In this document: piece by piece, positions 1 to 64,000 of the stretch
Position numbering within the stretch: the first letter of the stretch is position 1
How the letters are laid out: the number at the start of each line of letters is the position of its first letter
DNA from: Thereva unica
Lineage: Eukaryota; Arthropoda; Insecta; Diptera; Therevidae
Assembly (NCBI GenBank): GCA_949987705.1
Contig: CATLJY010000062.1
Span: 23,790 to 87,789 of the forward strand
Direction of reading: 5' to 3'
Length of the DNA stretch: 64,000 nucleotides
Position numbers and translations under genes: made by a program
Notes under the pieces: model-generated
The model's input: the letters and a program-made list of their open reading frames with translations, nothing else
What the model was told of the DNA's origin: nothing
The model's database searches: none

Positions 1-283
1 TATCAGATTTTCAAAAATCAAAATGGCGGATTCAATATGGCGACCAGCTTTATAAAAAATTAAGCAAGTTTGATAAAAATCGGTGTATGGGGGTTTTCGG
101 GGTCGCTGAGCAAGAATCCGTTATCAGATTTTCAAAAAACAAAATCGCGCATTCAATATGGCGACAAACTTTGTTAATAATTAATCGAATTTAATACAAA
201 TCTATAATAAGGGGGTTTTGTGCTTGCTCATTATTAAAAAAGTTAAATTAGAGCATAAGAAACACTTAATTTATTTTTAAAAA
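1..283. repeat. Short tandem duplication, period about 121 bp
   Basis: A segment beginning TATCAGATTTTCAAAAA and containing 'TTCAATATGGCGAC' occurs at the first base and again from about position 122, with diverged copies. It continues into AT-rich sequence with no gene. The left edge lies outside the window, so the number of units is unknown. Confidence 0.6.
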
Positions 284-637
284 TTAAACAAATTCGCCTA
301 CATCACTATTGTCTTCTGATTGTGAATCAAAGCTTTCACTACATTTAATGTTTGGCACACTTATTAATTCCATCGCTTTTGGTGACAGAGATCGTAATTT
401 ACGCTTTGGAAGTTTGCGCAAACTATTAATAAAAGGATCTGATGTCACTAAAAGCCTAGATAAGACATCTTCCATGTTTTCTACTCTACCGCATTTTCTC
501 GCAAATTGTAGCCTGTACCTTTTCACGTTTTTATTGCACGCTTCTTGGGCCTCTTCCGACATTTGGCCAATTGGAAGCTCAAGTGCATCGGAAATGCGAG
601 CGCCTTGAATTAAAATTTTGTGCACAGTAGTAGACAT
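284..637 (-). pseudogene. Fragment of an uncharacterised arthropod gene family
   Basis: An open frame of 117 codons with no known domain that I can assign. The segment LPIGQMSEEAQEACNK, followed by a basic region and DPFINSLRKLPKRK, resembles the C-terminal part of a large group of repetitive, uncharacterised proteins that I recall from arthropod and cnidarian genomes and that are probably mobile. That assignment is from memory, not a search. No upstream coding sequence in the same orientation is visible, so this looks like a truncated remnant. An ordinary short host gene cannot be excluded. Confidence 0.4.
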
Positions 638-1880
638 AGACCCCCTTAAGAGTTGAAAAAATTAATTGTTTGCTGATAATACCTTTTGAACCAAATTTCA
701 AACAAAAAGCAAAAAAAAATCTTTTTTATATAAAGTTGTTTTTATTCTAGTAGGGGTAGTTTTAACCCCTTAAGGGTTGAAAATAATTTATTTTTGCCTG
801 ACAGTACGCCCACAATCGAATTTGAAGCATAAACTTGAAAAAAAAAATTTGTTTATAATTTTTGCCATTTTTCGCCAATTTAGGGGTACTTTCAACCCTT
901 AAAGACTACCCCTTATCATAAAGTCCGCCTTAATTTAGTACAAATCACCCACCTTCGCAAATAAATATTAAAAAAAGTGCATTTCATCGCATTAGTTTTC
1001 ATTATTACTGAAATAATCGCGAAAACCACTAAAAAGGTGTGCTTTTTGCATTTTTAGGGGTGACGCCCTAATTTTAGGACCGCGGGACCTCGATTTTCGT
1101 GATCAGCGACCCCAAAAACGTTTAGGGTTCGATTTTCTTAATGGTGTTATTTTGGAACACCATAACGCGCGTTTTGAATGGACTAGAATAGGACGCTCAA
1201 AACTAGCAAATATGTAGTATATCGTGAATAGAATGACATGGAGCAAGCAGGAGCAGCTGATTTTTTTATATGTTTTGCAGAGATGATTAATAAACAATCA
1301 CACGCGTATTTCATAGTGGAAGTCGGTGGAAGTTTGTACTTAGCCATCAATTTATAAGCCGAATAGTTATTCAAATCACCACAATTTACTACATATTTGA
1401 TCGCAAATAAACAATACAATTATTTATTTATGTTCATTTCATTAACACAGTATAATTGTACTTACTCTCTGGAGAAGAATCCATTTTACACAATAGAAAA
1501 TGGGTTAACGTATTACTATTTACACGCAAAAACGTAACACGTGCTTTTGCTCGGAAAGAAGGCGCTGCGTTTGGCGTGTTCGCGGCTCACTTTCCAAATG
1601 GAATACAAAAGAGAATTTGAACATCTGCCTCTTGCCAAGGGCCTTGAAATACTCCAGGGGGGTTACTATACCTAACCCACGCGAAAAAAGTACCTAAATA
1701 AAAACTTTCGTTTTGGTACTTTTGTCCAGGTTTTGGGGATTTCAGACCACTGTGCGACGTCGGTGGAGGGTTTCTGAAGGTATGTCTAACTATTCAATCA
1801 GTTGGCCTCGAAGAAGAAGTCCAGAAGAAACGCCAAAGGTATGAAGATGGTATCGCAGCAAAAAAAATCAAAGAATCTGG
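638..1880. other. No gene recognised; AT-rich spacer
   Basis: No supported coding region. A short motif of the form CCCCTTAAGGGTTGAAAA recurs with variation near 648, 768 and, inverted, near 885, so part of this spacer is a decayed repeat. Small open frames on the minus strand between 1,103 and 1,419 lack any recognisable motif. Confidence 0.5.
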
Positions 1881-2783
1881 ATGAATCTGAATAAGTTACT
1901 TGTCCTCGCGATAGCAACAAATACTCAAGAAAATTATTCGAATGTTGTACAACTATGGTCGTCGATTGGTATCAAAAACTTCGAAGGAACAATTGCAACA
2001 GATCTGAAAATCCCCAACATCCTAGTTGGTATCATGTCGCGCGCCAGTTTTTATCCTTGTAATTGGTGTTGCTCCTCGAAGAATGAAATGGAAAAGTGTG
2101 GTCTTTACAGAACAGTTGGATATTCTCTTGAGAACTATTTGAAGTGGCAAGCAGCAGGAGAAAAGTAACAAGACGCAAGGAAATTTATGAATTGCATCAA
2201 TCCTCCGGTTTTTGATACTAGCAAGGACAGAACTTTTCTGGAAATCATTCCCCCGCCAGAACTGCATTTGATGCTTGGCGTAGTCAACACGTTGTACAAC
2301 AAAATATTGAAGGAGTCCGAACAAGATGCTCTTCAGTGGGCGCAAAAATGTAGTGTGACACGTGAAGTTTATCATGGCAGTTCTGGTTTCAACGGAAATT
2401 CGTGCAAAAAATTAGTCGATTTCCTCCATTCAAATTGCTGTATAAGTTCGTTAAAGTACGTTAAAGCTTTTGATGATTTCAACACTCTCGTCCAAGCTTG
2501 TTTCAGTATAAAACTAGATCCTGACTTCAAACGAATGATCGTGAGTTTCAAACAGAGTTATTTAGATTTGGGAATTTCGATCACGCCTAAAGTTTTTTTT
2601 CAAGTTCCTCACTTTTGTGATGAAATGCAAGCTGGACTAGGATTTTACAGTGAACAAGCTATGGAATCAGTAAATTCCGATTTTAAACGTGTGTGGAATA
2701 AATACATAGTAGCCAAAGATCATCCTGACTAAGCTGACAAGTTGTACCGAGCGATTTGCGAGTATAACAGCCTTCACTGCTAT
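1881..2783 (+). pseudogene. Decayed member of an uncharacterised repetitive gene family
   Basis: One reading frame runs through the whole interval but is interrupted by TAA at 2,166-2,168 and again by TAA at 2,730-2,732, before a natural-looking end at TGA near 2,783. Visible conserved blocks are PPPELHLMLGVVNTLYNK, a SSGFNGNSCKKL block, and FYSEQAMESVNSDFKRVW near the C-terminus. Once read past the second stop, a typical ending (EYNSLHCY) follows. I recall these blocks from a widespread, unannotated, transposon-like family in insects and hydra; I do not know its biochemical role. It may be the same family as the minus-strand fragment at 284-637. Confidence 0.55.
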
Positions 2784-3058
2784 TGAGCTTGATTGTAATT
2801 GAGCATCTTTATTGTTGTTCGATATAATTATTTACTACATATAACTATGTTCTTTTAATAATAATATCGTTTAATCATTCAAACTGTACTTTTATTTAAA
2901 ATAATAGAACAATTTTTGCGGAAAAAACGAAAAAGTGAGGTTATTCTGAAATCCCTCAGGTGATTTCGCTGAAATTTGACAGGAATACTCCTTATGCATG
3001 TAAGAATAGGAAACCAGTGAGAAACCGGAAGTGCGGGACTTTCGAGGTTAAACTTGGT

Positions 3059-3349
3059 TCAAGCCCACCGTGGCCCCCATTGAATGCCTAAAGTTTTAAT
3101 TGATTCTACTTCGGCGATGGCTAGTGCTTCCTTTATTTCGCAGTATTCCGATGGCAGGTGAGCTAATAAGTTTATTTCGTTGCTGGCCCATTTCCGGATA
3201 TTGAATCCTCCTGTCTTCTTAATTTTTATAAGTTCATCTTGTAGGAGTTTCGCGCTGGTTATGTCATCTGCTCCTGTTAACAAGTCGTCTGCATAGAAGT
3301 CCTTCATAGTAACGTGAGAAGTAGATATGCTATGCCGGTTCTGGGACAA
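3059..3349 (-). pseudogene. BEL/Pao retrotransposon reverse-transcriptase fragment
   Basis: The 96-codon frame contains FYADDLLTGADD, the Pao-type catalytic YxDD box of reverse transcriptase (normally FYVDDLLTG). It is followed by the family's spacing to GGFNIRKWASN and ETLGIQW-like sequence (here KTLGIQWGPRW). Only the palm-to-thumb segment is present: no protease, RNase H or integrase lies on either side, and the frame is cut at both ends. It is a dead scrap unconnected to the BEL gag at 10.5-12.3 kb. Confidence 0.85.
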
Positions 3350-4047
3350 TTTAACATGGGGTTTTACATATAACCTCTAGATTCACCTTTTTCGCCATCT
3401 TGGATTTTCTTAGCTGTGCCAATTGGTTTGTGACGTCACATGGTCATGTACGAATGTGTGTGTGTATGTGTGTGTTTGTGTGTGAGTGTGTGTGTGTGTG
3501 ATGCTGGGCCAGGGTCGGTGGCTTGGTCTCAGCGGGGCTCGGCTGGGGACTCGGCGGCGGACTGGGCATGACTATTGTGACGTCTCATATCGTGCACTTA
3601 GAGCGAGGACTTATTTACGCTTGGAAGAAAAATGTAGTGGAGCGGTACGAAAAAGCGAAAGTGGAAAAGTCTATCAGAACTATAGTTTGGTGAGCAGGTG
3701 TTCACTCGCGGGTGGCTTTGATTGACAGGTGGCCTCTAGTTTGGTTTGCAGGTGTGGCGGGGTCTTGGCTTGGTTTGGCAGGGGGGCTCAACAGGTGTGG
3801 AGTGGAAGAAAAAGCGAGAGTGGAAAGTGTGCATGACTGCAGAGCTGACGCGTGGTCATTTACCTCCGCGCGCTGTTATGGTGGAACTTGCACTTTGCAA
3901 GCATACAAGCATTGGTTCCTATAGGAGCTCAAAACGAAACCTGAAAAACAACTTATAATAAAAACAATATCTTACTTGCTGAACCGAAAAGTGAAAGTGG
4001 GAAGTAGTTTAGCTTCTATAGGAGTCCGAAAGGAAACCTGAAAATTA
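3350..4047. other. GT-rich and G-rich spacer, no gene recognised
   Basis: Contains a (GT)n run at about 3,456-3,500. Loosely repeated segments of the type 'AAAAGCGAAAGTGGAAA' occur near 3,648, 3,809 and 3,986, and CTATAGGAG...GAAACCTGAAAA occurs twice (near 3,920 and 4,017). The open frames here are low-complexity and show no domain. Confidence 0.45.
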
Positions 4048-4145
4048 TGTGTGGTTATCTATATATATATATATATTAATAAAGGAAAGTGTGTGTCTGT
4101 GTGTCTGTGTATCTGTGTGTCTGTGTATCTGTGTGTCTGCTTGTG
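4048..4145. repeat. Microsatellite (AT)n followed by TGTGTCTG-type repeats
   Basis: A short (TA)n run is followed by alternating TGTGTGTCTG and TGTATCTG units. Microsatellites of this type often sit near one end of non-autonomous elements, and the 117-bp array begins about 270 bp downstream. Confidence 0.7.
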
Positions 4146-4414
4146 CGTACCGTCACGCATTGTAGCCAAACTAGAAGAGATAGAAATCTGAAATTTTTTT
4201 TGTAGATGCATGGATACCCCAGAAGGTGGAAGTAAGTTTCCGTTTTTCGCTATTTTGATTAGTTTTTTTTAATTAATTAATTAGTACGATTTGTCACCAT
4301 TTTTTACGCTCTACGCCTGGTATCTCGGCTAATGTATATCGTAGAACATTATGAATGCCACCGAATGAAAGATTAGACAATTCTGGTTTAAAATTATTTG
4401 TTTCAAATCTCAGA

Positions 4415-6400
4415 AAGGCGATTTTTCGAAATTCATCCCCTAAGGGGGTGAATTGGGGTTTACCCAAACCGCTGGAGCTATAGGGCTGAAATTTTCACAG
4501 TGAATCCCAATAATGACGTGGACATCCACTAACAAGCGATTTTGCGAAACTCATCCCATAAGGGGGTGAAATGGGGTCAACCCAAAACCGCTGGAGCTAT
4601 AGGGCTGAAATTTTGACAGTGAATCCCAATAATGACGTGAACATCCACTAACAAGCGATTTTTCGAAATTCGTTCCCCAAAGGGGGAAATGGGGTTTACC
4701 CAAACCGCCTGAGCTATAGGGCTGAAATTTTGGCAGTGCATCCCTATAATGACGTGGACATCCACTAAGAGGCGATTTTTCGAAATTCATCCCATAAGGG
4801 GGTGAAATGGGGTTTACCAAACCGCTGGAGCTATAGGGCTGAAATTTTGACGGTGCATCCCTATAATGGCGTGGACATCCACTAACAAGCGATTTTTAGA
4901 AATTCATCCCATAAGGGGGTGAAATGGGGTCAACCCAAACCGCTGGAGCTATAGGGCTGAAATTTTGACAGTGAATCCCAATAATGACGTGAACATCCAC
5001 TAACAAGCGATTTTTCGAAATTCGTTCCCCAAAGGGGGAAATGGGGTTTACCCAAACCGCCTGAGCTATAGGGCTGAAATTTTGGCAGTGCATCCCTATA
5101 ATGACGTGGACATTCACTAAGAAGCGATTTTTCGAAATTCGTCCCCTAAGGGGGTGAAATGGGGTTTACCAAACCGCTGGAGCTATAGGGCTGAAATTTT
5201 GACAGTGAATCCCAATAATGACGTGAACATCCACTAACAAGCGATTTTTCGAAATTCGTTCCCCAAAGGGGGAAATGGGGTTTACCCAAACCGCCTGAGC
5301 TATAGGGCTGAAATTTTGGCAGTGCATCCCTATAATGACGTGGACATCCACTAAGAAGCGATTTTTCGAAATTCATCCCCTAAGAGGGTGAAATGGGGTT
5401 TACCAAACCGCTGGAGCTATAGGGCTGAAATTTTGACGGTGCATCCCTATAATGGCGTGGACATCCACTAAGAAGCGATTTTTAGAAATTCATCCCATAA
5501 GGGGGTGAAATGGGGTCAACCCAAAACCGCTGGAGCTATAGGGCTGAAATTTTGACAGTGAATCCCAATAATGACGTGAACATCCACTAACAAGCGATTT
5601 TTCGAAATTCGTTCCCCAAAGGGGGAAATGGGGTTTACCCAAACCGCCTGAGCTATAGGGCTGAAATTTTGGCAGTGCATCCCTATATTGACGTGGACAT
5701 CCACTAAGAGGCGATTTTTCGAAATTCATCCCCTAAGGGGGTGAAATGGGGTTTACCAAACCGCTGGAGCTATAGGGCTGAAATTTTGACGGTGCATCCC
5801 TATAATGGCGTGGACATCCACTAAGAAGCGATTTTTAGAAATTCATCCCATAAGGGGGTGAAATGGGGTCAACCCAAAACCGCTGGAGCTATAGGGCTGA
5901 AATTTTGACAGTGAATCCCAATAATGACGTGAACATCCACTAACAAGCGATTTTTCGAAATTCGTTCCCCAAAGGGGGAAATGGGGTTTACCCAAACCGC
6001 CTGAGCTATAGGGCTGAAATTTTGGCAGTGCATCCCTATATTGACGTGGACATCCACTAAGAGGCTATTTTTCGAAATTCATCCCCTAAGGGGGTGAAAT
6101 GGGGTTTACCAAACCGCTGGAGCTATAGGGCTGAAATTTTGACGGTGCATCCCTATAATGGCGTGGACATCCACTAAGAAGCGATTTTTAGAAATTCATC
6201 CCATAAGGGGGTGAAATGGGGTCAACCCAAAACCGCTGGAGCTATAGGGCTGAAATTTTGACAGTGCATCCCTATAATGACGTGGACATCCACTATAAAT
6301 AGATTTTTCGAAATTCATCCCCTAAAGGGGTGAAATGGAGTTAACCCAAACCGCTGGGGCTGAAGGGCTGAAATTTTGACAGTGCTTAGTCCTTATAATC
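4415..6400. repeat. 117-bp tandem array with three-unit higher-order structure
   Basis: Seventeen units, recognised by the core GAGCTATAGGGCTGAAATTT (first and last degenerate), start at 4,475, 4,594, 4,711, 4,828, 4,946, 5,063, 5,180, 5,297, 5,414, 5,533, 5,650, 5,767, 5,886, 6,003, 6,120, 6,239 and 6,357, a spacing of 117-119 bp. Three subtypes alternate as A-B-C, told apart by GACAGTGAATCCC, GGCAGTGCATCCC and GACGGTGCATCCC. One C unit is missing after 5,063. All open frames inside this interval are by-products of the repeat and are not genes. Confidence 0.95.
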
Positions 6401-6737
6401 ACGTGGAAATGAATGACTCAAAATTTACTTTATTTAGGATTCCTTTGTCACTTCTCTTGATGACATATACACACCAATCTCTGCTTCAAAACTTGCAGAT
6501 TTGTTGAGCAGAGGTGATATACGCAGCAATTTGTTTACCATGTTTATTAAAAAAATGCTCTATAATAAACCTTTTTTAGGGATAATAACAACTGACTTTT
6601 TTGTTTGTTTTCTTTTAAAGGAAAACAGTGCACATAATAAACAGTTTTTATTTAAAGGCGTTGCAAGGCACGCGGGTTTTATGCTAGTAATAAATAAAAC
6701 AATATGTTACTTGCTGAACATTTTTATTTTACTTTCT
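6401..6737. other. AT-rich flank, no gene recognised
   Basis: No supported feature. The segment ending TTACTTGCTGAAC near 6,720 also occurs near 3,983, so the same AAAACAATAT...TTACTTGCTGAAC stretch lies on both sides of the tandem array in direct orientation. Confidence 0.4.
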
Positions 6738-8974
6738 AAAATTTTTGAAAAAATTATATTTTGTACACACAATTTTAACGTTATGTATGCACGTATAGAA
6801 TGCCAAAATTTAGGATGGGACGACACTGGGATCATATAGAAATAATTTTTTTAGGTTCTTGAAAAATTGAACGTTCAATGAACGCAATATAAGAAAACAT
6901 TTAGTTGCGGAAGAGCTGATACCAACCGCTAATAATGTCGCCATTTACTAATTTGAGTATGGCGAATTCAATAGAAATAAAGTCAACCCTCTAACTTGAT
7001 CAAAAACTACCCCCAGGACAACTCTAATTACTAAATTTGAGGGTTTCACACTTGCTTATGAAAACATTCCTAAAAAAATGTATTTCTTGAGACCAAATTC
7101 AACCCTATAGGTGAAGCGGAAACCAGCCCCACAGCAGCACCTAACCTTAAACTATTTTCTTTACGTCCAAAATGAACGTTCACCACGCCAACTTTGAAGT
7201 ACATACACTAGGGCTTATACAAAAACAGACTTACATATCTAGGTACATACATATACAACTTTATTCTTATTATAATCTGGATAACGGTTCAACGTTGGCA
7301 TACGATAACGGTCCAACGTTGGCATACGATTACGGTTCAACGTTGGCATACGATAACGGTTCAACGTTGGCATACGATAACGGTTCAACGTTGGCATACG
7401 ATAACGGTTCAACGTTGGCATACGATAACGGTTCAACGTTGGCATACGATAACGGTTCAACGTTGGCATACGATAACGGTTCAACGTTCGCATACGATAA
7501 CGGTTCAACGTTGGCATACGATAACGGTTCAAGGTTAGCATACGATAACGGTTCAACGTTGGCATACGATAACGGTTCAACGTTGGCATACGATAACGGT
7601 TCAACGTTGGCATACGATAACGGTTCAACGTTGGCATACGATAACGGTTCAACGTTGGCATACGATAACGGTTCAACGTTGGCATACGATAACGGTTCAA
7701 CGTTGGCATACGATAACGTTTCAACGTTGGCATACGATAACGGTTCAACGTTGGCATACGATAACGGTTCAACGTTGGCATACGATAACGGTTCAACGTT
7801 GGCATACGATAACCGTTCAACGTTGGCATACGATAACGGTTCAACGTTGGCATACGATAACGGTTCAACGTTGGCATACGATAACGGTTCAACGTTGGCA
7901 TACGATAACGGTTCAATGTTGGCATACGATAACGGTTCAACGTTGGCATACGATAACGGTTCAACGTTAGCATACGATAACGGTTCAACGTTAGCATACG
8001 ATAACGGTTCAACGTTGGCGTACGATAACGGTTCAACGTTGGCGTACGATAACGGTTCAACGTTGGCATACGATAACGGTTCAACGTTGGCATACGATAA
8101 CGGTTCAACGTTGGCATACGATAACGGTTCAACGTTGGCATACGATAACGGTTCAACGTTGGCATACGATAACGGTTCAACGTTGGCATACGATAACGGT
8201 TCAACGTTGGCATACGATAACGGTTCAACGTTGGCATACGTTTTTTAAAAAACCGACAAACCCTAACATTCACCTATTAGATAAAAGATAAATTTTGGAA
8301 ACGATACCTCTGCTTTCGGGCATCGGAAATCACCACCACCATTAGCAGTGAGAGCTAAATTATTTAATTGAAGTTTTGGTATAAAGTTAAATAATTTAGT
8401 TTTCACCTCTAGGGGTGGGGTGGTTTCTGCCTGAGGGATAGGCATGTTTTAGAAACCATGTCTTATATGAAATATATGTTCTTGTTCATTAAAAATTGGC
8501 GGTGAAACCTTTATTTTGGACATAAAAAATAATTTAACTTCAGGAGTGGCTGTAGGGGTGGGATCCGCGGGTCTGATAGGGTTGATTATGGGCTCCAAAT
8601 AGAGCTTATTCTTAGGGCTATTTCTACACAAAAAATTGGCGGGGTGTTCACATAAGCAAGTATGAACCACTCCAATTTAGTAATAAAGGTTGTAATGGGG
8701 GTAGTTTTCGATCAAGTTAAAGGGTTGACTTTATTTCTATTGAATTCGCCATACTCAAATTAGTAAATGACGACATTATTAGCGGTTGGTATCAGCTCTT
8801 CCGCAACTAAATGTTTTCTTATATTGCGTTCATTGAACGTTCAATTTTTCAAGAACCTAAAAAAAATTATTTCTATATGATCCCAATGTCGTCCCATCCT
8901 AAATTTTGGCATTCTATGTATGTATGTATGTACGTTAAAATTGTGTGTACAAAATATAATTTTTTCAAAAATTT
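6738..8974. mobile_element. Foldback-like element with long inverted arms
   Basis: The left arm (6,738-7,015) is the reverse complement, with a few mismatches, of the right arm (8,696-8,974). Weaker similarity continues inward to about 7,073 and 8,640. Both arms include GAACGTTCAATGAACGCAAT and the CAACCGCTAATAATGTCG block in opposite orientation. The core is a 24-bp minisatellite plus unique sequence. No transposase is encoded, so it would need help in trans. No target duplication is evident at the arm ends, so the true termini may lie slightly outside. Drosophila Foldback elements share the idea of long inverted arms plus tandem repeats, but there is no clear sequence relationship. Confidence 0.75.
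7280..8239. repeat. 24-bp minisatellite, 40 units
   Basis: Forty consecutive 24-bp units contain GTTCAACGTTGGCATACG and the palindrome CAACGTTG. Because 24 is divisible by three, both strands stay open: the plus strand would read DNGSTLAY and the minus strand RYRMPTLN repeatedly. Scattered single-base variants mark individual units (for example near 7,490, 7,532, 7,718 and 7,812). The continuous open frames (7,172-8,248 plus, 7,239-8,273 minus) are most simply a consequence of the repeat length. Confidence 0.95.
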
Positions 8975-10253
8975 GAAAAAAAAACATTATTTTGAGATAT
9001 TTCAAAAACAAAATTTTCAAAATGCCGGAGAAAGTTTTATTCTTTCTAATAATACTATGTTGTACATTGTAGAAAATAAAAACTCGTGAGGGTAGGTGCA
9101 ATTAACCACAGATAATTTATTTTAAATAATTAACAAAATATTAGCAATTCAAGCTAAGGTAAATAGATCATAAGCTGGGAAACAGACAACTCAATTATTA
9201 TATGTACAGTAACAGGGGATGAGTGTTTCCAATGCTAATTTCGTAACAACATATATCAAATTAAAGCAGAAGAAACTGGTGCTACTTTTCGCTTTCTATG
9301 TCAAATAGTTTTTGAACTAGATCAATTTAAAGATTTCAAAATTTGTTGAAAATTTAAGGTTTTCGACTTTTTGAAAATTTATAACTAAAACAATAGAAGG
9401 CCAAAAATTTGAAAATTTGTTTTTTTTTTTAGTTTCCACCAGAAGAACAAATATAAAAAAATTATAACAATTGGAGGTGGTGAGGTCCAAACCACTGGTT
9501 GGTTTGATATGGAATGACCCGGTTGTAATATACTTTTTTTTCATCTTCCAAACATTGTTTGCAGTATATGTACCTATATATTTACCGGCTCAATATTTCA
9601 CTGTTGACAAGGATAAACGGATAAATCCTGTAATTACAAGTCCGAGACTGAATTCCTTCTGTCATACGTTTTCCCTGAAAATTGACTTGGCATGAAGCCT
9701 TTCCTCATTTTCATTAATGGAAGAGTTTTCAAATAACAAGGAAGGTATTGAACCTATTTTTAATTTGTTTTTACCAAAACAATTACAATCGAATTGTTTT
9801 GAGTAGACGTACGATTTTTTATTGTGGGCGGGGATTTAATTGTACAAGCATTTATGAAAAGCACTTATGCGCTTTGCAGCTTTAGGTGATACAAACAACT
9901 CTCCAGGTTGTGCGACTTTGTGGCATTTTTTATAAAAAATGTGTCCAAAAATCTACACCCACAATATACCTACAACAAAAGCCAAAACCCAACATTTTAA
10001 GCCAATAGCGAAAATTCAGCTAAAATAAAATAAAGAATAATTACCTAAATTCGTTTCTAAAATCAATCGAGTTAGTCAATACCGAAATACCAGAAAAAAA
10101 AGTCGTAACCAAAACCTCAACCAAGTACCTATTTTAAAAATATCGCAAATCCTCACACCAAGAATTTGAAATCAAGTGAAATTGATAGTGAATCTCAGAC
10201 AGTCATTAAAAAAATACACGGAATGTTCTAAGAAATAGTTAAAATACAAAGCA
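8975..10253. other. No gene recognised; AT-rich spacer
   Basis: Long A/T runs and short open frames without motifs on either strand. I see no element ends, tandem repeats or RNA genes here. Confidence 0.5.
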
Positions 10254-10485
10254 TCAGGGAAAATCCTTCAATGTAGCGCTAGAGGCAAACGTTTGAAAGA
10301 TGAGAAAGAAAGAAAGATGTTGCGAGAAACATTCTGTTGTCAGTTCCTTTCCTTGCCCCCCTAAAATTCTAGCTTCCTTATCGACAAACTCACCGCATGT
10401 CTTGTGCTGCGGACCATGACCACGTTCGCCTCCTTGTGTAGCTAGAAACTCGAATATGTTGCATGTTGCTAAGGGGGAGGCAATC

Positions 10486-12288
10486 TCAGAGGCCTGCCGA
10501 GGCAAAAAGCGTTCGGGTTTTTTGTTCTAGCTGTCGCATATTTATACGGAGTATTATGTTATCTCTGCTATTACCTTCTTGATTGGATTCGGCTTGACTT
10601 GATGTAGAATCCTTAGAAGTGCTCTTGGAGCTTGAAAATTGCGATGTGTTTCGTTCGCTTAATGTATCTTGATGTAGTGACGTATGATGTGGTTGGTTGC
10701 ATTTGAAGCATTTGTATTTACTTGTACATTTTGATTGCGTGTGATGATTGGATAAACAATTTATGCAACGTCCTGCAAATAATATGGCCTTCCGTTTGGC
10801 ATCGAGAGTCATCCTTTTATATTTGAGACACCTTTGAACGAAATGCCTTCCTCCACCGGCAGGACATCCTCCTTCCTTGGTGCTATGATAGGCTGAAGGT
10901 TTTTCAAACTTTTGACCCTTAGGCTTGACCTGTGTTGATTTGGGGTTTATGAAGTCTGCGATCGACTCCAGTACATTCAATTGAGTGCTTAAAAAGTTCT
11001 TGAAATCATCGAAAGTTGGTTAATTCTCATTCGCTCCTTGATCCTCCTCCCCTAATTTTAAGGTGTGAAACGGAAGCCATTGGACCAGAATATAAATTAA
11101 TAAAGTGTCCCAGGAACTAGTGTCCACCTTCAAGCTCTTAAATTGTTGTAGGCATTCTCCAGTGGTGTCGATCAAAGATTTGATTCCCTTATTATTTTCG
11201 GTGGCTAATTTTGGTTGGTTTACTAATAACTTAAGCTGATGGTTTTTTTCTTTTTTTTTTATGTGAAAGACTAGAGTCACAGGAAGCGCCCTTTATACTG
11301 TGACGACAATCTATTTTCTTCATATAGAGTGCAATGTCGAACAGCAGCTCTAGTCGGGGAAGAAAGGAACTGTCACAACCTACCAGCGATATTTTGCAGT
11401 CCACCTACTCCCGACCATTACTGTCGTGACTTTGTCATCGGGGCATCGAGAAACAACTCGCTGGAGTGTTATGCCTCCTGAAACGAGTTGAATCTCATCA
11501 ACCAACCGATGACATGCGCTTTGGTGAAGCGGGGAAGGGCTAAGGAAGGCTATGACAGAAGGAATCAGGAATGTAAAGAGGGAAGAAGAAAGAAGGAAAG
11601 TTATGTAGGTGGGAAAGTGGAAAAGGCGAAGGACCGTGGGGCTGGCCGGGATTCGAACACGGGACCTCTTGGATGGTAGCCAGACGCCTTACTCCCCAGG
11701 CTACCGAGGCCCCCTAAATGCGGGTGTTTTCAAAACGTTTCCGCAATTTAACCCATGCTGGCTTATAATCATCGTCGGTGACTGGAATATGTCGAAGTAC
11801 TCTTTTGGCTTATTTTTGAACCGGTGACAGCCTTGAATTGTTATGTACTAGAGACATGAACATATCCGAGAAGGGTCTCCACATATCATAATCTCCATTG
11901 AATTTCGGAAGTGAAATTCTTGGAAGTGATGTACCACGATTGATGTGGAGGAGTCATTACCCCTGGTCTCGACTGGACTTGCTTCGACCTTACGTAAGCC
12001 CTCAATTAATTCACTCAAATATTCTGAGTACTTCAACTCAGTATTACCTAAATGGTCTTCCTTTACATGCGCATGTTCGGATTCCTCGTCAGGAGTCTCC
12101 TCACATATTGCTTGCATTAATTCTATGTCGGCATATTCATTCCAGAGTTCCTTTAATTCTTCCTGTCGTAACTCGAAGAAACCCTGGGTGCGTTTGGCTA
12201 TAGCTGTTTTTTTTCCATTCTCAATACATTTTTCTATTCGCTTCCTCAAAATGCGTTCATGAACAATTAATTGCTTTAAAGTTGCCAT
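10486..12288 (-). pseudogene. BEL/Pao retrotransposon gag gene, broken by a SINE and frameshifts
   Basis: Read on the minus strand, the N-terminal part (12,288-11,848) is followed, after a frameshift, by PKFNGDYDMWRPFSDMFMSL, the DUF1759 region of BEL/Pao Gag. A stop and a short internal loss follow, then the HIPVTDDDYKPAW-type block near 11,780. After the SINE insertion the same protein continues at 11,262-11,020 (LATENNKGIKSLIDTTGECL). It ends in a zinc-binding segment with CINCLSNHHTQSKC and CFKCNQPHHTSLH at 10,790-10,660, typical of this family. No protease, RT or integrase follows, and the frame decays by 10,254. It is a dead gag remnant. Confidence 0.85.
11241..11716 (-). mobile_element. 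tRNA-derived SINE inserted in BEL gag
   Basis: On the minus strand the element starts with a tRNA-like head (about 11,714-11,640). It has an A-box-like GGTAGCCTGGGGAG, a CTACCAT anticodon-loop-like segment and a B box GTGTTCGAATCCC. A body without coding capacity follows, then an A-rich tail near 11,262-11,241. It separates two parts of the same BEL gag protein, which shows that it was inserted. The body has no similarity I recognise, and the target duplication is not clear. A tRNA pseudogene with unrelated flanking sequence is the alternative, but the gag interruption favours a SINE. Confidence 0.65.
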
Positions 12289-12649
12289 GTTATTGTAAAA
12301 TCCACCAAATAGCCGAAATTATTTTAAAGTGACTCAATATAATTTAATAGAATTGATATGCAGTGCCCTCCAAACCGGAGAAAGATGAACGGGCCAAATA
12401 CAGTTCCTGGATGAAACCACCAAAACGTTTTCTGCAAGACCCTGTTTCATGAAATTCCACGAAGAAGTAACGTCAGCTGGATTTCATTCTAAGACCGCTA
12501 AAGATTGGCAAAAATTAACAGTTCTCACAGATAAACTGATGGTGTAGCGGAATAATCCAGTTATTTAGCATGTGGCCTTAGTTAACCGTTCCCTTTGAAT
12601 TATAGGACTGCACAAATAAGAACTGCGTTAAGAACGATTTATGATTTTT
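12289..12649. other. Spacer upstream of the BEL remnant, no feature recognised
   Basis: No domain, RNA gene or element end could be identified. It separates the BEL gag start from the left end of the rolling-circle composite. Confidence 0.4.
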
Positions 12650-13670
12650 AACTTCCCAGTATAGGAAGTTATTGTAATCGGTCCGAAAATCGAAATCGAA
12701 AATTTCAACGTATTTTCATCTTTCAAGGTCCCAGGAGCATTTTAAGCAAAAAATTGGGAGGAAGTATGTGCGTGTGTGTGTGTGTGTGTATGTGCGTACG
12801 GATGTGGTCATTTTTTCCTGCACGATAACGCGCGAACCAAAACTGATATCCACTTCGTTGAGGTGTCGTTCGAAGCGTATTAACCAAAATATGATCTGAA
12901 AAGATTTTCATGACATTCGGTCCAGCCGTTTTTTTGTTTAAGCGACGTTAGTGATTTTTGTACCTGCACGATATCGCCCGAACCACGAAAGATATTGACT
13001 TACTTGAGGTGCCGTTCGAAGCGTATTAGCGACAATATAATCTGAAAAGATTTTTATAGTATTCGGTCCAGCGGTTTTTTGGTTTAAATGACTTAAGTGA
13101 TTTTTGTACATGCACGATATCGCGCGAACTATAAAAAATATCGACTTAGTTGAGGCGCCGTTCGAAAAGTATTAACCAAAATATGATCTGAAAAGATTTT
13201 CATAAAATTCGGTCGAGCGTTTTTTTATTTAAGCGGTGTAAGTAATTTTTGTACCTGCACGATATGGCCCGAACCACAAAAGATATTGACTTACTTGAGG
13301 TGCCGTTCGAAGCGTATTAGCGACAATATATTCTGAAAAGATTTTTATAATATTCGGTCCAGCGGTTTTTTGGTTTAAATGACTTAAGTGATTTTTGTAC
13401 CTGCACGATACGGCGCGAACTAAAAACTATATCGACTTCATTGAGGTGCCGAAACACATTAATACCTAATCTTGTAAGTGCGCACATTTAGTTTGACATT
13501 TTAGCGAAAATATTGATAAACAATTGTGACGAATTCTCGGTATTATACATATATTCTATATTACCTATTGTTCATTTATTATTAAAATATCCAATCATAA
13601 TATTCAACAACCATCATACTGGGAAGTTGATCGTGTGGACCGAAAGGGTCGAACCCACATCCCAACTAGT
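12650..13670 (+). mobile_element. DINE-1/HINE-like non-autonomous rolling-circle element, copy 1
   Basis: The architecture matches DINE-1/HINE elements. The 5' subterminal repeat AACTTCCCAGTAT can fold with the following GGAAGTT. A block of about 110 bp leads to a (GT)n microsatellite at about 12,771-12,789. Five units of about 146 bp follow, starting near 12,807, 12,953, 13,098, 13,241 and 13,388. The 3' inverted copy ATACTGGGAAGTT is followed by a bulged hairpin (TGTGGACC...GGTC...CCACA) a few bases before CTAG. The downstream base is T in every complete copy here. There is no coding capacity. Confidence 0.85.
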
Positions 13671-14737
13671 TTTATTTAACATTCAAAAAAAAACTCATTT
13701 TCATTAAAAAATTTATACATAAAAATTGCCCTTTCAATTCTTAAATTCATTTAACTACACATATGTGTGTTTTAATACATTGCAAATTCAACCAAATCCG
13801 TAACATTTAGAAACTTAAAAAACAGGGTTATAACATAAGTTAAATGAGCACAGGTTGTCTTCCCACGTTGCAACCAAAAAATGTTTCTTTCACCACATTT
13901 ACATTCCACGAGGGACAAATTGCATTCCAAGAATTAATGACCTTCAGGTCATGACTAATTTTCCCTACAATTTTTGGTGTCCAAAAGCGCACGAATAAAT
14001 GAAACTGGCTGCTTAATGTTCCTGATTAAATAGGGTTTTGTGTCGATCGGCAGTTTTCCTATAACTTGTAAGCCGATATGCAGCGTATCCATAAATTTAA
14101 ACGTAATTATTTTGTTGTAAGAGTTTATAATTTTTGCGTCAACAAATTTCTAAAATTCTTTTCTTCATGAATTGTTTTTATTTTTCTTTTAAATGGTCTT
14201 AATTCTTTAAATTCTCCCTTTATTGCAGTTGCCATAATTTATGGATTGTGTAATTTATGATCTTCCTTATAGACATGCAACATCGATTTTATATCCCTTT
14301 TTAATATTTGCTGTTTCTCTCCCACTCACTGAGTAAATTTAAATATTAAAATTATTAAAATTCCCTTCAAGGGATTATTTTTCGCGGTTACCTGGCATTG
14401 CTGCCCTTTTGACATTCGGTTTTTCAGCTGATCCGCGATACAAAACATGAATGTCAGTTTCGGTTCGGTTGGTTTCATGGTTCGCAGTGGGCGCTAGTTT
14501 TTTATGTTTTCTTTCTCGCTTTTAGTGTTTTAGGTCACTAATATCTTCCTGGAAACATGTAAGTATTTTCCATGTTTTTATACACGCCTAAACGCTTGAG
14601 TTCCCTTATTTAGTTTTATATTAGGTAATGAAATTCTGTTTTGGTGGTGACAACTGTTAAAATGGGACTTCATTGTAAATACTCATTAAAATTCTCTTTT
14701 TCTGATATATCTAATTGTTTAATTCCTTTTATTTATT
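13671..14737 (+). other. Unrelated DNA captured between two rolling-circle elements
   Basis: This interval has none of the element's repeats, yet it is present, nearly unchanged, in both composite copies (inverted counterpart at 23,031-34,473 minus the LTR element). It carries a TCAGTT initiator-like site at 14,454-14,459 and a canonical 5' splice donor GTAAGTATT at 14,559, which would suit the first exon of a host gene. No protein-coding frame is recognisable. Confidence 0.6.
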
Positions 14738-15782
14738 AACTTCCCAGTATAGGAAGTTATTGTAATCGGTCCGAAAATCGAAATCGAAAATTTCAACGTA
14801 TTTTCATCTTTCAAGGTCCCAGGAGCATTTTAAGCAAAAAATTGGGAGGAAGTATGTGTGTGTGTGTGTATGTGCGTACGGATGTGGTCATTTTTTCCTG
14901 CACGATATCGCGTCAACCAAAACTGACATCGACTTCGTTGAGGTGTCGTTCGAAGCGTATCAACCGAAATATGATCTGAAAAGATTTTCATGAAATTCGG
15001 TCCAGCCGTTTTTTTGTTTAAGCGACGTAAGTGATTTTTGTACCTGCACGATATCGCCCGAACCACGAAAGATATTGACTTACTTGAGGTGCCGTTCGAA
15101 GCGTATTAGCGACAATATAATCTGAAAAGATTTTTATAATATTCGGTCCAGCGGTTTTTTAATTTAAATGACTTAAGTGATTTTTGTACCTGCACGATAT
15201 CCCGCGAACTATAAAAGATATCGACTTAATTGACGTGCCGTTCGAAGAGTATTAACCAAAATATGATCTGAAAAGATTAGCATAAAATTCGGTCGAGCCG
15301 TTTTTTTTGTTTAAGCGATTTTTTGTTTAAGTGATTTTTGTACCTGCACGATATGGCCCGAACCACAAAAGATATTGACTTGAGGTGCCGTTCGAAGCGT
15401 ATTAGCGACAATATAATCTGATAAGATTTTTATAATAATCCGTCCAGCGGTTTTTTGGTTTAAATGACTAAGTGATTTTTGTACCTGCACGATACCGCGC
15501 GAACTAAAAACTATATCGACTTCATTGAGGTGCCGAAAAACAATAACACATCAATTTTATATACATTTTCGTCATCCTAATCTTGTAAGTGCGCACATTT
15601 AGTTTGACATTTTAGCGAAAATATTTATAAACAATTGTGAAAAATTCTCGGTATTATACATATATTCTATATTGCCTATTGTTCATTTATTATTAAAATA
15701 TCCAATCATAATATTCAACATCCATCATACTGGGAAGTTGATCGTGTGGACCGAACGGGTCGAACCCACAGCCCTACTAGTT
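14738..15782 (+). mobile_element. DINE-1/HINE-like rolling-circle element, copy 2
   Basis: Same structure and orientation as the copy at 12,650: a terminal hairpin AACTTCC...GGAAGTT, a shorter (GT)n run near 14,856, internal ~146-bp units, an inverted ATACTGGGAAGTT near 15,728, and the bulged 3' hairpin with one loop change (ACCGAACGGGT). It ends in CTAG. Its inverted twin is 21,986-23,030 (also 1,045 bp). Confidence 0.85.
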
Positions 15783-15980
15783 ATTATTAAGTTTTAATTA
15801 TAATTGTTTATTTCTATGTTTCATAAATTCATTTTGTTATTACTTAGATTTAGGTTATGTTGTTATTGTTTACATTTAATTCATTTTATATTTCATTTTC
15901 TCTTCATTTTTTTAGCATTTGCTTGTATTATGGGGACCTATTTGCCTCCTTGAGGGTCCCAGCTCAGGAAAGTGCAAATA

Positions 15981-16646
15981 CAGTAGAAATCGGTTAACAT
16001 GAAATGGTGGGGCCGGGATGAGGATTTCGCGGTATCCGAATTTCGTATTAACCGTTGTCTTTGAAACACAACAATAATACCGAGTTAAAAACATACTGAA
16101 ACCCGGCTTTATCTAAAAAGTAAGTAGAAGTAAGTAAAAAAAAGAAACAGTAAAACAATTTAACTTTACTTATTCGCACAAAATACAAAAAAAAAAGCGT
16201 GGTGCACCGAAAATCAAAAACAGACTGAAGTTTTTCTTGAAAATTAACTAGATTAATTTTAGTCAACTTAACAACGACGCACTTGTTTCGGCGAATTCCC
16301 CATTTTCAAAAACATTAGGCCTATTGTGAACTTCGCTGGAACTTTCTTACCTCGTATGCTAAGAAAATTCAGGAAAGTTAGAATAGGACTGCATATTTAG
16401 GAGAAGCAGAGAACAAAATTAAACTTGACCTTCAAAAATATATGGGGAAAGAAATCATGAGAGAATTGGAGAAAATATGAACAAAATAAGCGCCACAGAG
16501 ACTCTTTTTTCGTGTTAAGCGAAGAGCGTTTCGCCATATCAGAACAAATTCGCATGAAAAGAATATTATAGGACCGGGACTACACTGTTTTTTCGTGTTA
16601 TGCAATATCTCGTGCTATCCGTTTTCGTGTTAAGTGAACTCCACTG
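15981..16646. mobile_element. pogo/Tigger-like MITE
   Basis: The element begins CAGTAGAAATCGGTTAACATG and ends with the imperfect inverted copy GTGTTAAGTGAACTCCACTG. It is flanked by TA on both sides (15,979-15,980 and 16,647-16,648), as expected for Tc1/mariner-pogo elements. The interior repeats CGTGTTAAGCGAA-type segments and codes for nothing. The 666-bp size and lack of transposase make it non-autonomous. Confidence 0.75.
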
Positions 16647-16648
16647 TA

Positions 16649-17681
16649 CCTTACTCTTTATTTCAAATTGTGATTTTTATTTTTTCTCTTTTAGTACTTG
16701 TGCCGAACACCAAGTTCGGGGAAAAGGTGCTGGTAGAGCTGGAGGATAGTAATATATACATACTTACCGGTGAGGTAAACTGACCTCTCTGATAGGGGAA
16801 TTAATTAAGGGGTAATATGCCATTGAGAAATAGGGAGAGAAGGGTAGTTACTTCGACTTCGTATTTAAGAAACGATCAGGAAATCCCCATGAACTGAATG
16901 TGGACGACAGTGAAGAGAACATTATTTTATCACAAAACAGAAAAAAATATTAAATCATGTAAAAACTGAAATTTTAAAAATAAAGTTCAATGTTTATATT
17001 TGATTTAAAAAATAAAAATAAAATGTTAAAATAATTTTTTTTTTAATGTATCAATCTGTAGTCATTTTCAGGTTTCCAGTTCTACTTTTGATGCTACCCA
17101 CAAAGTTTCAAAACCTACACCTCCCATGTACCCGTCCACCGAAAACCCATCTTACCGGTCCTAGGCCGTGACAGAGATTCCACGACCAACCAGCAGGTGA
17201 TTGATTGACGGCATTGACAGGTGATCATTGACCTTGACAGGTGATTGATGACTATGATAGGTGAGTGACCTAGTTTCGTGACGTAGAAAAAAGGTCCCAC
17301 ACTACAGGGGGCCCACCAACTACTTCTACACCCCTCATACCCATGATGTACCCGTCGAGCTATTGGGTTCTCAACATTCGCCCCCGCCGCCGCCCCGTCG
17401 TCAGCATCGCTAATACTTCCGCTGCACTTCCCTCCCCACCTCCGGACTTCAAATATCACCTTCGCGACGCCACAAGTGGGCGTGGCCTCACACACACAAC
17501 AATAAAAGCGATGACCTTGGTCTACACAAACAATTAATACGTCTGGCACACATTATTAGGTCACCCACTTACCATAATAACAGGTTAACGACTTGCCAGC
17601 CAATTGCCATAATTACAGGTGAATGACCTTGAAATTGACCTTGAGCTAGTTCTCATCGTCAACCGACCTAGTACCTACTCG
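16649..17681. other. Spacer with CAGGTGAT-type short repeats, no gene recognised
   Basis: At about 17,190-17,275 a short motif (GACAGGTGATTGA and variants) recurs several times. It reappears with changes near 17,580-17,630. The minus-strand open frame 17,115-17,549 has no domain and biased composition. Nothing else is identifiable. Confidence 0.4.
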
Positions 17682-17940
17682 CTTATGTCGCTTAAACCAA
17701 AAAACGGCTCGTCCTTTTCAGATCATATTTCCGTTAATACGCTTCCAACGACACCTCAACGAATCGTTATCTTTTTCGGTGCCCGCGGTATCGTGCAGGA
17801 AAAAATGACCACATCCGTACGCAAACACACACATACTTCCACCCAAATGTTTGCTTAAAATGCTCCTGGGACCTTGAAAAATGAAAATACGTTGAAATTT
17901 TCGAATTCGATTTTCGGACCGATTTCCTACTGGGAAGTTA
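17682..17940 (-). mobile_element. 5' fragment of a DINE-1/HINE-like element
   Basis: Reverse-orientation match to the first ~260 bp of the elements at 12,650 and 14,738: the ~146-bp unit start, the CA-rich microsatellite, the GCTTAAAATGCTCCTGGGACC-type block, and the terminal CTGGGAAGTT ending at 17,940. It is more diverged than the other copies and lacks the 3' part. Confidence 0.8.
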
Positions 17941-17989
17941 ATAATTGGATTTTTCCAAATTCATATGGTTCATCACATTAAAACAAAAT

Positions 17990-18760
17990 CATGCATTTTT
18001 AAAATTTTTGTCTGTCTGTCTGTTTGTTCGGGCTAATATCGGAAACGGCAAATCCGATTGGGATGGGACTTTCACTGGAAGTTGCAGTATTTTTGCGACC
18101 ATATTTTAGGCTAGTTGTATATCCTTTATATTAGCTTCATCTGTATGTGTGCATGTATGTATGTGTTTAGACAAATCTTACAACTCGAGTTTGACCTACT
18201 TACATATAACCGATCAACTTGAAATTTTGCATATATGTATAGTTCGCGTGACAATGCAATTTGACCATTTTGTAAAAAAAATCAATATGGCGGTTCCAAG
18301 ATGGCGGCTGAATTTCCCAATTGCGCCCCCCGACCCCCGACATGGGTATCAAATGAAAGGGGATGATATGTACAGTACAATTACATATTTGGTGTCATTC
18401 CAAATTCAAAATGGCGACCAACACAAAATGGCTTTAAAATGGATTAAGTTTTTCTATGCAACCCACTCGATATGGGTATCAAACGAAAGGATAATGCAAG
18501 TAGAATACTATTACCTGGGTGGCATCATTCCAATCTATCTTTATAAATATAAATGGCGTATCTGTCTGTGATTTTAAAATAAAATTGTGTTTTACTAAGT
18601 TCATATGGTTATCGATCTTTCTATATTAATATAATTGGAATGTCTGTCTGTACAAAAACTAATTTTAAAATTTTTGTCTGTCGGTATTGCGATGGGACTT
18701 TCACTGGAAGGTTCTGTGCTTTTGCGGCCATATTTCAGGCACATACGACTATCAGATCCG
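17990..18760. repeat. Degenerate interspersed repeat, two related halves
   Basis: The segment GATGGGACTTTCACTGGAAG, preceded by TTTTGTCTGTC, occurs at about 18,061 and again near 18,691, followed each time by a CGGCCATATTT-type block. Between them, 'GGGTATCAAA(T/C)GAAAGG' occurs twice (near 18,342 and 18,473). This is a repetitive, non-coding sequence of unknown class, not a gene. Confidence 0.5.
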
Positions 18761-20205
18761 ACTATCATGTCAGACTACCGGATTAAACCAAAAACTTCAA
18801 CCGATAGTCGAAGGAAAGCAAGTAAACATTTTTTTATCATTCCAATTGTAGACCACACAGAGCTTTATCTAAATATCTGGATTTTCCTAATACTATTTTG
18901 ATCGTACTATAGGGAACCCTTCACTTAGGGAGCAATGGATATTTGAATAGAGCTCTTTCAGGTCTACAATTGCAATAATAAAAAAAGTTTCTACTCTATC
19001 AGGGATACATTTTTTCCGACTATCGTATCAGTTTTTCGAAAGGCAGACGTGGATATTTATTATTGGCCTTGCAAATACTACCTCTCTTGAAACTTTGATT
19101 CTTTTAAAAATGACCTCCATTGACTTTAGTCGCCTGGATATGATATTTATTGATTGTAATAATAGTGACGTAGTCTTTCTGATTGTTTGTTAGGGCTTCT
19201 TTTTCACTCGATAAAAAAATATTTTGCTGATAGAGACGGGCGAGCTATAATTGGGTGTATACACATACACACAGATAGAAAAATTGCCTTGATTCCAGCA
19301 ATTCGATAGTTTTCGTTTCGTTGTCTTGAGTTGAATTTGTTTTCAGTCTTAACATGAGAATGCTGTCTCAGAGTAAGACACCGAAAATTCTTGAGCCAAG
19401 CAATTGTATTTCTTCGCTTAATACTTACATATATTTTTCGAGCAAGATATATTTTCTCGAAATAAGATTGTTTAAATTTTTACTCAAGAAACTAAATATT
19501 TTTTATTCAAGAAAAAATTTGTATTAATTCAAGACACGATGAAGTTTTGATTCAAAGATATTGCATTAAGGGAATTCATTATCTTATTACGTGGATATAC
19601 TGTAGTCAATTTGAAACTAGCATATGATGATTAGAAAAACTAACAGTCCTCATTCAAAATAGCCGACAAGAAAATTAATTTGCTTTCTTCAAGAATTTAA
19701 TATTCCTTGACTAAGAAGTTGAGTTGCTTAAATTAAAAAAATAAGTATCTCAAACCAAGAATGTTTTTTATTTACTTCTAGACAACTTTTGTCTTCATCC
19801 AAGACAATAAAACTTAGACTATGGGTATCGCTTATCCGCAGACAATTTTGTTTTCGTTATCCAAAACGTTATTTGTTTTCGTTCAAGAAAAAATGTCTTA
19901 AGCTAAGAATTTTTTTTTATCAGTGCACATGGCTCCATAATGAAGAAATTATATTGATTAGCCAGCAGACAGATTTTATAGAAATAAAGAAATATTCATC
20001 TGAGCATTTTGTAAATAAATGAAGAAGATAAGTATAGTGAATTTAAATATAATATGCTGGTCACTACAAAAACGCGGAAGACATATAATAAACTAAAAAG
20101 CAGAAAAAATATATTCTTTTAGTTTAAAATTAGCTAAAAAGTAAAAAATAATTTTAAATGAAATGTTTTAATTGCGCCAGCCACTATATGGAAAGGCTCC
20201 ACCTT
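18761..20205. other. AT-rich spacer with repeated TCAAG/AAGAA motifs, no gene recognised
   Basis: From about 19,260 to 19,960, short motifs of the type TTCAAGAAA / CTTGAGT recur on both strands, suggesting a decayed repeat. No coding region or element end is supported. Confidence 0.4.
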
Positions 20206-20210
20206 CCGGA

Positions 20211-20298
20211 ATGTAAAAAAGCGTGGGCGCTAGCTAAAAGTTCTGGTGTTAATGAAACAAGAATACATATAGGTAAATAGCGCCACGCTTTTTTACAT
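20211..20298. repeat. 88-bp imperfect hairpin
   Basis: Arms 20,211-20,232 (ATGTAAAAAAGCGTGGGCGC plus TA) and 20,278-20,298 are reverse complements apart from one extra base, with a loop of about 45 bp. It could be a short MITE or foldback scrap; an RNA role is not supported. Confidence 0.6.
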
Positions 20299-20471
20299 CG
20301 TCCACCAGGAGGCATTGTCCGCCCTTTTTTAATTAATCTCATACTGCCCAAAATACGTGCAGATAAAAGGGTGGTAGCTCATAAAGTATCTATTAAAGAT
20401 GTTAACGGACTGGAACGGCAAAATTTCAGAAATAAAAAACAATTATTTTGGGGAGTAGATGTTTTATTGGT

Positions 20472-20625
20472 ATAGATTTCGGGCAAACGTTGCCAGTTGT
20501 CCCGACAGATACGCGGGCCGTTGCAAGTTATGCAGGTCTAAAATGATCACTCATTTAGGGACAGATTGAAAAACGTCCTTTAAAACAAAATATGCGAGGG
20601 CAATCAGAAAACTCAGAATTCAATA
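20472..20625 (+). pseudogene. Pif1/Helitron helicase fragment, decayed
   Basis: The frame reads DFGQTLPVVP, the helicase motif III region (normally GDFRQ.LPVV), then TRAVASYAGLK, two stops, and LKQNMRGQSENSEF, matching the conserved NMR...ENEEF block of Helitron-type Pif1 helicases. It stops abruptly at about 20,625, where the GCGTTCCATTGG motif begins. It differs from the Helentron helicase fragments further right and comes from another family. Confidence 0.65.
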
Positions 20626-20700
20626 CTACGTGCGTTCCATTGGGCGATATTTGCTACTCCGGAGTACTCCCGAGGACCTCCAACTACCCCTGCTCTTGTT

Positions 20701-21827
20701 GTGGGGGATTTCACTCCGGTCTGGAAAAAAGCCATAGTGATCCCCTTACCAAAAAAGTCGTCACCCTCGGACTTAGCCGATTTTCGTCCTATCAGCATTC
20801 TTCCATTTCTTGCTAAGGCCTTTGAGAAAACTCTCTTTATGCAAGTCCTCCCTTATCTTGAAACCAATAATTTCCTTTGTAAATTCCAATCTGGTTTCCG
20901 TAAATCCCATAGCTGTGAGACTGCTGTTTTAAAGGTGACTACTGATCTTCGTTCTGCGCTCGACCTGGGTGACTTTGCGATATTGGTCCTTCTTGATTTT
21001 TCTAAGGCTTTCGATTCTGTGGTGCACTCAGTTTTACTTTCCAAACTTAGTCAGCGCTACCACTTTTCATCTTCTGCTACTCGCCTTATCTCTTCCCTTC
21101 TTACCAATAGGCTTCAATGTGTTCGCCATAATAGCTCTTTATCCTCTTTCCTTCCCGTGCCCTTGGGAGTACCGCAAGGCTCAATTCTTGGCCCTCTCCT
21201 TTTCTCTTTGTATATTAATGACCTTCCCTCTATAATTCGTCACTGCTCCTTCCACCTGTATGCTGATGATCTCCAACTATACACCTCATGTCCTCCGAAT
21301 CAGATTGAATCCTGTATTTCTCAACTTAATAGTTCCTTATCCCAAATAAGTGAATGGAGTTCTATCAACTTCCTTAAACTAAATCCTAAAAAATCTCAAG
21401 TACTTCTGCTTAGCCGTCGTTTTCAGTCCCCTGACAGCATTCCGCCTGTCCTACTTAATGGTATTCCCCTCCCTATTCTTGAGCGTGTTAATAATCTTGG
21501 CATTGTCATTAATTCCAAATTATCTTGCTGTAATCAAGTCTCACTTATGCTTTCCAAGATTTATGGGACACTGCGAAAGCTTTGGCTTTATGGTAGTCTT
21601 CTGTCGACCGCTGTTCGGCTCAAGCTTGTTAAATCCCTCATCGTACCACATTTCCTCTTTGGTTCCCTTCTATATATTTCCTTAGATTCAGCCTGCCGAC
21701 AGCGCCTTAAAGTAGCTTTCAATGATTGCTTAAGATACATTTTTCATATGCGAAGGTCAGATCATGTGTCGAGTATACAAAATTCCTTGCTAGGTTGTGA
21801 CCTCTTTCGTTTTATTGATGTCATGGC
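20701..21827 (+). pseudogene. LINE reverse transcriptase, N-terminal and central part
   Basis: Non-LTR reverse transcriptase, which copies its RNA at a nicked target. Visible motifs in order are DFRPISILPFLAKAFEK, DFSKAFDSVVHSVLL (motif A), PLGVPQGSILGPLLFSLYIN (motif B) and the catalytic YADDLQLY at about 21,258-21,281, then the thumb region LKLNPKKSQ. Sequence character fits the CR1/L2-like branch rather than RTE or R2; this is by eye. The frame runs into the inserted hAT end after DVMA, so the listed open frame beyond 21,827 is not LINE. Confidence 0.85.
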
Positions 21828-23182
21828 TAGGGCTTACAATACCGGGATTTCGGGATCCCGAATACCGGAATCCCGGACGATTTTTGTCCGTTATTAAAAA
21901 CCGGTATTTATGTAAAAATACCGGTATTTTGGTATTACATTAGTTGATAAAAATTTAATTTATGCACAATATAAATCTAATTTAAAACTAGTAGGGCTGT
22001 GGGTTCGACCCGTTCGGTCCACACGATCAACTTCCCAGTATGATGGATGTTGAATATTATGATTGGATATTTTAATAATAAATGAACAATAGGCAATATA
22101 GAATATATGTATAATACCGAGAATTTTTCACAATTGTTTATAAATATTTTCGCTAAAATGTCAAACTAAATGTGCGCACTTACAAGATTAGGATGACGAA
22201 AATGTATATAAAATTGATGTGTTATTGTTTTTCGGCACCTCAATGAAGTCGATATAGTTTTTAGTTCGCGCGGTATCGTGCAGGTACAAAAATCACTTAG
22301 TCATTTAAACCAAAAAACCGCTGGACGGATTATTATAAAAATCTTATCAGATTATATTGTCGCTAATACGCTTCGAACGGCACCTCAAGTCAATATCTTT
22401 TGTGGTTCGGGCCATATCGTGCAGGTACAAAAATCACTTAAACAAAAAATCGCTTAAACAAAAAAACGGCTCGACCGAATTTTATGCTAATCTTTTCAGA
22501 TCATATTTTGGTTAATACTCTTCGAACGGCACGTCAATTAAGTCGATATCTTTTATAGTTCGCGGGATATCGTGCAGGTACAAAAATCACTTAAGTCATT
22601 TAAATTAAAAAACCGCTGGACCGAATATTATAAAAATCTTTTCAGATTATATTGTCGCTAATACGCTTCGAACGGCACCTCAAGTAAGTCAATATCTTTC
22701 GTGGTTCGGGCGATATCGTGCAGGTACAAAAATCACTTACGTCGCTTAAACAAAAAAACGGCTGGACCGAATTTCATGAAAATCTTTTCAGATCATATTT
22801 CGGTTGATACGCTTCGAACGACACCTCAACGAAGTCGATGTCAGTTTTGGTTGACGCGATATCGTGCAGGAAAAAATGACCACATCCGTACGCACATACA
22901 CACACACACACATACTTCCTCCCAATTTTTTGCTTAAAATGCTCCTGGGACCTTGAAAGATGAAAATACGTTGAAATTTTCGATTTCGATTTTCGGACCG
23001 ATTACAATAACTTCCTATACTGGGAAGTTAATAAATAAAAGGAATTAAACAATTAGATATATCAGAAAAAGAGAATTTTAATGAGTATTTACAATGAAGT
23101 CCCATTTTAACAGTTGTCACCACCAAAACAGAATTTCATTACCTAATATAAAACTAAATAAGGGAACTCAAGCGTTTAGGCG

Positions 23183-25247
23183 TATAACGGTCGGTTGAAA
23201 ATTTATTTTAATTGGGCAATTTATTTTGGAATCAACCTGTAAGGGGAAATTTCGCTCAAAATCACTTGGTACTAAAAAGGGAAATTTTAAGAAGTAGGCG
23301 AGGAAAGAAAAAAACAAAAATAGAGGAAAGAAAAATTTGACAGTCAGTTCCTAGAGTTTTTGCCGAGAGGTTAGCAAGTTTTTTTGCGGTCCGTTGGGAG
23401 AGCCTTAGTCCCGATTTAGTCGGTCAGTTCTCGAAAGTTTTTTATCAGTCCGAGTTAGTCCGAGGTTTGTGAGACAGTTTTTTGGAATACCGAAATAAAA
23501 TTCCCTTCGCTCGGGAAAAAATTGGTAAAACAAAAAAACTCGTTGTCCGGGTGTAAGATTGGTTGTGACGAAATAACTAGGGGCGGCTACCGTGTTAACT
23601 CCCAAACTGATGGCAAGCTAGAAAGTAAACCGAAAGCGTCAAAAACGAAGAAAAAGTAAAACCAACCAAAAGGGCTCGAGAAACCAGCGACGAAGAATCC
23701 TGCTTTTCATTTACCGGAGACAAAAAGGACTGGCATCATATGTGAAGCAAGGCGGTCATTCTACATCCAGCGGCAAATTTCGAAAGAGGATATTTGGTGC
23801 TATTCTTTTTATCAATTGGATTGCACATCTGGTTGTCAACCTGAAATCGGCGCAGTTTCTCAAGAGGGTAACAAAATTTCGCAGTATTAACACGGAAGTG
23901 ATTGGCTGCACTGGTGATTCTCATTTTTGGCATTACTGGAACCACCGCGTGAGGTTAGCGGTGTATTAAAGGTAAATATCCCACTATTGAGCGTTAATAC
24001 CCACATAATATCGAAGGAGTGCGGAATATATATGGAAGAAGGGGGCCTTCATTGCGGGCACCTTTCAGTATTAATCATCGAGGTATTTTACGGCAGATTA
24101 CTATTAATGAGTGACTTGGTGGCAGATCTGTTGATGAAATTCGGCGCCTGGTGAACGCGTTTCCAGTTACGGATAGTTATGGTGAACAGGCATTCCCAGG
24201 GCTACCGAGCCTTATCTACAATATGCTAAGGGGCTCGCTTTGGTTTTATCAGGAAGAAATAAAGAAAGTTAATCCTTTGACTTTGTCCGAGGACGAATGG
24301 AAATAGGTGTCGTATGTTAGTACATTTGAAGATTTTTGATTACCTGTTTTGTTCGTGAGTACGCCACAAAATCAGAGAAAATAAAAAAAATATACAATAA
24401 ATATATAAAGAAAACAAAAAAAAAACACAGACATACACAAGAGAAAATAACAGTTTCATTTTATCTCTATATAAAAATTTTAATTGCCTTATATTGTTAA
24501 TTTTAACCTTATTTATCTTTGTTTATACATTTGATTGGACTTTATTAGAAATATTTTTTTATCTTGATGTTTACAGGTAAATAGATTTTCTTTAATTGCA
24601 TCCTTGAGTTAAGATATCTTTTGTAAAAAAAAACGAAACGACGCAATGGTACCACGGCGACGTGTTTTTTTAATCTTTCGTAATTATTGAAGTATACGTA
24701 CTGGTACAGTACTGTTTTGTTTGAATGTGAGAATTTTGAATGGTTTATGGTTAATTAATATCGAATTGTATTGAATTACCTTCTTTTTGGTGATACCTGT
24801 AACAGACAGAAAATATTAAAGGATTGAAATGATAATTGCCATGGGTTAAAGTTTTTTTTTGAATGGTTGGGGCGGAATGTATCTCTTTCAGGGTTCTTAA
24901 GTAGTGCCTTTCCTTGTCAGCTGGTGGTTATCCAGACTATGAGCTGGCAAGGGACCGCACTACAGGACACGGCACAGGCGAGGACCGGAAAATGATGGAG
25001 GCGGAATCCAAAGTTGCACAGGCACAGGTAAGTGGTGAACCAACCGCGGTAAGGCCCGGCCACACACCCCACGTCCCCTCCGGCGAGCTAGATAACTCCG
25101 TGTGGCCGGTGTAGGAGTTCCGGATTTTCTTTTTATTTCTTGTGTCTGGTGTTGGCTCCTTGGCCATGCTCTTCCGGGCTTGTGGCTAAGGGGGTAACAC
25201 CTCGCATAAGTGGCGCCCACTATTTTCTCGCGCCATTATGCTGGTAC
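23183..25247 (+). repeat. 5' LTR (about 2,065 bp)
   Basis: Begins TATAACGGTCGG and ends GCTGGTAC. Only a one-base length difference in an A run near 24,416-24,425 was noticed against the 3' LTR, so integration was recent. AATAAA occurs near 24,258. Short open frames inside (for example 23,742-23,969) have no recognisable domain. A TGGCGCCCA sequence lies inside the LTR at 25,211, some 40 bp before the real primer site. Confidence 0.93.
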
Positions 25248-25252
25248 ATAAA

Positions 25253-25264
25253 TGGCGCCCAACG
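25253..25264 (+). promoter_or_regulatory. Primer-binding site, tRNA-Lys type
   Basis: TGGCGCCCAACG, five bases after the LTR end, is complementary to the 3' end of an arthropod tRNA-Lys including its CCA (from memory of tRNA-Lys(CTT), which ends CGTTGGGCG-CCA). It primes minus-strand DNA synthesis. Confidence 0.8.
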
Positions 25265-26628
25265 CAGCTTTTAAAGCCCGTTGACGGTCCTACACGGACC
25301 CTGAAGTTTAAATTTTTTTTGGTTTAGTACCACTTGTGCCTTCACGGACAACGTTTGATTTTTTTGTTTATGGTTCACCACTTTTACCCAGCGCTCGCTG
25401 TGGGCTAAGGTAGTACCGCGAAGCCTTAGTCCTTGTCTGTCTTGTCGATTTTTTTTCAGCATCTGTGTCCAAATTCTAGGTGAATTTTTATTTGTCTTCG
25501 CTTTTAGGCCTACCCGTTCTATTCAGCGGTAACTTCTTCTTTTTGGAGTAGCTTCGAACCATGCTGACCTGCACGGCTTGCTAACAAGCGGTGTTCGCTT
25601 GGCTATGCGTGCAGGTGTAGTAGTGGTTCATCTTTGTCCTGTTTCTAGGGTCGGCGACTCTGGTATCAGGCGTGATACCGCCTGCCACTGCGTCGGTCCG
25701 TGAACAGGATCTTCTTTTAATTTTTCCTGATGGAAGGTGAAGTTGGTACAAGGGCTTAACCGTCTTTGGTAACAGGCGTGTTACCGCCTGCCACTGCGCC
25801 CCTTGTTCCTTCTGATGGTCCATCCAGCTTTTTAAATTCTAATTTTTTGTTTACGTCCTGAGTTTTTTCCGTCTGGTTCATCCCAACTGATTGATTTTCC
25901 GAAAGGTAGCTCAGTTGTGATTGAACAGCGGATTCCCCAAATTTTTTTTATTTCTGAAGAAGTTTCCCTTTCGTGACTATGCCCTTTGACTTTTTGTTTC
26001 CGTCCTTCGTTCGGGGCAGACCTGAAGCTGGGTCGGCGACCTGGATGACACCTGGTGATGACTATGCTTCATAGTTTTCACCAGCTGGCATCGAGGCCAT
26101 CGACATGCGGGAGCCCTGAGGGGAAATGTTATCCGTCTCAACCATTCCTCGCTTATATTGAATTAAAGTACATAATCAACTCACCTACACTACCATATAT
26201 AGGCACTAATACACTTTTGCTGTTGTATCGCTATTCACTAATCAGCGTGGGCTGGGTTTTCTTTGAGGTACACTCACATACTCTCAATATTTAATTGATT
26301 TGTTAGTAGGCACTTGTTGTTATACGAATTGCTGTTGATTTGATTGGCTGTTCTATTTGAATTTATTTTCACACAATTTTTTTTTCCTTTCCTTCTTCGA
26401 ACCTTCTGTGCTTGTTGGGTAGAAGAACGTATACCGTTGGTAGCTACTATTGTAGATATTTGTTGGCATAAACTGTTTGTGAGTACAACCGCGAGTTCGT
26501 GTTCGGGATTACTCTGCGTGTGGGCAATAATTTTTCATATTCTTTGTTATCTAATTTTTGTGTACTTCCTTGGTGCTCGAGTTCGAGTATAGTCTGAGTG
26601 GGTTGTGATTATATCCTGGGATTAGACT
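25265..26628 (+). other. Retrotransposon 5' leader with repeated stem-loops
   Basis: A 1.36-kb untranslated leader between primer site and gag. Two near-identical segments at about 25,668-25,692 and 25,772-25,796 carry AGGCGTGATACCGCCT (or TT in the second) followed by GCCACTGCG; AGGCG and CGCCT can pair as a hairpin. Position and repetition would suit a packaging or dimerisation signal, which is inference. Open frames in this stretch have no motifs. Confidence 0.55.
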
Positions 26629-27726
26629 ATGGAGCTCAGAAGTGGAAGGACTGCAGGTACCACTTCTGGTGGAGGCAATCTCCCTAACGGAACCGAAGCC
26701 GGCCAGGGGGACTCACCAACCTTCCCCAACCCTACTCCTTCGCTGGAGGAGCAAGTTGCCCAGTTGAGGCAGGTTTTAGATACCCTGCTAATGCAGCAGC
26801 GACCTGCTGAGGTCCCTATGAACCTTGGGGTACCCAGGGATCAGCAGTCCACCCCGGAGGCGTCCCCACCTGCGGTCGGCAGGTTAGATTTCTTGCCAGG
26901 GACCCAACATCGCAAGTCTCCAGTTACGTTCTGGAATTTAAAATTCTCCGGCGAGGACAAAATGTTGTCGGCGGAGGAGTTTCTGTTCCGGGTGGAGCTG
27001 AAGGCTCGCGATGATGGAGTCCAGCAATCAGAAGTCTGCCGACATTTTTCTTCCTTGTTGTCTGGGCGAGCCACCGACTGGTACTGGTCGCAGTTTCGGC
27101 GCAAATTTTTAGATCCTGACTGGGAAACAGTTAAAGCCCATTTCATTCGCTATTTCCGAAGTCGCGAGTCGGATGAGGAACTAATATTGCAAATGATGGA
27201 CTGTAAGCAACACAATCTGTCTTTCGATGATTTCACTGCTCAGATGTTATCCCTGCACAACCGCATGGATAATCCCATGTCGGAAACAAGTCTGATCGGG
27301 ATAGTAATCCGAAACCTAAATTTTGCCTTGGGGTCAGCCGTAATCGGTCACAGCTTCACCAGCATGCCACAGTTGCGTGAGACTTGTATTAAAGTCGAAC
27401 GCTGGCAAACACAAAAGCGATTGGAACGTAGACCCGACCGACAAGTTCATGAGGTTAATTACTCGACGAACCCCGTAACAACGGACATGACTGCCCCAGA
27501 GATAGACGAAGTGACGGCGCCGCGTCAGAACCAGAGTAATCCACGACCGCTCCGGTGTTGGAATTGCCAGCAACCGGGTCATCCATTTATGGACTGCCCG
27601 TCTGAAACTCGTGGCCTGTTTTGCTACAAGTGTGGCAAGCCAGGAGTCGTCACACCAGTATGCCCCACCTGCCAGGGAAACCGGAGCCGGGGTGTGAGAC
27701 AGTACGGGAGTCCGCGCCCGAGCTAA
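26629..27726 (+). CDS. gag: Gag protein of the Osvaldo/Ulysses-like retrotransposon
   Basis: A 365-residue structural protein that would form the virus-like particle in the cytoplasm. A proline/glycine-rich N-terminus (1-90) leads to a retrotransposon-gag capsid domain (about 95-250; SGRATDWYWSQFRRKF and FDDFTAQMLSLHNRM are visible). The C-terminal nucleocapsid has a canonical CX2CX4HX4C knuckle, CWNCQQPGHPFMDC. A second knuckle, CYKCGKPGVVTPVC, has valine in place of the zinc-binding histidine. The ATG at 26,629 is the first in a long open frame after the leader. Pol overlaps its end in the -1 frame. It appears intact. Confidence 0.9.
   Translation: MELRSGRTAGTTSGGGNLPNGTEAGQGDSPTFPNPTPSLEEQVAQLRQVLDTLLMQQRPAEVPMNLGVPRDQQSTPEASPPAVGRLDFLPGTQHRKSPVTFWNLKFSGEDKMLSAEEFLFRVELKARDDGVQQSEVCRHFSSLLSGRATDWYWSQFRRKFLDPDWETVKAHFIRYFRSRESDEELILQMMDCKQHNLSFDDFTAQMLSLHNRMDNPMSETSLIGIVIRNLNFALGSAVIGHSFTSMPQLRETCIKVERWQTQKRLERRPDRQVHEVNYSTNPVTTDMTAPEIDEVTAPRQNQSNPRPLRCWNCQQPGHPFMDCPSETRGLFCYKCGKPGVVTPVCPTCQGNRSRGVRQYGSPRPS
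27675..27681 (+). promoter_or_regulatory. GGGAAAC -1 ribosomal frameshift heptamer
   Basis: The sequence is read G GGA AAC in the gag frame, the required X XXY YYZ phase, inside the gag/pol overlap and about 45 nt before the gag stop. Shifting -1 here enters the pol frame, which is open across this point. The downstream sequence is GC-rich and could fold, but I did not model it. Confidence 0.7.
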
Positions 27727-30700
27727 GCTCGCCCGTTTTCCCTACACATTCTTCATATACACCAGATATGACTACCATCAGCGACTTTACGTCAACTGAT
27801 GCTCTTCCTGTTTTTCCCTCAGAGGAGGTTAAACTTTCGTTCCTTTCCCGTTGGAAGAGATATATCTCCACTCGTGCCCGCATCTTTTCGGAGCCACCTT
27901 TCGTGGACTCCCTCACTTCCAAGCGCACCCCTCCCCAAATTAGAGTACGAGCTAAGGAGAAGCGACAATGTTTGCAGAAAATTGTTTCTGCCTTCATCTC
28001 GGATTCGTCAGATCCTCGTCTGTTTACGAAGGTCCTCATAGCTAATGAGGAAGTGGTTGGGTTGTTGGACAGTGGTGCCACTGTTAGCTGTTTGGGAAGA
28101 GATGCCGAAGCGTTTCTAGCGAATCATCCCGAAGTGACAGTCTGCACTTTGCGCTCTGTAGTGCATACTGCTGACGGGGCTCCGCAGAGACTTTGCGGTT
28201 ATATTCGAGTTCCAATCTCCTTTGGAGGAAGGACCCGGGATATAACCATCTATGTGGTGCCCAGTCTCAGCCAGAGACTGTACCTAGGGATGGATTTCTG
28301 GAATCTTTTCGGCCTAGCTCCCCAAATAGTCGGCGAGATAAACGCTCCATCCGTGTCTGCAAAAATGCACGACTTAACGTCTACGCAATGCGAACGGTTG
28401 GAACGCGTCAAGGCCAGATTTCCCTCCTTCGATGTCTTCGGACTGGGAAAGACTAACCTGGAGGAACACATCATTGACACTGGTGACTCAGTTCCTATTA
28501 AACAGAGGCATTATCCGGTCTCACCCGCTGTACAACAGCTGATGTATGGTGAGTTAGACAGGATGCTGTCGCTGGGGGTGATTGAGCCATCAAATAGTCC
28601 CTGGAATTCTCCAGTGGTGTTGGTTCGTAAACCAGGTAAGGTCCGCCTGTGCCTTGACTCTCGCAAGGTGAACAGTGTCACTATCAAAGACGCCTATCCT
28701 CTTCCACACATTGATGGTCTACTTGGTCGTCTTCAAGACACCAAGTTCATCACGAGCTTAGACCTGAAGGACGCCTTCTGGCAAATCCCTTTAGAGATGA
28801 AGTCGCGAGAGCGGACAGCTTTCACTGTCCCCGGTCGTCCACTGTACCAGTTCACAGTTATGCCTTTCGGCTTATGTAACGCCCCACAGCGCATGTGTCG
28901 CTTGATGGATAAGACCATCCCGGGCCATTTACGTGAAAACGTTTTTGTCTATCTGGACGACCTGCTCATAGTTTCACCTGACTTTGACTCCCACCTAAAG
29001 CTTTTGGACGAAGTGGCCAGCTGTCTCCGTCGTGCGGGGTTAACCATCAATTTATCTAAAAGCAAATTTTGCGTGACTGAAGTCAAGTATCTCGGCTTCA
29101 TAATCGGTGATGGGACTCTGAAAACCGATCCTAACAAGGTGACGGCCATCATGGACTTCCCGACTCCGAAGTCTCATAAGCAGACCCGGAGGTTTTTGGG
29201 AATGACCGGATGGTATCAGCGTTTCATACCCAATTATGCTAGCGTGGCTTCTCCAATCACGGATTGTTTGAAGTCTAAATCTTTTAGTTGGACTGATGAG
29301 GCCCAGCAGTCGTTCGAGACTTTGAAAAAGCTGATGACAGAAGCTCCTCTGTTAGTCACTCCAGATTTTTCTAAGCCTTTCTATATTCAGTGCGATGCCA
29401 GCAGGACTGGTGTAGGTAGTGTGCTCTTTCAAAAGGACATGGATGGAGGAGAACATCCGATTGCTTATATGTCCAAGAAATTGAACGGAGCACAACGGAA
29501 CTACACCATTACTGAGCTCGAATGCTACGCAGCCGTGCTGAGTATAAAGAAGTTTAGAGCGTATGTTGAGGGACAGACTTTCACGGTCATTACTGACCAT
29601 GCAAGTCTGAAATGGCTCATGAGCCAGAAAGAGCTTAACGGTCGTTTAGCCCGGTGGAGTCTTAAGCTTCAGGGGTTCGACTTTACGATCGAACACCGTA
29701 AAGGCACCCACAATGTGGTTCCCGATGCCTTGTCACGCATGGATTGCGTTGACGAATTGTCCTTGTGTTTCGACGTGGACTTAAATGCCCCGTCTTTCAA
29801 GTCCCGTGAATATCTTCGTCTGGGTGATAGCCTCAGGCAAGCCTCACCGCAGCTACCAGACCTGCGAGTTGAAGATGGGTACGTTTTCAAGCGTACATCA
29901 CCACGTACTGGAAACCCGATTGCTGACGACCTGACATGGAAGTTGTGGATTCCGATGGAAATGACCGCGTCGCTCGTCGAATCATCTCATTCGCCTCCCC
30001 AAGCATCGCATGGTGGAGTAAGGAAAACCCTAGCCCGATTGCGATGCAAGTACTTTTGGCCAGGTATGGCAAAACAAGTTCGGGAGTTCATCGGTAAGTG
30101 TGATGTCTGCAAAACCACCAAAGCCCCCAGCTCAGTACTTCGACCACCTATGGGAAACCCCATGGATGTGTCGAGGCCGTTCCAATTTTTATACGTCGAT
30201 TTCTTAGGTCCTTATCCCAGGTCGAAGAAAGGCCACACGGCAGTATTTGTTGTATTGGATGCTTTCACCAAGTTTGTCTTCCTGCACCCCGTGTCCGCTG
30301 AGACCACGGCGGTGTCCGTCAAGTTTCTTGAGCAAACTATCTTTCATACCTTTGGAGTTCCTGAAACGGTCTTCTCCGACAATGGTCGGCAATTCACCTC
30401 CAAAGAGTTTGCTAAATTGTTGACCGACTATGGCGTGCACCATGTGCGCACGGCTGTATATTCGCCTCACCCTAACGCTTCCGAGCGGGTGAATAGATCC
30501 ATCCTAACCGCCATTAGGGCGTACTTAAAGGAGGATCATCGTGAGTGGGATAGACATCTGTCGTCCATTGAATGTGCTCTTCGTAGTACCCACCACGAGG
30601 CGATCGGCATGTCCCCGTATCAGGCCCTGTTTGGTAGCCACATGATCCTGCACGGATCAGCATATCCAGTCCTGAAGAAACTGAACGTTTTACAGGAGGG

Positions 30701-31016
30701 TGACATAGCTTTTCTACCATTGACGGACAAAATGCAGATGCTTCGTGAGCGGATTGCTGTTAATTTAGCCGCCGCACACATCAGACATAAAACCCAATAC
30801 AACTTGCGGTGTCGTGTGGGCAGTTTTCGTCCCGGAGAGGAGGTTTACCGGAGAACTTTCTGGGTGAGTAACCGAGCGGGTCGTTTCAGTGCCAAGTTAG
30901 CACCCCGGTTCTTGAAAGCTCGGATACGTAAAAAAATTGGAACCAGCTTGTACGAGCTGGAGGATTTGGGAGGTAAGAGCATAGGGGTATATCACGCCAA
31001 AGACCTACGACGTTGA
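27675..31016 (+). CDS. pol: Pol polyprotein: protease, reverse transcriptase, RNase H, integrase
   Basis: An open frame of 1,131 codons (27,621-31,016), used from the frameshift site. Aspartic protease: GLLDSGATVSC at about residue 146. Reverse transcriptase: CLDSRKVNSVTIKDAYPLPH, MPFGLCNAPQRMCRLM and catalytic YLDDLL at about 443. RNase H: QCDASRTGVGS at about 590 and TDHASLKWL at about 657. Integrase: an HHCC finger (H..H at about 790-797, CDVC at about 827), then catalytic D (YVDFLGP), D (FSDNGRQF) and E (NASERVNR). Domain order RT-RNaseH-integrase defines Ty3/Gypsy. No chromodomain is evident. No stop or frameshift was seen, so the element may be active. Confidence 0.93.
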   Translation, partial: GKPEPGCETVRESAPELSSPVFPTHSSYTPDMTTISDFTSTDALPVFPSEEVKLSFLSRWKRYISTRARIFSEPPFVDSLTSKRTPPQIRVRAKEKRQCLQKIVSAFISDSSDPRLFTKVLIANEEVVGLLDSGATVSCLGRDAEAFLANHPEVTVCTLRSVVHTADGAPQRLCGYIRVPISFGGRTRDITIYVVPSLSQRLYLGMDFWNLFGLAPQIVGEINAPSVSAKMHDLTSTQCERLERVKARFPSFDVFGLGKTNLEEHIIDTGDSVPIKQRHYPVSPAVQQLMYGELDRMLSLGVIEPSNSPWNSPVVLVRKPGKVRLCLDSRKVNSVTIKDAYPLPHIDGLLGRLQDTKFITSLDLKDAFWQIPLEMKSRERTAFTVPGRPLYQFTVMPFGLCNAPQRMCRLMDKTIPGHLRENVFVYLDDLLIVSPDFDSHLKLLDEVASCLRRAGLTINLSKSKFCVTEVKYLGFIIGDGTLKTDPNKVTAIMDFPTPKSHKQTRRFLGMTGWYQRFIPNYASVASPITDCLKSKSFSWTDEAQQSFETLKKLMTEAPLLVTPDFSKPFYIQCDASRTGVGSVLFQKDMDGGEHPIAYMSKKLNGAQRNYTITELECYAAVLSIKKFRAYVEGQTFTVITDHASLKWLMSQKELNGRLARWSLKLQGFDFTIEHRKGTHNVVPDALSRMDCVDELSLCFDVDLNAPSFKSREYLRLGDSLRQASPQLPDLRVEDGYVFKRTSPRTGNPIADDLTWKLWIPMEMTASLVESSHSPPQASHGGVRKTLARLRCKYFWPGMAKQVREFIGKCDVCKTTKAPSSVLRPPMGNPMDVSRPFQFLYVDFLGPYPRSKKGHTAVFVVLDAFTKFVFLHPVSAETTAVSVKFLEQTIFHTFGVPETVFSDNGRQFTSKEFAKLLTDYGVHHVRTAVYSPHPNASERVNRSILTAIRAYLKEDHREWDRHLSSIECALRSTHHEAIGMSPYQALFGSHMILHGSAYPVLKKLNVLQEGDIAFLPLTDKMQMLRERIAVNLAAAHIRHKTQYNLRCRVGSFRPGEEVYRRTFWVSNRAGRFSAKLAPRFLKARIRKKIGTSLYELEDLGGKSIGVYHAKDLRR

Positions 31017-31343
31017 TTTTCCTCAAGGTTCCATCTTCATTTCTTTTATTTTTGGTCAGGCTGTGGGTGTACCTCGGCGAACTAGTTGCCTGTCGTCCTA
31101 CTGGGGTGAGTCACATGCAATGTGGGATTGCGTGAGATTAACTCCATGGTACGAGAGGAAACCGGTTCGGGCGAGAATGTCTGTAAGTTTACAGGAGCCG
31201 GAGGGGGACAATATGGAATTGCCTTCAGCCGGATCCTGGTACTTCCAGATATTCTTCCGAGTGATCTACGGACTGCTCCACCTTTTCAAAGTTGGCATAA
31301 TCACTCCTCTAACCTTGTACCGTATTACGACTGTTACATGTAT
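31017..31343 (+). other. Retrotransposon 3' non-coding segment
   Basis: Between the pol stop and the tRNA-like sequence. Two overlapping frames of 79 and 96 codons (31,063-31,361) lack any envelope signature such as a signal peptide plus transmembrane anchor, so no env gene is claimed. Confidence 0.5.
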
Positions 31344-31412
31344 GCCCGGCTAGCTAACTAGCGCATGAGACTCCTATTCTCAGGTCGTGAGTCGAGTCCC
31401 ACATTGGCGCCA
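31344..31412 (+). tRNA. tRNA-Lys-derived sequence inside the retrotransposon (not a functional gene)
   Basis: This 69-nt stretch matches, segment by segment, the arthropod tRNA-Lys(CTT) sequence as I remember it: acceptor/D-arm start GCCCGGCTAGCT, anticodon arm GCATGAGACTC..ATTCTCAGG, T-arm TCGTGAGTCGAGTCCCAC, and 3' end TTGGCGCCA including the CCA, which eukaryotic tRNA genes do not encode. D-loop bases and several single bases are missing, so it would not fold normally. It lies 77 bp before the 3' LTR of an element whose primer site is complementary to tRNA-Lys, suggesting capture of its own primer. Confidence 0.75.
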
Positions 31413-31489
31413 AAGATATTTGATCTACGGCGACCGTTTTTTTTCGGCTCCTCACTGCCTCGCGAGTCGGCTTTGTGGACCCGAGGGTA

Positions 31490-33555
31490 TATAACGGTCG
31501 GTTGAAAATTTATTTTAATTGGGCAATTTATTTTGGAATCAACCTGTAAGGGGAAATTTCGCTCAAAATCACTTGGTACTAAAAAGGGAAATTTTAAGAA
31601 GTAGGCGAGGAAAGAAAAAAACAAAAATAGAGGAAAGAAAAATTTGACAGTCAGTTCCTAGAGTTTTTGCCGAGAGGTTAGCAAGTTTTTTTGCGGTCCG
31701 TTGGGAGAGCCTTAGTCCCGATTTAGTCGGTCAGTTCTCGAAAGTTTTTTATCAGTCCGAGTTAGTCCGAGGTTTGTGAGACAGTTTTTTGGAATACCGA
31801 AATAAAATTCCCTTCGCTCGGGAAAAAATTGGTAAAACAAAAAAACTCGTTGTCCGGGTGTAAGATTGGTTGTGACGAAATAACTAGGGGCGGCTACCGT
31901 GTTAACTCCCAAACTGATGGCAAGCTAGAAAGTAAACCGAAAGCGTCAAAAACGAAGAAAAAGTAAAACCAACCAAAAGGGCTCGAGAAACCAGCGACGA
32001 AGAATCCTGCTTTTCATTTACCGGAGACAAAAAGGACTGGCATCATATGTGAAGCAAGGCGGTCATTCTACATCCAGCGGCAAATTTCGAAAGAGGATAT
32101 TTGGTGCTATTCTTTTTATCAATTGGATTGCACATCTGGTTGTCAACCTGAAATCGGCGCAGTTTCTCAAGAGGGTAACAAAATTTCGCAGTATTAACAC
32201 GGAAGTGATTGGCTGCACTGGTGATTCTCATTTTTGGCATTACTGGAACCACCGCGTGAGGTTAGCGGTGTATTAAAGGTAAATATCCCACTATTGAGCG
32301 TTAATACCCACATAATATCGAAGGAGTGCGGAATATATATGGAAGAAGGGGGCCTTCATTGCGGGCACCTTTCAGTATTAATCATCGAGGTATTTTACGG
32401 CAGATTACTATTAATGAGTGACTTGGTGGCAGATCTGTTGATGAAATTCGGCGCCTGGTGAACGCGTTTCCAGTTACGGATAGTTATGGTGAACAGGCAT
32501 TCCCAGGGCTACCGAGCCTTATCTACAATATGCTAAGGGGCTCGCTTTGGTTTTATCAGGAAGAAATAAAGAAAGTTAATCCTTTGACTTTGTCCGAGGA
32601 CGAATGGAAATAGGTGTCGTATGTTAGTACATTTGAAGATTTTTGATTACCTGTTTTGTTCGTGAGTACGCCACAAAATCAGAGAAAATAAAAAAAATAT
32701 ACAATAAATATATAAAGAAAACAAAAAAAAAAACACAGACATACACAAGAGAAAATAACAGTTTCATTTTATCTCTATATAAAAATTTTAATTGCCTTAT
32801 ATTGTTAATTTTAACCTTATTTATCTTTGTTTATACATTTGATTGGACTTTATTAGAAATATTTTTTTATCTTGATGTTTACAGGTAAATAGATTTTCTT
32901 TAATTGCATCCTTGAGTTAAGATATCTTTTGTAAAAAAAAACGAAACGACGCAATGGTACCACGGCGACGTGTTTTTTTAATCTTTCGTAATTATTGAAG
33001 TATACGTACTGGTACAGTACTGTTTTGTTTGAATGTGAGAATTTTGAATGGTTTATGGTTAATTAATATCGAATTGTATTGAATTACCTTCTTTTTGGTG
33101 ATACCTGTAACAGACAGAAAATATTAAAGGATTGAAATGATAATTGCCATGGGTTAAAGTTTTTTTTTGAATGGTTGGGGCGGAATGTATCTCTTTCAGG
33201 GTTCTTAAGTAGTGCCTTTCCTTGTCAGCTGGTGGTTATCCAGACTATGAGCTGGCAAGGGACCGCACTACAGGACACGGCACAGGCGAGGACCGGAAAA
33301 TGATGGAGGCGGAATCCAAAGTTGCACAGGCACAGGTAAGTGGTGAACCAACCGCGGTAAGGCCCGGCCACACACCCCACGTCCCCTCCGGCGAGCTAGA
33401 TAACTCCGTGTGGCCGGTGTAGGAGTTCCGGATTTTCTTTTTATTTCTTGTGTCTGGTGTTGGCTCCTTGGCCATGCTCTTCCGGGCTTGTGGCTAAGGG
33501 GGTAACACCTCGCATAAGTGGCGCCCACTATTTTCTCGCGCCATTATGCTGGTAC
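31490..33555 (+). repeat. 3' LTR (about 2,066 bp)
   Basis: Same sequence as the 5' LTR apart from one extra A in a homopolymer near 32,722-32,732. It is followed by AGGCG, the target duplication, and then by the captured spacer of the rolling-circle composite. The purine tract before it (CCGAGGGTA) is weak as a polypurine tract. Confidence 0.93.
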
Positions 33556-35896
33556 AGGCGTGTATAAAAACATGGAAAATACTTACATGTTTCCAGGAAG
33601 ATATTAGTGACCTAAAACACTAAAAGCGAGAAAGAAAACATAAAAAACTAGCGCCCACTGCGAACCATGAAACCAACCGAACCGAAACTGACATTCATGT
33701 TTTGTATCGCGGATCAGCTGAAAAACCGAATGTCAAAAGGGCAGCAATGCCAGGTAACCGCGAAAAATAATCCCTTGAAGGGAATTTTAATAATTTTAAT
33801 ATTTAAATTTACTCAGTGAGTGGGAGAGAAACAGCAAATATTAAAAAGGGATATAAAATCGATGTTGCATGTCTATAAGGAAGATCATAAATTACACAAT
33901 CCATAAATTATGGCAACTGCAATAAAGGGAGAATTTAAAGAATTAAGACCATTTAAAAGAAAAATAAAAACAATTCATGAAGAAAAGAATTTTAGAAATT
34001 TGTTGACGCAAAAATTATAAACTCTTACAACAAAATAATTACGTTTAAATTTATGGATACGCTGCATATCGGCTTACAAGTTATAGGAAAACTGCCGATC
34101 GACACAAAACCCTATTTAATCAGGAACATTAAGCAGCCAGTTTCATTTATTCGTGCGCTTTTGGACACCAAAAATTGTAGGGAAAATTAGTCATGACCTG
34201 AAGGTCATTAATTCTTGGAATGCAATTTGTCCCTCGTGGAATGTAAATGTGGTGAAAGAAACATTTTTTGGTTGCAACGTGGGAAGACAACCTGTGCTCA
34301 TTTAACTTATGTTATAACCCTGTTTTTTAAGTTTCTAAATGTTACGGATTTGGTTGAATTTGCAATGTATTAAAACACACATATGTGTAGTTAAATGAAT
34401 TTAAGAATTGAAAGGGCAATTTTTATGTATAAATTTTTTAATGAAAATGAGTTTTTTTTTGAATGTTAAATAAAACTAGTTGGGATGTGGGTTCGACCCT
34501 TTCGGTCCACACGATCAACTTCCCAGTATGATGGTTGTTGAATATTATGATTGGATATTTTAATAATAAATGAACAATAGGTAATATAGAATATATGTAT
34601 AATACCGAGAATTCGTCACAATTGTTTATCAATATTTTCGCTAAAATGTCAAACTAAATGTGCGCACTTACAAGATTAGGTATTAATGTGTTTCGGCACC
34701 TCAATGAAGTCGATATAGTTTTTAGTTCGCGCCGTATCGTGCAGGTACAAAAATCACTTAAGTCATTTAAACCAAAAAACCGCTGGACCGAATATTATAA
34801 AAATCTTTTCAGAATATATTGTCGCTAATACGCTTCGAACGGCACCTCAAGTAAGTCAATATCTTTTGTGGTTCGGGCCATATCGTGCAGGTACAAAAAT
34901 TACTTACACCGCTTAAATAAAAAAACGGCTCGACCGAATTTTATGAAAATCTTTTCAGATCATATTTTGGTTAATACTTTTCGAACGGCGCCTCAACTAA
35001 GTCGATATTTTTTATAGTTCGCGCGATATCGTGCATGTACAAAAATCACTTAAGTCATTTAAACCAAAAAACCGCTGGACCGAATACTATAAAAATCTTT
35101 TCAGATTATATTGTCGCTAATACGCTTCGAACGGCACCTCAAGTAAGTCAATATCTTTCGTGGTTCGGGCGATATCGTGCAGGTACAAAAATCACTAACG
35201 TCGCTTAAACAAAAAAACGGCTGGACCGAATGTCATGAAAATCTTTTCAGATCATATTTTGGTTAATACGCTTCGAACGACACCTCAACGAAGTGGATAT
35301 CAGTTTTGGTTCGCGCGTTATCGTGCAGGAAAAAATGACCACATCCGTACGCACATACACACACACACACACGCACATACTTCCTCCCAATTTTTTGCTT
35401 AAAATGCTCCTGGGACCTTGAAAGATGAAAATACGTTGAAATTTTCGATTTCGATTTTCGGACCGATTACAATAACTTCCTATACTGGGAAGTTAATAAT
35501 ATTAATTAATTACAAGAAATTTTTTTTGAAGATAAACAAACAATTTCACTGTATTGAAATCTATATCAGGCACATTTATTACACATACCGAGCCGAGTAT
35601 GGCACCATCGAAAAGCGGCGGTGTCGGGAATATAAAGCGATTGTTTATGTTTTACGTCTACTACCCAATGAATAAGGCTCGTTTATACAAATACCACTGA
35701 CATATAGTAATGGACTGCTAAATGAGCAAAATACCATACAAAAATATGGCACCAAAAACTATTCCTGCCTCGCTCCCACGTTAAATCCCAATGAACTGTA
35801 ATCGTCAGCGTCAACATAGAATTTACATAAATATGTACTTTTTTTTACTTTACCGTTTTTTTTTGTATCTATCTATTCCTACTCTCTATGTAATAA

Positions 35897-36644
35897 AACT
35901 AGTTGGGATGTGGGTTCGACCCTTTCGGTCCACACGATCAACTTCCCAGTATGATGGATGTTGAATATATGATTGGATATTTTAATAATAAATTAACAAT
36001 AGGCAATATAGAATATATCTATAATACCGAGAATTTGTCACAATTGTTTATCAATATTTTCGCTAAAATGTCAAACTAAATGTGCGCACTTACAAGATTA
36101 GGATGAAGAAAATGTATATAAAATTGATGTATTAATGTTTTTCGGCACTTCAATGAAGTCGATATAGTTTTTAGTTCGCGCGGTATCGTGTAGGTACAAA
36201 AATCACTTAAGTCATTTAAACCAAAAACCACTGGACCGAATATTATAAAAATCTTTTCAGATTATATTGTCGCTAATACGCTTCGAACGGCACCTCAAGT
36301 AAGTCAATATCTTTCGTGGTTCGGGCCATATCGTGCAGGTACAAAAATCACTTACGCCGCTTAAACAAAAAAACGGCTGGACCGAATTTCATGAAAATCT
36401 TTTCAGATCATATTTCGGTTAATACGCTTCGAACGACACCTTAACGAAGTCGATATCAGTTTTGGTTCGCGCGATATCCTGCAGGAAAATATGACCACAT
36501 CCGTACGCACATACACACACACACACATACTTCCTCCCAATTTTTTGCTTAAAATGCTCCTGGGACCTTGAAAGATGAAAATACGTTGAAATTTTCGATT
36601 TCGATTTTCGGACCGATTACAATAACTTCCTATACTGGGAAGTT
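35897..36644 (-). mobile_element. DINE-1/HINE-like element, shorter independent copy
   Basis: A full-ended copy: it starts (reading the plus strand) with AACTAGTTGGGATGTGGG, the complement of the 3' hairpin and CTAG end, and finishes with CTATACTGGGAAGTT. It has about three internal ~146-bp units instead of five, accounting for its 748-bp length. It is inserted in the small hAT element 0.4 kb from the composite and is not part of it. Confidence 0.88.
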
Positions 36645-36766
36645 AATAAATAATAAATAGTAAATTTTTTATTAATAATACCGGTTTTAATACCGGTATC
36701 CCGATATTTCAAATTTGAAATATCAAATACCGGTATTCAGATTTTAGTTCGGTATTGTAAGCCCTA

Positions 36767-37030
36767 GTCATGGCTTTAGTTCTGTTAAATAAGGTTCTAT
36801 CCTCTAAAAGCCCTTCCTACCTTTTCGACTTCCTCTGTCCTCTTCGATCCTTGCGTTCAACCAAATTTCTCATTCCAGCTCATTGTTCGCTAATTGGTAG
36901 TCGCTCCTTCTTTGTGCATTCGTTTCGACTTTGGAACAATCTTCCCTGTGTGATTCAAAGAATGAGCTCAGCCACGGCTTTCAGAAGGCAAGCATCTCTT
37001 TTTCTTTCTTCTTCCTCTTCTTTTTCTTAG
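36767..37030 (+). pseudogene. LINE ORF2 C-terminal part after the nested insertion
   Basis: Continues the frame cut at 21,827: the duplicated GTCATGGC is followed by coding sequence for LNKVLSSKSPSYL, RSLRSTKFLIP and RSFFVHSFRLWNNLP. This is the typical C-terminal region of CR1-group LINEs, where similar 'W N.LP' segments end the protein. It terminates in a serine-rich tail with TAG at 37,028-37,030. Only the insertion and the 5' truncation are evident defects. Confidence 0.85.
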
Positions 37031-37207
37031 ATTTTCTATCCACTTATTTTCATATCTTCTTCTGTAATTATTAATTATCCCGTCCTCTTTATCCCACTCA
37101 CTACATTTATTTATATTTAAGTTAGATTACCTGTTTTAAAATGTACTCTAAAAGATGTATGATCTTGTGTACCTTGCCAATAAATTTATTATTATTATTA
37201 TTATTAA

Positions 37208-37812
37208 TAGAAACGCATAAAATTTCCGCCAGGTTTTCAAGCTTTAGCTAGGTAAAAATAGATGGCTTTTTGATTTTTCAGTTAAAATAAACTGTCAGAT
37301 TAATTATTATATGGGGTATTTTGAAAGTAAACAAAACAAGTAACAGTTTAAAGTGAATAATATTAATAATAATGGAATTTAAAAAATTATAAAATGGATA
37401 ATATTGATAGATATAATACGGTAAGATAAAAAAAATTGTTTTATTATATCTTTGTTTACTTCTTATATCAAAAATCGCGTTCCATTGGCCATGTACTCGG
37501 GAGTAGAAAAAATCTCCCAATGGAACGCAGTTATTATTCTCCTCAATATAGGATATACAAAATGCTCTGAGATTAATGACAATCATGACATTGAGCTACT
37601 GGCTATTCTTTGTAAGTTCGTAATAGGTACGGAAATTGTGATGAGCGACATTCATGACGATTTACAAAGTATCATCTCAAGCTGAAATGTATTTCGTCTC
37701 AAGCCGAAATGTATTTATTCGATTTTTTAAAGACGCCAAATTGTGAATTTTCGGGCTGACAGTTGGCACCAGTTTTACGAAATTGTTGACCTTTTTTAAC
37801 GATATTTTTGTG
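37208..37812. other. AT-rich spacer with a short palindromic element
   Basis: At 37,477-37,528, GCGTTCCATTGG and CCAATGGAACGC face each other around ACTCGGGAGT, a 52-bp near-palindrome. The same GCGTTCCATTGGG...CTACTCC arm stands at 20,632, directly beside the LINE start. A 24-bp direct duplication (CTCAAGC(T/C)GAAATGTATTT) is at about 37,676-37,722. No gene is recognised. Confidence 0.5.
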
Positions 37813-37904
37813 GAAAAAATCTGGTTGCCTGTAAAGTCCATATACGGGCGAAGTTTTTACGTGACAAGAAGACGTTGTCTTTCTGAACTTCTCTATACTG
37901 AAAT

Positions 37905-39380
37905 TCAACTGTTTTTAATCTGGGTAATTCTGTTAAGGATAGGACGATGATATGAGAAATATGAAATGAAAGGAAGTGTTTCCATTGTGATGTGCCTTGC
38001 GAAAGTCAAGTCGATGATTGTTACTTTTAATGTAGTTGACTTAGAAACATCTGATACGCATTCGAGATTGTACATATCTTTCATGAATTTGAGACACCTG
38101 TCGTCAGTCTTCACATTGGTGTTGAAATCACCACACAGAAGGACTGGTATGCTAGAATCAACTTCCAGGAACGGATGCACGGACTGGCTGTTGTGAACAT
38201 ACGGATTGAGTCCTTGGGATAGTAACATTCCGATGTCCTGCAACCTAGCTCCTGGATGAATATATAAAGCGCTGAGCACAAACTTGAAGATAGTATCAGC
38301 GGTAAAGCAAGTAACTTCAGCCAAGCACATGTCACCTGCAGTTACGATGTGACGAGCTGCGTCTGTAATCGCAATTTGGACTACTTTTGCTGTAGATGTC
38401 GATGATAATTTGCGATAGATCGCTACTCCACCAGCTGCGTTGGTATCTGAGTTTGCTTGATTGTTCTTTCTGGATATGCACTCATAATCCTTGATTGGAA
38501 CTGGTTCACGATTGTCTCGCATCCACGTTTCGGTCAGTACTAAATAGTCAGATATTGGTATGACTATATCCGTTTCCATTTCCAGGGCGTGGGCGCTTAA
38601 ACTTTGACAGTTGATGTTCGTCACGATAGTTTGTCCAGCGTCGGTAGCGTCATCACAAAATTTTACTGCTTTTTTGGTGATTGTGTTGAGAGGGTGTCGA
38701 CCAAGTCGATTGTATTCATCGCGGATATCTCGCGTGGTGTCTGAGTCGTTTCCTTGTCGACCATGTTTGAAATTGAAGCAAGAATCCTTGTCCGTAATGA
38801 TATGCAAGCCGTTGATACTCGTTACGCGACTCATGGCCACATACCCCAATTGTTGTGGTTGCTTGGGAGAGTACTTATAAACGATGACTTCAAATGTCCC
38901 ACCTTGGGACTTGTGGATCGTAATGGCACAAGCAGGCACGCATGGAAACTGTTTTCGTTTGCATTTCACTGATTTAGACAGTGTAATGTTAACAATCTTT
39001 TTGTACACTGGTACCCAATCGACGGACAAAGTATTTGGTTTGCTAAGCACATGTGGTCGACATTTGATTTTGGCTTTGGCACCCGTATTTTTGTCTGGGA
39101 ACTCAAACCAAAGAGTGATGATAACATCTTTGGTTGGCGGCAAAGTTGTGCTTGTCGATGGACCTGCTGCGGCAGAATGGTCATGGTCGCAAGGTTCCAT
39201 AGCACCGTTAACCAATCCATCCGAAACATCGATGTTAGAGGTAATCATGTAAGGATACCCTTCTGCTAATGGCAACATGTATGGCAATCCGTCCGTCTCC
39301 GAAACCGACATCTTGTGAAGTTGCCCTTGATACTGGCGCTTTTCAGAATTATCCAATATTTCCAAGCATAATATCAGTGG
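37905..39380 (-). pseudogene. Helentron helicase motifs V-VI plus AP-endonuclease-like domain
   Basis: The frame (open from 39,509; genuine coding from about 39,380) carries AITIHKSQGGTFEV (motif V) and YVAMSRVTSINGLHI (motif VI), then a C-terminal endonuclease/exonuclease/phosphatase-fold domain: TNINCQSLSAH, YLVLTETW (catalytic Glu), NAAGGVAIYRK, LLCGDFNTN, ID-TF and FSYHRP, where the usual SDH is SYH. A Pif1 helicase followed by such a domain is characteristic of Helentrons rather than canonical Helitrons. The endonuclease domain itself is undisrupted. Confidence 0.85.
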
Positions 39381-40053
39381 TGATACAGTTGTGTGCGTTG
39401 TTAATTGCACTTCGATTGTAAGATTCAACTTCTTCGTTACTGTAATACAACCGAACAGCATTGGGAACGTTCTCTTTGCACCAGGATTCGCTCTTGTGCC
39501 TGGACTCAATAAGTGCGATGTTATTGAGACTTAGTTTAAGTCCATTTCCAATTTTGGTGAGAATCGTGGAAAACCGCTCGTCAGTTTGTCGTACAACACG
39601 TACCAGTGGAAAGTATTTGATGCTTTGCCACAGTACAGTTCCACCCTGTTGGTTGCCTGGAACTGCGTAACACGGAAGGGCACGTACCGGTGGTAGCTGT
39701 CTAAAATCTCCGCACAAGATCACATAAATGCCTCCAAATGGTTGGTCGTAAACGCCGGTAATCTGCTGCAGTCGGTAATTCATTTTACCGAGTATAGCGG
39801 CACTCATCATGCCGATCTCGTCGATGAAAACAGCTCTCACGCCAACGAACATATTTCTAAAGGCTTGCAACGTTTCGGTGGATAGAAGTTTTTGAACTCT
39901 AGAAGTTGTGATACGAAACGCTGAGTGAACTGTCGTTCCACCAAGAGGGGCTGCTGCTTTACCGGTGCTCGCACAAGCTACGTAGGCGTTGTTAAGTGAG
40001 TTGTGATTTTGAGTGTAACGATTGTAACAAATGTTGAAGAGGTTTAAACACAA
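39349..40053 (-). pseudogene. Helentron Pif1-type helicase fragment, motifs Ia-III
   Basis: Rolling-circle transposons encode a 5'-3' DNA helicase of the Pif1 type. Here VACASTGKAAAPLGG (motif Ia region), FIDEIGMMS (motif II) and LCGDFRQLPPV (motif III) are clear, then VVRQTDERF. The Walker A loop that should precede is absent: the frame opens at LCLNLFNICYNRYTQ. A frameshift near 39,350 (after IMLG) separates this part from the downstream 37,905-39,509 frame. The shared deletion is found in all long copies of the window. Confidence 0.85.
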
Positions 40054-40487
40054 TCTAAACTCGAGATTTGTAATATCGTTAAACCTTATTTCAAGTTATA
40101 AATAATCTGTCATTTAATTAATGTTAGTTTAATTGTGTTTAAATGTGATTGTTGTAAATGACATTAATCTAATCACTTTACTATGTCATGACATACTCAG
40201 TAGACGAAAACTTACCATACGTCGTTCATTGTGAATGGACGTCAGCATCTGAGTGTGACATGTTTTTCGAAAATGCCTTCTAGCTGCACCGATTTATAAG
40301 ACGTTGTCACGTCAAAACCCTCTAAAGTAATACAGCAATTATATAATAGATACAGGGCCGGTGTGTGGTTTTTTTTGCGCACGGTGCAGTAGGCAATATT
40401 GCGCCCCATTAGCTAGTCATATAAACAAAGCTTCTTTCATCTGGATAGCAAGGACTAAAACAATTTGCAATGAATTCATGAAGTGTT

Positions 40488-41257
40488 GTTATCATCACTC
40501 TTTGGTTTGAGTTCCCAGACAAAAATACGGGTGCCAAAGCCAAAATCAAATGTCGACCACATGTGAACCAGTTCCAATCAAGGATTATGAGTGCATATCC
40601 AGAAAGAACAATCAAGCAAACTCAGATACCAACGCAGCTGGTGGAGTAGCGATCTATCGCAAATTATCATCGACATCTACAGCAAAAGTAGTCCAAATTG
40701 CGATTACAGACGCAGCTCGTCACATCGTAACTGCAGGTGACATGTGCTTGGCTGAAGTTACTTGCTTTACCGCTGATACTATCTTCAAGTTTGTGCTCAG
40801 CGCTTTATATATTCATCCAGGAGCTAGGTTGCAGGACATCGGAATGTTACTATCCCAAGGACTCAATCCGTATGTTCACAACAGCCAGTCCGTGCATCCG
40901 TTCCTGGAAGTTGATTCTAGCATACCAGTCCTTCTGTGTGGTGATTTCAACACCAATGTGAAGACTGACGACAGGTGTCTCAAATTCATGAAAGATATGT
41001 ACAATCTCGAATGCGTATCAGATGTTTCTAAGTCAACTACATTAAAAGTAACAATCATCGACTTGACTTTCGCAAGGCACATCACAATGGAAACACTTCC
41101 TTTCATTTCATATTTCTCATATCATCGTCCTATCCTTAACAGAATTACCCAGATTAAAAACAGTTGAATTTCAGTATAGAGAAGTTCAGAAAGACAACGT
41201 CTTCTTGTCACGTAAAAACTTCGCCCGTATATGGACTTTACAGGCAACCAGATTTTT
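40488..41257 (+). mobile_element. Helentron fragment, copy 2, inverted relative to copy 1
   Basis: Opens with about 76 bp of the helicase region (GTTATCATCACTCTTTGGTT to CGACCACATGTG at 40,563), then jumps to the endonuclease-domain coding sequence (AACCAGTTCCAATC), an internal loss of roughly 540 bp. From there to the 3' end it mirrors 37,814-38,510, including two shared variants, so it derives from copy 1 or the same source. No 5' end is present. Confidence 0.8.
40550..41167 (+). CDS. AP-endonuclease-like domain ORF from the Helentron fragment
   Basis: 205 codons covering most of the endonuclease/exonuclease/phosphatase-like domain: NAAGGVAIYRK, a long central part, LLCGDFNTNVKTDD, a STTLKVTIIDLTF block and FSYHRPIL before the stop. 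The first residues (MSTTCE) come from the deletion junction, and the N-terminal NxxS and LTETW glutamate segments are missing, so catalysis is unlikely. It is an open relic rather than a demonstrated gene. Confidence 0.6.
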   Translation: MSTTCEPVPIKDYECISRKNNQANSDTNAAGGVAIYRKLSSTSTAKVVQIAITDAARHIVTAGDMCLAEVTCFTADTIFKFVLSALYIHPGARLQDIGMLLSQGLNPYVHNSQSVHPFLEVDSSIPVLLCGDFNTNVKTDDRCLKFMKDMYNLECVSDVSKSTTLKVTIIDLTFARHITMETLPFISYFSYHRPILNRITQIKNS

Positions 41258-41965
41258 CTTATTTTATGTTTTATATCCTTCGTAAAATTCTCAAAATTAT
41301 AAGCTGTGAAAGTATCTATGAAACCTATGCTGTTTAAACATTGCACCAAATGAATTAGGCAGTGAACATTGTAAGTATTTAACAAAGTCTTTTGGTAAAC
41401 TCTGAGAAAATTTCCATATTAGCCACATAACTTTTAGGACAAGATATTAGTCGATAAAAGCAATGTAGAAGATAGAAATGATAGCACATATCTGATGAAA
41501 TTAGGTCTCTTAAAGCAATTATACATGTATACTTTACAAACAGTATAAATTCAGATGCTTTATATCGATAAATGTCATCCAACGATCTGGGCTTACGATT
41601 AAATTCTTTTGGAATAAATGGTGCTAAAGAAACAAATCGTAGTCATAATTCATTTTTCTGCTTCCATTGTCTCTGTACTTAACATTCGAACTAATATTTT
41701 CCAGTGGCGTTTCGTAAGGTTCAGGATAAGCGAAGCAGCGCACGGCGAACGATAAAAGTATCGAAACCTTTAAATAAAAAAAACTTAAAAATAACTATAG
41801 TGGAGTCATATAAGCAAAACATAATTAATTGTTTGTAGTCTAAAAAATTTCGTTTGGAACATGTTAGTTATATCGAATACTATACGAAATCGGAAAAGAT
41901 ATAGAGATAATATGAAATTTTTATCTGTACGCATTAATTTTGGTTTTTTGTTTATAACTTCGATT
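41258..41965. other. AT-rich spacer, no gene recognised
   Basis: No motif-bearing frame, RNA gene or element end is visible. It separates the ends of two Helentron copies. Confidence 0.45.
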
Positions 41966-42189
41966 TTGACGTGACAACGTCTATTAAAACGATGAACGCC
42001 GGCTGCATGCACGAAAAATGATGACTCATTGTCCCGTTATGTCCCGTTATGTCCCGTTATCTCCGAAGTAATTTTAAAAATTTGATCGTAGTAATCTTAA
42101 AAATTTGATTAAAATTGTCAATATTTAATTAGATTAAATTTGTCAAATTGTCAACAATAAGCAAAGCAAGCCAAACACTCTGTCTCCTA

Positions 42190-42570
42190 ACTGGGTGCCG
42201 GTGTATAAGAAAATAGTGAACATTACACTGACGAAAACTGTGAAATGCAAACGAAAACAGTTTCCTTGCGTTCCTGCTTGTACTATTACCATTCACAAGT
42301 CGCAAGATGGGACGTTTACTGTTATTGTTTATAAATAATCCTCGGAGCAACCACAACAGTTGGTGTACGTGGCGCTGAGTCGGGTAACGAATATAGACGG
42401 CTAGCACATCATCACGGAAAAAGATCCGCCTTTTATCTTTAAACACGGACGGGATGGGAACGACTCACAGACTACGCGAGATGTCCGTAACGAATACATT
42501 CGACTCCGTGGACACACCCTTCAAACAATCACTTCGAAAGCAGTGAAATTTGTGATGACGATAACAACGC
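42190..42570 (+). pseudogene. Helentron helicase motifs V-VI, decayed
   Basis: The plus strand reads WVPVYKKIVNITL, then CTITIHKSQDGTFTV (motif V, with D for G), a stop, YVALSRVTNIDG (motif VI), another stop and FKHGRDGNDSQTTRDV. This parallels the 37.9-kb copy. At least two stops and a frameshift before the endonuclease ORF show that it is dead. Confidence 0.8.
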
Positions 42571-42583
42571 TGGGCAAGCTGTA

Positions 42584-43288
42584 GTGACAAACCTTAATGT
42601 TCAGAGCTTGTCTGCGCACTTCGCCGATATTGAAACGGATCCCGTGATACCAAGATCGGATTATTTGGTATTGACTGAAACGTGGATGCGTGACAATTTT
42701 GATCCAGTTCCAATCAATAATTATGAATGTATAACCAGGCATAATAATCGATCGGATTCTGATACAAACGCAGCTGGTGGAGTAGCAATCTATCGAAAAT
42801 TAACATCAACATCCACGGCCAAAGTTCTCCACGTTGAATTGTCGGACACAACTCGTCTCATCAGAAACACAGGCGAGGTCTGCTTGGCTGAAATTACATG
42901 CATCACTGCTGATACAACGTTTAAAATTGTACTTGGCGCAGTGTATATTCATCCTGGAGCCAGTGTCTCAAACATTAGTGTATTGCTGCACCAAGCACTC
43001 TTTCCATACGTGCATAACAGGCAGTATGTGCATCCGATCATGCAAGTTGATACCAATGTACCAATTCTTCTTTGTGGCGACTTCAACACAAACGTGAAAA
43101 ATGATGATACATTCCTCAAATTCATGGAAGATATGTACAATCTCGAATGCACATCAGATGTTACTAAGTCAACAACGCTGAGAGGAACAACCCTCGATTT
43201 GACTTTTTCAAGGCACATTACACTCATTTCATACTTTTCCTATCATCGACCTATTCTTAACAGAATAACACAGATTGCAAGAAGTTAA
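42584..43288 (+). CDS. AP-endonuclease-like domain of diverged Helentron
   Basis: 234 codons holding the whole endonuclease/exonuclease/phosphatase-like domain: TNLNVQSLSAHFADIE, YLVLTETWMRDN (catalytic Glu), NAAGGVAIYRKL, AVYIHPGAS, LLCGDFNTNVKND, TTLDLTFSRH and SYHRPIL. The frame is fully open although the helicase just upstream is destroyed. It is colinear with the 37.9, 55.7 and 59.9 kb copies but differs at many positions. It may be a preserved remnant or may simply not have decayed yet. Confidence 0.7.
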   Translation: MTNLNVQSLSAHFADIETDPVIPRSDYLVLTETWMRDNFDPVPINNYECITRHNNRSDSDTNAAGGVAIYRKLTSTSTAKVLHVELSDTTRLIRNTGEVCLAEITCITADTTFKIVLGAVYIHPGASVSNISVLLHQALFPYVHNRQYVHPIMQVDTNVPILLCGDFNTNVKNDDTFLKFMEDMYNLECTSDVTKSTTLRGTTLDLTFSRHITLISYFSYHRPILNRITQIARS

Positions 43289-43788
43289 ATATCAGACATG
43301 TATAAAAGCTGTAAATGAATTTGTTACTACACATTGTTACTTGTAAATAATCTGTTCATTAAAGTAATAAACATATTTGAATTCATTAGTGCAAATAAAA
43401 GCTAATTTATCAATCAAAATGAATATTTCATTTAACTCCTTTTTGTATCCGTACAAAATAATGATAATTTAATATAAATGATTCAATTTTATTCATAAAA
43501 GTATGCAATCATTTCATCAATGTTTTCTCATGACGTTGTCACGTTAAACTATCGTCCGTAAACCCTCTTTACAGACAACAATTTTTTTCAGTGAACTTAT
43601 ATCATATAAACTAGAGATGCGCCGAGTGTTCTGCCGAATATTCCGTACCGTACATAGGTAGTATTTGTAAATTAAAGGTCTGCAGGAATGCATTCATTTT
43701 TCCTTCTAAACGTTGTACACTATGAAACTTTTCATAGTTTAACTCACTCATTTAAGCAAGGGTACACTGAAACAAAGACAATTCAAAC

Positions 43789-45731
43789 CAAAGATTATCT
43801 ATTACAATAAGATGTGACACTCTCGACGTTTTCGCTTATCTATTTTTGACCTTGGTACCGTTATTTAAACGACCTTGCCGGAATTATAAGAAATATATAG
43901 CGATAGAAACGCCATTTGTAAGAAAAGGATGCAATATGATGAGGAACGAAGTGGAAATGAACACAATTTTTACAGGGTGTGCATATAATTTAATGAAATT
44001 TTTTGGTTTAAAATTAAATTCTTAAATTCTCCTAAACCAGTAATTTCTTCTTTGCTTTTATCAAAATATAAATTGGTTTTAAGGGAAATTTCGTCTAAGC
44101 AAATTATACAGTTCGGTAAATTTTGAATTTTTAATTTTAACGAAGTGAACAAGCCTTCGTGGATACCGCGACCGGAGGGCCAGTTTTGAATTAATCTCAA
44201 TAGAGTCCTTTTGGACGGAAGATTCATATTTTTTGCCAAAAAATTTGCTATAAAATATACACTTAAGCAAATTTTTTTAAAATATTCGAATATCTCCAAC
44301 CTTTAGGTGTATGTTGAAGATTTTTTACGTGGTTTTCAATTATGCGTGCTGGTTCACCAGGTAAAACGCGTTTTGCTTTCTGTATAAATGAAGCATCACT
44401 TTTCTTATCTTTTCGCAACTCTTCAAGTTCCTTTTTTAAATCGTCGCACTCCTTTCGCAATTTTGTTACGTCATTTTCCGTAAATTTTCCCTTGCTATCT
44501 GTTTGTGTATATTTATGCGTTGTAGGAAATATCGCGTTATCATTGTCATTACCCGACATAGTATCTTCTTCTATGCATTGTGCTGTAGAAGTTTCCGCAA
44601 TTGGCGTTGGCTTATCTACACTTTTTGGCGGGACCAACAAAGCATTATCCAGAATTATAACTTTGCAAGTAGTTTCTTCTGTAATTGAATTTAAAGCGCT
44701 TAGTTTAACTGGATACGCCTTTCGTTTTAACCGAATTGTTTTTTTTGAAAGCATATTTTCATCGAAGTGCTTTTCACAAACCCGGTAATCTTCCGACAAT
44801 TTTACATTTGGCATATCCGTTTTTTTTTAATTCCCCAACCATATTGCTCTCGTAGCTCTATTCATCGGTAATTTAAAAAATTTCACTTCTAAACTGTCAT
44901 TTTTTTGGCACCACATACCAAACACTTGATATGGTGCTTACCCATTTTTAAAAATATTTCGAGAGTAAAAAAATGAATAAAATAATTTCTAAAAACTAAT
45001 TAAATGCAATCAATATTTCTTACCCCGAAATTTCACAGTCCTTACAACGCAAAGGAACCAGTTGGTTCTGGGTCGCTTATAAAAATTCATAAAAAGCACT
45101 ATGAAAACTATACCCGCACCATAAAGCAACGTCTAGCACTCTCTTTTAGTTTACTATTTTTAAAAATACTTCAAATAGAAATACTTCAAATAATTCGGTT
45201 ACAATTTTGTATTAAAATGAAATAATTTACGGCGTAATCTTATTATATATTCAAATTTTTTGGATCAGGCTGTAACCTTGCTGGTTATCTGTACTAACAC
45301 GAGTGCGATCGCTCCAGGTCGCCTTTAAAACTATGGGGTGAAAAAATTCTCAAGTTGTAATGCGTGTAGGGGTTTCACATGTGTTTCCTTTATTTCAATT
45401 CCACATTTCCCTATGATTTACATTGCGCGAACTGCTTGAGAATGAACAACTAATACCATGACGATTGCTCCAGGTCGCCTTTAAAAATGCATTATGAAAA
45501 AATGTGACTTTATTTATTGTACACATTTTATGGGTGGGGCGTAACTTATGTGATGTTGTTTCGTACCCTTTCTTTTTTATGGGAATTTTCATAACTGAAT
45601 TAATTAGAAAAAAAGCACTGTAGCTATTCTTTTTCAACTAATAGGAGATTTTTGTTGATGTGGTTATAAGGAATTGTAAATGGGTTAGTAAATCAAGAGT
45701 GTCACATCTTATTGAAAATAGATAATCTTTG
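43789..45731 (-). mobile_element. P-superfamily (THAP) transposon, internally deleted
   Basis: Inverted repeats of about 31 bp start CAAAGATTATCTATT at 43,789 and end with its complement at 45,731. The 8-bp target duplication ATTCAAAC is present on both sides (43,781-43,788 and 45,732-45,739), as for P elements. Only about 1 kb of transposase sequence remains on the minus strand, so the 1,943-bp copy is non-autonomous. It is inserted in the 5' non-coding region of the hAT element. Confidence 0.9.
43970..44945 (-). pseudogene. P-element-like transposase, N-terminal part, broken
   Basis: On the minus strand the frame starts near 44,945 with MGKHHIKCLVCGAKK, the first cysteine pair of a THAP zinc finger. 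After stops and a shift, FKLPMNRATRAIW and VCEKHF (Cys-x2-His closing the C2CH finger) follow. A coiled-coil region (LRKECDDLKKELEELRKDKK) and the catalytic-core block LPSKRTLLRLIQNWPSGRG / CLDEISLKTNLYF come next, the last containing the first acidic residue of the RNase-H-like fold. The reading frame changes near 44,290, and the C-terminal half is missing. It is dead. Confidence 0.85.
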
Positions 45732-45999
45732 ATTCAAACAATAACCAAAACCTGTGCAATATTCATTCACCTCGTTTCAAAACGTGTACAATGTTTGTTT
45801 TCTCTAAAGCTCTCTCTCATTCAAAGCTTTCAAAACAAATACAATAAGTATTAAACATAGTGGGTACACTGAGTGCACTATCGTATGCTTCATGAAGTCG
45901 CAAACGTGAAAAGCTTTTTCAAGAAGAAACTCTCCCTCATTCACATTTTGTTACTGCCCAAATAAGACTTATTGCGTCTGCATCAAAAATTCTGCAATA

Positions 46000-46356
46000 A
46001 TGGAAGTAAATGAGGTAAGTTATTTTTTTCTTTATAGAAATAATTTCTGGATGTGCTTATGTTTCCTACATATATAATTATATAATTAGGGGTCAACAAA
46101 CGATTCATTTATAACAGAATCATCTAATGCCACCATCGCTGGAGTGTTAAATAATTCTGTAATAAAAGGTAAAATTTTAAGTGGAGAATTTAAAATAAAC
46201 ACCAAACGAGGTAGAAGTAAGGTATGGGATGTATTTGGCACCATCGAAAATGAAGCTGGAGAAGAATTACAAAACACGGTTGCGTGTAGGGCTTGTAATA
46301 ATGTCTACAAATTTAATCAAAAAAGTACTTCAAATCTAGTGAAGCACAAGTGCTAT
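46000..46356 (+). pseudogene. hAT transposase, 5' exons with BED zinc finger
   Basis: ATG at 46,000 opens a 15-nt exon (MEVNE) ending at a GTAAGT donor (46,015). The acceptor TTAG at 46,086-46,089 joins in frame to the exon at 46,090, which codes for RGRSKVWDVFGTIENEAG and CRACNNVYKFNQKSTSNLVK, a BED-type zinc finger (C-x2-C ... H-x-C) used for DNA binding in hobo/Hermes-like transposases. The frame is cut after HKCY by the LTR retrotransposon (target CTAT). Splicing is inferred from sequence only. Confidence 0.8.
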
Positions 46357-46827
46357 TGTGATGATTATGCGCCATCTGTTTGTCGAGAGGATGAATCAAT
46401 GATTTTCGGTTGTTGTCTGGATTAAGAATTTATGTACTAAACTAACGAGCGATAAGCGAAGACAACTTCAAGCTGGTCGAAACATAGAACATACCACAAG
46501 GAACCAGAAAACGAAGGTTCCAGAAAGTAGACAAAGGTGGAGCTGCCTATATAAAAGCGCCTGGCAGCCGCTATCGAGTCAGTTTTGATTATAAAGGCGA
46601 TACAAGTGTTCCAAAGTAAAAAGTGGTGATTTATAGTGAAATAAAAAGCGATAATTAGAATTGAATAGTGCGAAATATTAAATTTGCTAGTGATTATAGT
46701 GAACTGTAAGAATTGTGTTAGTAATTAAATTGTGTTTTGGTTTGTGACAAATAAATATTGTGTGGATAATTAAAAAGTGTATTCCTTAATTAATCCTACG
46801 AATCCGTTAAGCAGTAAAAACGTAACA
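46357..46827 (+). repeat. 5' LTR (471 bp)
   Basis: TGTGATGATTATGCG ... CGTAACA, with TG..CA ends. It contains the promoter elements listed separately and AATAAA at 46,750-46,755. Confidence 0.95.
46548..46584 (+). promoter_or_regulatory. LTR promoter: TATA box and TCAGTT initiator
   Basis: TATATAAAAG at 46,548-46,557 is followed by TCAGTT at 46,579-46,584, whose A at 46,581 would be the start site about 33 bp from the TATA box, the standard arthropod core-promoter spacing. The same pair is in the 3' LTR at 52,256 and 52,287. Confidence 0.75.
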
Positions 46828-46829
46828 AT

Positions 46830-46847
46830 TGGTGTCAGAAGTGGGAT
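46830..46847 (+). promoter_or_regulatory. Primer-binding site, probably tRNA-Leu
   Basis: TGGTGTCAGAAGTGGGAT begins two bases after the LTR. Its complement ends CCCACTTCTGACACCA, which I recall as the 3' end of an arthropod tRNA-Leu. Confidence 0.7.
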
Positions 46848-46939
46848 TAATTAAGAGATAAGTGAAATAAGTGAACTTGAACAATAATTGTGATTGGAAT
46901 TTAAATTTTGTGCGTGAGAAATAAGGACTTATTAATAAA

Positions 46940-48451
46940 ATGGGTCGAAAGCTAGTGGATTTGCGCACTGTAGAGTTGAAAAAAGAATTAAGTAAACGCT
47001 CGTTGTCAACAGTGGGGGCTAAAAGTTCCCTAACCGCCCTGCTTCGAGAAGCTATGGTGAACGAAGGTAAGGATCCTGAAACCTACATGTTTGAAGACGA
47101 GGTAGAAGCGGAGCCAGAAGAAACGACAGTGAGTATGGCAGAACTTTTTAAAACATTGATGGTGATGAAGGAAGCGCAAGAACGGTCATCAGCAGCGCAA
47201 GAACGGTCATCAGCAGCGCAAGAACGTGCATCGGCAGAGATGAAGGCAGCGCAAGAACGTGTATCGGCAGAGATGAAGGAAGCGACAACCGAGATGAAAG
47301 AAGCGCAAGAACGGTCATCAGCAGAGATGAAAGAAGCGACAACAGAGATCAAGGCGGAAGTGTTGGCGTTAAAAGATGAACAGAAATTATTAGCAATAGC
47401 TCATGAACGCTCGTTAGCAGAACTCAAAGAGTCTATGGAAGAACAGAGAAACCAGATGGAGCAGAAATTCGAACTAATGTCACTCTCTGTTGACAAAAAG
47501 CTGGAAAATCTCGAATCTTCCATTAAAGCAAATGTAGATAATGATCTGGAAAAGCTCGAAAATTCCAGGAGGGAAAATGATGAAAAGTTGAAGATTGAGC
47601 TAGAATCGGTCAGAGCCGAGCTAGAAAGGGTAAAGATTCACCACCCAGCGACGGCATCTCACGAAGTCATCGGAGTTAGGAAACTGCAGCCTCCAACTTT
47701 CGACGGGCAAAGCCCATGGTCTACTTATAAGCTCCAATTCGAAGCAGCAGCAGCAGGCAATTGCTGGACTGAGGAGGAGAAAGCAACGGCCTTAACGTTG
47801 TCACTAAGGGGCACAGCAGCGGAAATATTGCAGTCAATACCAGCAGAACATCGCAATAGCTACGGGTTCTTAGTTCAAGCGCTGGAAATGCGTTACGGTG
47901 ACCAACACATGCAAGAGGTTTATCGACTTCAACTTCGCAATCGACTTCAAAAGCCAGGAGAAACTTTACAACAACTATGCGCCGATATCGAGAGGTTAGT
48001 GCATCTGGCTTATCCTAGCTTCGGCCAAGACTACATCAACGAAGTAGCAAGAGAGGCTTTCCTTAACTCTTTTGCTGACCGAGATCTACAACAGGCAGCC
48101 AGATTGGCCGGAAAGAAGAATACCGCAGAAGTTTTGGCATATGCTCTGGCATACGAGGCAGCGAGGCAAGCATCAAGAAGTGCAGTCCGCCTCAGAGAGA
48201 TCCACACAACAGAGGATAGTTGCAACAGAATGAATGCAACGGAGGTACGCGGGCGACTCCGATGCTGGAACTGTAGTGAACCGGGTCATTTGCAAAGGAA
48301 TTGCAGAAAGCGAAGAAGAGCAGAGTCTCCCGAAAATAGGAGTGGCGGAACTTGCTGTGAAAAATGCGGACATCGGCAGAAAAGTGACCAGAGGGAGGCC
48401 GAAAACAATGACTCCGTGTCTCCCCGCAGACAGCAGCAGGGAAACGAATAA
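46940..48451 (+). CDS. gag: Gag protein with SAP domain and coiled-coil repeats
   Basis: 503 residues. The N-terminus (about 5-40; LRTVELKKELSKRSLSTVG) matches a SAP DNA-binding motif, seen in some Gypsy Gag proteins. Residues 68-225 are a long charged coiled coil with near-perfect heptads AQERSSA/AQERASA repeated at 75-120, encoded by 21-nt tandem repeats. A retrotransposon-gag capsid domain (about 245-400) and one canonical CX2CX4HX4C knuckle, CWNCSEPGHLQRNC (about 441-454), follow. The ATG at 46,940 follows the leader directly. No defects are seen. Confidence 0.9.
   Translation: MGRKLVDLRTVELKKELSKRSLSTVGAKSSLTALLREAMVNEGKDPETYMFEDEVEAEPEETTVSMAELFKTLMVMKEAQERSSAAQERSSAAQERASAEMKAAQERVSAEMKEATTEMKEAQERSSAEMKEATTEIKAEVLALKDEQKLLAIAHERSLAELKESMEEQRNQMEQKFELMSLSVDKKLENLESSIKANVDNDLEKLENSRRENDEKLKIELESVRAELERVKIHHPATASHEVIGVRKLQPPTFDGQSPWSTYKLQFEAAAAGNCWTEEEKATALTLSLRGTAAEILQSIPAEHRNSYGFLVQALEMRYGDQHMQEVYRLQLRNRLQKPGETLQQLCADIERLVHLAYPSFGQDYINEVAREAFLNSFADRDLQQAARLAGKKNTAEVLAYALAYEAARQASRSAVRLREIHTTEDSCNRMNATEVRGRLRCWNCSEPGHLQRNCRKRRRAESPENRSGGTCCEKCGHRQKSDQREAENNDSVSPRRQQQGNE
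48439..48445 (+). promoter_or_regulatory. GGGAAAC -1 ribosomal frameshift heptamer
   Basis: Read G GGA AAC in the gag frame, two codons before the gag TAA at 48,449-48,451. The -1 frame is open from about 48,412 and continues into pol. It is the same heptamer, in the same phase, as in the unrelated element at 27,675. Confidence 0.75.
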
Positions 48452-50874
48452 AGACTAACTCCATGGGGCGGGAGTTGGTCGGGGAAATCGAAGCCCCCAG
48501 TGTCATCATCACCACTATCAAACAACTGCAGCGTAGTGGCAACAGCCTGGTCATCGATGGAAAGATTGGAGCGGAAAAATGCACAATAACTGTAGACACT
48601 GGTGCTTCAAAATCTGTTATCCGGGCTGACATGGTCGGCAATAAATGGCTGAAAGACGCACGCCAATACAGACTGAAAACTGCAACAGGAGAGCCAGTAC
48701 GATTACACGGGGAAATTATGTTGGATGTGGTTCTTGCTGACATTAGATTTTCACATTCGTTCCTGGTAGCTGATATAACAGACGAGTGTATTCTCGGTCT
48801 GGACTTTATGAAAACACATAAAATACTACTGGACATTGGAGAGGAAATACTGAGATGTGACAACAAGGAGATTCCAATGGCCACAGGATCCACTTGTTAT
48901 TCGCAGCTTAAAGTCGTCGCTCGTGAAGATACCGTGCTTCCTCCGTGTGCTGAGAAATTGGTACGAGCGATAGTCGATGGTGATCCCCGGAGCTACCGAT
49001 TTTACCTTATAGAACCAGAAAGAACGGAACAAAGCAAAAATATAGTAATTGGAAAATGTCTGGTGAGCATCGATGACAAAAGGGAGGTGGTCATGAGAGT
49101 GCTAAATACCAACGAGCGCGAAATACGATTGAAGAAGGATACGGTTTTGGGGAAAGGAGAACCGGCAGAACAGATAACATTAGTGGAGTGTGCTCACACG
49201 GAACCGGTGGCAAAACCAAAGCCAAAGGCCACGGAATTGGTAAACACAGTGCTCTCAAGTAGTTGTCTTGAACAAAACCAGTATCTCCAGGCAAGAACAT
49301 TAGTGGAGAATTTTAGTGATATCTTCGCCATGAGAGAGGATGATTTTGGAAAAACGAACATCGTCCAACATAGGATCGACACCAGAGATGCCCAGCCAAT
49401 CAAGCAACCGCCGAGAAGACTACCACTAGCCAAGCGGGAAGAAGCAGCCAATATGATTGAGGACATGAGAAGACAAGGCCTTATAGAGGAGTCGAAAAGC
49501 CCTTGGATGTCTCCCGTGGTTCTAGTTAGAAAAAAAGATGGCAGCACAAGGTTTTGCGTGGATTATCGACGGTTAAATGACATCACTAAAGAGGATAGCT
49601 ACCCATTACCTCGTATCGATGACACTCTGGATACTCTCTCTGGAGCTCAATGGTTTTCTACCCTGGACCTTAAGAACGGCTATTGGCAAGTCGAAATTCA
49701 CCCCGAGGACCGCGAAAAGACAGCCTTCTCTGTAGGAAACGGCTTGTGGCAGTTTACAGTTATGCCGTTTGGACTGTGTAATGCTCCAGCAACATTCGAA
49801 CGACTGATGGAATGCGTTTTGCGAGGACTGACATGGAAGACTTGTCTGGTTTATTTGGACGATATCATCGTCGTTGGAAAAAGTTTCGAGGAACATCTGG
49901 GCAATTTACGAGAGGTTTTCCAAAAGTTGAGAACTGCCCAACTGAAACTCAACCCTAAAAAGTGCGTGCTGTTCAGTGACCAAGTCAACTATCTCGGACA
50001 TGTGGTTTCATCCAATGGAGTTCAAACAGATCCGGAGAAAATAGCAGCAGTTAAGAATTGGCCCACACCGAAGGATAAACATGAACTTCGAAGCTTCTTG
50101 GGACTTGCCACCTATTATAGACGTTTTGTCAGGAACTTTGCCGACATAGCTAAGGAATTACATAAACTGACAGAAAAAGGAAGACCATTTATCTGGACAG
50201 AAAAATGCGAGGAAAGTTTCAAGACACTAAAGCAAGGACTTTGCCAAGCACCAATACTTACATATCCGAAGCCAGGGGAAAAATTCATATTGGACACAGA
50301 TGCGAGTAATGTCGGAATTGGTGCAGTGCTATCACAAAACTTCGAAGGGCAGGAAAAGGTCATAGCTTACTACAGTAGAGCGCTGTCAAAATCGGAGCGG
50401 AATTACTGCGTCACAAGGAGAGAACTGTTGGCAATCGTGGACTCAACTAAGCACTTCCACAAGTATCTCTATGGGCAAAACTTCATCCTTCGAACGGATC
50501 ATGCAGCATTAAAATGGCTGATGCAATTTAAAAATCCTGAAGGACAAGTGGCAAGATGGATCGAGAGACTTCAGTCCTACGACTTTAATATAGGCCACAG
50601 AAAAGGAGGAAACCATGGAAATGCAGATGCACTCTCCCGGCGACCATGCGTAAAAGATTGCAAACATTGTGGGCGTATTGAGGAAAAGTGTCAAAGGACG
50701 ACCGTTGAGCCAACGACAGGATGGGACGACCAGGGACTCCGAGACGCCCAACGTGACGACCCAGATATTTCTTCGATTCTGGCATGGAAGGAATACGAGG
50801 AGAAGCCTGAATGGAAGGATATTGCAGAGAGAAGCGAAACCCTGAAGAGCTATTGGGCCCAATGGGATTCATAG
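48446..50874 (+). CDS. pol: Pol: protease, reverse transcriptase and RNase H
   Basis: The -1 frame relative to gag; its first ATG is at 48,463, but entry by frameshift at 48,439 is more likely. Protease ITVDTGASKSVI is about 43 residues from that ATG. Reverse transcriptase: FCVDYRRLNDITKEDSYPLPR, MPFGLCNAPATFERLM and catalytic YLDDII (about 462). RNase H: LDTDASNVGIGAVLS (about 609) and TDHAALKWL (about 678). It ends at TAG (50,872-50,874), after which the same frame continues into integrase, so the stop is most simply a recent point mutation. Sequence character is near the mdg1/412 group, judged by eye. Confidence 0.9.
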
Positions 50875-52053
50875 CACATCGAGCGAGGAGTGTTAAAGCG
50901 CAAATGGGAAACCGCTGACGGTACCTCTCACCGAATGCAGGTATTAGTCCCTCGCAGTAGAATAAGAGATATTCTCGAAGAGTGTCATAATGGCGCATCA
51001 GGAGGACATCTGGGAGTCAATAAAACTTTGGCAAAAATAAGAGATAGATTCTATTGGCTTCACATGCGGAACGATGTTACAGACTGGTGCCGTAAATGCA
51101 CAATTTGTGCCAGCAGCAAAGGCCCTCGAGTAAAAACAAAAGGAGAAATGCAGCAATACAACGTGGGAGCCCCATTTGAAAGAATTGCAATCGATGTGGC
51201 GGGACCTTTTCCAGCATCAGACCGAGGGAATCGTTACATTTTGGTGGTTATGGACTACTTCAGTAAGTGGCCCGAAGCATATGCCATTCCAAACCAGGAA
51301 GCAATCACTGTTGCAGAGGAATTAGTGAACAATTGGATCTGCAGATTTGGTGTTCCTCATGAGCTTCATTCTGACCAAGGGAGAAATTTCGAATCTCAAG
51401 TTTTTCAAGAAGTATGTAAGATACTCGGAGTGAAGAAGACCAGGACGACGCCCCTTCATCCCCAATCCGATGGAATGGTAGAACGATTCAACAGGACAAT
51501 GCTAGAGCACTTAAGGAAAGTCGTTAGCGAGCACCAGCGCGATTGGGACAGTTATATCCCTATTTTTCTAATGGCATATCGGACAGCAGTTCATAATTCC
51601 ACAGGACAAACCCCTTCTAGTGTGATTTTTGGAAGACAAATCCGGCTGCCAAGCGACTTGAAATTTGGGACACCTGTGGAAAGCAACGAATCTACTGGCG
51701 GTTATACAGGTGAACTTCGTGATAGACTTGCAGATATCCACCAGCTCGCAAGGAGGAATCTCAAGATAGCCAGTGACAGGATGAAAACAAGGTACGACCT
51801 CCGAGCAAACTGTAGCGGATTCCAGGAAGGTGACCTCGTTTGGCTGTTCAACCCTCGAAGACGGAAAGGCAAGTCTCCGAAACTTCAGCGTCAGTGGGAG
51901 GGGCCCTATAAAATCCTAACACGGATCAACGATGTGGTCTACAGGATTCAACAAGGACCCAAAGCAAAGAAGAAGATTGTGCACATAGACAGGCTGTGCC
52001 CATATCATCAGCCGGATCCAGGATGGACAACTGTTCGGGACGAACAGTCCTAA
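50875..52053 (+). CDS. pol: Pol: integrase, downstream of an in-frame stop
   Basis: Same frame as the preceding part. HHCC zinc finger: H and H in CHNGASGGHLGVNK and the two cysteines in WCRKCTIC. Catalytic triad: D in IDVAGPFP, D in HSDQGRNF and E in DGMVERFNR. The C-terminal region (GDLVWLFNPRRRKGKSPKL, WEGPYKI) is the usual GPY/F-type tail. It ends at TAA near 52,053, a few bases before the purine tract. Without readthrough of the TAG at 50,872 it would not be made. Confidence 0.92.
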   Translation, partial: HIERGVLKRKWETADGTSHRMQVLVPRSRIRDILEECHNGASGGHLGVNKTLAKIRDRFYWLHMRNDVTDWCRKCTICASSKGPRVKTKGEMQQYNVGAPFERIAIDVAGPFPASDRGNRYILVVMDYFSKWPEAYAIPNQEAITVAEELVNNWICRFGVPHELHSDQGRNFESQVFQEVCKILGVKKTRTTPLHPQSDGMVERFNRTMLEHLRKVVSEHQRDWDSYIPIFLMAYRTAVHNSTGQTPSSVIFGRQIRLPSDLKFGTPVESNESTGGYTGELRDRLADIHQLARRNLKIASDRMKTRYDLRANCSGFQEGDLVWLFNPRRRKGKSPKLQRQWEGPYKILTRINDVVYRIQQGPKAKKKIVHIDRLCPYHQPDPGWTTVRDEQS

Positions 52054-52064
52054 GAAGGGGGCAA
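52051..52064 (+). promoter_or_regulatory. Polypurine tract
   Basis: TAAGAAGGGGGCAA lies directly before the 3' LTR and would prime plus-strand synthesis. Confidence 0.8.
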
Positions 52065-52535
52065 TGTGATGATTATGCGCCATCTGTTTGTCGAGAGGAT
52101 GAATCAATGATTTTCGGTTGTTGTCTGGATTAAGAATTTATGTACTAAACTAACGAGCGATAAGCGAAGACAACTTCAAGCTGGTCGAAACATAGAACAT
52201 ACCACAAGGAACCAGAAAACGAAGGTTCCAGAAAGTAGACAAAGGTGGAGCTGCCTATATAAAAGCGCCTGGCAGCCGCTATCGAGTCAGTTTTGATTAT
52301 AAAGGCGATACAAGTGTTCCAAAGTAAAAAGTGGTGATTTATAGTGAAATAAAAAGCGATAATTAGAATTGAATAGTGCGAAATATTAAATTTGCTAGTG
52401 ATTATAGTGAACTGTAAGAATTGTGTTAGTAATTAAATTGTGTTTTGGTTTGTGACAAATAAATATTGTGTGGATAATTAAAAAGTGTATTCCTTAATTA
52501 ATCCTACGAATCCGTTAAGCAGTAAAAACGTAACA
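52065..52535 (+). repeat. 3' LTR (471 bp)
   Basis: Same length and, by eye, same sequence as the 5' LTR. It is followed by CTAT and then hAT sequence. Confidence 0.95.
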
Positions 52536-52579
52536 CTATGTAATCACTAAGAGTACAATATTGTTACCTATCCAAAAAT

Positions 52580-54213
52580 AGAGGTAGATATTGAAACAAA
52601 GCTAAATGCAGTCCGTGTTGCTACACAATGGACAGTACAAAATTGCCGATCCTTTAAAATAGTTGAGGATTCTGGATTAAAGGAATTGGCAGAATTCCTC
52701 ATATCAGTTGGTGCAAAATATGGAGAAAACGTAGATGTAAAAAAGGTATTGCCTCATCCAACAACAATTTCGAGGAATATTGGAAAATTATACACCATAT
52801 ATTTTAACAATATAAAAGAAGAAATCAATTTAATTAAAAAAATTGGATTTGGTCTCACATCAGACTTATGGACAGATAATTATTTAAGAAGGACTTATTT
52901 ATCGTTACAGTACACTTTATAAAAGATGGTCGATTATTTAAAAGGGTTTTAGGATTAATATCAATGGAAGGTATACAATGTACAGGTAAATATTTGTAAA
53001 GTTATTTACTATTTGTATTATTACTAGGAATGGTTGTGTTGTTTTAAGGTGTAAATGTAAACTTGAAAGTTCGTAATCTGTTAAAAGATTTTAATTGCGA
53101 GCTCAATGATAACGTCTATATAGTAACAGACAGAGGTCAAACATGGTTTCGGCATTTCGTTCATGCAATCATATTTTTTGTATAAACCATTTGCTTCACA
53201 ATACATTGGAAAAATCCATAAAAGAAATTACTGCAATTAAAGAATTGTGCGATATCTGCAGTAAGCTTGTTAAATATTTTAAAAAGTTGGGTATAAATTC
53301 ATCATTACAAACTACTTTGAAAAGTTTTGCACCTACACGATGGAACTCAATATATTACTTACTTCTTTCTATAGAGAAAAATTGGAGTGATATAACTAAT
53401 ATTTTACAGGAAAAAAATGAACTGCATAGAATTAACAATATTAATTTAAGCTACATAAGCGCAGTTGTTAAACTTCTACAGTTTTTTGAAGAAACATCAA
53501 AAAAATTGGAAGCTGAAAATTATGCAACATTGCTCCTTACATACGTACATGTTCATCATTTAAAGAAAGTTTGTGTAGCTAATATAGATGATTTAGTAAT
53601 TATTAAGCAGTTTAAAGAAAAGTTAAATGGTAATTTGCAATCAATTGTTTTGGAAAATATGACCATCTATCACAGAATTGCACTATTTCTATTCCCTATA
53701 GTAAATAAGCTAACGCAGTTTACGGAAACTGAGAAAAACCTAATTAAAGAAAAACGTAGGATCATAATGAAAGGTTATTTGGAAGAAATAAGTGAACAAG
53801 TAGACCAAAGTACTAGATCAACAGTTTCAGCGTATAATGCAGAACTTTTTGGAGACTTTATACAAAGAACAGAAATTATAAGTTCTGAAGAAATAATCAA
53901 TAAGGAAATACGTATGTATGAAAATACAAATATTGTCCTTCATAATGATTTTAATGCAGTACACTGGTGGTATTTGCACAGAACAGAGTTTCCGCTAATG
54001 TACAAAATGAGCTGTAAAATATTAGCTATACCAGCAAGTAGTGCCACTTCTGAAAGAACTTTTTCTGCAGCTAGAAATTTAATCACAGAAAAGAGGACTT
54101 CCATTGCTTTTAATTCTAGTAATGTAAATAAAATAATGTTTTTGCATTTGAACATTAACAAAAATGATATCTCCACTGAGTTACATAGAGAATCTGTACT
54201 TGTCATTGATTAA
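52580..54213 (+). pseudogene. hAT transposase, catalytic and dimerisation part, frameshifted
   Basis: Begins with AVRVATQWTVQNCRSFKIVED, as in Hermes/hobo-like transposases, then TSDLWTDNY with the first catalytic Asp region. A frameshift lies near 52,915. An intron is likely at 52,986-53,048 (GTAAAT...TTTTAAG), restoring CTGVNVNL. VTDRG is followed by a second frameshift near 53,137 and then MVSAFRSCNHIFCINHLLH. The C-terminus VHWWYLHR, IPASSATSERTFSAARNLI is the hAT dimerisation domain. It ends at TAA, 54,211-54,213. It is inactive because of the frameshifts and the LTR insertion. Confidence 0.88.
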
Positions 54214-55402
54214 TTTTGTAATTTTTTAGAAGACTGAATAAATTTTCTTTTCAATTAACAATGCACTTTTTATTTATGGATATGTAATTATTTTCATTCA
54301 CAAATAATAATCATTATACAATTTATAAATAGTGTTATACAGCAAACATAAGACTATAGCAACCAAAAAATAAATATAACAATTTTTCTTCACGCATATT
54401 TACAAAAAATATTCCGAAATATGTGATTATACTTTAAGTAAACTATTATTTTTTTCCGTCTCATATTTATTTATTTTTCAAATTAATTAGTGCGAACTCA
54501 CTGTACTCAGTGTTTGATACACTTATTTTAGTGAACACTTATTTTGGGTACACTTCTCTTTGAGTACAACAGCAGCCTTATATTTTGTTTCAATAAGCTT
54601 CGCTCTCTTCAACCAGAAATATCTCTTCATATCACTCATTCGATTCAAAAGCTTTATTGCAAAGACAGTGAGTATTTCATTTGCAACTGAATGTTTTGAA
54701 AAAGCTTTTGAATGCATTCGCGCAGATGCCTATTGTAAATGAAACAAACACTTCTTTGTGTAACCATTAGTATATTCACAAAATCAAAAATTTAAAAAAA
54801 AAATGAGATTCCACACACGAGTCGACAGAAACGAGACCGATTTGAAACTAGTTTGAACCTGCTTGCGTACGACTGTTCTTGCCGGTCGGAAGCAATATCA
54901 AGCTTGTACTTGCGTTGCATTCAGCGGTTCAATGATATGCGGCGAGTTTCCGCCAACACTTAATTTCGTAGTTGCACTCCGCCCATCTAAGTGACGAGTG
55001 TGTGCTATGTCGAATGCGGAAATATAAAAAAAAAAAGTTGTAAGTATTTGCGTTCCATGCATTCCATTCATGAATATTCCATCAAGTCGCATTTGAATAC
55101 ACGCACTTCTTTATTGTCTGTTACCGAAAGCAGCGCATGTACTTTTGGAAATGTCACCAGTTTCAGTTGCGTGGTTCTATTTGTACGTGTCAAAGTTCAT
55201 TCAACAAAATCTTCGTGAGCACAGAACACCGTTTGATGAAAAATCAGTTGCGATTGTGTGTGGACAAAGGTTTCATTTTGGTTGTAAACTGGTTGTGAGC
55301 GTGATAGTGGTGAAACCAGTTTGAAACTTTGATTGCAAATCCGTCGACCCATGTACATAGGGCCTCAATGTTTATGGAGTTCTTCCTTGAGTACCTTATT
55401 TT
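54214..55402 (+). other. 3' non-coding part of the hAT element
   Basis: No gene. AATAAA-type signals follow the transposase stop (near 54,236). GTACACT-type short motifs recur on both strands near 54,500-54,570 and also near the 5' end of the element (43,760 and 45,868), which may be subterminal transposase-binding repeats; that is inference. Confidence 0.5.
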
Positions 55403-55486
55403 AACGTGACAACGTCTTATAAATCGGTGCAGCTAGAAGGCATTTACGAAAAACATGTCACACTCAGATGCTGACGTCCATTCACA

Positions 55487-56184
55487 ATGAACGACGTACG
55501 GTAAGTTTTCGTCTACTGAGTATGTCATGAAATAGTAAAGTGATTAGATTAATGTCATTTACAACAATCACATTTAAACACAATTAAATTAACATTAATT
55601 AAATGACAGATTATTTATAACTTGAAATAAGGTTTAACGATATTACAAATCTCGAGTTTAGATTGTGTTTAAACCTCTTCAACATTTGTTACAATCGTTA
55701 CACTCAAAATCACAACTCACTTAACAACGCCTACGTAGCTTGTGCGAGCACCGGTAAAGCAGCAGCCCCTCTTGGTGGAACGACAGTTCACTCAGCGTTT
55801 CGTATCACAACTTCTAGAGTTCAAAAACTTCTATCCACCGAAACGTTGCAAGCCTATAGAAATATGTTCGTTGGCGTGAGAGCTGTTTTCATCGACGAGA
55901 TCAGCATGATGAGTGCCGCTATACTCGGTAAAATGAATTACCGACTGCAGCAGATTACCGGTGTTTACGACCAACCATTTGGAGGCATTTATGTGATCTT
56001 GTGCGGAGATTTTAGACAGCTACTACCGGTACGTGCCCTTCCGTGTTACGCAGTTCCAGGCAACCAACAGGGTGGAACTGTACTGTGGCAAAGCATCAAA
56101 TACTTTCCACTGGTACGTGTTGTACGACAAACTGACGAGCGTTTTCCACGATTCTCACCAAAATTGGAAATGGACTTAAACTAA
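55487..56184 (+). pseudogene. Helentron helicase fragment with predicted spliced start
   Basis: ATG at 55,487 begins a 14-nt exon (MNDV plus two bases of the next codon) ending at a GTAAGT donor at 55,501. The acceptor TTTAG at 55,657-55,661 joins it in frame to the helicase frame LCLNLFNICYNRYTQ. Motifs ACASTGKAAAPLGG, FIDEISMMS and LCGDFRQLLPV follow, and Walker A is missing. A one-base deletion at about 56,140 (after TDERF) shifts the frame and ends it at 56,184. Copy 4 shares this lesion. The splice is a prediction. Confidence 0.75.
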
Positions 56185-56264
56185 GTCTCAATAACATCGC
56201 ACTTATTGAGTCCAGGCACAAGAGCGAATCCTGGTGCAAAGAGAACGTTCCCAACGCTGTTCGG

Positions 56265-57809
56265 TTGTATTACAGTAACGAAGAAGTTGAGTCTTACAAT
56301 CGAAGTGCAATTAACAACGCACACAACTGTATCACCACTGATATTATGCTTGGATATTCAGATAATTCTGAAAAGCGCCAGTATCAAGGGCAACTTCACA
56401 AGATGTCGGTTTCGGAGACGGACGGATTGCCATACATGTTGCCATTAGCAGAAGGGTATCCTTACATGATTACCTCTAACATCGATGTTTCGGATGGATT
56501 GGTTAACGGTGCTATGGAACCTTGCGACCATGACCATTCTGCCGCAGCAGGTCCATCGACAAGCACAACTTTGCCGCCAACCAAAGATGTTATCATCACT
56601 CTTTGGTTTGAGTTCCCAGACAAAAATACGGGTGCCAAAGCCAAAATCAAATGTCGACCACATGTGCTTAGCAAACCAAATACTTTGTCCGTCGATTGGG
56701 TACCAGTGTACAAAAAGATTGTTAACATTACACTGTCTAAATCAGTGAAATGCAAACGAAAACAGTTTCCATGCGTGCCTGCTTGTGCCATTACGATCCA
56801 CAAGTCCCAAGGTGGGACATTTGAAGTCATCGTTTATAAGTACTCTCCCAAGCAACCACAACAATTGGGGTATGTGGCCATGAGTCGCGTAACGAGTATC
56901 AACGGCTTGCACATCATTACGGACAAGGTTTCTTGCTTCAATTTCAAACATGGTCGACAAGGAAACGACTCAGACACTACGCGAGATATCCGCGATGAAT
57001 ACAATCGACTTGGTCGACACCCTCTCAACACAATCACCAAAAAAGCAGTAAAATTTTGTGATGACGCTACCGACGCTGGACAAACTATCGTGACGAACAT
57101 CAACTGTCAAAGTTTAAGCGCCCACGCCATGGACATGGAAACGGATATAGTCATACCAAGATCTGACTATTTAGTACTGACCGAAACGTGGATGCGAGAC
57201 AATCGTGAACCAGTTCCAATCAAGGATTATGAGTGCATATCCAGAAAGAACAATCAAACAAACTCAGATACCAACGCAGCTGGTGGAGTAGCGATCTATC
57301 GCAAATTATCATCGACATCTACAGCAAAAGTAGTCCAAATTGCGATTACAGACGCAGCTCGTCACATCGTAACTGCAGGTGACATGTGCTTGGCTGAAGT
57401 TACTTGCTTTACCGCTGATACTATCTTCAAGTTTGTGCTCAGCGCTGTATATATTCATCCAGGAGCTAGGTTGCAGGACATCGGAATGTTACTATCCCAA
57501 GGACTCAATCCGTATGTTCACAACAGCCAGTCCGTGCATCCGTTCCTGGAAGTCGATTCTAGCATACCAGTCCTTCTGTGTGGTGATTTCAACACCAATG
57601 TGAAGACTGACGACAGGTTTCTCAAATTCATGAAAGATATGTACAATCTCGAATGCGTATCAGATGTTTCTAAGTCAACTACATTAAAAGTAACAATCAT
57701 CGACTTGACTTTCGCAAGGCACATCACAATGGAAACACTTCCTTTTATTTCATATTTCTCATATCATCGTCCTATCCTTAACAGAATTACCCAGATTAAA
57801 AACAGTTGA
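56265..57809 (+). pseudogene. Helentron helicase C-terminus plus AP-endonuclease-like domain
   Basis: Open for 514 codons: YYSNEEVESYNRSAINNAH, SETDGLPYMLPLAEGYPYM, motif V AITIHKSQGGTFEV, motif VI YVAMSRVTSINGLHI, then the endonuclease-like domain with YLVLTETWMRDN, NAAGGVAIYRK, LLCGDFNTNV and SYHRPIL. This is the longest uninterrupted version in the window. The upstream frameshift near 56,140 detaches it from the helicase N-terminal fragment. Confidence 0.85.
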
Positions 57810-58143
57810 ATTTCAGTATAGAGAAGTTCAGAAAGACAACGTCTTCTTGTCACGTAAAAACTTCGCCCGTATATGGACTTTACAGGCAACCAGATTTTTT
57901 TTTTGCGATAATTCGATCACTCGAGAAATTGCAATAAAAGAAGAAGCGGCACATTGAGTGAGCGAGCCGAGCCGAGCTAGCGCGAAGTGCTCCGGGGTGG
58001 GCGAACGCTGCTACTCGCAGATCGCTTCGCCGACCTATATGAACTGCGCAAAAATTAACCGAATACTTCGGCCGAATGTACGGGTCGGTAAATTTTTGGC
58101 CGAATATTCGTATTCGGTCGAACTCATATACGGCGCATCTCCA

Positions 58144-58476
58144 ATATAAACACTATCTGGTTAGAATTTTGGGTCAAAATATCTTAAACAAGTCCAAAAA
58201 TTGCCTTCAAATTTGAAAATTAATTACCCTTTAATTTTTGTGCTTCGATTCGTATGAGGTTTTTTCTCTTTTAAAATGTATTATTTTATGGAGATGAACA
58301 AGAAAGCTTTTTTAAACTTCAAAAAAGTGAAAAAAAAAAATCTAATTTTTTCGTTAATATTTTCAAAATAGCTTTTCGACTTTTTCCAGATTCTGTTGAT
58401 AGTTTGAAAAAATGAAATGAAAATTATAAAAATGACGATTTTCTTACAAATCCATAATTTTGGCTCATATACTAAT
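58144..58476. other. AT-rich spacer right of the hAT element
   Basis: After the ATATAAAC duplication no gene or element end is visible until the rolling-circle fragment at 58,477. Confidence 0.45.
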
Positions 58477-58536
58477 TTAGTTGGGATGTGGGTTTGACCC
58501 CCTTCTGCCCGCACGATTAACTTCCCAGTATGATGA
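58477..58536 (-). mobile_element. 3' end fragment of a DINE-1/HINE-like element
   Basis: TTGGGATGTGGGTTTGACCC ... TTAACTTCCCAGTATGATG matches the complement of the 3' hairpin and subterminal repeat of the copies at 13,620 and 35,897, with changes in the hairpin. The remainder of that element is not contiguous. Confidence 0.75.
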
Positions 58537-59164
58537 ACGAAAATGGAATAAACTGACTTCTTACTAAATAGTCATACGTTTAGCACAAGTGGAGAATTGG
58601 CTAGTATCAGAACTGATGACAAACCAATCCCGAGAGAAGCTAGTTCAAATAACTATAATAGTAGTAAATCCACAAGATTTTTCTAGAGAATTGGTTTTTC
58701 CTGAACGTTAGCAAACAAACATGTCCTCCGTATTTCGTTCGCTGCACTAAAGCGGGTGTTCAAATTCACGTACTGAGAAGCGAATGACTTCATTTGGAAA
58801 TTCCAAAGCTTTCCGGAGATATAAGCAAAACTGCAACTGTTAAGTACTTGTCAGACTTGACCAAAAAGAAATCCGGAAATCCCGGGATAAACCGCAATTT
58901 CCTGAAACTGTATCACGCGTAGAAAACAATTCTATGTCAAAAAGTGCTAATCCAAGGTTTGAAAAATTCGCGCTGTTTGTAAAGGGTAACGAAATTTTTG
59001 CACAATTTGGAAAGGTTGTCGGATTTGACAAGTGATGTTTTGTTCGAAGGCTATCGCTGTGCAGAACCCAAAAAAGATCACTTCGTTAAGAACGGGTCTC
59101 ATTCCATCGAGTTTATTAGATATCAGCAAAACTTGTCTTTCTGACAATTAGCCGAAGTTTTTCT
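58537..59164. other. Spacer, no gene recognised
   Basis: Only short frames without motifs. It lies between two pieces of rolling-circle element and could be an insertion in a single older copy, but ends and duplications are not visible. Confidence 0.4.
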
Positions 59165-59320
59165 ATTTAAACAAATAAGGCCCCACCGAATATTATGAAA
59201 TTTTTTTCAGAATATTTCTTCCTTAATATTCTTTTGCGGCATCTCAATGAAGTCGATATAGTTTTTAGTTTGGGCGGTATCGTGCAGGTACAAAAATCAT
59301 AAACGTCTTTTAAACAAAAA
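59165..59320 (-). mobile_element. DINE-1/HINE-like fragment, left piece of a split copy
   Basis: Contains one ~146-bp unit (AATGAAGTCGATATAGTTTTTAG, shortened here to its core TCGATATAGTTTTTAG, and GTATCGTGCAGGTACAAAAA) and stops in the A run CTTTTAAACAAAAAAA, where the Helentron 3' end begins. It continues at 62,264. Confidence 0.75.
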
Positions 59321-59340
59321 AAAATCTGGTTGCCTGTAAA

Positions 59341-59963
59341 GGCCGGTCCACACGCTACGTTTTGCACAACCTTTTGTCTGCGCAGTTCAACACGTTGCAG
59401 ATAAAACGTTGCGTGTGGATCGGAAAACTTCGCAGTTTTGAGTCCGGCGGGAAGACGGTACAGTTGCAGCGATAACTGAGCAAATGAGCTTTGAAATCCA
59501 TGATCTGTGCGGACAAGTCGGTGCATGTGAACGCTTGCTCCTCAGTTTTTCCTAATCACGCGACGATGACTGACCTTCAGTAAAGTTCTCGGGAGTTTCT
59601 AACTGATTGCACTTTATGAGAGTTTCCCATGCATTTGGATTGTTAAATCGAAGGAGTACAGTAACAGGGAGAAATAATCTAGCAATAATCTAATATGGGA
59701 AAATTCCCGCCCTTTTAGAAGCCATTTCCGCGACCACTTTGAACGCCCGGTTCTTTTTAGATGTTTCAATCTTTTTTTTTTAACAAGACAGCATGCAAAA
59801 ATTGACCACAGTAGAACCTCCTCCATGACGATATCACACAAGACTGAGCGAAAAATGCAAATATGACTGCACCGTCTGGACGCTCAAAATTACAACGTTT
59901 TCATTCCGTCTTAAGACTGCGCAGACTTAAAAGGTTGTGCAAAACGTAGCGTGTGGACCGGCC
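59341..59963. mobile_element. MITE with about 46-bp terminal inverted repeats
   Basis: Begins GGCCGGTCCACACGCTACG and ends with its complement. The inverted repeats extend about 46 bp with a 2-bp difference, and CGTTGCGTGTGGATCGG is a subterminal echo. No coding capacity. Flanks read TAAA and TTTA, which are not a normal target duplication because Helentron sequence between the two flanks has been lost. The superfamily is undecided (PIF/Harbinger-like or Merlin-like ends are possible). Confidence 0.8.
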
Positions 59964-61430
59964 TTTAGAAACATCTGATACGCATTCGAGATTGTACATA
60001 TCTTTCATGAATTTGAGAAACCTGTCGTCAGTCTTCACATTGGTGTTGAAATCACCACACAGAAGGACTGGTATGCTAGAATCAACTTCCAGGAACGGAT
60101 GCACGGACTGGCTGTTGTGAACATACGGATTGAGTCCTTGGGATAGTAACATTCCGATGTCCTGCAACCTAGCTCCTGGATGAATATATACAGCGCTGAG
60201 CACAAACTTGAAGATAGTATCAGCGGTAAAGCAAGTAACTTCAGCCAAGCACATGTCACCTGCAGTTACGATGTGACGAGCTGCGTCTGTAATCGCAATT
60301 TGGACTACTTTTGCTGTAGATGTCGATGATAATTTGCGATAGATCGCTACTCCACCAGCTGCGTTGGTATCTGAGTTTGTTTGATTGTTCTTTCTGGATA
60401 TGCACTCATAATCCTTGATTGGAACTGGTTCACGATTGTCTCGCATCCACGTTTCGGTCAGTACTAAATAGTCAGATCTTGGTATGACTATATCCGTTTC
60501 CATGTCCATGGCGTGGGCGCTTAAACTTTGACAGTTGATGTTCGTCACGATAGTTTGTCCAGCGTCGGTAGCGTCATCATAAAATTTTACTGCTTTTTTG
60601 GTGATTGTGTTGAGAGGGTGTCGACCAAGTCGATTGTATTCATCGCGGATATCTCGCGTAGTGTCTGAGTCGTTTCCCTTGTCGACCATGTTTGAAATTG
60701 AAGCAAGAAACCTTGTCCGTAATGATGTGCAAGCCGTTGATACTCGTTACGCGACTCATGGCCACATACCCCAATTGTTGTGGTTGCTTGGGAGAGTACT
60801 TATAAACGATGACTTCAAATGTCCCACCTTGGGACTTGTGGATCGTAATGGCACAAGCAGGCACGCATGGAAACTGTTTTCGTTTGCATTTCACTGATTT
60901 AGACAGTGTAATGTTAACAATCTTTTTTGTACACTGGTACCCAATCGACGGACAAAGTATTTGGTTTGCTAAGCACATGTGGTCGACATTTGATTTTGGC
61001 TTTGGCACCCGTATTTTTGTCTGGGAACTCAAACCAAAGAGTGATGATAACATCTTTGGTTGGCGGCAAAGTTGTGCTTGTCGATGGACCTGCTGCGGCA
61101 GAATGGTCATCTGCGTTGGCCGGTTGACGTTCGATGTGTCGCAAGGTTCCATAGCACCGTTAACCAATCCATCCGAAACATCGATGTTAGAGGTAATCAT
61201 GTAAGGATACCCTTCTGCTAATGGCAACATGTATGGCAATCCGTCCGTCTCCGAAACCGACATCTTGTGAAGTTGCCCTTGATACTGGCGCTTTTCAGAA
61301 TTATCTGAATATCCAAGCATAATATCAGTGGTGATACAGTTGTGTGCGTTGTTAATTGAACTTCGATTGTAAGACTCAACTTCTTCGTTACTGTAATACA
61401 ACCGAACAGCGTTGGGAACGTTCTCTTTGC
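59964..61430 (-). pseudogene. Helentron helicase motifs V-VI and truncated endonuclease-like domain
   Basis: Frames 60,640-61,401 and 59,901-60,689 together parallel the 56,265-57,809 ORF. Motifs V and VI and YLVLTETWMRDN, NAAGGVAIYRK and LLCGDFNTN are present. The domain is cut after VSDVSK by the MITE junction at 59,963, losing the SYH motif. Further breaks are the ~28-bp insertion near 61,120, an extra base in an A run near 60,925 and a frame change near 60,680. Confidence 0.8.
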
Positions 61431-61480
61431 ACAGGATTCGCTCTTGTGCCTGGACTCAATAAGTGCGATGTTATTGAGAC

Positions 61481-62002
61481 TTAGTTTAAGTCCATTTCCA
61501 ATTTTGGTGAGAATCGTGGAAAACGCTCGTCAGTTTGTCGTACAACACGTACCAGTGGAAAGTATTTGATGCTTTGCCACAGTACAGTTCCACCCTGTTG
61601 GTTGCCTGGAACTGCGTAACACGGAAGGGCACGTACCGGTAGTAGCTGTCTAAAATCTCCGCACAAGATCACATAAATGCCTCCAAATGGTTGGTCGTAA
61701 ACACCGGTAATCTGCTGCAGTCGGTAATTCATTTTACCGAGTATAGCGGCACTCATCATGCTGATCTCGTCGATGAAAACAGCTCTCACGCCAACGAACA
61801 TATTTCTATAGGCTTGCAACGTTTCGGTGAATAGAAGTTTTTGAACTCTAGAAGTTGTGATACGAAACGCTGAGTGAACTGTCGTTCCACCAAGAGGGGC
61901 TGCTGCTTTACCGGTGCTCGCACAAGCTACGTAGGCGTTGTTAAGTGAGTTGTGATTTTGAGTGTAACGATTGTAACAAATGTTGAAGAGGTTTAAACAC
62001 AA
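61481..62002 (-). pseudogene. Helentron helicase fragment, motifs Ia-III
   Basis: Same as the copy 3 fragment: ACASTGKAAAPLGG, FIDEISMMS and LCGDFRQLLPV, ending early because of the shared one-base deletion near 61,524. The predicted 5' splice donor of the short first exon here reads GCAAGT instead of GTAAGT (near 62,160). Confidence 0.8.
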
Positions 62003-62263
62003 TCTAAACTCGAGATTTGTAATATCGTTAAACCTTATTTCAAGTTATAAATAATCTGTCATTTAATTAATGTTAATTTAATTGTGTTTAAATGTGATTG
62101 TTGTAAATGACATTAATCTAATCACTTTACTATTTCATGACATACTCAGTAGACGAAAACTTGCCGTACGTCGTTCATTGTGAATGGACGTCAGCATCTG
62201 AGTGTGACATGTTTTTCGTAAATGCCTTCTAGCTGCGTCGATTTATAAGACGTTGTCACGTCA

Positions 62264-62565
62264 AAAAAAAAAAAAACAACGATTCGACCGAATTTTAAGA
62301 AAATCTTTTCAGATCATATTTTGGTTAATACTCTTCGAACGGCATGTCAACTAAGTCGATATCTTTTATAGTTCGCGCGATATCGTGCAGGTACAAAAAT
62401 CACTTTTGTCATTTAAACCATAAAACCGCTCGACCAAATATTATAAAATCTTTTCAGATTATATTGTCCCTAATACGCTTCGAACGGCACCTCAAATAAG
62501 TCAATATCTTTCGTGGTTCGGGCGATATCGTGCAGGTACAAAAATCACTTACGCCACTTAAACAA
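62264..62565 (-). mobile_element. DINE-1/HINE-like fragment, right piece of a split copy
   Basis: Two ~146-bp units of both subtypes (TTTTGGTTAATACTCTTCG and ATTGTCCCTAATACGCTTCG), continuing the piece at 59,165-59,320. It breaks off at CTTAAACAAACTAGTGGGAT near 62,565 without a 5' end. Confidence 0.78.
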
Positions 62566-64000
62566 ACTAGTGGGATGTTGTGCCTAGGGACTAGCCACTA
62601 ATTACGCTTTTTCATGGTATTTTTTCTGTTGAATAACACTTCAGATTGGATGACAATATATTAAGTGGAGATTGATCCGCACTCACTTCCAACCAGCCGG
62701 ATCTGGGAAACGAGGCCAATAATTCGAATGTGTCAAATTGAAAAAAAAGCACATCACACATGTAAACACTATATAAAACGAGTCTAAACATTTTTCTTTG
62801 GATTGGAGGCAAATCTAATGTGATGCACTTTGCACAACAGAATTAGGTGTATTATTTTACTTAAACATACATGTCTTATTGTTAAAAATTCGGCTTACCG
62901 CACCTTTTGTATTAATTTACACTTCAATGTAACTTTTTCTTTTATTTTTAAAGAAAAAATCACGCACGCACTTCACTTTTCTTTAAATTTAGAACATCTA
63001 CTGAAAAACTGTAACGGCCGCCCCATGGAGCAAGCCTCTAAAGAGCATTATCTTACCCCCACAACCGAACTTTGGACACAAATTAGCCAACTAAAAATTC
63101 ATAAAAATAAATGGCAACAAGGCCTCCACTTGTTGGCTGATTCCACAAATCAATTCATAAATTTTTTTTCCTGATCTGGCAACTTCCAGATCAAGTAAAT
63201 GTAAGAAAACACAATGAAATACAGAGGAAAATATTTCCTCTTTTTTCGAAATAACACAAAATTTTTTTATTAAACACAGTTAGTTATAAAATACATGCAA
63301 ACATATTAATGGAAAACATTTAAAACAATAGAGAAGAAATATTGGACAGAAGAGAAAGGATTTTGGTCTCGCTTCGGGGAATCTGGGGGAAATTGTTGGA
63401 AGAAGTCGTGTCCACCTCGGGTCGCCGCGGCTAAATTGAAGAAATTCGAGCTTGGAATTTTCTTATTATAACTTTTTTACACTCATTAAATTCAGTAGAA
63501 TACCTCGTCTTTTGGGCACTAAATATTCAAGTGAATAAGGTGGAAAGAAAAGTGACTAATAATTAGGATCGTAAGTATTAACCATGTCACATTGGTTTAA
63601 GTAATTAAAATTAAACATATATGTAGGAACAGAAAATTTGTTCTTTTGTTTCTGTTTTTCCCGTTGAATTTGCTTTTGATGGCAAGAATTGCGGTGCCGG
63701 GAAGAGATGTCAGAGTCACTCTCAGTTAAGCGTTACATGTGAAAGTAGTTAAGCGGAATAAAAAAAAAATTTACTTGCTAAGCGTGGATAAAGTAATTTA
63801 ATTGGTGTACTTTGAATTTCAAAATAGTAGTTTAAGACGGAATTGTGAATAAATTTTAAGTAATCATAAAATTCTGGAATTTCATTACAAAATACCCCCA
63901 CATATATATTTGTCACCGATCTCGCTATCTATAAGTTAATTTAAATTTGGGGCAATCTATGAGGAAAATTATTGATTCGTAGTTATTTCTGCAGATGATG
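62566..64000. other. No gene recognised
   Basis: AT-rich sequence to the window end. The plus-strand frame 62,830-63,174 has no domain or codon pattern that I would trust. A GC-richer stretch near 63,375-63,450 (CGTGTCCACCTCGGGTCGCC) stands out in composition but shows no motif; a host gene may begin beyond the window. Confidence 0.45.

Follow-up and report, generated by a model that had tools for sequence, protein, structure and literature searches.

Can two rolling-circle elements carry the DNA between them to a new site as one unit? The question is raised by the window (the whole stretch of 64,000 nucleotides of Thereva unica DNA analyzed here), in which two units share one layout, an element followed by a 1067-bp spacer and a second element in the same orientation. 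The units, called A and B, are inverted relative to each other and lie 6.2 kb apart.

Two copies of one composite unit

The features of the two units are the following.

12650-15782, plus strand: unit A, consisting of HINE1, the 1067-bp spacer and HINE2; the donor
12650-13670, plus strand: HINE1 of unit A, with the 5' end AACTTCCCAGTATAGGAAGTT, an inverted 13-mer, a CTAGT 3' end and 146-bp central repeats
13671-14737, plus strand: spacer of unit A, the middle of a BEL/Pao LTR according to genome matches and to the LTR structure and domains of the related copy L018
14738-15782, plus strand: HINE2 of unit A, including the shared T after CTAGT, recognized by its end features; carries a private 3' end variant
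35494-21986, minus strand: unit B, with the same layout, split by a Ty3-type LTR element at 23183-33556; the product
34475-35494, minus strand: copy of HINE1 in unit B, from the alignment to A and its end features
23030-34474, minus strand: copy of the spacer in unit B, interrupted by the Ty3-type LTR element
21986-23029, minus strand: copy of HINE2 in unit B, including the T common to both units, from the alignment, its end features and the private 3' variant
23183-33556, plus strand: Ty3-type LTR element in the spacer of B, with Ty3_capsid, RT, RNase H and integrase matches and the target duplication GGCG

We aligned A (12650-15781, 3132 bp) base by base with B (the reverse complement of 21987-23182 joined to 33561-35494, 3130 bp). 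The 3129 aligned bases contained no substitution and were accompanied by four gap columns, which places the 95% upper limit of divergence at about 0.1% by a rule-of-three estimate. The colinear copies were found where the initial annotation had placed them. The net length difference of 2 bp that it gave was also correct, but the single GT repeat offered as its cause was replaced by three indels: a GT unit near 12772, a single C following 13217 and a single T at 15301, located in the GT repeat and in or beside homopolymers.

Similarity between the units begins at the HINE1 5' end and stops at the HINE2 3' end, exactly as first described, and the flanks immediately outside are unrelated in A and B; homology past the element ends was looked for, and none was found. 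A single T after CTAGT is common to both units, and the ends 15782/21986 and 15781/21987 are equally defensible. A search for more copies of the spacer within the same ends yielded A and B alone, as no others matched at 99 to 100% among the best 40 of 74 candidates.

The LTR element reported to interrupt the second copy is the Ty3-type element listed above. Its two LTRs (23183-25248 and 31490-33556) differ by no substitution and one gap column, and its junctions in B show the 4-bp duplication GGCG. This element entered the spacer of B after the move from A to B.

Ends and family of the HINE elements

The elements show a constant order of features: the AACTTCCCAGTATAGGAAGTT start, a GT microsatellite, the 146-bp central repeats (4.4 copies in HINE1 and 4.4 in HINE2), the inverted 13-mer, a short palindrome and CTAGT. 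The subterminal inverted repeats are identical over at least 11 bp: AACTTCCCAGTAT marks the 5' end, and ATACTGGGAAGTT lies about 41 bp before the 3' end. Together with a T-rich target that is not duplicated, these inverted repeats, central repeats and microsatellite bear out the assignment to a DINE-1/HINE-like family. Relative to the empty sites of B, HINE2 and HINE C (an older element described below), there is an extra T alone and no other target duplication, and even this T vanishes if the end is read as CTAGTT, in which case it may belong to the element. The HINE1 site lies within a T run whose length varies among LTR copies. Canonical Helitrons start with TC at the 5' end and insert between A and T. 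The elements here start with AACTT and are flanked by T on both sides; thus, their ends appear to fit HINEs or Helentrons and not canonical Helitrons.

The 3' end carries the palindrome GGGTCGAACCC, and its hairpin folded no better than shuffled sequence, with z-scores for HINE1 and HINE2 of -0.46 and 0.14 over 63 nt and of -0.42 and -0.16 over 41 nt; the terminator is therefore known by its letters and position only. The first element's 3' terminator had been claimed to lie inside both copies, and the HINE1 CTAGT end is indeed present in each, with no substitution between A and B. We also considered a visibly broken HINE1 terminator, but its letters are ordinary and it folds like that of HINE2, so that, in the simplest reading, a terminator of normal appearance was bypassed.

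With indels left out, 41 of the 1008 positions aligned between HINE1 and HINE2 disagree; the two are therefore separate copies, and a recent tandem duplication does not account for them. HINE C is apart from HINE1 at 33 of 747 positions and from HINE2 at 22 of 746. All three share their first 121 bases. Three letters of the HINE2 3' end are not those of the ordinary end, with only six bases after the last of them, and this variant occurs twice in the 910-Mb genome, at A and at B only. The 21-letter HINE 5' end occurs 4416 times as an exact match in the same 910 Mb (2223 + 2193). The reversed control gave no hits in either count. The end motifs had no matches in viral_contigs or genome_contigs, and an Rfam scan of the window at gathering scores gave none.

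One relative in the window is a candidate autonomous partner.

58478-62566, minus strand: Helentron-like family copy in which HINE central repeats flank PIF1, UvrD_C_2 and weak endonuclease matches, with a diverged HINE 3' end

The endonuclease match scored 20.8, under the Pfam cutoff of 24.5, and the 5' end of the HINE family was looked for in this copy and not found. Named relatives of the helicase are mostly from arthropods (Atheta/Dalotia coriaria, 76%; Cordylochernes scorpioides, 78%). Helentron helicase sequence is also surrounded by inverted arms of 695 bp with 100% identity (37815-38509 and 40563-41257), which represent either a fold-back structure or an assembly artifact.

The window holds further repeats. 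A 24-bp repeat in 40 copies with 97% matches (7280-8240) lies within long open reading frames on both strands, and a satellite-like array at 4418-6407 has a 117-bp unit in about 17 copies with a higher-order period of 353 bp. An LTR element at 46357-52535 contains gag-like and integrase frames and was recently inserted, since its two 471-bp LTRs are identical.

The donor locus

The DNA around unit A belongs to the same retroelement as the spacer.

10567-12426, plus strand (coding sense minus): BEL/Pao internal region beside the LTR of A, with matches at 10567-11244 and from 11714/11716 on
12427-12649, plus strand: LTR outside HINE1 at A, without counterpart at B
15782-15981, and again 16647-16709 after a 665-bp insert, plus strand: LTR outside HINE2 at A, without counterpart at B

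The spacer had been taken for about 1.07 kb of unrelated DNA present in both copies. Its length of 1067 bp in both held, whereas "unrelated" did not, because the spacer comes from the middle of a BEL/Pao LTR that is dispersed in the genome: it has at least 47 matches in its own genome, taken from the best 40 of 74 candidates, several of them paired about 7.6 kb apart, and copy L018 forms with L019 a full element whose two LTRs are identical over 1600 bp. An opposite-strand frame of 1737 amino acids in L018 matches a Pao peptidase, DUF1759, RT and DUF5641. A captured gene or promoter, considered for the splice-like and initiator-like letters of the spacer, was set aside, as the spacer proved to be part of an LTR that is read from the opposite strand.

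By this reading sense, the LTR at A is a 5' LTR and that at L010 a 3' LTR. The L010 copy (L010:4688-7055, C68:14688-17055), on the same contig as A, is the closest LTR copy to that of A, with 97% identity over 12427-12649, and the two may be partner LTRs of one retroelement.

A search for the spacer without the elements found the HINE1 site uninterrupted in 15 distinct LTR copies and the HINE2 site in 15, among the 18 loci compared, which were stretches around spacer matches; each count is 16 alignment rows less one overlapping duplicate. No copy spanning either site among these loci carried an element there. At the HINE2 site, the LTR letters of L014 and L015 read ACTAGT and resemble a HINE end; both differ from L023 by little more than one G, and we take the resemblance as chance. 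To judge from these sequences, HINE1 and HINE2 probably entered the LTR of A as separate insertions. Other HINEs occur in the same LTR family at L022:7837-8581 (spacer position 512/513) and at L026:4268-4979 (86 bp beyond the spacer), which makes this LTR family a repeated HINE target.

The LTR is continuous through the ends of the unit at A and not at B; thus, the direction was from A to B, and B cannot be the source of A.

The empty target at the product locus

Unit B lies in a short element of another kind, which itself contains a third HINE.

21828-36766, no strand assigned: hAT-like MITE hosting unit B, with the TIR TAGGGCTTACAATACCG and the 8-bp duplication GTCATGGC at 21820-21827 and 36767-36774
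35898-36644, minus strand: HINE C, an older HINE inside the same MITE as B, also present in L031 and L032

The MITE letters around B are 21828-21986, 35495-35897 and 36645-36766. We joined the flanks of B and searched the genome with them. In the best 40 of 2896 candidates, at least 6 cross the junction, 2 are the window's own and 32 match the LINE part only. The six MITE copies are uninterrupted at the B site, with identities of 93.5 to 98.6% and no target duplication beyond one ambiguous T. They show that the site existed empty and do not measure how frequently, because the joined query favors uninterrupted copies and the best 40 of 2896 were compared. The B site is thereby the third insertion site, after those of HINE1 and HINE2, with an empty form. 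HINE C is present with an empty B site in L031 and L032, and it is absent from L029, L030 and L034. The 8-bp duplications are exact for the window copy, L030, L031 and L032 and have a one-letter mismatch for L029, while for L034 and L036 the comparison did not cover both ends.

The LINE beside the MITE has a reverse transcriptase frame at 20701-21897, and the LINE search returned no close named match for it. Elsewhere in the window, the open reading frame 53143-54213 encodes a hAT dimerization domain.

Order of events and alternative explanations

In the favored reading, the order would begin with the BEL/Pao element at A, into whose LTR HINE1 and HINE2 would have inserted independently; at the other site, a LINE and then the MITE, with HINE C, would have been in place before the copy from A to B. 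A putative Helentron transposase would have begun copying at the HINE1 5' end, passed the HINE1 3' terminator, continued through the LTR segment and HINE2 and halted at the HINE2 3' terminator. The composite would then have inserted, inverted, at a T-rich site of the hAT-like MITE 6.2 kb away, forming locus B, and the Ty3-type element would have entered its spacer as the last step. The copied block extends from the 5' end of the upstream element to the 3' end of the downstream element and occupies a new site known in empty form, as a composite event implies. We infer a rolling-circle intermediate from the element ends and target sites, and the same inferred scheme comprises read-through of the terminator, completion of the move in one direct step and the origin of the transposase. 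Composite Helentron-type rolling-circle copying from A to B, started at HINE1, led past its terminator and stopped at HINE2, is in our judgment highly probable, with A as the donor and B as the product. The composite transposition proposed in the initial annotation is thus supported by the ends and by the empty LTR and MITE sites, with a rolling circle as the presumed carrier.

The strongest rival is gene conversion, in which a single HINE stood at B first and repair of a break from A imported HINE1, the spacer and HINE2. Inverted copies 6.2 kb apart make conversion plausible, and the 5' side does not discriminate, as the first 121 bases are shared by HINE1, HINE2 and HINE C. The 3' side does, however: since the HINE2 3' variant is private to A and B, any conversion tract, or any switch in assembly, must end within the last six bases. 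The three HINEs are also 3 to 4% apart, yet B contains no foreign letter, and in the best 40 of 2896 candidates no MITE copy other than that of the window itself carries a HINE at the B site. We therefore regard conversion as improbable. An artifact, by which one copy would owe its existence to a false join or to the collapse of a repeat in a small contig, would suit a repeat-rich contig of 87.8 kb that ends where the window ends, and the differences between A and B, being indels in a GT repeat and homopolymers, are of the usual consensus-error type. Against it, the flanks of B close up to a MITE that is uninterrupted and bordered by matching 8-bp duplications, B has an LTR element and a duplication of this element that are its own, and the private 3' variant extends to six bases before the flank of B. 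Moreover, no second LINE-MITE junction (query 1-507) and no other allele appeared among the best 40 of 2896 candidates, and we consider an artifact very unlikely.

Template switching during replication commonly yields local inverted duplications, and such a switch, or a segmental duplication, could have copied the block from A to B without a transposase. Both breakpoints, however, are HINE ends, the target MITE is whole apart from one ambiguous T, and the LTR that flanks A on both sides was left behind, so this explanation seems to us extremely improbable. Neither a segmental duplication nor a false join of haplotypes explains why the flanks of B form a MITE that is uninterrupted at six other places.

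Comparison with known systems

The HINE/DINE-1 elements and Helentrons described in the available part of PMC4067079 resemble those found here in their 13-bp subterminal inverted repeats, short 5'-side inverted repeat, microsatellite, central repeats, 3' palindrome (here by its letters) and T-rich target without duplication. That text mentions missed termination or composite transposition among the ways in which capture could occur, but the composite route is proposed there without a resolved donor-product pair. The same bypass model is given in the consulted part of a review (PMC6431247), where the next termination signal may be that of the host or of a downstream Helitron, as a statement without a locus; thus, the capture model invoked initially, read-through to a downstream terminator, is in print in both sources (PMC4067079, PMC6431247). 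Multiple element ends in one place, as at A and B, are also known from Helitrons of maize (PMC2267711) and Fusarium (PMC5148889), where composites are considered products of adjacent insertion or self-insertion. The maize pair differs in being explained by two independent insertions (PMC2267711), and the passages available from both papers describe no joint copy with an empty target. In the portions of the open-licence literature that we saw, we found no description of a donor-product composite HINE pair.

In one stated model of how rolling-circle transposons capture DNA, bypass comes to an end at a downstream member of the family. Donor, product, empty element sites and an empty product target at one locus are, in our judgment, rare, and this locus establishes which way the unit moved and exactly which ends were used. 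It can also serve as a template for genome scans that measure how frequent bypass is. We have seen one composite event. It is conceivable, though we would rather doubt it, that any two same-strand HINEs could act as a composite transposon, that ordinary-looking 3' terminators are often bypassed so that LTR pieces and host DNA are copied repeatedly, and that A and B are one case of many among the 4416 5' ends.

The closest experimental counterpart is Helraiser (PMC4778049), for which the accessible text reports terminator bypass at about 11.7% with an intact end. As proposed for A and B, copying can run past its 3' terminator and take along the DNA that follows. In contrast, Helraiser is a canonical Helitron studied in cell culture whose new end is an alternative downstream sequence, while the second end here is the complete terminator of another family member. 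Overall, this kind of event has been proposed in print before, and A and B represent an unusually complete natural case of it.
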